From: Mycteria americana
Lineage: Eukaryota > Chordata > Aves > Ciconiiformes > Ciconiidae
DNA length: 64,000 bases
Direction of reading: 5' to 3'
NCBI RefSeq assembly: GCF_035582795.1
Contig: NC_134373.1
Span: 24,708,501-24,772,500 of the forward strand
Shown here: in pieces, positions 1 to 64,000 of the stretch
How positions within the stretch are numbered: the first letter of the stretch is position 1
Layout of the letters: every line of letters begins with the position of its first letter
Program-made: the position numbers and the translations under genes
The notes under the pieces: generated by a model
What the model was told of the DNA's origin: nothing
Databases searched by the model: none
The model's input: the letters and a program-made list of their open reading frames with translations, nothing else

Positions 1-3000
1 ACATTAGAATAAAATGATTTAAGGTCCGTAGGCTTTAAATACAGTATGTACTGTATGTGCATAATGCTTTGTGAATACTTAGATTTAATTTTATTAAAAT
101 ATTATTCTGCTTCAAATGTTGTGTTTATTTTAGAAGGAACTGACCTTTTTATTACTGTTTTTAAATATTTTAAAAGGTTCACATGATTTTCTAATCTTAA
201 AGCTTTAATGTGAAATTCCTCTAAGAAGAGAACTGGTTTCAGAAAAGCATGTAACCCAGTTAGTGGGGGAGCAGTCAAATTTTAACTAAAACCAAATTAA
301 ACCCTCTGTTCTAAACCAGTGCTACAGAGCAATGCAATAGTGGTTGACTCTCACATTAATAGATATGTGTATTATATGTTGGGGTCAGAATGATATATAA
401 CATTTTTAGTCATACACAGCCAGTAGATAAACCCAAGGTGGCTGAATCTTCTCTCATTTAAAGTTAGCGTGCGTGTTGAGCTAGGTTCTGCTTTATCTTT
501 GCATTTAAAGATACAAAAATGAATTAACTGAACACCTTTGTAAGTGAGAAGAGAAAACAACCCTCCCCATATGAGATCAAATTTTCTTCTGCCTCATGCT
601 ACTGTTGATCGGTGAAAGGTCCAAATGCTACAACGTGCTGACTGCTCTTACTTCTGCCACGGTGACAGGAGGTCTGCACTGCTTAGTGCCTCGCAGGATC
701 AGATCCTAGGTGACAGCATCATTGGGCCAGTCAGAATCTCTTCCTGCATATACTCCATTGAAACAGGAGTGCTGAATAACAAAGTGAAATAGCTTCTGCC
801 TTTTTTTTTTTTTTAAATAGCAAGCATTAACAACTTCTGCTCTATCTCAATGTAGTAACTAATATTAATGTCTGTTACTAAGAACAAGCTAGCACATTTT
901 CTAAAAAGGTATTTGTGGTTATGCTACATTTAAAACAGCCTGGTATAAATTAAAAATAAAATTAATGAAAAAAGTGTAATGGATGAGCATTGCTTTACAA
1001 AATGCCTTTTGTCCAATTTCATCACTTGGTATTTCGCATTAATGCAAAGAGACTGAGCAAAACAGGTGGACTGGGGAAGCAGTGCTGGGGAAGAGGAAAA
1101 GCGACAATTATTTCAATTAGTCTAAGTGAAGGAAAAGCTCCATCCCTTGCTCCTTTTCTTGGCTCAAAGAGGCTTTGTTCCTTCCCTTCTCTTTGTCTGT
1201 ATTTATCAAGAAGAAAAATCTCAAATGGGGGCAACTAAGGGAGACTTTGCAAAGTTATGGAGATTCTAAGCTCCCTAGACATCTGCCAGTGAACGAAGAA
1301 ACAAAACATGAAAGATGACAGCTTGGTTGGCAATACTCTAGCTGCCCCTTCCCTGCCACAGAAAGAGCTGCCTCCTCAGATACCTTCTTTTCTTGTTGAG
1401 GTACAGTGAAGCACATGAAGACCCACTGCTTCAAGCTTTTTTCTTCTAGAGACAGGTACCAACCATTGTTTTTGGAAATGTGTTAATTTTCTAAACAGCA
1501 AAAATTGTCTCTCTTATTTTTGGGGGTTTTTTTCTGGGCAGGGTTCCCTTTAAGCCCAGTCTGTTTCTGACTTGATAGAAATGGGTCTGTGTTATCCACA
1601 CCAAGCTGGGAATAACGTAAGGGCTGCGTACCCACACGTCACCATACACAGCTGTAACATATCTATAGAGGCTTTCAGGACTTTAGGAGATAAGTTTTGG
1701 TCTTGCTTGAGCTTAGGAAGACTCATCTTACCTTTACATTTAAAACCTGTGGCTAAAAATGTGTATAAATTATAACTTGTAGATACGGAGAAGTGTCCTG
1801 GAAATTCAAGACTAGCTAATGTAGCTGAAGTATCAAAGCAATTGGGACAATCACTCCAAACGTGAGAGGTGAGATGGTACAAATCAGCAGAGCTCTTCAG
1901 GAAGTTCATTAGCTTCCCACCAGCTGTGGGTCTAGTTCAATGTTTAAAGCAAACGATAGATTGTGACGCTTTTCAATATTTAAGCTGTGCAGCAACCTGC
2001 ACCATGCACATGTGCATGTCCATCTGCATGCACAGATTTACAGTAATACACATAAGTCGTGTCCTGACCTACCTAACCCTGCTGTCTCCAGGAAGCATGT
2101 GACCGATTGCGTGCCTTTCCCTGCTTTCATGTTCCCACTCTGTTCATGCCGCAAACGCGTTTTCTGCTCTCCCATCGCACAGCTGCTGCCCGTGGATGAA
2201 CCTGTCCCCCCTTTTCCTGCTGCAGATTGTGTCCTAGCAACCTCCTCTCTCTGCTGAGCGCAGGTCTCTCATCAGAGCTTCTGCGTGACTCACCAACATT
2301 ATAAGTAACATCCAAAAAGCTGAAAAGCACTGCTTCGCACGGGCTCTGGCTGCCCGCTTAGGTGAAGCAACTTGAGCTTTGCCCCCAGAAGAATTCTGTG
2401 TCCTCCCGTTTGAGAGCTGCTGAGCTAGCCTGGACACGAATAGAACAGTCAGAACCTGCAATAGCAGCGTAGCGGAAAGTACGATTCCTCGAATGAAAGT
2501 TGTACCTAATACCACACCTGCAGATTCGAAGCTTTGATGTTTCTATACCCTTCTGTTAAATATTCTTACACCATGAACAGATAGCTATGCTAGTATTTAA
2601 GGTTTGACTCTCCATATATTGTCTTAAATCAGAAATAATTAATTCCAATGCAGCCAGCAGTTATATGCTATCATATTTTTCATCAGATTGGGAGTTGGGC
2701 CGAGTGAGCACCTCCTCTCCATTCATCTACAGGCGCTCTCTCTATATACACACAGAATGATTTTTTTTCCCCATATATTGAGCTCAGTCTTAAGCAGAGC
2801 AACAGCTTGTTATTTCTAACAATACTTCTGCAGACCCAGAAATTGCCTTTTGGATGTTTCTAAAATGTTTTTGTGGCATCAGTAGTATAGTGGCATTTTC
2901 AGTATCACTGGGAGAGTACAAAAATTTACTTCATTAAAGAAAACCTAAGAATTTTTCTCCACAAAAGCACCTGCACAGGTTCCTCAAATGCACCACATAA

Positions 3001-6000
3001 GTGTGATATATTCCAAGCTAGTTATACAAAGAAATAACACATAGCAGTTTGTAATTCATTGGTACATTGCCAACTTTAAACACTTGTCATTAAACACTTT
3101 TTACATTTTGGGGGTAGTAATATAGATATTATTTTCCTCCCTCTTACATTTTTCAGAATCTCAAGTTGATGGTATTTTGTCACAGCAAAAGCAAATGGCT
3201 CCTAAAAGGCTACAATTCCCAGAGTTCTTAGTTCTGTAGAGCAATATAATTATATTCTTTCACCTGGAATTGACTAAAATCCAGTAAAATCTTGACAATG
3301 AGAGAAATGATGGAAAGGAACAGCCAGTATTTTTGAAAAAGCATAATTTTTAATTATGCTGACATTGTACACGATTTTAGCATCTTCTGACTCTTAAATG
3401 TGAAGTTCTGCCACGTTTTGTTAATTAAGAGATTAGGCACAATGAATTTCTAGGTAGCAAAGACTTAACTGATCAAAACTCAGAAAACTGAAAGCTGCTG
3501 CTTCCAATGAATCTCACTGTTTCTAGCTAATGGCAAAGCTATTCTAAAACAGTCTTCTTTGGAAAAACTGTTAGATTAACTTCATCTGTGGACACTCCAA
3601 GCATGACTCGCATTTTCTAGTCATTTAGGGTTAAAAAAAAAAGCCTGCATAGTTAAACAGACATCAAATTTTGATGCATGAAGCAGAAAAATCTGTTCTG
3701 CTCAATGCAACCAGTTTTTTAGTTTTTTCATTCAGACGGGCTTTTAGAACAGGGTAATTCTATTCTTTTAGCATTCTTTCAACCTACCTGAAACCAAGCC
3801 ATTAAAAAAGTTTTAGTAAAATGTAGGATGTCCGCAAGAGCTCAAGGAGCCCTGTAGCCAGAAATATACGGTAGATACCAAAATTTAGTATCTTTTAAAA
3901 TCTTAATCCTTTACAGAAGGATAAAGAAGTAGCGAAGACACAAGACAAGCCTAATGGAAGATAACTGCAATTCAAACATTAGCATTTACTCCCCATTTTG
4001 AAACCTCCAGTTGCCAGGTATTTCCAAGAATGAGAAAGTGGCGGCCCAGCGGATGAGCCATATGAACTCACGCAGTGGGTTTTACATTCAAGGAGGCAGC
4101 TGGCAGCAACCAACCCCCCCTCTTCAGATCTGAGTCTCAGAGTTTAATCTTCTCTTTCAGCGAGACTGACATTTTTGAGGCTCAGCACCCATAGCACTGC
4201 GCTCTTCTGAGAAGGAAGCAATGCTTGTCACTGAGCCCTGTTACCGTACAGGCTATACATTCACTGCACTGCATCTGTTGCAGAATAATGAACTTTGCTT
4301 GTAGGAAATTGCTGCCAAATTAATCTCGTGCTATCCTTGGTCAAGTCCAGATTAATTCTAAAGTCAGACAGCTGCCCTCCGCTTCTTGACAAACAGAGGC
4401 TCCAGATTCAGTATGCGTTAACAGTGGTGTATTAAGGGCACTATAGTGACTGACAAAGCAAGAAACACTAACCTGGTGCCTATATTCACTAACAGGAGCA
4501 AATAAAAAGTGAATTAAAATGGGTCTGATAAGCAAGGCCTGTGTGCCAAGGCTACTGGTTTGGGGTGTTTTTATTTTGTTTTTAAACTGTGAATAATTTG
4601 TGACACTTTATCCAAACCCACACCATTACTTGCAGCTGCTCTAAACGGTTGCAATCATGCATTTAACAGTTCCCAGAGTTGGGTGGGGGTTTCCCCCCCC
4701 CCCTTTTTTTGCACACAAACGAAAATGCAACCTCGATGCTCCCTATTAGTTTACTCTAACCTCATTACCACTAATGCAAACCCCACTAAAATATAGGGGA
4801 ATGCATTTGATCTGTAGTATCTAGCAGCAAGGGACCCAGTCTCACTTTGAAATTTAACATCAAATTTTTAATGAAAATATTGGTAAATTGTAAAATTGAT
4901 TCACACTGGAGACAGACTTGGTATACAGCCATTGGTATATTTTCAACAGCTGCCCAGACACAGAATTAATTTTTAAGTAGCTTCTTTCTTACTTGGAATA
5001 AAAAGAGCATGCAGAAAGTCCTTTGATGTGATTACTCTGAACCTAAAATTCCTTCAGTTTTATTAGGAATGATATGTACTTCTATCATACAGCAGTCCCG
5101 GTGTCACTTATATACTATATCTACTCTATACATCATTTTTTTTCTAGACTTGAAAAAGAGTATATTAGAAGTTAAGCTTAATGGGAGAAAAACAAGATCC
5201 ACAGAATAGATCACATATGAAAATCAAGACACCACTGAGTTTTATCAATGATACTAAAGGAGCATGTCCCAGAGCTTGTAAATGCATGAAGGCATCACTA
5301 TGGCGAGTTTACTTTTTCTCACTATACCTCTATGTGTGAGTAGTAGAACTGCATTATTAATGAAGAAACATTTTTCTCCATCTAGCTACTTGGGGGGGGG
5401 GTTTAATGTCCACTTGGGAAGTTCTTTGATTATTAATGAATGCAGAAAATGGCTACTCTCTTTGGAATGGAAATTAGATGGACCAAATTGAAGCCTCCCA
5501 CAGGAGGCATCTGCCCCTTTTATGCATTATTTACATTTTCTATACTGAAACTTTATGATATTGTAAAGTTGGAAATACAAAGAAAGTTTTGAAAACTTAA
5601 TCTAGATAAATACTTCACTACTATGAGCTGTAGCAAATCCTGTTTGTATAACAGGTTTTTGTATAATGCTGTTAACAGAAGTTGTTATTTTGCTTTCAGA
5701 AAAGATCTCCTGGAAAATTGTTTACTGTACAAATAAAAGCACTTGTACACTGCACATATATTCAGTATATCACCATGAAAACTTATTTGCAAGGGATCTA
5801 AATATGCACAAATAAATGTAATGCACTTATTTCAGTCATAAGCAACAGGATGTGAACATTTCATTTGTGACTGACTTGAATTTAGTTACTATAATACAAC
5901 CACCACCAACAGGGATCCAAAAAGGTTGACTGTATCTCTGTATCAAAAACATTGAGCAAAAAAAATTTTAATTACATTTAGTATACTCATAACACCATGG

Positions 6001-8079
6001 GAACAAAGATAAAAGCACAGGGTTACACAGGACACCACTCACTGGCTTGAAGCACACAGAATAGAGACACAAAATTAGACCTTTTCAGAAAATCCTATGC
6101 ACACAGCAATCTCCATGTACCATATTGACCTCCATCCCTCAAGCAGAACTGCAATTTATATCCATGTCTACTCCCTCTAACTTCACCAACTGAAGGATTC
6201 AAAAAATCTAAGATAACTTCTAGTTACAAAATCTGGGTAATAAAGCTGACAATTGCTACCCACTGAGGCCCAAATTTTCACAAAATATTTTGATCAAAGG
6301 TACTATCTAAATATCTCTCTTCAAGCCAGACGCTTCTGTTGCTTGAATCATTTTCTTTTAGAGAATTTAGAGCGCATCATGGAATGGGTTTACCATGCAA
6401 GACCTACTCAGCATGTGATTTTACTGACCCAGATGAACAGTCATTGAAAGCTTCTGAGATAAGCTGAGCTCTTAAAAAGAAAAAAATTTTAAAAACCAAA
6501 CAAAAATACAAACCAAAAAAGACAATTTAAAAAAAAACAGCCAAAAAACCCCAAAAAGCCCAGAACACCACACCCACAGATATCCTTGGGGAAAAGCCTT
6601 AGGTGGGATTAAAAAAATACAATCAGTTAAAGACCATTCCAGCTGTATTCAAATGGAATTATCTGAGCTTGCCTCACAAAAAAACCACTGTATTGCAACA
6701 AGCTGGAACAGTAAGAAAGTTTTACCTAGAACATTTTGGTTTTTTAATGGAATCCACTGATGTAGTTTCTCCAAACCAGCAGAATTTTTCAGAGTGTGCC
6801 ATCTGAGACGGTATGCCACTACTAATGAAAAAAACGCATATAGCATTTAGGGTATCTGATGTTTTATTTGTGTAAGCAAGCTACCCATTTATAAGACACT
6901 GCCTATTATGTATGACCATAAGCTTTTCCTTTTCATTAAGCTCTTGAGCTTAACACAGAAATTTACTTGTCTGGAATTATACACATACAGAGAAAAAAAA
7001 GCCATGCTTCTAAATATACGAAAATGCAAAAAATATTTATTGCTCTGAATCGTGCACTTAAAAATCGAAGCATTCATTTGAAGCGCATTGTCTTATCAAG
7101 AAGGAAGATTAAAAACTCTACAATAGCTTCCATTCACAGCAGTTCTTCCAAACATGAACTTTGACAGGTTGGTGATCCTCTTTTCTTCCAGCAGTTCATT
7201 ACTCAGAATGCCATGGTGCACTGCAAGAACTAGAAGAGGAAGCAATAGGCAAGTCATTATTTGGAGGTTCTGGAAGTGTGACAAGTACAACTACGCTAAC
7301 CATCAGTGAGATGCAAAAGGAATGGCCTACTTCCATCCTGACAGATGGAGGGGCCCACAAGTTTAAATCTTAGAAATAACATCTACTATATTAAAAGCAT
7401 TCACAAAATTGTATGAAGAGACAGTCAAGACTGTTTCTGCTTTTGGATTTTTAGCAACAGAACTGATTCCTCCATCTCATTTTATAGTATTAGTTAGAGC
7501 ATGTCCAAAAATTATTTAGTCAGCTGAACAGTTCACATCTTGCTACCTACATTCTACCAGTAACTTCCACAATCTACTGGGGCGATCCAGCAATCGCTTC
7601 CCATAGCAGTAAAGTAGTTACACCACTAACAAGCAGGACTATTCACAGTAATAATCTGCAGTAGAATAAAAGAGCAGTGAGTACCAGCTGAAGAATTACG
7701 CTTTCAATATTAAGATGCAAATTGAATTATATGTTAACACTAAGACAAATGATTTTTACAGCTATTTTGATGATTTTGTTACAATTGCATGCATTAAGTT
7801 AAACACACCATCAGGAATGATGACCATACCTTTATCTTAATTTTCCTTTCAAGAAACTGTGAAAGTTTAATGGAAGCTCCTATTTCTAATGCTCATACTG
7901 CTGGTAGTCAGCTTAACACGAACAAAGCCACTCTGTAAAATTACAAAGTGCAAGAGATGCAAATCAAATAAAGCAGTTATACAAATAATGCACTCCATAA
8001 CCAGTATCTACACCCCATTACAAATGCTCAAACAAAACTAGTATTAAAAGTTATCAGTTTAGAGAATTTAAAATTCAAG
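1..8079. other. No gene recognised (downstream side of GCA)
   Basis: AT-rich sequence with homopolymer runs (for example C tracts near 4,693 and a G tract near 5,393) and many short open frames that look random. By conserved synteny the last exons of GCA (third to fifth EF-hands) should lie here on the minus strand. I read the complement for these motifs and found no convincing match, so they are deleted, too decayed to see, or further left. Confidence 0.5.
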
Positions 8080-8194
8080 TTTCTCATAATCACCAACAGG
8101 TTCAACGTGATACCAAGATTCCACTAAAGTCCTAATATATACAAGGATATCTCCTACGTGGATATCATAACTCTGCAAGTTTCTAATCTGAATG
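8080..8194 (-). pseudogene. GCA: GCA exon 4, degenerate
   Basis: A TTTCAG acceptor at 8,195-8,196 and phase 1 entry give S-F-R-L-E-T-C-R-V-M-I-S-T, matching the start of GCA exon 4. A TAG stop then follows at 8,156-8,154 (minus strand). The expected EF2 loop and the Phe-Lys-Glu-Leu-Trp segment are no longer readable in any frame, apparently because of small indels. The 3' boundary is only approximate. Confidence 0.55.
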
Positions 8195-8594
8195 CTGAAA
8201 GGGTAATTTAAAAAAAAAATAATAATCAGAAGTTTGTAATTGGTATTATTTTTAATAACTAGTTTCAGCAATGACAGTGACCATGAATTCATTTTTTTTA
8301 ATCCAATTTAAAAAAGAAACAAAAAACATTCAAGTAGCCTGATACTAAAAAACACCCTTGTTTTTTTTTTTTTTAAGTCTGTCTACTACAGAACCAACTG
8401 ATACATTAACTTACTACCTTGGAGTAGCCTCCTTAACATCACCATTTAATTTTGAAGGGTGACAGAATTAGATTAGGCATAAAAGCCCAGTCTTCTCAAC
8501 TTGGCACCTCAGAAGGCAAGGCAGTGATGGTAACCTCTCTCTAACATTGAGCTATACCTGCCTGGCTGCCATAGCAAAATACTCAGTATCTTAC

Positions 8595-8661
8595 AATAGG
8601 TTCCATGGATTTCAGACTGCATTAGATATCTCTGCAGTTTTTCAGCATCTGCTTCTCCATC
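8595..8661 (-). pseudogene. GCA: GCA exon 3 (EF-hand 1 loop)
   Basis: 67 bp with phase 0 entry and phase 1 exit, acceptor AG at 8,662-8,663 and donor GTAAGA. The 22 codons read DGEADAEKLQRYLMQ... where grancalcins have DGEVDAEELQRCLTQ. The last acidic ligand of the EF1 loop is Lys, and Cys-to-Tyr, Thr-to-Met and Gly-to-Glu changes follow. The frame is open, but the substitution pattern looks like relaxed constraint. Confidence 0.65.
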
Positions 8662-9209
8662 CTCTAGAACAAATGCACACATTTGTCAAAGTTGACAAAT
8701 TTAACACATTTAACTTGCAAAAAATATCAGTGATTTTTAATGCAGTAGATTACCTGTAGCAATACCTAACATGCTCTTACATTGTTAAATAGTCACCGTA
8801 AGAGAAGAGCAACTGATCTAAACTGGAAGCAGTAAGCAGAATTCTCTGCTTAAAGCATATCAATGCCAGTAAGCAGGTAAACAGGTAATTAAAAATCCAC
8901 TAGACATATTCAAAAACACTATCAAAGTGATAGCATTTTCTAATGTAGAATTTACATGTGAACATAATCAGCAAGTTGATTAAAATTATGACACCTTTGT
9001 TTTCAATACTTAGTATCCAAATTGTTAGCATTTCCACTCTGAAATAATTAATACATGCTTTTGCTTTTACTCATCAAATCTCCTCTTGTTATTCACCTGG
9101 TGCAGGGATGTTAAGCAGAAAGAGAAGCACTGAGGTCCAGAGCCTATGCAATTTAAAATATAAAGAGAAAAAAAAGAAGCCCTCTAATATAAAATAGAAG
9201 GTCACTCAC

Positions 9210-9303
9210 CTGTACCTGGAGATCTACCAATACATTGCTTCTGCAATCCACGTTCTTGAGAAGGTGCACGTCGGCACCACAGAAGCCAGAACCATCTCGT
9301 AAC
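9210..9303 (-). other. Exon-like segment inside GCA intron 2
   Basis: On the minus strand a 94-bp piece is bounded by CACAG and CAG|GTGAGT and keeps several CpGs in an otherwise AT-rich intron. Its length is not a multiple of three, so including it would shift the GCA frame. I do not recognise its translation in any frame. It may be a non-coding or cryptic exon, or chance. Confidence 0.2.
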
Positions 9304-10225
9304 CTGTGAGGCTGCGCACATGACCTCTGTGAATCCTTGCCACCTTCCATTGGTCTTTTCCCCCCCATATTGAACTACTGAATTCCCCGACTATTACCCC
9401 TTTTAACACATGACATTGCAATGGTCATATTACCATCTGTAAGTCATATGAATGTTAACACAGACTCTTGGAATACAACTCCTATCACTATCTATTAACA
9501 ACATTATAAAAATATCTACAGTATTTAACACTTCCTTTTTAAAAAACACCATGTAACTTTTCAAAGCCAGCACATCCCATACATATCTACAAAAAATACA
9601 TTTAGTCTCACAACATTTATGAGTCTGCCCTCCACTCTAAAAACTGTATAATCTTAAAGAACATAAATGTCAGATTTAGGACCTCATGCCAGAAGAAATA
9701 CCTTGCAAAACATGCATCAACCATTCTGGAGACTCCAGTCCCTTTGGACGCTAACCTGGGAAGTTATATGTCTGCATTATACTTTTCTAGCCAAGCTCCA
9801 TATGCAGTACAGAACAAAGTCAATCGAAACCCTAGTCTCAAAAGTTTCAGAACTGGCTTTTAAAGTTCTGTTATCTGCATACAGAATTATAGCACTAACA
9901 TGTATAATAAGGTACAGCAAACCTAAAGAAGAAACACTATTGCAAGATGGTGGTGAGAATCTGCACGTGAACTGCCAACATATTTTGATTAATTTTATCT
10001 TATTAAACAGCAACATGTCTATCAAGTCTGTAGTACTGTAAACTCTACTGTCAACTATAATTACAATTATTGTTGAAAACGGTGCATTTTACCTGAAGAG
10101 GAATTATTATCACTGGGACCATTATGCTAAGGTATTTCTACTGAAGAAAAAAAAGCATGAAACAAAACTTTACTAGGGTTGTTTTCACAGCTGATTATAT
10201 AGTTATATTGTTTATATTATCTTAC

Positions 10226-10392
10226 CTGTCCAGCAATAGCACTGAAGTAAGTCGACATGGGGTCAGAAACAGCAGAGTAAGTACCAGTGTATACAGAACA
10301 TCCAGAGCGTGCACCATGAGGCACATTTATTACTGCTGTTGGCATTGGCCATCCCATTGTCACTGGCATCCCAGGCACCTATAACTGCCATA
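10226..10392 (-). pseudogene. GCA: GCA exon 2
   Basis: Read on the minus strand, 10,378 down to 10,226 gives 51 codons without a stop, from VPGM to STYFSAIAGQ, and ends in a good donor (CAG|GTAAG). Similarity seems to begin further upstream with Tyr-Gly-Ser-Tyr at 10,392-10,381, after a long T tract and an AAAG acceptor. That stretch is out of frame with VPGM, which suggests a short deletion near 10,380. If splicing instead uses the AG at 10,379-10,380, the N-terminus is shortened but in frame. Confidence 0.65.
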
Positions 10393-11868
10393 CTTTGGGA
10401 GGGAAAAAAAAAAAAAAAAAAAGAAAAATATTTCAGTATCTTCACCTTGATAGCCTGAAATACTTCAATTTTAAAATGAAAATGTACCTTATGCATGATT
10501 AAGAAATACCTGTTGCACTGTTTATTTCAAAAAACAAATCAATTTCAGACTCAGTCCTACAACTGGGTTTATTGTTAAATGACCTCAATTTAAAGGAGTT
10601 TTGACAACACATGGTGACAAAACAGGATAGTACAACTCCAGAAACAGTTCCACGTGCCTTTGACTGCACTACCAAGGAAGCTTTCTAAGAAAAAAAAAAA
10701 AAAAAAAGAAGTTACTATTATACTGCTAGGTTTTGGTTTGCTTTGGGGGTTTAGGGGTGGAGGTGGTTTTGTTTTTAAACAGATACCTTATGGGCATTAG
10801 CAAAATTGTTTGCAGGACACAGTTGTCATTATTTTAGATACTCTAATAATTAAAAAAAAAAAATGCAGTTCTGAACATTAAGTTCTAATCATCTAATTTT
10901 CCCTGCATTTGCTATTGGATCAGTCTTTCCTTTTCAGTGTTAAACTGTTTATTCAGTCACTTATCTATGCCAGGATTTCAAAGTACTTTCTTTTTATGCA
11001 GGCACCACAACGGGTGGCAGGGGTTCCCTTCTTCAGGCTGGGCCATGTACAATTTGAAGTGGCTTTGAGTATCCGAGAACTACAATTTTATGAGCAGCTT
11101 ATAGCTTTTACTGTGCTGATATGTTGCCCTTCCTTATAACAGCAAAGTAAAGCTTAATTTACCTATATTTAAACATGGGATGTTTTATCCAAGCTTTTAA
11201 GTGACTAAGAAAAATAAAACACAATCACTCAGTTGAAGTTTTCCAGATACAATAATGCAAGGCTTGTCATGCCATACAATCACCCAAGAGGAACATCAGA
11301 GTTACAGCAACCAACAAGAAAGACCAAAACACAAAACCCATCGCCACTACACTGAACTAGTTAGATCAGCAAGTCTTTGGGACAACAGAAAGAGGCATCT
11401 TTTTTGTCCCAAGTCGCCAGTGTTACTCCTTAGCACAGCTGCAAATGGCTCCTGCAGATCACATATAAAAAAGTATCTTCGTTACATTGCAGGAGTAGTC
11501 TCAGATCCATAGTCCTGAAGAAGCAAAGCCCAACGAGCCATCACTGCCACTAGTATCATCTGTGCCAGTTTTGTAAAAAGAATCATTTTCAGCTATAGCA
11601 CTGCAGGGCAATTTCAAAGGAACGTAAGAGATTTTAGGATCCCAAAAAACACAGTATCAGTTTAAAGACTTAATTTAATTAACAGCGACAAAGCAGCACA
11701 CAAAGGTCCGGTCTGCTTAAGCAATACAGAAGCTACTGAACACCAGCATAATGAGAACTACGCAACAAGCCTCTGTAGTGACTCTATTTACACTGAGTAG
11801 CTAAACAATTTAGAAAAATATTTTCATCTCTTACACAGCAACCAAAAGTACTTGAGCAGCTTTCCTTT
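10393..11868. other. Non-coding stretch upstream of GCA exon 2
   Basis: Probably GCA intron 1. It starts with an A-rich run (a T tract on the minus strand) next to exon 2 and has another long A run near 10,690. No coding segment or repeat family was recognised. Confidence 0.4.
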
Positions 11869-12462
11869 TGCTCTGTTTAACCCCAGCCTGCAACTGAGCC
11901 CCACACAGCCGCTCGCTCACTCCCCCCCCAGTGGGATGGGGAGAGAATCAGAAGGGTAAGAGTGAGAAAACTCGTGGGTTGATATAAAGACAGTTTAATA
12001 GGGAAAGCAAAAACTGCGCATGCAAGCAGAGCAAAACAAGGAATTCCTTCACTCCTTCCCAGGGGCAGGCAGGTGTTCAGCCATCTCCAGGAAAGCAGGG
12101 CTCCGTCACGTGTAACAGTAACTTGGGAAGACAAACGCCATCACTCCGAACGTCCCCCCCTTCCTTCTTCTTCCCCCAGCTTTATATGCTGAGCATGGCG
12201 TCATATGGTGTGGGGTATCCCTTTGGTCAGTTGGGGTCAGCTGTCCCAGCCGTGTCCCCTGCCAGCTTCTTGTGCACCCCCAGCCTGCTCGCTGGTGGGG
12301 TGGGGAGAGAAGCAGAAAAGGCCTTGACTGTGTGTAAGCACTGCTCAGCAGTAACTAAAACATCCCTGTATTATCAACGCTGTTTTCAGCACAAATCCAA
12401 AACATAGCCCCATACTAGCTACTATGGAGAAAATTAACTCTACCCCAGCCAAAACCAGCACA
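11869..12462 (-). mobile_element. Solo LTR of an avian endogenous retrovirus (copy 1)
   Basis: Shares its whole layout with the LTR at 14,998-15,530: a pyrimidine-rich end, a T-rich block containing GTTTAAT, a central TATA-like element and a terminal block with TTAACTCTACCCCAGCC. Promoter logic (TATAAA reading leftwards near 12,180) puts its sense strand on minus. There is no internal retroviral sequence beside it. No clear target duplication is visible and the outer end is diverged, so it looks older than copy 2. Assigned by recalled similarity to LTRs common in birds; the family name is not determined. Confidence 0.75.
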
Positions 12463-12709
12463 TGTGATGCAAACCACATGCAATTCTTGCACGTTTCTCT
12501 TTGTGCTGTAGTTGTTGTAACTGCTTTCCCATTTTCTAACAACCACTACTAGTGTTTCCAGCTGTACTATTACTCCGTCCTAGAATGCTATTTTTACAAA
12601 AGGTAGCATAGTGTCCATGACCACTGCAGCCCCCCCACCGGGCACAAGAAACACCAAATATGATGCAACTTTTTTTGCACAAGGGCAATAACCACCTCAA
12701 AATTGTATT

Positions 12710-12736
12710 CCAGAATCCGGGCGGCGGGTAAGCAGC
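12710..12736 (-). pseudogene. GCA: Possible relic of GCA exon 1
   Basis: The minus strand reads Ala-Ala-Tyr-Pro-Pro-Pro-Gly-Phe at the edge of the CpG island, resembling the MAYPGYGG start of grancalcin. No ATG stands in front of the Ala-Tyr-Pro and no good donor follows. It could be a decayed first exon or a chance match; the match is short. Confidence 0.25.
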
Positions 12737-13640
12737 GACCCCTGTGCTCCAGGGGTCCCTAACTCCTTCTGTGTAAGGATCTGCAACTGAAGTTTACCCG
12801 CTGGGTTTCTCCAGCACACGGCACCTGCTCTACCCACCGGCCCAGGGACCACAGACGGCGTGGGTCGTTCGGCTGCAGTCGTTGTGCAACCGCCCGCCTC
12901 CCCTCAGACGCCTCCGCCGCGGCTGCTCCGGCTCCACCGGGCGAGCAGTCCGGCTCCGCAGCCAGCGCCGGGAGGAAACCCCTTCCCCCGTTACCCCCCC
13001 GCAGCCCAGCCTGCCCGCGTGCGCGGCGGGGAGGGGCGGCCGCAGCGCTCACGTGCGGATAATGAACCTCGAGTATGCTTTCCCGTACGCAGAGACCCAA
13101 ACACAAGGAAAGCACCTTGGAGTCTCTGGGTCTAACTGCAGGCGGGTTTTACCGTCCGCGGTTGGTCGGTTGGTTGGTTGGTTTTAATCCTGCTCCCACC
13201 CGCCCACGAGCGGGCGCGGAGGGCCGGGACGAACCCCTCCTCTGGGCCCAGCCTCACCGGAACCGCACCGCCAGCGCGGCCCCGCCGAGCCCGAAGGCAA
13301 GGCGCTGAAGGAGGGCAGGGCGGCGCTCCGCCCGGGCCACGGGGCCCCGGAAAGCGGCGGCGCCGGCACTCTCCCCTCCGAAGCACAGGGCGGCTGCGAG
13401 GGAGCCGCAACGGAGCCGCACCGGCCGCAGCGCCGCCGGCCCAGCAACGCCGCCCCGGCCCTGCTATTGGCCAGGCGACAGCCCGAGCCCAGACCGGCCG
13501 TTGGGGGTGGGCGCGTGCGCCGCCCCGCCCAGGGGTTTCCGGTGCGCGGCCCCGCCCAGGCGCTTCCGCTGCGCTGCCTCAGGCGCTTCCGCGGCCGCAG
13601 GCGGCTTCCTTCTGGTACAAGTAACCCCGAAATTAAACTC
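12715..13640. promoter_or_regulatory. CpG island, likely GCA promoter region
   Basis: Very GC- and CpG-rich block in AT-rich surroundings. It holds GC boxes (CCCCGCCC near 13,522 and 13,550), a CCAAT box on the minus strand near 13,466 and repeated ETS-like CTTCCG sites at 13,560-13,590. Its position just upstream of GCA on the minus strand suggests the old GCA promoter. The long open frames here on both strands are GC-rich artefacts. Confidence 0.7.
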
Positions 13641-14516
13641 CTGGAGGCGTTGAAGCACCTGTGTTATTTTTGTGCGTGCTTCAGCCTTTGCGCCTGAGCC
13701 CTCTGCCCAGCTGTACGCGTGGACTTTCACCGTGCGGGGAAGGGAGCTGGCGCTGCCCAGCTTCTTCGCCTAGCCGCCCAGCGGGGGAGGCCTTGTGCTC
13801 CAGCCCTGCCCCGCCGGAGCCCCGCTTATGAACCTTGTGACTAATTTCAGTCACATCTGAAAGGGACAAAGGCCTCAAAATCACTGAGTTTGTGAGGGGT
13901 GCAAGCATCCAGCTAGAGGAGAGCAACAGAATCAGGATACGTGCATCATCAATGGACAGAGTAGGAGCTTGGCCATCATATGTACAACCTGGCAGTAGCC
14001 GGAACAACCAAGTAGCATTGATTTTTTTTTTTTTCCCTCTGTAAGTCACAAGTAGCCTTCTAATGTCCGCAAACTCTTAGAACCTGTAAAGGATTGTTGT
14101 GGTATAAACACACTGGGTCTGATTTACCACTGCTTACATACACCATACAAAGCTATCATACAACCAGCCTATCTACACACACTGACCCGAGTAACTCCTG
14201 CAGGCTCCTGAGGCCTTACAGTAACGACTGACAAGTCATCTAAGTGAGGTGCTGAAGACAGAAGAAAAAGTAGTGGGTGAAAAAAGCTGTGGGACTTCTT
14301 TCAGAAGTCTTTCAAAGGAAACTTGCATAAAGCAGTAATAGAAAAGTAATGATGAAATGAGCAAAACCTGAGATAAGCAGAAAGGACAACAATGAAATGA
14401 AAGTAAAACAAATTAAGTTCTACAAAAGAAGCCTCCAACTGAAGGAAGCTCCACTGAGAGCAAAATGCTGTAGCACATCTCAGCATGACAAACAGCTGAG
14501 GGCACGATTTGAATTA
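13641..14516. other. Intergenic, nothing recognised
   Basis: Ordinary sequence between the CpG island and the CR1 fragment, with a T tract near 14,023. No gene or repeat was recognised. Confidence 0.4.
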
Positions 14517-14975
14517 CAGGAAATTCTGGGAAAGGACCTCTGGAGATATCTGGCTTCCTCTTAGAAGCAAGGCATTAAATCAAGGGCCCTGTCAAGCCAA
14601 GTCTTGGATATTTCTATTGAGGAAACTCCCACTACTTCTCTGGGCAATATATTTCAGTGTCTAATTGTTCTTATGGTGAAGAATATTTTTTCTTATACCT
14701 GGACAGAATTTCCCCTGAAGAAATGTGTTCCAATTGCCCCTTGTCCTGTGTACCCCTGTGAAGAGGGATCCAGCTTGTAGGAGTTGGAAAACTGTGGTTG
14801 GATCTCCCCTGAGCCGTCTTTTTTCTAGGCTGAATAAACCCAGTTCCTTCAAACATGTGCCAAGCTCTCCAATCCTGTAAGCATCATGTTGGACCCTCTC
14901 TGATTTTTCACTCTCTCTCTTGAACTGTCCAGGACCAAAACTGAACACAGTAATCCAGGTGCTCTCTATTTACTC
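14517..14975 (-). mobile_element. CR1 LINE 3' fragment
   Basis: The plus strand carries the familiar antisense CR1 series: a GGGAAAGGACCTCTGGAG start, then CCCCTTGTCCTGTG, TCTCCCCTGAGCC, CTAGGCTGAATAAACCCAG and a final TAATCCAGGTGCTC. CR1 is the dominant LINE of birds. It is 5'-truncated, as usual, and too diverged to be active. Confidence 0.8.
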
Positions 14976-14997
14976 TACCATTTTGCTACAAAACATG

Positions 14998-15530
14998 TGT
15001 TGTGGTTTACACCCAGTCAGCAACTAACCACCACACCCCACCCCCCCTGCTGGGATGGGGAAGAGAATTGGAAATAAAAGTAAAACCCGTGGGTTGAGAT
15101 AAAGACAGTTTAATAGGACAGCTTAAAGGACAGTTTAACAGGAGAAAATAATAATGATAAAAGAATGTACAAAACAAGTGAGGCACAATGCAATTGCTCA
15201 CCACTCGCTGACCAATGCCCAGCCAGTCCCCGAACAGCGATTGCTGCCCCCCAGCCAACTCCCCCAGTTTCTATACTGAGCATGAGGCCATATGGTATGG
15301 AATAGCCCTTTGGGCAGTTGGGTCAGCTGGCCTGGCTGTGCCCCCTCCCAGCTTCGTGTGCACCTGGCAGAGCATGGGAACCTGAAAAGTCCTTGACCAG
15401 TGTAAGCACTGCTCAGCAACAACTGAAAAATCAGTGTGTTATCAACTTTATTCTCATACTAAGTCCAAAACACAGCACTATACCAGCTACTAGGAAGAAA
15501 ATTAACTCTACCCCAGCCGAAACCAGGACA
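14998..15530 (-). mobile_element. Solo LTR of an avian endogenous retrovirus (copy 2)
   Basis: About 533 bp running TGTTGTGG...AGGACA, flanked on both sides by the direct repeat ACATG (14,993-14,997 and 15,531-15,535), a 5-bp target duplication. The complement reads like a sense LTR starting TGTCCTGGTTTC, with a TATA-like box near 15,275 and TATTAAA near 15,110 where a poly(A) signal is expected. No gag, pol or env lies between this LTR and copy 1, so each is a solo LTR left by recombination, not the two ends of one provirus. It sits about 0.9 kb upstream of IFIH1 exon 1. Confidence 0.85.
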
Positions 15531-16090
15531 ACATGAAACTGAGTCAACAGTCCGTTGCCTTATTTCAGAATCACACTGAGGTTCCCTAAAACCCCACAAT
15601 GGAAACCAAGCCTGCTCCTGAAGCTCAATGACATCTACCATATAGGTGAAGCCACATCTCAGGGAGAGACTGTCCCAACAATCTCAGAGCCTACCCAACA
15701 AACCCCGCTAGGAAGTTTATGATATGCATCACAACCTCCTGCTCTGTATGCAAGGTGCAATTCTTCAGTCTAAAAAAAAAAAAAAGGCACAAAAAAATCT
15801 CTTTAAGACATACCCAAAGTAAACCATTACAATATACAAGTCGGCTTTACATCCCTGATGCTCTTTTGTGGTACTGTGTTCTGCAAAAAGGCACATCCTG
15901 CAAATGACTGCGGACCACTCGGATCACCTGGGGTTACCGCCGCCAAACTGCCTCGCTCCTCTGTCGGTGCCTGCCTGAAAAGCCACCAGTGCGGAAACCC
16001 TGACACACTAGTGACCGGCCCTGGAAACTCATGAGCTGGAAAGTGAAGGATACTCTTCAGTTTATGTTTGTTTTTTTAAACTCATGGTTC
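15531..16090. other. Upstream flank of IFIH1, no gene
   Basis: Between the LTR and the IFIH1 CpG island. It contains an A tract near 15,775; nothing else was recognised. Confidence 0.4.
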
Positions 16091-16100
16091 CTGTTAAAGG

Positions 16101-16108
16101 TTTCCTTT
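16101..16108 (-). promoter_or_regulatory. IRF-like half site (AAAGGAAA, minus strand)
   Basis: Fits the IRF core AANNGAAA on the minus strand, about 315 bp upstream of the IFIH1 start. A short motif, so weak on its own. Confidence 0.25.
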
Positions 16109-16225
16109 TAAATATTTAGGAGTGACGCCGAGTCGTGCCCTTCCCTCCAGGTGCCGGCCGCCCCCCCGCCGCCGCCGGCGGTGCCGTCGTCTCCCGGCAG
16201 GCCCTCGCCGCCACGCACCGAGCCC

Positions 16226-16237
16226 GCAAACGAAACC
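16226..16237 (+). promoter_or_regulatory. ISRE-like element
   Basis: GCAAACGAAACC differs at one position from the GAAANNGAAAC interferon-stimulated response element and contains a full AANNGAAA IRF core. It lies 187 bp upstream of the start codon. IFIH1 is interferon-inducible in vertebrates, so this may be the retained response element; binding is inferred. Confidence 0.45.
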
Positions 16238-16423
16238 GAGAGCGGCGCTGGGGCTGGGATAAAGCGGGGCCGGGCCGGCGCCCGGCCGTAGCCTCGGGAG
16301 GCGCGGAGCGGAGCGGGATGGGGGACGCGCTCCTCGCCGACACCCGGCCGGACCTCGCCTCCGGAGACCCTCGGCCGCCCCCGCAGCCGCCCCCCCGTGC
16401 CCACCGCTGTGCCCAGCGCGGCG

Positions 16424-16878
16424 ATGGCAGAGGAATCCCGAGACGAGCGCTTCCTCCACGTGATCTCCTGCTCCGGGCCGCGGCTGAAGCAGTTCATCCG
16501 GGTGCAGCCGCTGCTGGAGCGGCTTCCCTCGCTGAGCGCGGGGGAGAGGCAGAAGGAAGGTGCGGGCGGCCGCCCTGCAGCGGGGCGAGGAGGAGGGGGC
16601 GGAGGAGCTGCTGCGGGCCGCGGAGCGGGGGCCCCGCGGGTGCGCCTGGTTCCGCGAGTTCTTGCCGGCGCTGGAGCACGGCGGCTGCAGCCTGGCCGCC
16701 TGCTACGTGAACCCCAGCCCCAGTCAGCTGCCCTCGCCGGCTGAGGAGGGCGACCGCGACCTCTGCGTGCACTTGGTGCAGCTGCTCCACAGCACACTGG
16801 TGGGATAGAATGCAGACCATGCAGGTGGCCGAGAAGTGCCTGCAGATGGGCATCTCCCAGGACGAGGACCTGGACTGG
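16424..16878 (+). pseudogene. IFIH1: IFIH1 exon 1 (CARD1), two frameshifts
   Basis: ATG at 16,424 opens MAEESRDERFLHVISC..., close to the avian MDA5 start. A tandem duplication of AAGG (16,553-16,556 and 16,557-16,560) shifts the frame. The second part (VRAAALQRGEEEGAEELL...) continues in another frame until an extra G near 16,803 shifts it again and exposes TAG at 16,806. The third frame resumes with the DRMQTMQVAEKCL segment and ends at a good donor, GTAAGT at 16,879. The last codon is TGG where birds probably have CGG. All three pieces are recognisable, so the lesions are small and recent-looking. Confidence 0.92.
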
Positions 16879-17195
16879 GTAAGTGGCCCGCCTGCCAGGC
16901 CAGGCGCCAGGCAGTGCCACAGGCGCAGGCCACCCCCAGGAGCTGTGGGGCAGAGAGGAAGCCACAACTAGAAATGGCCTTGTAAATGCAAAAAATGAAA
17001 GGGGAGTACCCAAAGTTGGGGGAGAAGAGAAATGGTGCTCCAAGTAAGCCAATGAAGATTGTTGGCAATGGGCCAGCAGGTGGGATGCCAGCTAAGAACC
17101 AGGGAAAGAAAAATGCCATGAACAGAGGGTTAGACTAAGCCAGTGTCTAAGTGGAAGGAATATGGCTGGCTTTACTGTACTTATCATTTTGCCAC

Positions 17196-17284
17196 AGACT
17201 CAGAAGATCATTAAGTGTCTTCTGGCCCCTGAACCATACCAGGAAGTAGTGATGGCCTGTAAAGTCCTAGAGAATACTTGAGTT
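17196..17284 (+). other. Open exon-like segment in IFIH1 intron 1
   Basis: After a TTTTGCCACAG acceptor-like sequence, about 28 codons stay open (TQKIIKCLLAPEPYQEVV...) and end in TGA. I do not recognise the product. It may be a retroposed fragment or chance. Confidence 0.15.
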
Positions 17285-18711
17285 AAAATAAAGCAAGACC
17301 TTCCCTCCCCTTTTTTGTCATAAGTTCACTAAGGAGTATCATACTAGACAGTAAAGCCAAACAGAAATACTAGTTTGACAAGAAAGAGCAAGTGTTAACC
17401 TTTGATGAAAACATTTGCCAGTGTTTACTCCATTTGGCCAAGAATTACTTGCCTGGACTAGTGTGAAACTTATTCGGAACCCAAAAAAATGGATACCTTG
17501 AAACAGCATTAGAAGAAGAAATTAAAATAATACTTGCCATAGCAATAAGGGGAAAACTGGCAAACTAAGGGTGGAATTACATCATATTTGCACTCTGAGC
17601 TTTTGCATCCACTTTTTAGGTAGTTTAATGCTCCATCTCAGTTAAATGACTGTCATATACATAATTTTGTCTGGCGACTGTCAGGTAGCAGTAAGGGCCA
17701 GCTGCACCCTAAGGGATGGGGAGCCGAGCGTGGTAACAACAGCGGGCAGAGGCAGGGGCCTTTTAGGAGGTTACCAGCTCCATTCCCTGGTAATGGGTCC
17801 ACATGTTTCCCGGGGTCATCTTTTTGCTGCTGGTATTTCCATTAAGCCCTTCATTACCTTTCACAATCCATACAGTTTCAACTCCAACAATGCCTAGGCT
17901 TTCTTAATGTGCTTGTATATTCCTTTTTGTTTACCTCTCCCGACTCCCACTTCCCATGCACTTCCTTTTAGTGTTCAATCTCAGTCAGGGGTTCCCACTG
18001 CTATGCCTGCCTATTTTCTTGCATATCAGGATGGGTGATTCTCGAGCCTTGAGAAAATTGCCCTTGAGGACTAAACACCTGTCTTGGGCTGCTTTACTTT
18101 TGGGGTGGTCATTTTGTTCCTCATGTGATCACATGTCAAGTTCTGCTCATGACGGCCTTGGGACACTTTTCCATAGCTTCTTTGAGGGCAATAGCCACTT
18201 TCTAGAGGCTTAGCTATTGTATCTTTAAGTGGGAATTCAGATGATGAAGCCAGAGTTTAAGAAGGGAAATGTTCCATTTCATGTATGAGGTCATGTTACA
18301 GATTAAGTCTGAGCTTTGATAAGCTGTATGACATCACTTCTCCTTAATCAAGGTTGGCGATTCCCAAAACCAGTGTGAACACCAATTATTATTCCACAAT
18401 AATAATAATAATTATATAGTGGTTATTATTATAACCATTGTCCAATACCACCAGTCTCTCCAACTAAATTTCAGGTCTCGTAAGTTTTAGATATCCTACC
18501 CAAAACCATATGTGATAAACAAGAGGTTGGACAAAACTGCAGTAAGTCTCTTCTGATGAGTGGCAGGCCCACCCACTTTATATCTTTATTTTTATGTATA
18601 TTTTAATGATGACAGGGAAATGCTTTTGTACCTATACTATTCTTACTAACTTCCCTCAACCATTTCCAAAGTCTGTCACAGGATTGGTTTTATTTTTTTT
18701 ATTTTCACCGT

Positions 18712-18863
18712 ATTCACACTGTTACTGACAATCATGGGAACAGAGGTGGTACAAGGGAGCTATTGAGCAGAATAGTGCAGAAGACTGGTTCTCTCCTTTT
18801 TTGATGCTCTGCGTGAAACCCAACATGGAGGCCTTGCAGATGATTTAAGTGGAAATACAGGAG
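18712..18863 (+). pseudogene. IFIH1: IFIH1 exon 2 (CARD2), acceptor lost, two frameshifts
   Basis: Opens with IHTVTDNHGNRGGTRELLSRIVQK, the start of CARD2 in birds. The two bases before it (18,710-18,711) are GT instead of AG, and no AG lies nearby to replace it. After the QK codons about 4 bp are missing (18,784) before the TGG of Trp-Phe-Ser-Pro-Phe, and one more base is missing near 18,807 before Leu-Arg-Glu-Thr-Gln-His. The 152 bp become 157 once the 5 bp are allowed for, which restores the expected phase 0 to phase 1. The donor after 18,863 is GTAATC. Confidence 0.85.
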
Positions 18864-21125
18864 GTAATCATCTTATTTCACTAGTACTGATGTGTGGGGT
18901 TTTAATATCTCCTTTTTTGTACTGCTAGTTAGGAAACAATGCAGGGTTCTCACCATATTGATTTCGCTGTGACATGAGACTAAGGCTTTCACTTGTCCGG
19001 GGATTTAAAAATCAAGTTATTTAACAGCTTATTCAATAGATTCTTAAGCACTAAAAATCCTTATTAAGAAATATCAGAAATACAATAATGTGTATGTAGT
19101 TGTAATTAAACTGAATCCTTACCTTTTATAACCCATTGCTTTTCAATGTGATGTTTTGATAATCATTCATTAAAAATATTCTGAAGATTAATTTGAACAA
19201 ACAAAACAAACCTTTTCTGGATTTCTCCTTCAACACAAGGATTAGTGTTTCCTTTATAGAATGGTTTACAAATATATGCGGCATTTTAAAATATACTGCA
19301 GTATGTCTCCTTGGGGATAAGACATTTTTAAGTCTCAAGACATTGTATAAAATCTAGTATAAATAATAGAATAAACTAGTAAAGAGATTATTTACAGAAA
19401 TGAAACTAAAAGAGCTATAGGTTTTTGGCTACTACTTTTTATTCCTGTACAATGATTATGACATTGTAAAATTATCCCAGTGCTCCGCTGGATTCTAAAA
19501 TATGAAAAAGGAAGCAGCCCTCAAATACTCTATCCCTCATTTTTTACTGGGCTCTACATATGTTTTATAAGATTTTTGAGACTATAAAGTTTTTTAACAG
19601 ATTTCCCATTTAGCAGCTTCAGGCTTCGTGCTTGAGGAGCTCACCAGAACTATGTCGCTGTACTTTTAGTTGCTGCATATGGGACAATGCATTAAGACTG
19701 GGATAAGAGGGGCGTGAAGGTGTCTCTTCCAGCTGAGGACACGAATCAACCTGTCTTCTGCCAGACACAGATACGCAGCTGCCATATTTGAGTGTGCAGA
19801 TCAAAGGTGGTTGAGTGTTCCAGTCTGCAGGACAAGACCAACCAAGTTAGACCCTCAGAAGATAGTTCTGAGTGAAAGTCAGATGCTGGGAATAGCTCAG
19901 CAGCCACTGTGGTCCTAATTTTCATTTTGTGTTGCAGCTTTGTCAGGCTTAAATTCTTGTCTTCGTTACTTTGCTATCAGTAAGGTAAACAAAGTAATAA
20001 ATATTTAGCAAATACGCAAATTATTAAAATTCTTTTCATATTTTTATTTTCAGTTCTTTTCAAACTTTGCATTTCTGAATTTTCAGTATAGTGCAGACCA
20101 TATAGGGTAAAAAAAGTTTAATTCAGTTGTTTGATGCAATACTGAATGAATGCATTTCTTCCACAGTTTCTCAGTAATCTCGAGCAATGTCGGCGCTAAA
20201 AGAAACTGTACAGATAAATACGTAAAGCATAAATTGTGTTGCTCTTACCAGAGGATAAGAAATTTTCTATGTAGACAGTCCTGTAAGTGTGTAGATATGT
20301 AAAGTTATGATTACTGTAGCATCCACTGATACGAGGTCATAGACAGGAAACACTAAGAACAGGTTCTCTGGGTACCTTGGAAGGAGAAGAGTGATGCTAC
20401 ATTTTGTCACTCCAGGTTGATCCCCAGTGATTGGTTACAGTAAAATACATTGTTATTAGCAGACACCTACACATAGAAATTGAGAACTTTATAAAAAATA
20501 AATCTTGAAATAAATTAAATCTATTAATTTCTTTAAATTTAATTTCTAATTGAAGAGTAATTGAGTTCCAAATCTGGAAAACCCTGTAATGCAGTCTTAC
20601 ACAGTTTTTGTAAAAAATGTTTGAAGTTCACTGAACAGCATTTTTTGCCTTTGGAGCATGCCTAGTTCTACATGAGTCTAAAAAGAATAAAAGAACAGAG
20701 AAGTCAGAGAAATTATTTCCGTATTTGAAATAAGACGAAGAAGTGGAAGGAGGGAAAACATTTTGTGAAAGCTCTCTCAGGTTTTCTGTTTTATGGGCAA
20801 GTTTTGAAGTCCTGCTGTAAGGTACATCCATTTATGAGCTTACAGGACCAATGGAATTGAGACGGTAGGAAACATGGTCTAGTCCACAAATTCAATTTTC
20901 AGATCCTTGTAGTGACTGTAAATATTTGAGATTTATGACCAACAACTTTCTTAATAAATATTTATAAAACCATCAAAATTCCAAACTATAATGTTTTTAA
21001 AGTCAAGACCATATGTTATGCTGTTATGTGCACGATGAATACAGGTTAGTTCTATGTTTTCTGTGCTCCACACTAAAAGAAATTAAATGTTTTATAGTGC
21101 TGTGGAATTTCTGTTTATTTTCTAG

Positions 21126-21302
21126 GAACAGAGAATAGACAAAATGGGATGAAGAACAATACAAATGAAGAAACAGAAGTTACAAGCCAACCAGGATATG
21201 CCGTAGTGAAGGATTTGAAACAGCAAGAAAATGTGAATGATAGTTTCAGCAGTGAGAACAGTGTATTGGAAACATCTATTGGAAAGAATTCTGTAGTTTC
21301 AG
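21126..21302 (+). pseudogene. IFIH1: IFIH1 exon 3 (linker), frame intact
   Basis: 177 bp (59 codons), phase 1 on both sides, CTAG acceptor and GTATGT donor. Encodes the acidic, Ser-rich linker between CARDs and helicase, ending NSVVS as in MDA5. No lesion seen. Confidence 0.85.
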
Positions 21303-24300
21303 GTATGTCCACTAACTGGTATTTTGTGCTGGTACCAGTTAAACTTTAGTAACTGCAAGTAACTTAGAGAACATTCTTGGTGCATTAGCTCCCATCTTGC
21401 TCAAAAATTCAGGAACATATGGTACTGTCGAGGTGAAGGGAATGAATGGAAAAAGTAAATCTTGATTTTTTTGGAAGCAGTAAATTCCATTTCTTCCTAT
21501 GAATTAACAGCAGTAGCAATTTTAAGGGTCAGATCTGCAAATTTCTTCAGTTCAAAGAGTTGCTCTAGGACAAGAGTATGTTGTCATACTTAAACTAATT
21601 AATCTGAAAGGTAAGAGCTGGTTCAGAAACCAATTTGCTAGCACAGTACAGACTGGCTTTGGAGGACACGGCCAAAAAATCTGTAGCACACTATGTGCAG
21701 CCTTCATGTAGACATTTTCTGTATCCTGGTTGTAGTGATGATGTTTTACCTACTATGGGCTGCTTGATTTTCTTATAATTGAGCAACATTAATGATCTTC
21801 CTTTCCTCTTAAATAGTACGTTTAACAACTTTGTATTATTATTTTTTAATTTACTGTGTGAAGAAATGGGTCGTTTTCAAACATATTTAATATTGTTAAT
21901 TAAAAATATTAATATTATTAAATGAATACTTTATTTCAGACCTATTCATGGTAGGTTTATACTATCCAATGAAAACATAAGGTTTACATTGACAACTCCT
22001 CCCAGTGTTGACAAAGTTTAAATCAAGAGGAATGTTTCTGTACCACTATAACTGCAGCTGTATTAAGTGCTTCTTTCTAGAAGTCTGGTAATTCTATATT
22101 GGAAAACATTTTTGGTTTTGGTAAGTCCTTTAGTGCTGTCCAACAAGTAATTTTTCTGTTTATTTTAAGGATTTGTATTTACAGAGCATCAAACAACCAT
22201 GTCACATCACATGCTCAGAAGTACATTTTTTAGTACAAATTTTTAGAAATTATTGTGGCCTGTTGTTCATATGGATCTACTTTTAAAAATGTGCCTTGGA
22301 AGTTGATTATGAGCAACAGCAATTACCAGCAACAATTCCCAGGCATAGCTGGGAACCAATGATTCAAACATATGCTGTATGATTAAGGAACCATTCATAC
22401 ATGTTACACATTCAGACGGAGCTCAAACAATAGTTACAACTGAGATAAATCCTGCCTGAAATTATTTTAGTGGGCTTACTCAGCCAAAGGAGTAAGACAG
22501 CTAAGGCTGCTCTTTTTTTAATCAAACATGAATAAATAAAAAAAAAAATTGGCTCTGAAAACTGCAGGCTTTCAGTGTGCAACAGCAGTAGCCTGTTTCT
22601 CATTTAGCATGATATTAACAGCATATCACAATGTTTTGTAGCAAGTAGTGAATTATTAACGACAGCAAAAATATCAACTTGGTTTTCCTGGATTAGAACA
22701 TAATTTGGCAGTATAAAGAAGAGGTGCCAAATATTTAATGATGATTCAGAATAGATCAGACTGAGTTATCCTCACTCTTAGGATCCTTTCAGGGCAAGGC
22801 TAAGGCTCCTAATTGTAGCCTCACTGAGGGTAGGTTTTCATTGCTGTTAGCCTGATCTTTTCCCTGACTCTTGTCAGGTTCAGGGTTACAGATAACTAGA
22901 TCTATTAGCTATCACCTAGCCTGCCACAAGCTAATTCTAGCCTGAAAACGATGGTCTCCTTAGCACTGAACTGTACTGAAATTAATAGACAGTGGCTATT
23001 AGCAGTTTGTGCAGTTGAGCAGATCTATTCAGTGAAGCAGTGCTAAGGGTGTACACACTACGTGAATTCCGGCAGTTTGGTTCAGATTGACTTGAGTCTG
23101 GTGTGGACTGTATGCCTGCAAGTGGCTGGAACACATCTCGTTTGGTTTCAGCTGACAGGAGTTCATTTCTTGTGATCCAAAGCAGCTCTGTGATATGAAC
23201 CAAAGTAGTATAAGTGGGAACAACTGACAGATTCACTGTAAACGTGCACTTCTGAGTTGAACTAAACCAGCAGTGTAGATGCAACGTAGCAAGGGCTGCC
23301 AGGAGACAGTGCTGCATGAAGATGGCTGTAGAGGAACTGGCTCACATTCAGCCATCTTGAAGTGCAGTAAGCTTTGATCTCTATGCACTTCTACACACAG
23401 ACTTAACTGCACTCAAGTCGTCTTCAATTTCCATCCTTTCTCATGATCTCATAAGACTGTATTTTTAGACCGGGCAGCTGAAAATACAACTGGAGCCCAG
23501 ATTCTGCTTCCAAGTAGGCTGGGAACCCACCTAATTTGCAATTTGATGCTGTCAAGTGTTGTCAGTTTTGCAGTACACTCCTACCATTCCTTCATATATT
23601 GAGAAGGACAAATTTCAAGGAGAAAGAAGCTTTTTCAAGTCACTTGAAATTACTGCAATTTGCATTGTATCTAAAGCCTCCTCTGACCTTTTTATTGGAG
23701 TAGCTGAGACAGAGGGAGTTAGAAGGTATGAGGGCAGTAGGGTCATTTAGCCTAAGAGAAAGATAGAAGGAAATTGTGCATGCAAAAACACAGATAAGAA
23801 ACTGCACACACAAAAAACCAACACAAAAGCAGTAAGTTTGCAAGGTCAGAAGTGAAACATTTGGATTAAGGCTACAGTTACCTGTATAAACAACAATTTA
23901 ATTAAGTAGCAGCTCTGTTTTTTAAGGCCTGTTTCATAAAAAATTGATTGGAACAAATAATTACACTGTAATTAACTGGAGATTTCAATAATGTCTCACA
24001 AAATGTCCCTTAATGCTTCAGATTAGAAAAACTGTCCATTAATTTGGAAGTAGGACCAATTTTAATAGCCCATTTATGTTTTGGTCCTTCATTTATATTT
24101 TTCAATGTTTGAACTTATTCTGTGACATAATGTAGCACAGGAAAGAAAGACTTTTTAAATTAATATTGCATAGATCCTTTTTTTTTTTCACTGCATTCCG
24201 TTGTCTTTATACTTACTTATTAGTCAGTGCAAAGTGACTGAAAATCTTTCTGTGGAATATGCTGTGTTACAATGTGCAAGTAGCACTGTAAGGGAAGACT

Positions 24301-26514
24301 AGTGAAAGTGGTGAGAACAGCTGTTAGAGTATCAACTCTTTTATCTTCATTGTTTTGGAAAGGCTTACTGGTTTTTTTTTAATTTTATTTAAAAATAATT
24401 CAAGAAAGTTGCCACAGTTGAAAAAGGAGAACATCATTCTACTCACCTTTCATTTGGAAAATGAGTATTTTGCATTTCACTTCACCACAGACATTTTCTG
24501 TTGAGAGATTATTTTGTAATGCATGCTGCACATCGTAATTCAGATAATTACGTACAAAACACTTTGTGAATGCATATTCTCTGCTGCATATCTGTCTTTC
24601 AGTAGGTCATTTTAGATGGGAGACCACATGAAATAGATACATATAATTTTAATTTTGTCCTCTCTTTCCTATCCACATGGATTCCTAGAAAGTGGAAACA
24701 AGAGATAGCAGTGTCATCTTCATAGCTGGAATTCCCACTAATGCTACTTAATAGTTTGTCACAGGTCTGAACATGGATTATAACTGGTGAGGTTTTCTTC
24801 TTTTTTCAGGACAATGCTGTCTTCTAATGCGATATTAAATGCATGCTATAATATAATAATAGGGAAACTTTATATAAATCAGGCTTCTGCTGTGAATATG
24901 TTCTTTAAGTGCCTTTCTGTTGATTGCATTTATTTCTAGGAGACTAGGCTTTTAATTTAGGTGCTTAAAGTCTTTAATGCCCTTGCCCATCATAACACTT
25001 CCTACAGATGGTGGTGATTCATGGTTGGATCAGATTCCAAGGTCTGTGTGGAGTAAATTATGAAAACTGTAGGACAGCAAGGCAGATGTTTGCATCACTT
25101 TTCATGGTTATGTTAGAAAAACTGAAAATAAAGACTTAAACAAATACCTGACTCCTAGTGGTAGCTAAGGTAGCTTCATTTCAGTTGTCTGTATTATATT
25201 TGTTCTGTGAAATAGCAGTTTTGTTTCTGTTATTCATTCACCTTTCAAGGAGAGCAAAACTTGCATAAAGGAAAGTCAAAGCTTCATATTTTTACTGAAC
25301 GCAGACTAGGTTTAATTTCAACCTCACTTACCAAGATTTTGTAGTGTATATTTCAGGAGTACCATTCTAAGACACTAACTATAACTTCCGTTCAGTTCTA
25401 AACTGTCATTCACAGCATCTGGTTTGCTTTATGAATTATTTGTTGGGGACAATAAGTTGGGGACAATATGGAGATGGACCATAATGGGATATTCACTGGA
25501 AAAAACTATGAAAAACTTGATAGGACACAAGTTCACTAGCTAATTAAGCAAAACATAGGTCAATGATATTATTCTGACTGATTTCTTATGCACATTATGA
25601 GCTCAGTTGCAGAGTGCTGCAGGTAAGCTGACAGTGCAGGGTGAGGCTGTTTGAAGCAGGTTTTTCCAGAAGAACTGTGTATCTCTTCAGATATTAAAAG
25701 GACTGAGTTTTGGAAAATCTAGCTATATAAATTACGCTTGTGACTTAAAAAAAGTAAGTGTAATACATTGATTGCCCAGCAGAGGGAGAGCTTAACATTA
25801 GAATATCTACAGTAAACTTGCCAGATTTCTGTGGCAGTGTCCAAGTCTATTGGGTGTAACGGGATTGTTGGTCTCTACTTTTACTTGCAAACAGTTTGGA
25901 AGATTTAATAATTCCTCTCTGCTTCTATTTACCTGGGAACTAGGTTTACTCTTTTCATGTTACATGAAGAAACCCTTTTTTAAAAAAAAAAAATCACACT
26001 TCTGGTTTTGATTTTCTTCTACTACAGGTATAACTCACATGGCTTACAGGCAGTATAAGAGAATGTCTTCAGTTTGCCAGCAGCGCTGTGTATCCAGTAG
26101 ACCAAAATGTTTTTCTTTCTTTTTTTTTGGCTCTTCACCGTTCTGAAAAGATACAGTAAAATAGGACTAGAGGGGGTCATGCAGGCAGTCATGTCTGGAC
26201 CCTTGCTTTCAAGCAAACAGAACATAGATGCCTGACAACAATAAATCATGACCCACATTGCCTTACCTCTGCTATGTTTTGGATTTTTATCTTCCACTCC
26301 ATATTTTCTTCCATAAGAAAATGAATTATATTGTTCACAGTTTTTTCTTTAGCTAAGAAAAAGTTTAATAATAGAAATTATGCCTCATCCATCCCTGCCA
26401 GACATTTGTCTAGCCTATTTTAACAACTTAAGGAGAGAGCGAACAATATGCTTTTGCTATTTATATTTGTATAGCAAATATACTATACAACATTTGTTTG
26501 TGTTTTTCATTTAG

Positions 26515-26596
26515 AGTCAGATGTCTCCATAGGAGATGAAAAGTGTCAGTAACGTGAATGAAAACCTGGGACAGAGCTGCACAACCAGTGATTCCG
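26515..26596 (+). pseudogene. IFIH1: IFIH1 exon 4 (linker), 1-bp insertion
   Basis: Begins ESDVSIGDE, like human ESDTSLAEG. One extra A in the run at 26,539-26,542 shifts the frame and gives TAA at 26,550. The other frame then continues SVSNVNENLGQSCTTSDS to the donor GTATGT. The exon is 82 bp, but phase 1 on both sides requires a multiple of three, which confirms the +1. Confidence 0.85.
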
Positions 26597-26860
26597 GTAT
26601 GTTTCCCTCCTGTTATTTATAATTGCAAAATAAGCTCTGGAGGGTAAGCACTCTGTGAATGCACTAGAACAAAAACCAATGGAAGGCTTTCACTGTGAAC
26701 TCTAGTTCATAGTATTTAGATGCCAGACTTCCTCTTATTTGGTTGGAAAACAGATGCTGTTTTTATGGGTCTGGACTTAAGTCCCACCCCCAAAAGAGCT
26801 GATTTACTGAGATCGTCTGAATAGGTCTCTAGACATTGTCATCACACAAAATGGTCAGTG

Positions 26861-26937
26861 ATGCAGAATGATAGAATCACATAGGCTGGAAGGGACTTCC
26901 AGAAGTCATCCAGTGCAGTTACCTGTACAGATACTCA
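26861..26937 (-). mobile_element. Short CR1 LINE 3' end
   Basis: AGAATCACATAGGCTGGAAG followed by GGACTTC and CATCCAGTGCA is the antisense of the CR1 3' terminus, in IFIH1 intron 4. Confidence 0.75.
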
Positions 26938-28204
26938 TAATGCTGCCACATATATGTGCTTCTTTTGCTCTCAGAGAGGAGCTAGATTGTGCCTGGCCCC
27001 TGCATAGGGTAAGTGAGAGGGAATAGGACATGCTTTAGAGGCATCTAAGGGTGAGGAGAAGCATTTCCAGGTTACCTGCATAACAGTAATGAAGGTCCAC
27101 TTTGGACCTATGTAATTTAGTAGCCGTATTTGTAAAAGCAACCTAATCAATGGAGTTTACTATCTGAAGACCTTTGCAAATCACATTTAAACATATGTGC
27201 AAGTTCTAAATATAGTTTTAAACTAAATATTGGACTGTGTTTACATAATACTTTGCAGACAGATATGAACTTGCTATGTATATACTGTGAGCCCAATTAA
27301 ACACTGCTGTTGTAAAAGACATCCCAATTTTTTTTCTTCTTTTTTTTTTAATCTTAGACCTCAGGCAGAATGAATTTGCAGCTGTCCACCATGGTGAACA
27401 AGCCTGTGTGTGCCTACACAGAATTCAAGAGGAACCAGTTACCTTTTGGAAGCTAGGCTTTATAAAGTTTGTGCTGGGACTGTGTCTTGTGCAAGGGCTT
27501 AGAAACAATCTAGGTACCTTTCAGGTCAGCTCTGCCTAATAAAGCTAGTATTAGATCAGTAAAGTCAATGTAAATGTTATATATCATATGCCTACAAAGT
27601 GTTTCCTATAAATGCTTTTAAAATAATTTCAAGCTTTTAAAATATTAAAATCCATGTATTTTGTAAGTACACAGAAAATTCAGGATATCTCAGATCTAAA
27701 TTTGCTACCCCATAGCTAGGATTTTAGTCTATGTATTATTAACTCTGAAGAATATACTTTGCACTTCTGCATCAACTGCAGTGACTCATCAGTCACATTG
27801 TATATTTTTCTCACTGCGTCACATGAAATGTCTGGGCACAGAAACTTCTCTCTTCTGTGGACAGTCACACTGTATCAGTTGGTCAGGCTGATATAGGCTA
27901 CTGGTATACGGCAGCACATATATATGTATGGCCTGATCCTTTAAGATTCCTGAAAAGTCTCCCATTAAGTAAATTGGGCATTGGCTATGTCCAGTAGTCC
28001 AGCAGAAAAAAATAAATCACTACAGTTATGTGAAGAATGCAAATAGTTGTTTTTTTTCCAATGTTTACTTGCTATATGTTCTGTTTACACATGGGCTTTA
28101 AAAACAACTAGTTAAAATGTTTTAAAAAACATTCATGCTTTTTAATCATGCCTAGTAAACTCACTGAGAGCAACTATGAGAAAAAAAGCTAAGGAGATAC
28201 AGAC

Positions 28205-28240
28205 GGACTTTGTGATATTTATGGACTTTGTGATATTTAT
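28205..28240 (+). repeat. 18-bp tandem duplication
   Basis: GGACTTTGTGATATTTAT occurs twice head to tail in IFIH1 intron 4. Confidence 0.95.
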
Positions 28241-30050
28241 GGATTTTATAATTTGAAATTTTGCAGTAAGGGTGTTGTATTAACAGAGATGTTTGGATAG
28301 TGTCTTAATGCACTGACATGATTTGGATTTTAATGCAAAGAATCATGTGGATTTAGTCGCAGTTTTCTGTGCAGGGATCATTTTACATTTAAGAAAAATG
28401 GTGGAATAAGGACAATAGAAGAATAATTATCATGTTTCTTTTAGTCCAGAGTAGCAATTCATATGAGCCTTGTACAAAGGCAGACAACTTCCCTAAAGTT
28501 ATAATGTGCACAATGAAAATTCTTTAATGGAATCATATCCTGTGAAAAGATTCCTGTATTAGCCTTTATCTAAACAGGGGCTGAGGAAGCTAGGAGAGAG
28601 CTAAGTTAAATATTTTTTAGGCCTGGACAGTTAATTGAGGATGTTAAGGAACTGAAATTTAACCAAACAGATGAGTGATAAAGTGCTAGTTTCAATATAA
28701 CTGAACTATTGAATTTAGCCAACCAGAAAGCAAACAACGTTCTTCCTCAAAAGAGAGTAGTAGAAGTCAGATAAGTAACAGCAAGTACTCTCTGGTGTGA
28801 ATTTCCCTGTGTTGCAGGTAGTACTGCACTCACACTAAAAGGCAAAACAAGCAAAAAACACTTAAGAATGGCATTCAGATGTTTCCATCAGCAGTATTTT
28901 ATCAAGCTTCATTACTTTTTGTGAGTTTAATTTTATTTAATGGAATCAGGGATACTAGAAAAATACACTTATTTTGTGTGTAATGTATCAGTGATAATAA
29001 AATCCTCATGATTCTTCATTTAATGATATCATCAGGAAATAAAACTATGAGGTTTTTTCCCTCATTTTTAGTCTCATACAATGAATTTGTGCCTTTTCTT
29101 CACTGAGGACAGTTAATGCTTGGAGGGTGATTTAAACATATCTGTAGGGAAAAAAAAAAGCCCCAAACTCCATTGAAATAAATCCTTCTGATATTAATAT
29201 ATATAATTTCTGACTTCCTAAATATATGTAAACTCAAGAGACTTGATATGCTTTTCTTACTGCCTGAAATAATGCAACAGCATTTTTCCACTTTTAACTT
29301 TTGAATGTTGTTTGTTTCACCTGTGAGCCATAGATCTGAACTCTCTGCCATAGTGTTTTATATGATAGATGGAAGGTTTGGCCTTCGGTTGGCAAATATA
29401 TATGGCTTTTTAGTGAACAGCTCGATTGAATTATGTATGAGTCAGTCTGGAAGCAGCGCAATCTACCATGAATAGGTGTGATACGTTCTGCAGTTAGCTC
29501 TATCTTGTATGGGCAATTGAATTTTCTTATCTATTTGATATTTATACTTTATAACTCTCTTCATCATTTTTTAAGTGGTCCCTATCTCTTTTTCTTTCTG
29601 TGGCTCCATCCTTTTTTTCATCTTCTGGAAAGTATTTATAAACGTAGCTCACTTGCAACCAAATAAATTTCAGTACTGATGAAAGAGAACGTCACATAAG
29701 ATTGGCTACATTATAAATACTGCAGCTCTGAACACAACCTTTGTTGGTCCCAGTGCTATTGAACTGTATCCTTTGAATTCATACATAATAATAGTCAGGT
29801 TGACATAGATGGGTGAAGACATACTGTGGCTTATTCCACCTACCCTGGTTGGTGACTGGATATAAGCAGTTCTGGTCCAGAGTTGCACAGGTCCACAGAG
29901 CAGCATTGCCTATGCTAATATACCCTGTTTCTATTTATTCGGAAGATGCTTCTGATAGTAAATTAATATTTTTCCCTTTGACATTTGTTCAATATTCTGA
30001 TAAATGTTCTATGCCTCCTGTTTGATACTTATATTTCTTTGTGCCCTTAG

Positions 30051-30271
30051 ATAAAGATGAAGTGGAGAGCAGAGCTTCACCTGAGCCAGATCTGATCCTG
30101 AGAGATTACTGGATGGAAGTTGCAAAGCCAGCACTGAATGGGGAGAATGTTATAATATGTCTCCCTACAGGCAGTGGTAAAACCAGAGTGGCTGTTTACA
30201 TTACAAAAGATCACTTGGATAAGAAGAAAAGAGCATCAGAGCCTGGAAAAGTTATGGTAGTTGTTAATAAG
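30051..30271 (+). pseudogene. IFIH1: IFIH1 exon 5 (helicase Q motif and motif I)
   Basis: 221 bp, phase 1 to 0, splice sites CCTTAG and GTATGT, open frame. The segment [20 protein letters not shown] precedes an intact Walker A Gly-Ser-Gly-Lys-Thr at 30,170-30,184. The Q-motif glutamine (Arg-x-Tyr-Gln in RIG-I-like helicases) is Trp, TGG at 30,110-30,112, which should weaken adenine recognition. Confidence 0.92.
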
Positions 30272-31127
30272 GTATGTTGGCCATTTTTTAAAAAGTAGTA
30301 TTTTTCAAACCTCATGCTCTGTTAATATAGAACTTGTAAAATGAATATAAACACATTTCTCAGCTTCTCTAGATGTAGCTATGTTTAAAGGCATACAGCT
30401 CTAGACTGTCATCTCCATTGCATCATCATCGTGGTGCAAACATGAACAATTTTAGTTTACCCCAGTGCAAGTGCAAATTTAGATGTGCCCTAATAACCAC
30501 ATTATTGGACAAAGTACGATTTCATGTTAGAATGAATAGAACTAAAATCATATTTTAAAAAACAAAAATATTTTTCACATTCTGTGTTTGGATTTGGTAA
30601 TGAAGGCCACCTAATGAGTCTCACAATAGTCAGGGAATATTCTGTCAGATTTTCTCTAATTTTTACGGTTACATTTAGCACATATAATATAAAGTAATCT
30701 TCTATTGTAATATTAAAATACAGAAATACATTTAAGAATTTTATTAAAAGAATAAAAGATATCCATATCCTCCTATAAGGATAAAATTGATAGCATATTA
30801 TAAGCTCAATTAAAGAGCCAGAGCATGCATGGTTTGTTTTGTTCTTTCTAAGGCACAGTTAAGCCAAAGTTCTTGGGACAAAAAGCTTTCATAGGAGCAG
30901 TTGGAGGGGAGGGGTGGTTTGGGGATTTTTAGTGCTTGGTTTTGTTTTTTATGTTTGGTGGGGGTTTTTTTAATCCCACCCTGCAGTGAATAAGGGGATG
31001 TTTGCTTTTTTAAAAAAGTGTATTTTGCGCAAAGTGTATGTTCACCTAACAACATTTCTGGCAAACAGGCATGTATTTTTAATCCTGTGTCTGCTCTGGT
31101 TTAAATTCTTTGGAAACTTTTATTCAG

Positions 31128-31337
31128 GTACCGTTGGTAGAACAGCTTTTACGAAAGGAGTTTAAGCTGTTCCTGAAGCGTTGGTATCAGGTTATTGGTT
31201 TAAGTGGTGATTCTGAGCTGAAAATCTCATTTCCTGAAGTTGTCAGAAGAAATGATGTCATCATCAGTACAGCACAGATCCTTAAGAATTCACTGTTAAA
31301 TGCAGCTGAAGAAGATGAAGAAGGTGTCCATTATCAG
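31128..31337 (+). pseudogene. IFIH1: IFIH1 exon 6 (motifs Ia-Ib), 1-bp deletion, GC donor
   Basis: Encodes [12 protein letters not shown]...[14 protein letters not shown]...STAQIL with an intact frame until the last codons. The expected Leu-Ser-Asp ending (TTATCAG) is one base out of frame (about 31,330), giving His-Tyr-Gln. Length 210 bp means phase 0 exit, while exon 7 needs phase 1. The donor is GCAAGT, not GTAAGT. Confidence 0.88.
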
Positions 31338-34300
31338 GCAAGTTTTTAATTCTGAAATTTTTACAGAAGGGCTAAAAGTATGTCTCTATTCTGGAAAATA
31401 GCAGAGTAAAAATGTGTCACATTCAGTAGTTAAAGTTTTTTCAGTTGACTGGTTTTATAAATGCAAGCTGAGAGTCAAAACCAGATCTTAGTTAATGAGC
31501 ACGCAATTTTTTCAAGCCAAATTAGACTCTTACAGTTCATTTGTACTAAATATTTGTTATGCTTCCTATTTTATCTAGCTCAAGCACAACTTTGTGCAAA
31601 TGCAGCCATACTGGTTCCACTTTCCAGGCTTGGTAGAGCGTTGAGTTATATCACACAGAAGCAATAAACAGAATGAGAAAAAAATTATAAAAACTCAAAT
31701 CTAGTCAGTAGTTTGAGAAACACAATGGAATACAAGATAATAGGTGGTCTGTTATAAAAGTTGTATTCTTTAAGCTCTTATCATTTTGTTAACATACAGA
31801 GATATCGTTACTTATAACTGTATTTCTCTGAGGTTGGCAGATATAATGGTCTCCTACAACAGATGAAGGAAGTTGAAGAAAACAAAAAACACAAGATGAG
31901 ATGAGGTAATACTGTTTACCCAGAATACTAAAGTGGCAGATACCTATGGGAGATCAGAAAGGAAATGGTATTATCTGCCAGTGACGTACAAATAATGGAA
32001 CAGCCCATGACTTCAGCTCCAGGATTTGGGTTGCAGTGACCCTCCTCTGTGAGATGTTGACTTCTCCCTCTATCTGCATGCAGTCAACTCTTTTTTAGAT
32101 GGGGCAGGATGTAGCTGAGGGGAGAGCTATAATATTCAGAATAATGGATCTGAGATAAAAGAAGTACTTGTCTGGGTGTTACAGAGACAGCAGAGAAACC
32201 TGAGGGGTCAGTCTGTGTCTATCAGTGCCTAGTGCTGACTGGAGTACTGCTTGACTGGAGTACTGGAGTACTGCTTGAAACTAACTCCTGCAGAACCACT
32301 TGGGTACCTCAGAACTGCCTCCCCTCCTTCAGAATGCCTTTTTTTAACCTAGGCAGAGTACCAGAGATTTTCTTATGCTTACTTCCTTTCCACTGCACCT
32401 GAATTAATAAACCGTCCCAAATCTGAATCATTTGGGAATGCCGTATAGAGGCACCTGAACATTTCTACCTGAATTGCTGACCTGATTAGAATTGGGCTGA
32501 GTCCCAACCAGCTTGTGTAATGAATGTTTTTTTGAATGGGTTTCACACCTTGCAAAGTTTCCTTCATAAGGAACTATATTTTTTCCAGAACTGAGGTGGA
32601 CCTGCAAACAGGGCCGTGTTTCCTTGCTATTACACCTGTGCTAGTAAGTTCAGCTGGACCAAAGCCAAGCAAGCCTGAACAGAGCCAGCTCCATTTTGAT
32701 GGCTATGACTTGGTTAGCTCACAGCCTGTATAAATCATCTTAATTAGTTATAAGTTTTTTATTCCTAATTTCTGTTCATACTTTTTTCATCTGTTTCCAC
32801 AGAGGTCTGCATTACATGTAACATGGAATTCCAGCCTCAGTGAAATGGAGGGGACTCTCTTAATTGCATTTTACCAAATGTTTACCCTCTTTACCAAGGG
32901 CTGAAGTCACTGTGTGGACTTTCTAAAAGCTGTGTATCACTTCCTTAGTAGAAGCATATCTCTTCGGGTGGGTTAGGTTCGATAGGAATATGCATTACAG
33001 AGTTGATGGTCAAAATCAAAGGGAGTAATTTCATGTTGGCAAAATAACTGAGAAACTGCCAGCACTGCTTCTGAAATCTTGCAATATGTAGAAATCTTAG
33101 AAATAAATAGAAATTTAGGTTTGAAACCACATCGCTCCAGTCAAAACTGCTTCCTGAACCACTTGTGTGAAGACAATCAGATTTCCCCAGTGACATGGAG
33201 CACTAGTTTGCTTTCCAAGCAGTAGTCTTTGGTTTAGCTTTTAAATAAAATTTCCCTTGTTCAGTCTCCACCTTTGTTTAGGTTCTTCAAAGATGAAGTT
33301 ACATGATATTTCTCCAGCAGAAAGGCCAACTGAGAATGTTCTAGCTCTCTGTTAGTTTCCAGCTTCCGCTGCCAGGTGTTGCAAACTCATTTGTAGTGAT
33401 ACAACAATTTGAGCACACTAATGTGTAAACAAGACCATGGAAATTATCCGGATTATAAAAAAAAGAAAGAAGGAAAAGAGTTTAACCCTGACCACTTCAG
33501 TGATCTGCTCTACAGTCATTTCCACAAACATTTGTCAAATTGTAGGAAACAATGTTGAATTAGAGAGTTATTGGCCAGCTAGGGGAAGAGTGAGAGCTCC
33601 ATAAACCAGTTTTTATGTTAGAGAAACAGAGAAATGTTCATGAGTCTTTCAAATCAGAACCTTGAAATATGTGTCACTGGCTGCATGTGCAGATAGATTA
33701 AAGAGATGTTTTCTGTGTTTGTGAGAAATTTAAAGCAAACAAAAAATAATCTTAATTTTCCTTATCGTATAGTACTTTACTTGTTGCATGTAAATATGAT
33801 CTGACTAAGAAGCACATAATACCTGTCTGAATCTTCATCAGTTTCCTCCACTACAAAAGAGAGATGATTGGTAGTGCTCCCACCATGTTTGTTCTTCCCA
33901 ATAATACATCCATAAAGTAATGTAAATCTTCTAATTGGGCAGGAATAGGGAGGAAATCTCTGTGTTGCTATAAAATGGAAGCATATTTTGATCAGGACAG
34001 GCCTTTCTAGAATGTCTGAAAGGCTTCTAACGTGTTATGTATCTTCTCATAAACAAACAGTATGCAGTTTCTCAGATACAGTTATGGATATAAAAGATAG
34101 GATTGATATCAATATCATACGTTCTTACCACTGGTTATTAAAAATATCTCTCTTAAATTCTTTATACCATCAGATTGGTTTTGCGAAAACGGAAAAGCTT
34201 TTTACGTTACATGAAATGTAAAAATACTTGACACATCAGGACTGCAGCAAAGATTCCAAAATTTCCATTATTTTCCAAAGATTCCAAAGATTCCATTAAA

Positions 34301-34462
34301 TATATACAGCTTCCATCCACGCCTTCCTCCAGCACTACGAATTTCTTAATACATTAGGGCTCAAACAAACTGACGGGTTCTCTTCAACAGTGTCCTTACC
34401 TGTAACAAGATTTAGTCACACAAATTCTACATTTGAAAGAAAATTAATCATTTTAGGGGTCT

Positions 34463-34477
34463 CCCCCCCCCCCCCCC
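34463..34477 (+). repeat. C15 homopolymer at the IFIH1 exon 7 acceptor
   Basis: Fifteen C residues run straight into the exon and occupy the pyrimidine tract; the acceptor dinucleotide that follows is CG. Confidence 0.95.
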
Positions 34478-34478
34478 G

Positions 34479-34696
34479 ATTTTTCACTCATCATTATTGA
34501 TGAGCATCATCACATTCAAAATCAAGGTGTCTACAGCAATATAATGCAACGTTGCTTAAAAGAAAAGATGAAGAACAGGAAGCTGGCAAAAGAAAACAAA
34601 CCACTGATCCCACAGCTTCAGATTCTGGGACTTACAACTTCACCTGGTATAGGAGGTGCAACATCCTGCTCAAAAGCTGAAAAACATATTCTAAAA
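34479..34696 (+). pseudogene. IFIH1: IFIH1 exon 7 (DECH box, motif III), acceptor lost
   Basis: Phase 1 entry reads [20 protein letters not shown] where MDA5 has [12 protein letters not shown]. The Cys of the DECH box is His (34,505-34,507), and motif III reads Gly-Leu-Thr-Thr-Ser-Pro. The frame is open for 218 bp to a GTAAAT donor. The acceptor AG is replaced by CG (34,477-34,478) at the end of the C15 run; the only nearby AG is at 34,455. Confidence 0.9.
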
Positions 34697-36249
34697 GTAA
34701 ATAGCCCTCACACTTGCAAACCATCAAAGGGATATTGTCTTGTTCAAGTAAAATTTTTAAAGTCAGTGTTAGGCTCCAAATATATAATCTGATTTTTTTT
34801 TTTTTCATGTGTACATGGGAGTTCAGCTCACAGCCATTCAGCAAATTGACCCACTACAAATTAATGGAAATCCATGTACAAATAAAGGTTACTTTACAGG
34901 GAAGTAAGGTTACTGAAAAGGAAAGTAAAGATTGCCTCACTTGAAAAAATTTCTCAAGATCAGAGGCAAGAAATCCACAAAATAGTGAGGTTTTATAGTT
35001 AATAAAAATCTTATTTTTCCATTGATGGATTAGAATTTACTTGTATTCCTAAATCCTAGAGAGATCACAGGATTTTATATCTGTATTTCTGGAGTGACTA
35101 AGCTGGGCTTTTGTGTGGATCCAAGAAAGTGAAAAACAAAGCTGAATACTTAAACAAGCAGAAACCACTTGTGAGATAGAGGTAGCATACAAATGTTTTT
35201 CTTTACAGCAGTTAGAGTTACTCATTGAGAGGGGAGTATTGTGTAGTTGCATAAACACCTTACTGGAGATAATTGGTTAAATTCTATACTTAAAGAAACC
35301 CTATTGTACTTGAAATTCAATGGATTTACGTTAGTAATACAAAAGTAGAATTTAGCCCAGTACTCCAGTGAAAACTCCTGACTAGCAAATTGCATAAGAA
35401 GAGAATGTGACATTGAATAGGCGAGGCCTGCAAGAAGCTTTTATGCTGTATTGAAGTAGATAGAATCGCAAGGTATTTTGAGACAAAAACTTTCTGGCAA
35501 TGGAAAAAGCAGAGAATTCCTGTTCATCAGCTCTGAAATCTTAATGATAGGATGCTGGTTTTTGTATCTAAAGAAATGTAATCCAAATAGGCAAGCTCAA
35601 ATAGATAACTACTGCTGAAGACATTAAAAAGGTTGCCTGCCAGACTTCCTTTCCTGTTTTCTCTGCTCATAAAAATTTTAAGGTTTCCCCTTATTACTTT
35701 AGACTTAGTGACAGAAGTGTACATATTTTCTTCTCAGAAGAGATCAAAAGCAGAGAAGTCCAGTTCAGTTGTGCAGTTAGCCCAGAAATTTTCTCTCTCT
35801 CTTCCTATTCCAAGAAAGATAATTTCGAATTATTTTCTACTCTCATGACCAGCTCTTACTTTTATAATTACTCCCTAACATTTATTTCCTTTTTTCTATT
35901 TCACCATTGTTTTTGTTTATTTGTTTTGTGCTCTAAAATCTACTCTTCCAAAGTATTGATGGTATATTTTCCTTTTCAAAATACCCGTTTTGCACCCTGA
36001 TCTGCAAGCTTTTTCCTGTGTGCAAGGATCACTTCTGGCCTAAAAAGTAACTTGTTCAGTTTATCTCAAATGCTTTTCAAAGACTTGGCCTTTCTTATGC
36101 TGATAGTGTCTGTATCAAATTTTTGTAGGAAGAAACAAAAAGTTATATAAAACCCAATAGCTAAATGAGAAGCTCTGTTGTATTAATTCAGTTTTCATGT
36201 GGAATAACTCATTAAATGTTACAAGAAATAACATTTTGTTTTCTCCCAG

Positions 36250-36366
36250 ATCTGTGCAAATCTTGATGTGTGTAGAATCATGACTGTTAAAGAGCATGCC
36301 TCCCAACTGAAGAATCAGGTGAAGGAACCATATAAGAAGACTGTGATTGCAGATGACAAAAGAAGG
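36250..36366 (+). pseudogene. IFIH1: IFIH1 exon 8, donor lost
   Basis: 117 bp, 39 open codons (ICANLDVCRIMTVKEHASQL..., ending ADDKRR) after a CTCCCAG acceptor. The donor reads ATATGT instead of GTATGT (36,367). It does not resemble a U12 AT-AC donor. Confidence 0.92.
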
Positions 36367-36486
36367 ATATGTTTTTTCAAACAAATCAGTGTTAAAGTTA
36401 TATTGCCCTTTAAAAGTGTGTTGTATGGTATCAACCACTTCTGGCTAATGCTCTTTTTCTATAGATTTATTGTGATCCATATTGAT

Positions 36487-36507
36487 TGTGGTCCATATAG
36501 GACCACA
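36487..36507. repeat. Short perfect inverted repeat
   Basis: TGTGGTCC and GGACCACA flank ATATA, giving an 8-bp stem. A second, imperfect copy (ATCCATATAGGACTGTGAT) follows at once. It lies 120 bp after the broken exon 8 donor. Confidence 0.8.
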
Positions 36508-36901
36508 GATCCATATAGGACTGTGATCCAGTGCTAATTTGAATATGCGTGAATTTATCTGTGGCTTTCCTCTGTATGGAAAAGGATCAGTAAAGTCGAA
36601 TAGAACTAAATTTTTACTTACGTGAGTTATATTTTTGAGGTATCTGGTCAAAAGACCTGAACCATCGTTGAAATGTTTGTATTGGAGTGACATTATATTC
36701 ACTAAAAAAATATGTTATTTCACAGTATAATTTTTTTAATATTCTGAACTATTTACTTCCATAACTCTAAATGCACTTAGCAACTTTACTTGTTTTTTAA
36801 TTTAAGGTTTAACATTTTAAAAAAATTACTCATTGTGGTACTAGCCAATGTTTTTGTTGCCAGAAGATACTTGTTTACTTTGGTAATCAATTTATTTCTA
36901 G

Positions 36902-37025
36902 GATCCATTTAGAGAGAGAATTACTGAGATCATGACAGACATTCAAAACTATTGCCATCTCCATCCAAAATCTGAGTTTGGACCTCAGCCATATGAACAG
37001 TGGGTGGTTAGAGAAGAGAGAAGAG
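36902..37025 (+). pseudogene. IFIH1: IFIH1 exon 9, frame intact
   Basis: Encodes DPFRERITEIMTDIQNYC...PQPYEQW, part of the pincer and helicase insertion domain. CTAG acceptor, GTAACT donor, phase 0 to 1, no lesion. Confidence 0.92.
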
Positions 37026-37123
37026 GTAACTGCATAGCAAAAATATCCCATCTTTGGATTTATTTGGGTCATTCTATACACAGGCATGTTTTTGTATTTT
37101 TTGTTCACTTACTGCAAAAGCAG

Positions 37124-37350
37124 AAAAACGCAAGGAACGTGTCTGTGCAGAACACTTGAAGAAATACAATTATGCTCTCCAGATAAATGACACCATCTGA
37201 ATGGTGGATGAGTACAATCACCTACATAACTTTTATAAGGAGGAGAAAAGTAAGAAGACAGTAAGGAGTGGTGATGATGATGAACCAGCAGTATCAAAAA
37301 ATATGAGTAAGACTGTAGTCAGAAAGCCACTGCCTAAGTGGTGTAGTAGT
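37124..37350 (+). pseudogene. IFIH1: IFIH1 exon 10, nonsense mutation
   Basis: [16 protein letters not shown]...LQINDTI is followed by TGA (37,198-37,200) where MDA5 has Arg (INDTIRM), a CGA-to-TGA change. The frame then continues MVDEYNHLHNFYKEEKSKK into an acidic stretch and KNMSKTVVRKPL. The 3' end is uncertain: the usual LDETD segment is not readable and no strong donor ends the exon (GTAAGA at 37,305 is a cryptic candidate). Confidence 0.88.
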
Positions 37351-38151
37351 TTGTGATACATTGACTACCATTGCATTGGATGAGGTGCAGTGCAATAATC
37401 TGCACAGGGTGATGACATCAGCGTGACTGTAATATCTTAACACACAAGGTCTCCACCTTAAAGTGTTATTATTGTGTTTGCATGATCATCTGACAAGGAT
37501 GTAGGCTTTTAAATATTAGAAGTTTTTAAAAAAATTAAGACACATGAGGAATCCTCCCTGGTCATGGTCAATAGTGCCTGTCGAAGAGAGTCATTCATTT
37601 AACATTTCACTGAGTGTATTGAAATGTCTTTAAAAGCTGCAATACCGATAGCAATGCGCCCATCCTGGTTTCTATTACATTGCACATTTCTAGTGAGGAT
37701 TCCTACTTTAATGAGTGTCCCAAGTACAATCTATGCCTAAATTTATAGAAACATTATCAGCTCTGAGGGCTGTCCATATTAATGTTTCTCCTTGTAAGAC
37801 TTTTTCTGTTATTTTAAAACTTTTTTGCAAGTATTATAAGCTGTAATTTAGCTCTTTAATACAGTGCACTTAAGTCTGTACCACTTCTAGTGTCTAGACA
37901 GAGTTTTTTTCTTTTGCTTATTCTTACCATGAAATATAGGCAAAGTGTATGTTAAAAAGTTAATGGTGATTTATTTTGATTGATTAGTGTGTTTTTAATG
38001 AATGTAAACTCACTTGAAAAATAATTGGTATGCCACAGCTCTTCAAACTGGATGTGAAGTAGCCATGCTGGGAGAATTATATAGAAAGCTGCCCTTTGCT
38101 TTTTTTTTTTTTTAGCTAGAGCTGCTATTTTACATGGTTACTTTTTCTTAA

Positions 38152-38430
38152 TTTGCATCTGCTATTTTTAAAGCAAAAAAGAAACAGCTGAAAGACTTGG
38201 CTGGAAAGCCAGAATATGAAAATGAGAAGCTAATACAGTTGTGAAGCACTTTAATGCAGGAGTTCACAAAGAGTGGGGAACCTAAAGGAATTATTTTCAC
38301 AAAGACTCGGCTAAGTGCCTTTGCTCTATTCCAGTGGATTAAGGATAACCCAAAATTTGAAGAAGTGGGAATTAAGGCACGTTATCTTATCGGTGCTGGA
38401 CATAACAGTGAAATTAAACCCATGACTCAA
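38152..38430 (+). pseudogene. IFIH1: IFIH1 exon 11 (motif IV), nonsense mutation
   Basis: Reads LKDLAGKPEYENEKLIQL, then TGA at 38,242-38,244 where MDA5 has Arg (KLRNTI). It continues with intact motif IV (GIIFTKTR) and [18 protein letters not shown]. The start is approximate: an upstream T-tract acceptor (38,114) leads into an in-frame TAA at 38,149. The donor GTTCAG at 38,431 is poor. Confidence 0.88.
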
Positions 38431-39909
38431 GTTCAGAACTATGCACTACAGCATTAAAATCTTGTACATGATTTGAGAAAACGGCTTGTTTTAGTACTAG
38501 AACAACGGACTGAAGTTTGGAGCCCAGAGTTCTGGTTTCATACCTGCCAGCAACTTACCTTCATAAGCTGCAGGGTAGGTGAATAACAATGTCAGAATAA
38601 TTTTATTGCCACAAGGAGCAAGCTTTTTTGGTTTTGGATTCTATGGCAATAGGAGTAATAGGCAGCCATTTCCTAGAGGACCATATAGTCAAAAGGGACA
38701 CAAGTCATAGTGAGGCATAGGAAGAAAAAGTGAAGAAAATGGCAATAGCAAAAATGCGATAGTTAAGTAAGTTTATAATTATTGGGACAATGGTAATTCA
38801 AATTACATTTTAATCGCTGAATTGAAAAATAAAATTACAATGTTGATTATGCCTGTCATTTTCTAATATCATTGCTTAATCAACTTATACCAATTTATAT
38901 GCATGCTTCACACTGACACATAATCATTGAAAGAGAATTTGCCAAAATTCACAATGAAAATTTCACAATTGATCACTCAACAGTCCGTCTCGTACCATTG
39001 TGTTGACTTCATACACAACATCTCTCTGACGATTTATACCTCCAAATCAAACATTCTGAAAACAAAGTACTTCAGTATCCTAAAACGTCTCTTCTGTTCT
39101 GCTTTTTAATCCCCATAAAATTGCCACTTCAGCATTTAAGGAAAAATGGTGTGGTTTACTGCTGGGCAGAGTCCATTTCCTTCAGCTGCTCTCAGTTTCA
39201 AAAAAAAGTTAGGAATTCTTCTCTCAAAAAGTTGCTTGTTTTCTGTGAAAATTTGGTATTTAATCTGTGCACCACATTGCACAAATGAAACAATAGCCTC
39301 TACGTTTTGAAACTGAATATAGCAAATAGGAAGTTTCTGTCCCTCTGTTCAAGCATGTTTGAAAATATCCAGCTAATTCAGAAGTCCATGTTTTGGATGC
39401 TTTAATTTTTAAGTGTATCATTGCTGTGCTTTTTGGTGCTCTCCAGATCACCAAAATTATGGTCCCCATGTATTGTGGGGAATTTTAAGTGCTTTGGAAC
39501 GTGACTTGGAAGTGCTGAAGTCTATACTTTAAGCTGAAATTACTGAAGTGGTAGAAATCCAGGATCTCTGAATAACTACTTAAAGAATTTGAAAATGATA
39601 GAACAACTATATTATCAAAACTCGTAGTGCCTGTGAAATGGGCTACAAAGTTTGAAGCTCAGTTACCTTAAAAAGATTGGCTTCTGCTCCGTTCTCCCTC
39701 AGAAAGGGTGCTGAAGACCTATTGTATTCAATAGGAACTCCTTGTTTGTGATCTTGAAAGAGGCTTAAATGCAGTTGTTGAAGTCACTTGATGTTTGGCA
39801 CTCCACTCTGAAATTATTGGACTATAATTCCTTAAACCTCTTAATTAGAAGAAACTGATGACAGAAGCTAATACTGAAAGTTAATATACTGATTTTTTTT
39901 CATTTACAG

Positions 39910-40059
39910 AATGAGCAAAGGGAAGTTATTGATAAATTCCGAGGTGGAAATATAAGTTTACTTATTGCTACTACTGTAGCTGAGGAAGCCCTAGACATCA
40001 AAGAGTGTAACATCATTATTCGCCATGGCCTCATCACCAGTGAAATTGCCGTGGTGCAG
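39910..40059 (+). pseudogene. IFIH1: IFIH1 exon 12 (motif V), donor lost
   Basis: 150 bp, 50 open codons: [14 protein letters not shown]...[18 protein letters not shown]. The invariant Gly of VAEEGLDIKE is Ala. The donor is CTATGA instead of GTATGA (40,060). Acceptor TTTACAG is good. Confidence 0.92.
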
Positions 40060-40749
40060 CTATGAGTTTACTGCGTACATAACTGATTTTTAAAAGTGCT
40101 TTTCTGTTTGGAATATGCAAATGGTGAATCATACACCTGGGGTTTGGAGATAATTTTGAAATACTTGAATGCTAAAAGAGAAAAGGCTCTTGCAACAAGG
40201 TTCATTTCCAGTTGCCATCCTCAGTTTGCATGCAATATAAAATTTGCCTCCATGTGTAATGATGTAACATCCATTTAAAGCTCTACACAAACAGTAAGCT
40301 CTTTTAATAGAGAAGGTATGAGAATATGATCAGCAGACTGGTTGATATAAAAGACATTTGTACCACCAACAGCTAAAAAGAGATAATTGCATATCAGAAT
40401 ACCAGCTTGTCCATGTTCTCACTTAATTTGTGAACACAAATATTTTTATATTTAATATTTAAATGCATGCTTATTTTTTGGTGACAAAATACAGTTTCTG
40501 CTTTGCAAAATGTTGTGCTAATCACAAATCTCCTAAGTACTATTTTCACAGGTATCTTTGATGATAATGCAGAAACAGTATGTCTTATTCACTGATTCTT
40601 TATCTGTCTCAGTTAAGTGGAAAAAAATGCTCTGTGGGGACGCTGCGTAAGGAACAGTACATGTCTTCCATTGGAAAACTAGGAAAAAATGTTGTGTGGT
40701 GTTGTAGGGAATATTGTGCCATTTATGTTGTATTCCTTGCAAATTGTAG

Positions 40750-40911
40750 GCTCGCGGTCAAGCTCGAGCTGATGAGAGCACCTATGCACTTGTGGCTTCA
40801 AGTGGCTCAGGAGCTGTTGCACGTGAACATGTTAATATTTTCCGTGAGAAAATGATGTATAAGGCCATTCAGCATGTCCAGAAGATGCCGCAGGAAGAGT
40901 ACTTAAATACG
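40750..40911 (+). pseudogene. IFIH1: IFIH1 exon 13 (motif VI), key Arg changed
   Basis: 162 bp, open, TTGTAG acceptor and GTATTT donor. Motif VI reads [11 protein letters not shown] where RIG-I-like helicases have ARGRARADE. The first Arg of the GRxR pair, needed for ATP hydrolysis, is Gln (CAA at 40,759-40,761, one CpG transition from CGA). Confidence 0.92.
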
Positions 40912-41245
40912 GTATTTACTGCAACTCTGCACTTTCCCTTTAAAGAAGACTGATTTATATTGTAAGAAATACTTTCTATTTGAAATCTACTTAGCGGAGG
41001 AAAACTTAAAATAATACTAGTTGCTACATATGGCCTTGAATCCTTCTGCCAATATTTGTTTTATAATCTATGTTTTCTGGGCCTTTAGAAAAATCTGCTT
41101 TTCTGTTGGTAAGGGGGAAAACACACAAGTTGGGAAAATTGACTAGAAGTCATGTTGTCGGTAAACTCAGTACAATAACTGAAAAAGAAAACTATTACTG
41201 TCATTCCACCAGAATGTTACAGTGCTCTTACTGACCTATTTCTAG

Positions 41246-41436
41246 ATTCAGAATTTCCAGTTGCAAAGTATAGTGGGAAAACTCATTAATGCAAAGAGAG
41301 ATCAGTGCAAGACGTACAAGAAATATCCTTCACTAATAACATTCCTATGCAAAAATTGCCACAAGCTGATATGTTTTGGAGAAGACATACAAGTTATTGA
41401 AAACATGCATCACGTCAGTGTGAAAAAAGATTTCCA
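41246..41436 (+). pseudogene. IFIH1: IFIH1 exon 14 (C-terminal domain, first Cys pair)
   Basis: 191 bp, phase 0 to 2, CTAG acceptor and GTAAAT donor, no stop. Contains the first zinc-binding pair, Leu-Cys-Lys-Asn-Cys, and the HHVSVKKDF segment. Confidence 0.9.
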
Positions 41437-42902
41437 GTAAATGTTTATGAACTACTTTATCTCTTTCAGGCAGAAACAGATTTTCTTTTCAGCAGAGCTG
41501 TGCAGGGCCTGTAACCCTCTAGGACCTGTGAGGAAAAAGATTATTCCAATATTGTCAAGTCCTAGGCTCTATGGAGTTTACAGTTAATGAGTTTGAAGGA
41601 AATATTTGTTCTTACCCCTGATTTCGAGGTGACCAGAATTTGAAACTTTGGAAAAAGACACAGGTCCTGTGGTAATACTAACTAGGTCACTTATTATATA
41701 ATATGGTATGTATTCCACAGTGTAACTGTAACCAAAGATGAATACCAGTTACCCACATACTTACACCAGTAACAGTGTTACTGTGTATTTAGACCAAACT
41801 TACACCAAAAAGGATAAGAGTTTGACTCAAACAACATATTCGCCATGAGCTGTGCATTGACAATTGTATATTTAGAGGATGTTCATACTGGTGACACACC
41901 CCTTTTAGTTCTCCCAGTGTTCTTGCTCCTTTTATCTCCATTGCAAGAGATGCCATCTAGTTTGGTAAACATTTATGTTAAACTGTGTTTAACTTTTCAG
42001 TGCCATGATGGCAGGAGGTGACTTTCTCTTCTCACTCATAATGGAAATTAAGAGACCAAGAAAATGTTTTAATTCAACTTCATTTGCATTTGCTTACTAC
42101 AGTAAATTTGTAATGGGTATCGTACATTACAGATCAGTCATGCTTTGCTAATTATACAGCAGACACCATCCAACCAAGTTACTGCCCTCCAAAGTTTTCG
42201 TTTCTTTGAGACATATCTCTGGTATAATTTGTAAAGACTTTTTGAAGAGCTAATGAGAAATTAGTACCCATATGTTGAAAAAATTAAAAATTAACTGCAG
42301 CCCTAAACATTAAACTGCTTTTACTCTGAAATTGTCTTGTCAGCATAATGTTATCAGTCAATTCAAACTACAGGGTAATAATTCTTATAACCCCTTAGCA
42401 CAGGCTAATAGTAACCCTCAAGATCAAGTGCTCCTTAAACTAAATAATGTAAGAATGTGCATATACTCTGCAGCTCTGGATAGTCAGAACCAAAAGATTC
42501 TGTTAATGGGTAAGGTTGGACTACAGGGAATAAAAAGAAAACCTCTAACTTTCAGGTATCATTTCTTTGACAGCTCCATGGCACCTGAAAAAAACCAAGC
42601 TAGATCTATCCCCTATTATAACGGAGAGCCTGCTGCTCCTACTTTAAGATGTGTGAGGGAGGATGCAGCTCCTGAAATGCTACGAAAGGAGGCATGGAGT
42701 ACAGTTGTATTTCACTGTTACTTAGGAGCATGAAAAATGACCTTGCATTTTCTCCAACTCCTGAATGTGCACAACAGTCAGATTTTGCAACCTTTTAGGT
42801 TTCATATCTGACTTCAGCAACTGTAGTCACTGTGTGTTTAAGGCTATATGTAGCATTGAATGACCAATGTGTTCTGATGCACGCTTTCTGACTGTTTTTC
42901 AG

Positions 42903-42996
42903 AAGTCTTTACCATACAAGAGAAAATAGAACACTGCAAGGTAAGCATGCTGATTACCAGACAAATGGAGAAATTCTGTGTAAACATTGTGGACAA
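42903..42996 (+). pseudogene. IFIH1: IFIH1 exon 15 (C-terminal domain, altered zinc site)
   Basis: With phase 2 entry it reads SLYHTRENRTLQGKHADYQT up to NGEILCKHCGQ. MDA5 has Cys-Lys-Cys-Gly here; an extra His codon (42,985-42,987) separates the second zinc-binding pair. Donor GTGTGG is weak. Confidence 0.85.
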
Positions 42997-43103
42997 GTGT
43001 GGAACAACTTATATTCATACAGACAACTACAACATAAAAGTATTTATTTCTGTCTAATGATCTTGTCTATTTTATCTGAAACGTAATTTCCTTATACTTG
43101 CAG

Positions 43104-43286
43104 GCTTGGGGAAATATGATGGTTCACCAAGGTCTTGACCTGCCTTGTCTAAAAATTAGAAATTTTGTGGTTGTGTTTGAAGACAACAAAACAACAAAGC
43201 AAATTCTTAAGAAATGGGGAGAACTGCTCATCAGGTTCCCTAGTTTTGATTATGCAGCTCATTGTCCTTCAAGTCATGAAGATTAA
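43104..43286 (+). pseudogene. IFIH1: IFIH1 exon 16 (last coding exon)
   Basis: CTTGCAG acceptor, then [20 protein letters not shown]... to [13 protein letters not shown] and TAA at 43,284. This is the normal MDA5 C-terminus, with no lesion in the frame. Confidence 0.92.
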
Positions 43287-44030
43287 GGACTCAGAATGAA
43301 AATAAAAGCCCTTTTCAACTTCTCTCTGACTGCTGATTTTAGAAGCTCCTGTGTCCCATAGAGAGTGCTGCATCATAAACACTGTGAAAGATCCTGGGCA
43401 TGAGGAAACTGTTTTGAAGAGGAAAAAAAACCAAGGAAGGAGGAGAAGGATGAAGTCACATGGCTGCTGTCTGCACTCAGATTTGCAGTGGTACTCCAGG
43501 ACTAAGAAGATGACCAAATACATTGCAGTCATGTGTATCTGTGGAACAAATTCCTGTCTCTACTCACTGCAGTCCATCGTGGGGTGACAACACTGTCAAA
43601 AGTGTGTTAGGTGACCTGTCGTCAAGCACAGAACATAGGACAGACATCTTGAGACTTGCCATGGTGTTATTTTCTGGTTTTCTCCCTGCTACAACACTTT
43701 TGAAGATAAAGTGTCTCAAAAGAGAAGCCATGTAAAGAGAACAGATTAGCTGAGTGTTATTTCTGAATCATTGTTGCTTCGTCAGTGTTTTCATGACAGT
43801 TCTTCCCTTCTTATCTTTAGCTCTAAGCTCATACATTTTGACAGACTAAAATTAAGTTTCCATTAAAAGACATTTCAAAAAGTCAAGCCCTTAAACTGAC
43901 TTGAAATTGATTATTTTAATGTCCAAGAAGCACAATGCCAAGTGTCTTTCTGTGTGTTAGTTTCATAGGACTGTCAAACTGGCTATGTAATGAGGTATGT
44001 ATTTTTTTCAATAAATTACTATAATGATTA
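43287..44030 (+). other. IFIH1: IFIH1 3' untranslated region (former)
   Basis: Follows the stop codon. AATAAA at 43,301 and at 44,010 are candidate poly(A) signals; the second has the more usual spacing for a long 3' UTR. Confidence 0.45.
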
Positions 44031-44185
44031 ACCTTTGCCAACTGTGATAGTTTATTCTCTTTCACTGTAAGTATTTTGACAATAATAATACCACGGTTTC
44101 ACCTTAGAAATTTAAAGGACAGTGGTATTCTGACTGTAAAAAATAGCATAATGTGTCTCCATATTTATCTCATTGACAGATTCCG

Positions 44186-44205
44186 CCCCCCCCCCCCCCC
44201 CCCCC
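44186..44205 (+). repeat. C20 homopolymer
   Basis: Twenty consecutive C residues in AT-rich DNA after IFIH1. Confidence 0.95.
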
Positions 44206-44289
44206 AATTTGCAAGATATTGGAGAGTGGAAAGAAGGTCTGTTTGTTATTATAACAGTCAGCTTTGCAAATTCAGGAGAAAGTGGTATG

Positions 44290-44363
44290 TTTACTGGCAT
44301 GGACATGTAAACACTTCAGGAGCCCCTTTACTGGCATGGACATGTAAACACTTCAGCAGCCCC
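44290..44363 (+). repeat. Two tandem copies of a 37-bp unit
   Basis: Unit starts TTTACTGGCATGGACATG and ends GCCCC; copies 44,290-44,326 and 44,327-44,363 differ by one base (GGAGC / GCAGC). Confidence 0.95.
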
Positions 44364-47300
44364 AGGTAAAATTTCTAAGTTACAACGTAGCGGAAAAGTA
44401 TATCCCAGCAAAAAAAGAATCTTACTATGGCTAGATCTGTAATTGCTCTACATTTTTAAAAGGAATATAAATACTGTGTGTATTTTTTTAAATCAGATTT
44501 GATTTCAGGTTTGCATCAGGACCAGATTTGGGTTTTTTTTTTTCATATTTCTGGCCTTGCTTTAGGGGGAGGGGAAAAAATCTAATTTCTGACTGAGAAG
44601 AGCAGCACCTTTCAGATACCAAATTGATACAGGCCATTTTGGGATTAGCTACTTACTTATAAACAAATTACAGCATTATGAAATAAATACACACACTGAT
44701 GAGTTTTCACTATAGCAGTTTCGTAGATTAGAATGTGCTTAAACTACAGAAATTGTGGTTTCTTTATAGGTTGAAATTATTCCACAACAGTGATTTATAC
44801 CACTAAACTACTACCTTAGGGCTGTAAAAAAAATCAGGCATATTGAGAGTTAAGAGATTATATATGCAAAGATGTTTCAAGACACAGCAATTCCACAGGT
44901 ATTTTTGAATGATACAACTAAAATAGGAAAGGCCAGTGGGAGAGAGGGACTGTAAATGCTTTGTAGTGTATGTGTTTTACATTTGTATACATATTTATAT
45001 AATGCCATTCTTACCTTTATGTATTGTGCAGGGCAGAACAAATATGAAATCTTCACCAATTTCTTTATTCAGCATTAGATACTTCATTAGTTAAAAAAAT
45101 CAAACCGTTCCCCTCATCTAGTGTTCTTAGAAACTCTAAGTTACTCTGTTTCTTGTATTGTAGTATTTTGCTTAATACTGAATCTTTTGGCTACTTCTAG
45201 AATCTGCTGATTTAGCATTAAGTGCAGGACAAATTTTACACTTTTTACACATTGATCTGAGAATCTGACTATTTTAAAATGTTGGAGATTGATAGATCAC
45301 AGGATTGTAATTTAAGATGTATTTTGTTCATGTGCTCAGTATCTGATGAGATGCTATGAAATATACTAAAAATTAATTATTAGTATAGTCTCTCTTGGTA
45401 AATAATCATCATCCAGATCATCTCTGGATTTCTGTATTCATGAGTTGTTACAGTTATGTAAATGTAACATAATACACCGTACATAGCATTTTCAAGTGTC
45501 TGAAGTAATTTATTCAGTACTTTAAAGAAGTGTAAAACCCTGGTAAAAAGATGATATCATTACATAGATTGCTGCTGGGTCCTCAATCATAATCTTTCAT
45601 GCTGGGTAGATTTTCTGAAATCTGAGCTTTTGATACTTCCCTTTAGTGAAGCGACAAGAGCATATGCAGCTGGATTTCTTTGTTCTTTTATAGTTGAGTT
45701 CAACAGGGCTGTATCACAAACGTGCCTGGGCTTCTTGTAGTTCACCTGTGTGCTGCTGTTATACTCCCAGTTCCTAGCGTGACTCAGCCACGTTGTCACC
45801 AAAGCTTAAAGAGTGTTTGCACAATCTCACTTCAGCATAATGCGTAATGAACCTCAAATGAATCCTGCTGGCGTGTAGGATAAGGAATTTCCACTTCAAG
45901 TTATGGTCTCTGAATGGGGTTGTAAAACGTGCCTATAATGTTCATCCAGGAAGTGTGAAGTTGTAAAAAACAAGCTAAATTGCCATATTTTATCTGCTAG
46001 TTACTTCTGCATTTACTGCCTTTATGGACCCAAAGTCCTCCAGGGAGTGTGACAAATCCTGATTGTATTTTCTACTTACAACTTTTATTTGTTCACAAAT
46101 GTGGACAGAAGAAAAACTATTAGTCACTGGGGATTTGTCTAGCTATGTGTGTGGCTACTTATGAACTGGTTCAGCTTTTTTTATTATTCTGTCTACTTTT
46201 GGTCTAATGTCATGCACAACCTACATCTGTAAATCTGCATTTCCTCATCTGGGAAATGTAAATACTTTAGTAACGTTAGAGTAGTTGCATAACTGATTGG
46301 GTAGTGGCTGCACAAACTGAATATGTTTTCTGTTCCGTAATTTGTCCATTTCTCCAACTGATTCACCCTCTTTCTAGCTTCCTTACACTTTTATTTCTGT
46401 CTTACATTATGGGATTCTGATGTTGCAGAAGTTAGGAAGAGCTTTGGCTATTGTTTGCTGTTTGCTTCTTCACTTGTACCAGTATAAACAGTCCAGAGAA
46501 GGGAGTTCGGAGCAACAGATCTACAAAGCCTGTAAAGGTCATTCTCTGCCACGTAAATTTTGTTTTGCTTCTAATGCTGCAAGCTTTGTAAATCTTACTA
46601 CAGCACATGCCTAAATAATTAGACTTCCAAATTAGAAAAATACATAGTATGCAGTATATAGTCATTTTGCAAAGTCTTTTAGATCATGTGAGTTTGAATC
46701 ATTTCCTTTGAGGCATTCTCTAAATATGCATTCATTAGAGGAAGCTGCATATTTGGAAATGAAAACTAGCCTGATCAAAACCTGCATTTGCAATTTTGCG
46801 ATGTTCTGGTTGTCAGAAATAACCAATGTTAGTAGGAAAAAAACTGATTTCTCTGGACTGTGTTATTGAAAATACATATGGAATTAACCACAGAATGCTA
46901 GAAAATAAGTAACAGTTTGGAAATATGAATAAGAAGCATGAGTTACATGGGGAAAAAATTATTTTGTCACAATCTTTTTCTGTTTTGGAAATTTTGAGTA
47001 GCTGTGGTTTTATCTGGTTAGGAAACGCTATTGTTTTTGAGCTCAGTTCTGCCCTTCATATACAGTGTATCAGGAACAATGTATTTTAGCCTTCTCAGCC
47101 TTTTTTTCCTGCATGGCTTATGTCAACAGGACGGATCTTAGTCAGAAACTTTATTTTGTATAACTTGTACTTTACTGTTGTGACAAGAACTGGGGAGAGA
47201 GGGGAACAGAGTTTATGGGAAAATAAGGCATGTTTCATATCACTGTTTTTTCCAGACCATTAATTTCAATTTCTTTTCAAAAATCCCACCACCAAGACTA

Positions 47301-47860
47301 ATGTAAGGCATGTTGCCAAAACACTGCCCAGATCAGCTGCTGTCTCACCAAGGCTGGTGTAACGGTTAGGGTTCAAATTCCAGCCCATGCTGTTAGGCTA
47401 AGGTTGTAACTTGACTACCTTTGGTGGTAAAACATTGAGGTTTTTTTCTCTCTAAAACATTAGCCCAAGTTCTGCTGGACAGTTTGGTGTGACAGGAACC
47501 TATCTCATCTACTATATTTTGAATTTTCAAAGAAGCCAGAGGGGGTGATGCACCCAGCTACTACTGAATTTCAGTAAGATTTGGGTACTCAGTCCTTGTT
47601 AACTTCCTCTGAAAAATCATAGTCCCTGTTCCTGACTACCACATAGAAGCACCACCATTCTGGACTCCTTTCCTCACCTTCTTATGTTTCCCTTTTTGAT
47701 GTTAAGCACAGGAGAGAAAGACAAGGCTGGTGCAGGGAGAAAGATGAGGTGATGCACACATGCAAAATCAACAATGCCTAAGCCCAACCTGCAACTTCTA
47801 GTCACCGGTCTCTTAAGTGAATATGCTGTCAGTTTGTGGCCTTCTTTGGCAGTTGACATT
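44364..47860. other. Intergenic, nothing recognised
   Basis: AT-rich DNA between IFIH1 and FAP; no exon, RNA gene or repeat family could be supported. Confidence 0.4.
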
Positions 47861-48060
47861 TACCACACGGGCTGAGGCGGCAGCAAGAAGGAAGCTGAGC
47901 CGGGCCTGGGGCTGCGGCTGGGCCTGGCCGCCCCGAGCAGGCTATGGAGGCCAAGCTGAGGAAGGCCTGCTGCCAGTGCCAGGCACTGCCGTCTCCTCTG
48001 GCATGGGCACCAGGCGAAGTGGCTGGGAAGCTACAGGCAGTAAGTGGATGATAGGCTTTG
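47861..48060. other. GC-rich block of unknown origin
   Basis: Short GC-rich stretch with open frames in several phases and an ATGGAGGCCAAGCTGAGG segment at 47,944. I do not recognise a product. It could be a non-coding RNA exon or promoter, or a repeat. Confidence 0.3.
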
Positions 48061-48670
48061 TTTCGTAGCTCAGTCCGCTGCGGCCATCCCTGGTGCCTTT
48101 CTGTACATAACACAGTGCCTGAGCCCATGGCTGCAGGGCAGAGCACTCTGCACAAGTGTGCAGAGTGTATGCTGTGAGGTGTTTCCTCACAGCATACTGT
48201 CTGGATGAATATTATAAAGGCTGTGAGACTGTCTTTGTTTGTTTGTTTGCCTAATAACACATCTGAAATGCCTGGCCCAGTCTCAGGCGCAGGTTAGTCA
48301 TCTGAAGGAATGATTAGTGGCTCTCTGGTAGGAGCACTGGAAGGATTTCCTTTTTGAGATCATCCTTCTGAGACCTGGACGTCGCTAATAAGTAGTTGTG
48401 CATTATAGGGTGTGTGGAGATGAACTAAAGAGCACCCAACCTCACCGAGTGATGCTGGGAAGCCTGAAAGCACGGGGGGTGCTGGGAAAGAGCAACGAGC
48501 AGTGAAGAAAGGAGGCAACAGCACAGAGTGCTCCTGAGAGGCCTGGGTGCCTGCGGGATACCGGGCTGTGCAGGGGTAGGCTAAACGGTGCTACCAGCCC
48601 AGAAAATGTTGCTTCGTTTAAACGTTTCTGTGTCTTTTCAGCCCGGATTGCGCCGCTACGAGGCGCGCGG

Positions 48671-48684
48671 CCGCTAGGGGGCAG
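48671..48684 (+). promoter_or_regulatory. CTCF-like motif
   Basis: CCGCTAGGGGGCAG fits the vertebrate CTCF core (CCRSYAGRKGGCRS pattern) at essentially every informative position. It would be a boundary between the dead IFIH1 and FAP. Binding is inferred. Confidence 0.55.
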
Positions 48685-48700
48685 CGTGCCTGCTCCCCTC

Positions 48701-48765
48701 CGGCCGTTATTCCCCCCCGCCCGGCCGTTATCCTCCCCCCGCCCGGCCGTTATTCCCTCCCCCGC
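48701..48765 (+). repeat. Three tandem copies of a 21-23 bp GC-rich unit
   Basis: Each copy starts CGGCCGTTAT and continues with a C/T run ending CGCC; lengths are 21, 22 and 23 bp and differ in the pyrimidine run. Confidence 0.9.
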
Positions 48766-49452
48766 CGTAGCGCCGATGGCTGGTGTGGAGACCCGCCTGA
48801 AAGGAAAGGGGCAGGGTGCGGTCTGCCTGCGCCTTCCCCTCCTTCCCCAGCACTCCCCAGAGCGGCTTTGAGGCAGACCAGTAGTAAGAATATTTGGGTA
48901 AAGTCAGTCTAATGAGCACGGCATACTTTTATTTCCCTTTTCGAGTGTTTCTTCTTTCTGCTGAGGGATCTCTTATGTAACTTGACACTGCGGTCTTGAG
49001 AGAAGTTTTCCCTGTTTTCAGATGACCTCGTTTGAGTGCACTAAGTAAGTGCAATTTTCAGAATTTGCACTGGGCCAGTAGGTACTTACTTCTCTAAGCT
49101 CTGTTACATAGCTTACGGAAGTTTGTAGTTTTCTAAGAAAAAAAGTAATTCTCACATGTGGAAGACATTAAATGATATTTGTTTGTGCTTCTTGTTTTGT
49201 ATGCTTACGCCATCATTATTTCAGAAAGTAAACACATGAATTATACATAAAAAATAAAGCTATTGGATTTTCTTTTAATTCTCTTTAGAGAGTAGAAATA
49301 AGGTCATGACTATGTCCTGAGAATGTGAGGATTGCCAAAATACACGGTAGATACTTCTCGGAGAAAAACAGTACATATCAAGTAACTGTTGAGTCATAAA
49401 ACCCTTAAGTTAGTGTAAGCAGATGTTGGTTACAGCTCACATTGATGGGAAG

Positions 49453-49459
49453 TATATAA
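49453..49459 (+). promoter_or_regulatory. TATA-like box of FAP
   Basis: TATATAA about 30-45 bp upstream of the start of recognisable FAP 5' UTR (about 49,485-49,500). Confidence 0.5.
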
Positions 49460-49498
49460 TCACCACCCCTATAGCCACCCACTGTCCATTTCTGGTTC

Positions 49499-49713
49499 AA
49501 GAACTTCCCCAAAAGCCTGTTTCTAATTTTATGGAAACCCTTTGAAATTTGGCACAGTTTTCAAAAGTATGTAGGAAAAAAAAAAGTCTGCCAGAGGTTT
49601 GGCCTCCAACTGTGAAAACAGACACTGCCTTTTCAAACTCCTCTCGTAGATCCACTGACCAACACCCAGAAGACAGAATTTACATTATTTTAGAATACGG
49701 CAGGAAAATGAAG
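49499..49713 (+). CDS. FAP: FAP exon 1 (5' UTR and first two codons)
   Basis: The 5' UTR resembles the human FAP leader as I remember it (CTGTTTCTAATTTTA, then TTTGAAATTTGGCACAG and GAAGACAGAATT). The start codon is at 49,708 in AAAATGAAG, coding Met-Lys, with donor GTCTGT at 49,714. The 5' end is approximate. Confidence 0.85.
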
Positions 49714-52700
49714 GTCTGTATGCTGCTGAATTCAGCTTTTGGTAACATTTACATCTGTTGTTTTAAACTGTCAGCTATTGCATAAGGCCGGGCTCTGATG
49801 TGAAAGTATTTGTTTTAAAGAAGGGGAAGTCTTTTCAAATGTATTGCAGGGACATTTTTGCTTGTTGCTTGGACGGATTACAGCAGTTAGAGAGAGTGGG
49901 AGGATTTAATTATTTACAAGCCATAGAAGCATGCTTCAGGCAATATTAGAATGTAATTATTGTTTGTTTCTGTCCTGCAGACCCGGCTAAAAATCATATT
50001 TGGAGTGGTTATATGGCTTTTGCTTTCCTTATTACTTTTGTGTATTGTACTGCTTCCATCAAGAGGTAAGGCATTTGTAATCTAATGTAGTGTAAAACAC
50101 AGTATCTTTAGCTCCTATGCCTTCTAAAGTTCACAAAAGTTTGTCAAATCATCTTTAGGATCGTCCTGTCAGAATTGTTATGGCTTTATCACTTTACAGA
50201 AATGTACTGACAGCTGAAATATCCTGAAGGTAGGATTTTAATGCCAGCAGATGTTGAAACAAGGAACACCTTGAAGTGAAAAGCACCTGAATTAACTTTA
50301 TTGTGCATGATATATAATGTTCTTAGACAGGACTGCAAAAATAATTCTCAGATCTCCTCATATTATGTTATTTGTTGTGTTAGGGGTTAGGAGACTCACA
50401 AACTGTTAGTAATTTCCTTTAGCTTGGTGAACTTGTATTTCGTTTTAAATGGTTGTGTAATAATTACAGAAGTTCTCTATCCAAGTACAAGTTAAACATT
50501 TTGTTGTAGGTCGGGTATGGTGAATCATTTGTGAACGTATTTAAGACTGCATTTGAAAATTAAAGTCAGCATTGCATAAACCAGGGATGCATAGTTTGCT
50601 CTAGTATTATTATGCCAGCTGTAGGTAAATCAACACAGTGTGCTCTGCTGAGTCCTCTGGTAAAGTCTGAAGTGAGTGTGGTTTGAAATTTAGAGCCTCA
50701 GTGGCACTGACTTGATGGTAATTTTTTTCTATGAGCGGTGTACTAAGGGAAATATAAGTATTTACATGGCCCTTTCATTATAGCAGATTAATTGAATGAC
50801 TCTGAAATTATTAAAATAGTAATAAAAAGCCTATATTCCAGTAACAGTATCTATTTAAAGGGATTTTTTTTCGCTATTATTATTCTTTGTTCATGTGTTG
50901 GCAGGGTGACTGAGATGAAGAAATCAGTTTTGCACTTACAACTAAATGTTATAAAATCAGCTATCTGCTTAAGTCTTGTGAAAGTTAAGTCCTGTAATTA
51001 ATATGCAGGTTTTGTGAAAGGTGAAATCTCTTCCTACCTGATATTTCTGTGGAATATGGTTATTATGGGTTCTTTCGTTGAGAGGGGTTGGAGGTTTCTG
51101 AAGCAGTTGGGGTTGATTTTGTTATGCAGCATATGAATATGAGGATAGATTACATCAAGGTGGGAGGCAGTGCTGGGAAGAGATACCACCTCAGAGTGAT
51201 AGATTTGAGTTTTACTGTCAATGATGGGGTGCCAGATTTTTTGGCTAGCTTAAGCATGGTAAAATCTGAGCTTTTATTACTAGATAAATGTATGGTATTG
51301 AGTCAGACTTACACATACCAAGTCTGCATGTTAAGACAGGGCAGAATATTTTTATGAGATTTAAATAAAAAAGAGCAGTGAGGAAACAAAGAGGCTGGAG
51401 ACCAAGGATTGGTTTGGCAGCCTGAAGAAGTTGCTAAAGATCATGGAAGGTACTGTAGGAGGAAGTGAATATATTTTTCCCTTTTGAAGTTATCACATAC
51501 TAGCTCACTGGTCTTAGTCTGAACCTCTTCAGTACCTGAGCCATTACGTTCATCTCTATGGTTTCTTGGAATAGCAGCTTGGTAACCTGTCATATCAGAC
51601 ATGACATTTAGATCCAGTAGAATGATAAAGAATTTATCTTACTTTACAGAATGCTTTTGAAGGAGCATTTTAGACAATTGTGGAATACACAATTATGTTG
51701 AACACACAGTTATGTTGAACACACAGTTATGTTGAACACGTCTGATTATGGCCTGTTATTCTCAGGTGGAACTGCAAGTGCTGCAGCTATCTGTTTAAAT
51801 GCCTAAACCTTTTTGAATTCTTAGTAGTCTACTAATCAGTTGTAAAAGGAAGAAATATAAGCTAATTTTGCAGTTACAAATTTTGCAAGTTGAAGACAGA
51901 CAGGAAATAGCTACAGAGATGGAATGTTGTTTGTACATTCCACCTTTACTACTGCCTAACTGGAAGGACGTGGCAATCTATAAAGACAATTAATTGCATA
52001 TGAGAAATGTGTAGACGCAGACTGACTAAATTTCTGCTTAAGAAATCAGCAAAGAGAAATGTCAGCTGGAATTCTGAAAGAACTGGAAGAAAGATTTAAT
52101 TCTGGTTTTGTCTGCTAAGTTTCTAGTAATTTCATGATCTTCAGACTTTTTAAAATGTGATAGCTGGTTTTGGTTTACACATGGAAGAGTATAAAAATGT
52201 GAAAAATTCTCAAAAGTTATACTGGAAAATAATTTTCTGTTTGGAGAGGTTAGTAAGCGGGAAATACTTAGTTGTGGTTATTACACAATTTCTGTGGGGC
52301 TGAGAAGAGCAAGGCAGGCAGTCTCAATGTAGTGAATGGCATCTATGCCTAAGAAATTAGTGACAGTTTTTTGACATTTCTTTGAGTTAGGAATGTGCTG
52401 TGTGATTTACCTTACTATGACAACCCAACTTTAAACAGTTCAGAAAGGTTCTTTTCACTTGTACGCTGGTGTAGCTAGTCCTGTTCTTCTGCAGCATAAA
52501 CAAGAAAGAAAATACCTGTCTGCAGTTGAAAAGCAATAGCAGAGCCCCAGGCAGAGTTACAATTAACTGAATGTATTGCTTAGGCTCCAAGTTAATCTTT
52601 TCTTCTGCTATTTTTAATGAATATCCAGAATCCTGCCTGTCAATGTGTCTGTTCCCATTGTACGCTTGACCTAGGCCTGAGACCAAGATCTTGGTTCTCT

Positions 52701-55700
52701 GGTGTTGCAGATTAGGTCATAGGGCATACTTCTTAGCCAGAAGGTGGTGAGCAGCCAGTTTTTTAGGAACTGGTGGTGTTCTTTGCTACACCCCAGCCAA
52801 ATCCATTTTCTGATTCAATAAATGCCTCCCTGTGTTCCAATGCAAAGTGAAACAGGGTGGCTTCCATTATTGTGGAGTGGAAGAAAAATTATTCCAGTCA
52901 GGAATTCAGTTGCTGGCACTAAATTCAGCTGGAGATGGTGCTGTTAGTTGCTGCTTTCTAATTGAAATGGGTGCCTGGATATTTGACTTAAAACAGAAGT
53001 AAAGCTAAAGAGAAATACTAATCTTCTTGGACATCTATCAAAATTGGCAAGTGACAATAAAAGATTATAATCTCTCATCTGTTGCTGAAGTTTCTTGTAA
53101 TTGAAAATCAATAGATTACTGTGATAGTGTGCTTCCACCAAAATCTGGTGGTTCAGTCTTAGGTACGAGTTCAGGCTCAGATCTAAGTAATAGTGTAAAC
53201 CTTGCTACAGTGCTCTGTACACTGGTGGCAGAGAGCTATCATAAGATTATTAGAACAGAGTAATAAAAAACAATATTGAGTTGGATTAGACAAATTCATA
53301 CCTCTTCTGTTTGGTACTTTAGATTGCATAAAAATTGGTAGGAATTCATACTAAAATCTTTCTAGATAAGTTTTGAAAAACTAATATGCTCCATTAATTT
53401 ATAGTCCCTTAACAGGGTTCAGTCTGCTATACTTGTGCAGCTGTGGTCTTTGACAATACTTCTAGGACTGAGGGGCTGGGTAGGCCTTTTCTTTCCAAAC
53501 CTGAGTAGTGCTTTGAAGAAACTCTTTTGTTGCTTAGATTCTTAAATCAGCATTAAGTGGCTTACCCAAAACAGGCTCTATTAGTTTTCTGTGCTTATTC
53601 ACATGCTGGTGGCAGAATAAATAGTCTGGTTTAGGACTAATTTAAAGAAGTTACCACAACAATCTTACCTTTCCAAGTCTGCTTAGAAATAATGTATGGT
53701 GGCTATGATCTAAGGTAAATTTTTATTCTAGCTTTTCTTTATAAATATATTTTCTGAAAACTTACTTTACAATAACTGAAAGGGATTATAATGATTCCTT
53801 CTCAGTGTATAGTTAGAGACTTTTTCCTTTCTCAGATCCTTATGCAGTAGAGATGTTAGAGTCAGAAGTAAACTAAACCATTCTCATTCTAGCATGCTCT
53901 AGCTTTCTATACACAGTTTCCGTTCCTAGCAGTAACAAGAGTTGGATCATACTGTGGAACATGACTTGTTCAGACTTCATCTTCTCATTCCAAAGGGTGT
54001 TTTTGAAGTAACCTTCACTGATAAAGCAGTGGCACACCTCACAAAAAATGACTGAATGTAATGCAGGTATGGAAAAGCAGATTCAGCTGATGTGGAGCTG
54101 AGTGTGACCAGAAATTCTGGACCAGGATCAGGAGTGTTGGAATTAATTTCTGATGCTGAACTGGGCTGTGGTTTCCTCAAGTGGAAGGCTGTCTTCCTGC
54201 GCATGTTGAAGGAGCTTGTGCTTTAGCTATTCAGCATCAGCCCAGAGAGATGAGAACGGACATTGTAGTCCAGAAGCAGAATATAATACCATCTGCAGGC
54301 TGGCTGTCCCAAGATGCTAACCAGTTTTCTTTTGGCAAGTCATCTATTTGCTGTGTAGCAGTGGATGCTAAAGAAAATATGTATAAAAATACTTATATAT
54401 TAAATACATATAAATACATATAAAATACATATCTACAGCTACATATATAAAAATACCAAATACAGAAACCAGAATACTTTCTGATTATTATGTATGCTTG
54501 GTTTAATTTGGCAGGAGTAGACACAATTTATATGGATGCACATTAGACCATGTTGTGGAATAAGCCAGCAGGTCTATGAAATCTAAAGCAAGGGTTGTGT
54601 TGGTCTACCCACATCCAGTCTTGAAAAGGGAATAATCCTCATAATACAAACAGAATTTCACAGTGATAGATTAGTGTGCATAAAGTTAATCTGAGTTTAA
54701 TGTAATTGAAAGTTCTGCTTTCTGTGTTTTATTAAGCTCTCTCACAACAATGAACTGAACAGTAAAGGAGAAGGTATCTGCATAAAGCCAGTGACAATTA
54801 ATAAATGCTTACAGGGTTTTATCACCACAATTATACATGTACGTTGAATACAGTCAAATGCATAAGTGAGTAATTGTGATCATGGAATATATAAAGCAAG
54901 TTACACTGTGAAGCAAAATAACCAATTCAGTGCACAGAGAAATACAGAACTGCACCCTGTAAAGAAATGCAAATGGACCACAAAGGATTAAAACTGAGGC
55001 AGTGGGGTGGTGAAGGGAAAAGAGCAAAGCTGAAATTTGGTAAGGTTTCATTTCTGTGGTTGGCTCTGCTATTTGCTTCCTTTTTGTCCCTGGGCATCTA
55101 TTTTCATCTTTGTTATTTCACAGATAAATGAAACACAGCAGAAGAACTTACCATGCCTATCAACAGCCATCCAAATCAATGTCTTTATAGTGCTGCAGAC
55201 ACGTAAAGTATTTTTCATGTTAGGGTCTATTCTGTGAGCAGTGATTTTGAATACTATTATTGAACCAGTCTTTAGTTACAGAAGAAAGAATCAGCAACAA
55301 TTATAGGAAACAATTAAAGATACTGCTTTTAATTAAAGCATTTAAATATATCTTCTGTTGCCTAGAAACAAGCATTCAAAATTATAAGTAATCAAGTAAG
55401 AAATAGTTGTGTTCAGAATTTTTGCAGTCCACTGGTAGAAATTCAGATAAGAGTGGACACATTTTGAAAATCATTAGCAGTCATAATAAATTATCACAGA
55501 ATATTAAGTATGTAAGGGTGAGATGGCTAACAGAGTAAAGGTTTAAATTAGAGCTGTGAAAATTAGCCCAGAGATGAGACATTTGTGATATTGCTTGTCT
55601 TTTTACTAAAAAATCCTCTTAAGCTCAGAGAAGGAACCAGGAAATTTTACCAGATTAAGGTATCAAACAGGACTGCAAATTTAAGCCTCCTATACACACA

Positions 55701-58700
55701 ACCATGGAAACAGATCTTAACAGTGGAGTTCTTTTGCTAATAAGCATGCTCACTTAGAGAATTTAAACTGAAAGCTAGGGATAAGTAATCATCACTCAAT
55801 ATAAATAGAGGTGAATTCTTTGGAATTGTTTTCTATGCATTTTTTTAAGTTTGCCCTCTTCTGTGCTTATCATTAACGTATCAAGAATCTCTAATGTACA
55901 GTCACGGTATTAGCAAGAGGAGTTAACTTATTGAACTTCTTGGGATGTTTTCTGGACATATTGCTAGCTCAGAGTTTATACTGATAGGTTTTTGCCTATG
56001 GATTGGCATTCAGTTTTATTTCTCATGACAGCTTTCTTCTGCATTAGTGCAGACAAGGCTAGTGTCAACAGTCAATCTGACATGTGTATTCTACAGTAAG
56101 TAATAGTCACTTAGCAGAAGAAATCATGTATTATCATTACAAAGTACCATAGAAGAGAATATGAAGAAACATTTCCCAGGAAGTCAGTGTGATCTTAACA
56201 GAGAGGGCAGCTGTAATGAGGAAGTGATGGAGCATGATATGAAACCTGAGGGCAACAAGTCATCTTGATTATCTGGCTGTCATCTGAGAGCTCTGAAGGA
56301 ACAAACAGGGGAAGTGACAGAGATCTGCTAGGCTGCAGAGTGACATCCCCACTACCTCCGAAGACCATGGCAAAAGTCCCCTTGATTTTAAAGGAGAAAA
56401 GCATAGAATCCAGAATGCCTAGACTTAAAAGCTGCCGTTAGTATGGTACTGAACTTTAAAAACTGGCCTTTATCAGAAATGTTCCTGTGTCTGTTGAGGA
56501 TTAAATATTTTGAGTACTCTTTCTCTTGTGAACTGCAGAGTTTTTCTTTTTTGCTTTTTATTACATTTTTATAATGGAGTTTGTCATTTCCATGCACTTA
56601 GCAAGCCAGCATTTTCAGCATTACCCTCTTCTCATCCAGTTGATTGTCCTTAAATTTTGTTTTTAAAAACTGCCCTAGCTTAAGGTGTTTAGCTTTGGGA
56701 AGAAACATAGTCAGACAAGAGCCACAAAACGAGCCACAATTTTGTGCATTGTTTTTATATGACTATCTGATCTGCTTAGAAATCAAATATCAGAATACCT
56801 GTCTTCTCTCCAGAATCATTGCCAATTTTCTTTTGCAGCATTAAATAAAAAGTTGAAGTTTGGGTTCACTCATTCATTACTTTTCAGCATTATTTTTACC
56901 TGCATACCTTCATCTATTCCTTTAATGTGGCTACTAAGAAATACATGTGGATGGTGATTATTCTGCAAGCCTTATATCCATCGTTTAACACTAGTTGATG
57001 AGGCATTTATGAAATTTGGCAGTAGGGGCTTGTACGCACATCCTGGTTTTTTACTCTCTGCTGAATATGTACAGGTCCCTATTAAAACAGTTGTCTCTAC
57101 ATACCACACAAGTTCATGAAACCCATGCTTTAAAAAAAAACTTTTGTCTTTTATGTGGAAAATGCTTTTCTTGGGCTCACAGGTTCTACAAGTAAATATG
57201 TCTGAGTGAATAAATGACTAGGTGAAATAAATTAGTTTGTCTAGTTTCTAATTTTCTGTTCCTAAAGGTGAGTCCTTCAGAGGCTGGAGGACCTTTATCA
57301 GAACAGTAACAGAACTTTCTGATGTGCCTGCTCTCTGCATAGTTCCAGCATTATACTATCCTTGCTGTTCCCTGGTGCTAAATACAGGAAAAAAAAGGAA
57401 ATATTGGACTAGTAATTACTTCTTTTTTTTTTCTTTTTCCACTTCACAGCATTGCATTAACAGAAACTGTCTTATTCTTAGTTGTCAACACAGATGATGG
57501 TCCCAGAGCTCTTACATTGGACGATTATTTGAATGGAAACTTCCAATATAAAACATTTTTTCCATATTGGGTGTCAGGTAAGTAATACCTTTTCTCAAAC
57601 TTACATAAGCCTGTATTTCCAGACTGGTTTACACAGACTCAGAAATGTATTTTTCTTCCAGCTTTACTGAGAATGAATGCTAACTATGAAATTAAACAAT
57701 CTGCTAGTCAAAACTTATGGTTGAAATTTACTCTTCTGTCAGTCATTCTAGAAATTCCAGGTATTTGATGTTTCAACAGACATGTTTGAGTCAAGTATAA
57801 ACTATCATTTTACAGTTACATTTACCATTACACAGGCCTTCAGTGTTTTATTTCTTTTTCTGTCATATTCATTGCAGCAAGTGAAAGAAATATGTCAATG
57901 TGTCAGTCATTTCTTAAGCAATCTCCTTTTTTGTGTTTGTCACAGAACTTTTTTCACTTACCATTTGTAATAATTGAGGTAGCCTGTCTTACAGGCCCTG
58001 TTCTTTTTTGTACCTAGCTCTGCAATGACCTCAACTGTTCTTATCTTATTTAAGGAAATGCTGACACTGCTGGAATTCCTGAGTTCCAATGCATTGCATA
58101 GAAAATAAGGTTGAGTTTCTAAGCAAGTTCTTTAAGGTAGAAGATAAAGACATGAAGTTAATTGCTGCTATGTGTCTGTGTGTGGGTGAAATACTAGTCT
58201 TGTTATCATTGAATTGCAGCAGCACCAAAAGGCTTGAGCTGGATTGGATTACACTCTAGTACACACACTACTACCACTCCTATCTATGCACTGTGAACCT
58301 ATGAACCTAATATTCTCCTTCCCTCTTTATATCCTTCTCACTTCAATTTATCTTTCCCCTTAACAGTCACAAAACTCATGCAAAAGTCATGCCATAGATT
58401 CCATAGATAGTCATGCCTACAGGATTCCATATGCCTACTTTTCTTCTGAAGCAAGGAGTTAAAATTGAGTATCTCTTCCTAAGGGGGCCTGAGATCACCA
58501 CAAATGCTGTTACACATATCATAGAAGTGTGCTCAAAAGATCCACTGGTGATCTAATTTCCTAAAAATGAACACCCTATACAATGTTTCAGGCTGGTATT
58601 AAACTGTTAACGTCTCTCTTTCTTTAGCTACACCATGTAATTCCTTCTGTCTGTTTATAGCAGTAAAAATAATGATATGAAACTAAACGTCTGATCTTCA

Positions 58701-61700
58701 TTCTCTACCAAACTATGCTCCGGTCTTGAGCACAGGTAGGGTTAAATTCCATTCTCATTGAAGGCCATTCACTCTCACTTTGTAGGACCTATGTGAGTAA
58801 GGGCAGTATCATTTATCTAGTGTCAGTTACATGGTACTGCTGTTACTTGCAGAATCTGTACAAATGAGAATGTCCTGGTGAAATTATAAGCAAAGATCTC
58901 GAGTGTTTTCTTTAAAACATTTACATTGTGATACTGACCTTCTAATGGGTCTGTCCCTGGTATTCTTGATCGGACATTACTGAGAATAAAATCTGGCATT
59001 TAATTATAAAGTTAACTAGCTGATTCTGTGTGCAGTGTGTATTCTTGAGAACACACTCAAGAACCCTGAAGACAGTTTGTTGATAACTCTGTACCTTGGC
59101 ATCATTAGAAGAAAAACGTTTTTTATGTAGATGCCAAGAGATATTTGCTCAAAATCTATTCACTGACAGAATTGTGAATACTTTGATAAACGGATCTGTT
59201 CTATAGTATCTTCTATGCAAGGTAACAGCCTTTTTATCTTGTTTATAAAGATAATGAATATCTTCATCAGTCTGCAGAAGATGATATTATTCTTTACAAT
59301 GTTGAAATGAACTACCCAACTACCATCATGACTAACAGCACAATGGTACGTACCTTTTCAATTAATAAAAAGGCAGCAAAATGCAGTTGTGTTTCAAGTA
59401 CCAGTTTAAAAGTGAGTGGATTAAAACCTGACTCATCAAATCTTTGTTTAAAGTTTTTTTACTAGAATCTAATCTACTTCTTCATCTTTCAGAAACAAGT
59501 TAATGCTTCAAATTATGTGTTGTCATCAGACAAATATTTCATAGCTCTGGAAAGCAATTATTCAAAGGTAATTACTTTAATATATCGCTTAATGAAATGT
59601 TTGGTTTCATTTAGTATTTTGTTGATTGTCATTGCCATGGATAAATGTTTCTTGGTACTTTCTTGAGAAAGGGGTAGGCTATGAAAAGGCAGCTGATTAT
59701 TTTTAATCAGATTATCTTTTTCCAAGTTAATAATATTATTTTCTTGCTTAATTTTTGCAGCTGTGGAGATACTCTTATACAGCATCATACCACATTTATG
59801 ATCTCATATATGGGTAAGGCCTGATATTTCTTACAGAGAGCTATGGTGAATACTCTGTAGTGATGGGCTTGCAAGCATTTCCGCTGAAAGACTCAGTAAT
59901 GTGACTAACACCCTGCTTTGATTTTGCCTGAATCTGTCAGGTTACTTGTTTGCTTGAAAAAAAAAGATCTCTAAGAAAATCGTACAGTCCTTTCATCTAC
60001 TCATCCAGGTATCTGGACTGGTTTATATGTCATGCCTTAAAACTTTCACTGCTCAAGATTCTCATCTTTTTTTCATAGCATAATTTAGCATAACTTTCTC
60101 CCACCCTATCTTGGCTGCTTGAGTCCACTTCAGTCTCACACCTGATGTCTCCATGCCCTTCTGTTGTCTAATTCATCCTTTTTATGGTTGATCTAATCTT
60201 TAGCTTTCCTAAAACTCTCACCTCCTTTAGTGCTCCGGTGATCTTGTAACAGTCCATCTTGGTTTCCTCAAAAGTTTACAACTTCTCCCATGGCATTTGA
60301 TCTCTTTCCCAAGATCTTGCCCAAACCACTTCTTTCCACCCAAGTTCAAGGGAGGCCATCTGCTTCCCCAGTCACCACCTTTTTATGCCATAAGTAGCAG
60401 CATGACCAAATGCTTCTTAGTTCTGAGCAACACTGAGCTGCACTGAGCTTCTCCATTCTTGGGAAACTGTTGGCTCAAGGTGACAGGAAAAGATTGCTGC
60501 AAGCTAATGTGAGTGGAGAGGTACTGCATGTGGGTCGTGATCCTTAATAAATGTAACTGCTGCTGTTATGCTTGCCTCAGCATGCTATATCCCGAGTTCA
60601 CATTTCCCAATAACTTGCTGAGACGGTAATGCAGACTGTTCTTAGGCCGTTGAATATGTTTTCAAAGGGTTGAGTTGCAAGCCTTTACCAGCACTGGTGC
60701 ACACCATCACATTACTTCATGTCTCACTGCCTGCCTTAATTTTGCATTGCTCAAGAAACAAAAAGCTGTTAGAAAATATAGCCCTTCATGAATTTTATAT
60801 GAATGTACAGTATAATGATCCATTTGCACTGTGCACAAAAAGCCATCTCAACTTCTTTCCTTTTTTTAGTGGCTTCGTAACAGAAAATCAGCTTCCACAT
60901 AAAATTCAGTATATGTCCTGGTCACCCGTTGGACACAAATTGGTCAGTAAAGATAACGAAGTGCTAGAATGGTTTTGCTTTGTGTGGCTAGAAGACATTT
61001 ATTTGCCTTTGGTTATTATTTTGTTAGGCCGTATTTTGGCAGGCCTGCGTGTGTTAACCTTGGAAATGAGCAAGAACGACAAAGAAAACACTTTTAACTT
61101 GTTAAAGTTTAACTTTGTGTCTCAACAGAAGAATCCATGTTCTCAGCTACATTATGTGTTTCAGTTCGCTAGCCAGTCTCTTTCAAGAATTGACCAATAT
61201 AATTGTATATAGGATTAAATGTCGTTTCAAGGCCTGAAAACTAATGTGTTTTCCTTTGACACTGCATAACACATAAATTTACTATGGAGATTTAGAGATG
61301 CAGCATTTAAAATATTTTCTACAATTTTTACTCTAGGAAATGGCTGCCAGATCCTTATTACAAAAAATGTTTTGGGATTTTTTTTTGTTTAATAGAGACT
61401 TGATAGCCAAGTATGTTTTTCTCAGTAATTGTAATAGACGTATTGCATATAGTAACAAGTTTATAAACTTTTTTTATTCTTGGTTCCAAAGCATCAGCCC
61501 AATAATAGTTAGTGGTTTTTTAACTACTTATCCAGTATTGACAACATATTTGTGCAAGAAAAAAAATGTAAACATCATACTAATTTCAGAAAATACCCAG
61601 GGAGTGGGCTAAATATGAATGGACAATTTATTAGGAAATTTTTTCCATGTTCTAGGAGAGTATTAGTTCTCTCAATTAATTTAAATATTGTTATTTTCTT

Positions 61701-64000
61701 TATCAAGAATTCTGAAGACAGAACACAATGAAGATAGTTTCCTATCTTCCTAGGTCTAATAGTCTATGATGTTTTTATACAATAGTCCTTGTATCTGACA
61801 ATTTTAGGAGTTGCTTTGTTTTTCATTTAAAGCACAAAGTAGTTAAAATATTACACTGATGTTGCTAACAAATGCTTATAGCTTCAAAAGGCATAATTTT
61901 CTAAGAAAGTGATGTTTCTGGTGCTGGTTTCTTAACCACATGTCCATTTATTTTGTTGAAATTTAGAGATACCCAAGGCCTGCAAGCATTTCTTGCAAGA
62001 ACTGTCTTTTGGTAACTAATTTACTAGAAAGAAACAAACCAGCCCAGACAGAGTAAAACCTTTTTTTGTCTCATCTCACATCACCTAGGCCTTTTGACAG
62101 ATTTAGAAAAGTTCAATTATTTTCTTTTTAGTCGTTGTGCATTTGTTTTTATCTTCTACTTTTGGTGAACCAGAAGGAAAACTCACAAAACACTTTGTCT
62201 GAGGGTCTCTTAAAAAAACACAGCAATTTGAATAAGTTTCAAAGATTTTTTTTTTTTCCTCCATTATTTTCCACACCAAAGCTAGCCACAGAATCCTCTG
62301 AAGTTTATTAAAATCAAAGGAGTTGTTCAGGATTTATTCTGACATAGTTGAACATAGAATTTGGCCTGTAATGTATAATTTATTTACTGAGGCACCTACT
62401 CTTGCAGAATTTGCAGGGGCTTTTAGTGTAGCATTTATTTCCCGTTTTGTATTCATTATGTCTTCTTGTTGGTATGATGTAAGAGCATTGACTGCAAGAG
62501 ATCTTACTTGAACCCCTGTTATTGCTGCCTATACTGATAAGAAATACTTTCTTGTCTTTAGGTATATGTATATCAGAATAATATCTATTTGAAACGAAGT
62601 CCAAGAGAGGCACCAATTAAAATAACTAGTGATGGAAAACAGAATGAAATATTTAATGGGATTCCTGATTGGGTCTATGAAGGTAAGTAAATCTTGAAGG
62701 GCAACAACTAACATGTTAAAAGCTTTCTTTAGATTACCAGATTCTCTCAATCCCTTCTAAAATATCTGTGATGATACATTATTTTTAGAGCCCTAAGGGT
62801 TACTTCATTTCCATATTTTATTTGCCATACAATGACTGCATTTTGTATTCATAGTGTGTAACCAAAATCCTGAGTCTTTTGTTACTGAAACTATATCAGA
62901 ACTTTACAAATTGGGCTTCCTTCTGCTGCACAGGCAGTGGCTGGGAGTTAAGGTTTAATAGAAGTTTTAATTTTGGTGAAAATTTGGCACTTCAGTGCAT
63001 CAAAAAAATAAAAAAAAATAAACACGTGCACAGGAAAAACCCAACTGAGTTAAATAGGATCTGTGTGCCTGTTTTGAGAGTTCTGAAGGCCTTTCAGAAT
63101 TGAGATGTATTGCAATATGTTTGGTGTTATTTAGTATAACTCTCTTTACATGTCTAGGTTGCTAAGAGTACAATGCTAAAATAGATTAGAAGATAGATAG
63201 ATTACAATGATAAACTATTATGAATTTTTTTTTTTTCCTCAGAGGAAATGCTAGCGACAAAATATGCACTGTGGTGGTCTCCAAGTGGAAAATATTTAGC
63301 ATACGTACAATTTAATGATTCTGACATACCAGTTATTGAATATTCATATTTTGGTGAGGACCAGTACCCTAGAAAAATAATTATCCCATACCCAAAGGTA
63401 TGTTTTCTCATTCTTTTGACTTACTTTCTGTTGACTTACTTTCTGTTGAACAATGATTTATGACAATGATAAAATTAACTGTGCTTAAAAACTGGTTGTA
63501 TTACAGTGGTTAAATCCATTCTGGCCTAAATTAATGAAAGAAAACAAACTTAGGCCAAGTTCTGAACAGGTATAGGTACATTCAAAAGTGTAGATATTTA
63601 ATAATACCAGTGAAATAAATGGAATTACTCATGTAAGTAAAAAGCATGCTCAAAAGTACATGCTTGCATGATCAAGCCTTGCTTTTTTCAATTGAGTTTA
63701 CTTATTGTGATGTAACTATGCAGTTGTTATTTTTCATCACAGTAAATGAATTATGAGACATTTTTCATTTTGAAAAATAAAAGCTATGACAGCTTTAGTT
63801 AATCTGCACACTTCATAGTGCTTTTTGATCTCAAGGGGCTTTGGATTTTAACTGCTTTCAAGTGCCAGATCTAAGGCAAAAAGGTTTTGGGTTGGCATTT
63901 CTTCAGCATGTGTTAGAGAGCTCTTCTGATTCTTGTCATGTTCCTATGATTGCAAATGATCATGTTAATGTATCTGAAGAAGTTACTCACCTGTCAGCTG
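49499..64000 (+). CDS. FAP: FAP, fibroblast activation protein alpha (exons 1-9, 3' part beyond window)
   Basis: FAP is a type II membrane serine protease of the DPP4 family; it cleaves after proline and digests denatured collagen on activated fibroblasts. Nine exons here encode about 253 residues: a two-residue cytoplasmic tail start, a hydrophobic anchor (about residues 7-27, IIFGVVIWLLLSLLLLCIVLL split as 13 + 8 residues), then the first blades of the beta-propeller. Sequons Asn-Ser-Thr (exon 4) and Asn-Ala-Ser (exon 5) match known glycosylation positions. The Glu-Glu pair that holds the substrate N-terminus is present where exons 8 and 9 join (Tyr-Glu-Glu-Glu-Met). All phases agree and all splice sites are GT/AG. 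The catalytic Ser, Asp and His lie outside the window. DPP4 is less likely: the N-terminus and 5' UTR match FAP as I recall it. Confidence 0.93.
49981..50065 (+). CDS. FAP: FAP exon 2 (membrane anchor)
   Basis: 85 bp, phase 0 to 1, CCTGCAG acceptor and GTAAGG donor. Encodes TRLKIIFGVVIW..., ending CIVLLPSR, against TWVKIVFGVA...CIVLRPSR in human FAP. Confidence 0.92.
50066..57481 (+). other. FAP: FAP intron 2, no other gene seen
   Basis: 7.4 kb of AT-rich intron. Holds a 17-bp triplicate repeat (51,687) and an AT-rich ATACATATAAA cluster near 54,390-54,450; nothing else was recognised. Confidence 0.6.
51687..51737 (+). repeat. Three tandem copies of a 17-bp unit
   Basis: ACACAGTTATGTTGAAC three times head to tail; the first copy has AA for AG. 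Confidence 0.95.
57482..57577 (+). CDS. FAP: FAP exon 3
   Basis: 96 bp, phase 1 to 1. Encodes VNTDDGPRALTLDDYLNGNF and YKTFFPYWVSG, like human RALTLKDILNGTFSYKTFFP. Start of the propeller. Confidence 0.93.
59251..59345 (+). CDS. FAP: FAP exon 4
   Basis: 95 bp, phase 1 to 0. Encodes DNEYLHQSAEDDIILYNVEM..., ending TNSTM, which contains an Asn-Ser-Thr sequon. Donor GTACGT. Confidence 0.93.
59493..59567 (+). CDS. FAP: FAP exon 5
   Basis: 75 bp, phase 0. Encodes KQVNASNYVLSSDKYF and ALESNYSK, with an Asn-Ala-Ser sequon as in human FAP. Confidence 0.93.
59761..59813 (+). CDS. FAP: FAP exon 6
   Basis: 53 bp, phase 0 to 2. Encodes LWRYSYTASYHIYDL, the family's conserved RYSYTA(S/T)Y segment. Donor GTAAGG. 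Confidence 0.93.
60870..60942 (+). CDS. FAP: FAP exon 7
   Basis: 73 bp, phase 2 to 0, T-tract acceptor and GTCAGT donor. Encodes GFVTENQLPHKIQYMSWSPV then GHKL. The open frame runs on through both flanking introns (60,670-61,212), which is unusual for this AT-rich DNA. Confidence 0.93.
62562..62682 (+). CDS. FAP: FAP exon 8
   Basis: 121 bp, phase 0 to 1. Encodes VYVYQNNIYLKRSPREAP... to NEIFNGIPDWVYE, conserved with FAP/DPP4. Good TTTAG and GTAAGT sites. Confidence 0.93.
63243..63397 (+). CDS. FAP: FAP exon 9
   Basis: 155 bp, phase 1 to 0. Encodes EEMLATKYALWWSPSGKYLA..., ending IPYPK. The first residues complete the Glu-Glu substrate-binding motif. Donor GTATGT; intron 9 runs to the window end. 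Confidence 0.94.

Follow-up and report, generated by a model that had tools for sequence, protein, structure and literature searches.

IFIH1 of the wood stork Mycteria americana is almost certainly a unitary pseudogene and probably part of the MDA5 loss already published for storks

The IFIH1 locus of the wood stork raises the question of whether this bird still encodes MDA5, which ranks among the main sensors of long viral dsRNA and is usually helped by LGP2, and, if it does not, whether the loss is its own or one shared with other storks. IFIH1 occupies positions 16424-43286 on the plus strand of the window, the 64-kb stretch of DNA that we analysed. A tblastn search that used intact Calonectris borealis MDA5 as query recovered 16 of 16 exons in order on this strand, as the original prediction had held, with exon edges deduced from protein matches and splice signals only. 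The locus has kept its introns and its original place, with FAP on one side and the remains of GCA on the other, which is the usual vertebrate order. FAP (49980..63397, plus strand) is represented in the window by eight open exons whose AG/GT edges were read by eye. By contrast with this complete set, only exons 2-4 of GCA (grancalcin; 8160..10378, minus strand) were recovered and these look degraded; the remaining GCA exons were not found in the 64-kb window, and a literature search on grancalcin and gene loss in birds returned nothing pertinent. An Rfam scan of the window gave 0 matches. The best solved-structure match of the stork gene is chicken MDA5 (1067.8 bits), versus 458.9 bits for the best LGP2 structure and 255.3 bits for the best RIG-I structure, and all protein matches listed (120 of 978) bear bird names and are annotated as IFIH1/MDA5 or 'RNA helicase'. 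Judged by its sequence, the locus is orthologous to MDA5 and not to RIG-I or LGP2.

The reading frame of this gene is broken at many points: it has six frameshifts, two in-frame TGA codons, and splice sites that are clearly destroyed in four cases and very probably lost in two others. Frameshift-aware alignment of all 16 exons called both stops and five of the frameshifts (16550 and 16800 in exon 1, 18781 and 18804 in exon 2, 26538 in exon 4). The sixth, a -1 shift at about 31332, where exon 6 is all but over, was identified by visual inspection and is missing from the aligner output because too few residues come after it; the splice-site losses were likewise identified by eye. Exon 1 (CARD1; 16424..16878) carries a +4 frameshift at about 16550-16556 and a +1 frameshift at about 16800. 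Its open reading frame from the ATG spans 106 aa and ends at 16742 with a stop as codon 107, and reading from this ATG yields only the first 44 CARD1 residues before the frame breaks. Exon 2 (CARD2; 18712..18863) contains a -4 frameshift at about 18781, beside which one residue is missing, and a -1 frameshift at about 18804; its acceptor is lost, with GT at 18710-18711 and no AG before the ATT at 18712, the 5' edge being uncertain by 1-3 bases. A +1 frameshift lies at about 26538 in exon 4 (26515..26596), and in exon 6 (31128..31337) the donor has changed from GT to GC at 31338-31339, a form that can be tolerated.

Further downstream, splice dinucleotides are destroyed at the acceptor of exon 7 (34479..34696; AG to CG at 34477-34478) and at the donors of exon 8 (36250..36366; GT to AT at 36367-36368) and exon 12 (39910..40059; GT to CT at 40060-40061). 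Together with the exon 2 acceptor these make four, the number that the original prediction had given. Exon 10 (37112..37307) is interrupted by a TGA at 37198-37200, its acceptor is very probably lost (TA at 37110-37111), and a -1 frameshift is possible near 37300, where the 3' edge of the exon is uncertain. A loss of the exon 10 donor was at first suspected, but a good donor sits a few bases downstream and the loss was not counted. Exon 11 (38150..38430) holds the second TGA at 38242-38244, and its acceptor and about 10 bases of its 5' end were probably removed by a small deletion near 38150. The lesions thus fall in 9 of the 16 exons and extend from the frameshifts of exon 1 through the donor of exon 12, and in number, kind and spread they bear out what the original prediction had claimed (at least six frameshifts, two in-frame stops and lost splice sites between exons 1 and 12). 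Exon 3 (21126..21302) and exon 9 (36902..37025) are open with splice sites present, and exon 5 (Hel1; 30051..30271) is open and has kept the GSGKT of motif I. Exons 13 (40750..40911), 14 (C-terminal domain; 41246..41436) and 15 (C-terminal domain; 42903..42996) are open and flanked by splice sites, and exon 16 (43104..43286) is open to its natural TAA. No lesion-free run of exons contains both CARDs, or the helicase together with the C-terminal domain.

That these lesions are assembly or sequencing errors has a negligible probability. Four of the six frameshifts (the second of exon 1, the second of exon 2 and those of exons 4 and 6) do lie in or beside short single-base runs, as judged by eye, but the stops, most of the splice changes and the replacements at 30 invariant residues (see below) are substitutions. 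Moreover, neither the eight FAP exons nor RIG-I of the same assembly shows lesions: aligned to cormorant RIG-I, 16 exon pieces revealed 0 frameshifts and 0 stops. The exon pieces of the genome also match a 929-aa Mycteria americana RIG-I record except at about residues 141-189 and 322-406, and further reading found these stretches open as well, save about 8 residues of the second. RIG-I therefore appears to be retained and intact, and LGP2, open across the tested pieces, looks intact too. Finally, MDA5 is also broken in three other storks according to the accessible part of PMC8619217.

We then compared the gene, at the protein level, with 91 intact bird MDA5s and scored the residues that never vary among them. 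The stork has replaced 30 of 333 such invariant residues (9.0%), whereas the same test on the 91 control birds gave a median of 1 and a maximum of 6 of about 349. Once relatives nearer than the closest one of the stork had been excluded, the 59 usable controls showed a median of 4 and a maximum of 10 of 400 (2.5%). The terminal branch of the stork is 0.110 for MDA5 (rank 2 of 92) and 0.026 for RIG-I of the same species (rank 65 of 85); in the MDA5 protein tree the pseudogene groups with Calonectris at moderate support (0.823). Helicase motifs are among the altered positions, with DECH changed to DEHH in motif II and A486T in motif III (both exon 7), G774A in motif V (exon 12) and R801Q in motif VI (exon 13). 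These patterns indicate that purifying selection on stork MDA5 has been lost.

The open frames and intact splice sites of exons 13-16 might suggest that the stork still makes, and benefits from, a short product comprising the end of the helicase and the C-terminal RNA-binding domain. The chance probability that these exons stayed lesion-free is about 0.02-0.06, and the 5 of 69 invariant residues replaced there are, for these exons alone, no worse than in the worst control (5). Against such a product, invariant changes are about as common there as in exons 1-12 (5 of 69 versus 25 of 264; Fisher p 0.81), R801Q strikes motif VI at a residue that is R in 90 of the 91 intact birds, and the product would have no known start. 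We consider it extremely unlikely.

It is very unlikely, if slightly less so, that an intact second IFIH1 elsewhere, for instance on the W or in a gap, preserves the function. Gaps may exist in the assembly, but a whole-genome search with the RIG-I_C domain, which a copy without that domain would escape, detected no second MDA5: its five matches fall at three places, LGP2, RIG-I and the IFIH1 locus (6 of 6 candidates scored). Likewise, as far as their accessible text goes, Krchlikova et al. (PMC8619217) saw nothing to suggest that MDA5 has been duplicated in birds. On the basis of the conserved place, the many lesions, the lost constraint and the lack of a second copy by the RIG-I_C domain, we conclude that wood stork IFIH1 is almost certainly a unitary pseudogene, as predicted, and probably part of the MDA5 loss already published for storks.

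The original prediction had left open whether such a loss was on record for any bird lineage, and it is, for storks and for Gruiformes, as the available part of PMC8619217 documents. Within storks, Krchlikova et al. 2021 (PMC8619217) described MDA5 loss in Ciconia boyciana, C. ciconia and C. episcopus; Mycteria is absent from the nine species listed in the part of that paper available to us. Mycteria americana belongs to Ciconiidae, the family of the published loss, and a loss in a third, unpublished bird lineage was rejected because the genome is that of a stork. In the literature collection searched, no paper names both Mycteria and MDA5. What is new here is that the known stork MDA5 loss now covers two genera of the family.

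As far as the accessible text of PMC8619217 goes, the Ciconia pseudogenes resemble that of Mycteria in gene, order, family, retention of RIG-I and neutral evolution, and the lesion load is similar (about 10 per sequence in Ciconia; 12 clear and up to 16 in Mycteria), although Mycteria is another genus, outside Ciconia. The Gruiformes pseudogene concerns the same sensor, lost independently in birds, but with 20-30 lesions per sequence and none in common with storks (PMC8619217, same part). Pangolins have lost IFIH1 as well, the same RNA sensor, though they are mammals and the event is independent (PMC7225364, as excerpted). In chicken and other birds that have lost RIG-I, one RLR sensor is gone and another stays, which makes the chicken, with MDA5 kept, the mirror case of the stork; the same source, in the portion available, records no additional MDA5 loss across 148 species (PMC9861763). 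The remark in the original prediction that MDA5 is the main sensor in the chicken, which lacks RIG-I, does not transfer to the wood stork, which keeps RIG-I.

Was MDA5 lost once in storks or several times? A crude clock with assumed rates would make the loss old, at about 19-38 million years (point estimate; 13-54 million years including sampling error), which is mostly older than published datings of the Ciconia root or of splits within the genus (17.9 versus 8.78 million years, mutually discordant). This age argues against Mycteria having lost MDA5 independently of Ciconia, as does the simplicity of one event over two within one family. Leaving room for an independent loss, no stork-named MDA5 occurs among the matches listed (120 of 978), which include no stork, crane or rail, nor among the 10 matches obtained when stork MDA5 fragments were sought in a protein collection; three of these are named, none as stork. 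Three of the seven unnamed matches (P0241, P0242 and P0247) were considered as stork MDA5 and discarded, as they do not resemble the stork gene. While two separate losses are possible but doubtful, we lean towards a single loss in the common ancestor of extant storks, which would have left the whole family on RIG-I alone, with LGP2 kept, for tens of millions of years.

In the wood stork, no MDA5 filament could be expected to form and no MDA5-CARD signal would reach MAVS; RIG-I would therefore carry cytosolic RLR sensing, accompanied by the retained LGP2. That MDA5 is broken in another stork genus may push the loss back in time, and a bird family without MDA5 but with RIG-I and LGP2 would be the mirror image of the chicken. 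The stork may thus be a natural knockout for the roles of LGP2 and ADAR1 when MDA5 is absent: if the single ancestral loss is true, storks would be a natural test of how LGP2 acts without MDA5 and of whether self-RNA editing by ADAR1 is still needed without it.

In the wood stork Mycteria americana (family Ciconiidae, order Ciconiiformes; genome of 1.35 Gb in 279 contigs), the window corresponds to bases 24,708,501-24,772,500 of contig C9, and a tblastn search using intact Calonectris borealis MDA5 (P0001) as query located all 16 exons of the MDA5 gene, IFIH1, in order on the + strand at 16424-43286, as the original prediction had claimed. The translated helicase and C-terminal pieces best match chicken MDA5 (1067.8 bits), with the best LGP2 (458.9 bits) and RIG-I (255.3 bits) scores far below. 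On the same strand, FAP lies downstream from 49.98 kb, and GCA (grancalcin) remnants lie to the left on the opposite strand, an arrangement that agrees with the vertebrate gene order. At GCA (8160-10378, - strand), exons 2-4 alone were seen, by weak similarity to human GCA. Reading by eye showed that the frame changes where exon 2 begins and that a stop lies shortly into exon 4. Window bases 1-8160 yielded none of the later GCA exons; this gene may be disrupted as well, or it may continue to the left of the window. A GC-rich island upstream of IFIH1 on the GCA side (12750-13900, GC up to 0.73) is perhaps the GCA promoter, still present, and a 37-base unit occurs in two copies (97% match) at 44290-44363, ~1 kb past the IFIH1 end.

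Frameshift-aware alignment of the 16 IFIH1 exons to P0001 revealed five frameshifts, two in exon 1 (16550, 16800), two in exon 2 (18781, 18804) and one in exon 4 (26538), two TGA stops (exon 10 at 37198, exon 11 at 38242) and one residue absent beside one of the frameshifts, all on the + strand. Reading the DNA added a 1-base deletion at the end of exon 6 and four clearly lost splice dinucleotides (the acceptors of exons 2 and 7 and the donors of exons 8 and 12), also on the + strand, so that the predicted tally of at least six frameshifts, two in-frame stops and four lost splice dinucleotides was recovered. Very probably the exon 10 acceptor is lost as well, as is the exon 11 acceptor together with ~10 bases of exon 11, while the GC donor of exon 6 may still be functional. 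The open reading frame from the IFIH1 ATG spans 106 residues, residues 1-44 of which are MDA5-like, and stops at 16742. No lesion was found in exons 3, 5, 9 and 13-16, where AG and GT are present at the checkable edges.

Several controls come from the same assembly. First, 16 RIG-I exon pieces, put through the same kind of alignment against cormorant RIG-I, had no frameshift and no stop, and the pieces outside this set (~residues 141-189 and 322-406) are open as far as seen. Second, the eight FAP exons within the window are open, and their splice edges look normal by eye. The RIG-I exon frames, from contig C32, best match the Mycteria americana record P0121 (RIG-I isoform X3), whose 929 residues were mostly placed on C32 exon by exon (tblastn), and stork RIG-I looks intact. 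One RIG-I intron holds open frames that look like reverse transcriptase from a presumably CR1-like retroelement (~6400-9900 of the C32 piece L009; C32 ~63,531,400-63,534,900). LGP2 (C22:700001-720000), apparently intact with helicase motifs present though its usual partner MDA5 is lost, is open over 623 hand-assembled residues (1109.6 bits to chicken LGP2), an assembly that leaves out ~residues 590-620 and the extreme C-terminus; its retention is noteworthy because the best studied role of LGP2 is helping MDA5. In search of a second IFIH1 copy, the RIG-I_C domain was sought in the whole genome, and the five matches (6/6 candidates scored) fell in three places only: LGP2 (C22), RIG-I (C32) and the IFIH1 locus (C9).

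Lost constraint in stork MDA5 is evidence independent of indels. Among 91 intact bird MDA5s of 985-1020 residues (from 120 listed proteins, 29 being dropped; a few species occur twice), 333 alignment columns are invariant, and the stork differs at 30 of them, whereas comparing each of these birds with the remaining 90 by the same procedure gives a median of 1 changed column and never more than 6. As most birds, unlike the stork, have close relatives in the set, this plain control is biased toward the pseudogene reading. A stricter control leaves out every protein above 88.0% identity, the value for the stork's nearest match, and is usable for the 59/91 birds that keep at least 40 partners; it gave a median of 4 and a maximum of 10/400 (2.5%) versus 9.0% for the stork. 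The 30 changes include C442H, A486T and G774A, which we assign to motifs II, III and V, respectively; R801Q (presumably motif VI) is also present, R being found in 90/91 intact birds, and falls outside the 30 because one intact record differs there too. The stork's terminal branch in the MDA5 protein tree is 0.110, second longest of 92 (median 0.039) after the tinamou Nothoprocta, while its RIG-I branch is comparatively short (0.026, rank 65 of 85, median 0.051; 85/120 listed RIG-I proteins, those of 900-940 residues). Given the lesions, the 30/333 invariant changes and the lack of another MDA5 by RIG-I_C, we judge the interpretation of IFIH1 as a unitary pseudogene to be correct.

If 12-16 lesions were spread evenly, the last fifth would escape them all with a probability of ~0.02-0.06. 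Still, at the residue level we see no sign that the 3' end (exons 13-16) is being kept, because invariant residues changed at 5/69 sites there versus 25/264 in exons 1-12 (Fisher p 0.81), although for exons 13-16 alone the worst control bird, with 5 changed, equals the stork.

At neutral rates of 2.2-1.1 x 10^-9 per site per year, and assuming that invariant residues could vary only once MDA5 had been lost, 30/333 changes place the loss ~19-38 million years ago (13-54 with sampling error). MDA5 loss is already known for storks, answering whether it had been published for some bird lineage: Krchlikova et al. 2021 (PMC8619217) describe disrupted MDA5 in Ciconia boyciana, C. ciconia and C. episcopus, each with ~10 inactivating mutations, and in six Gruiformes, which carry 20-30. 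In that study the disrupted genes have a dN/dS of 1, RIG-I shows no compensating selection, and the stork loss is dated to 64.5-17.5 million years ago. The 2022 follow-up by the same authors, on 148 species, reports no additional MDA5 losses (PMC9861763). Our literature search, which did not reach supplements with full species lists, found no paper naming Mycteria together with MDA5. Mycteria lies outside Ciconia, among the early stork branches (PMC10138051), and the age fits, but does not show, a single loss before the two split; published dates for Ciconia conflict, with 17.9 million years for the C. boyciana / C. maguari split (PMC11494145) and a TimeTree figure of 8.78 million years for Ciconia from its sister taxa (quoted in PMC11771223). 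The present analysis extends the known loss to a second genus of storks and tests the loss of constraint independently, at the protein level.

No surviving IFIH1 frame could yield both CARDs, or the helicase plus the C-terminal domain. By established RIG-I-like receptor biology, MDA5 filaments would not form in the wood stork, and MAVS would receive no signal from MDA5. Since RIG-I is apparently intact and LGP2 is open over its assembled part, cytosolic RNA sensing in this bird should rest on RIG-I.
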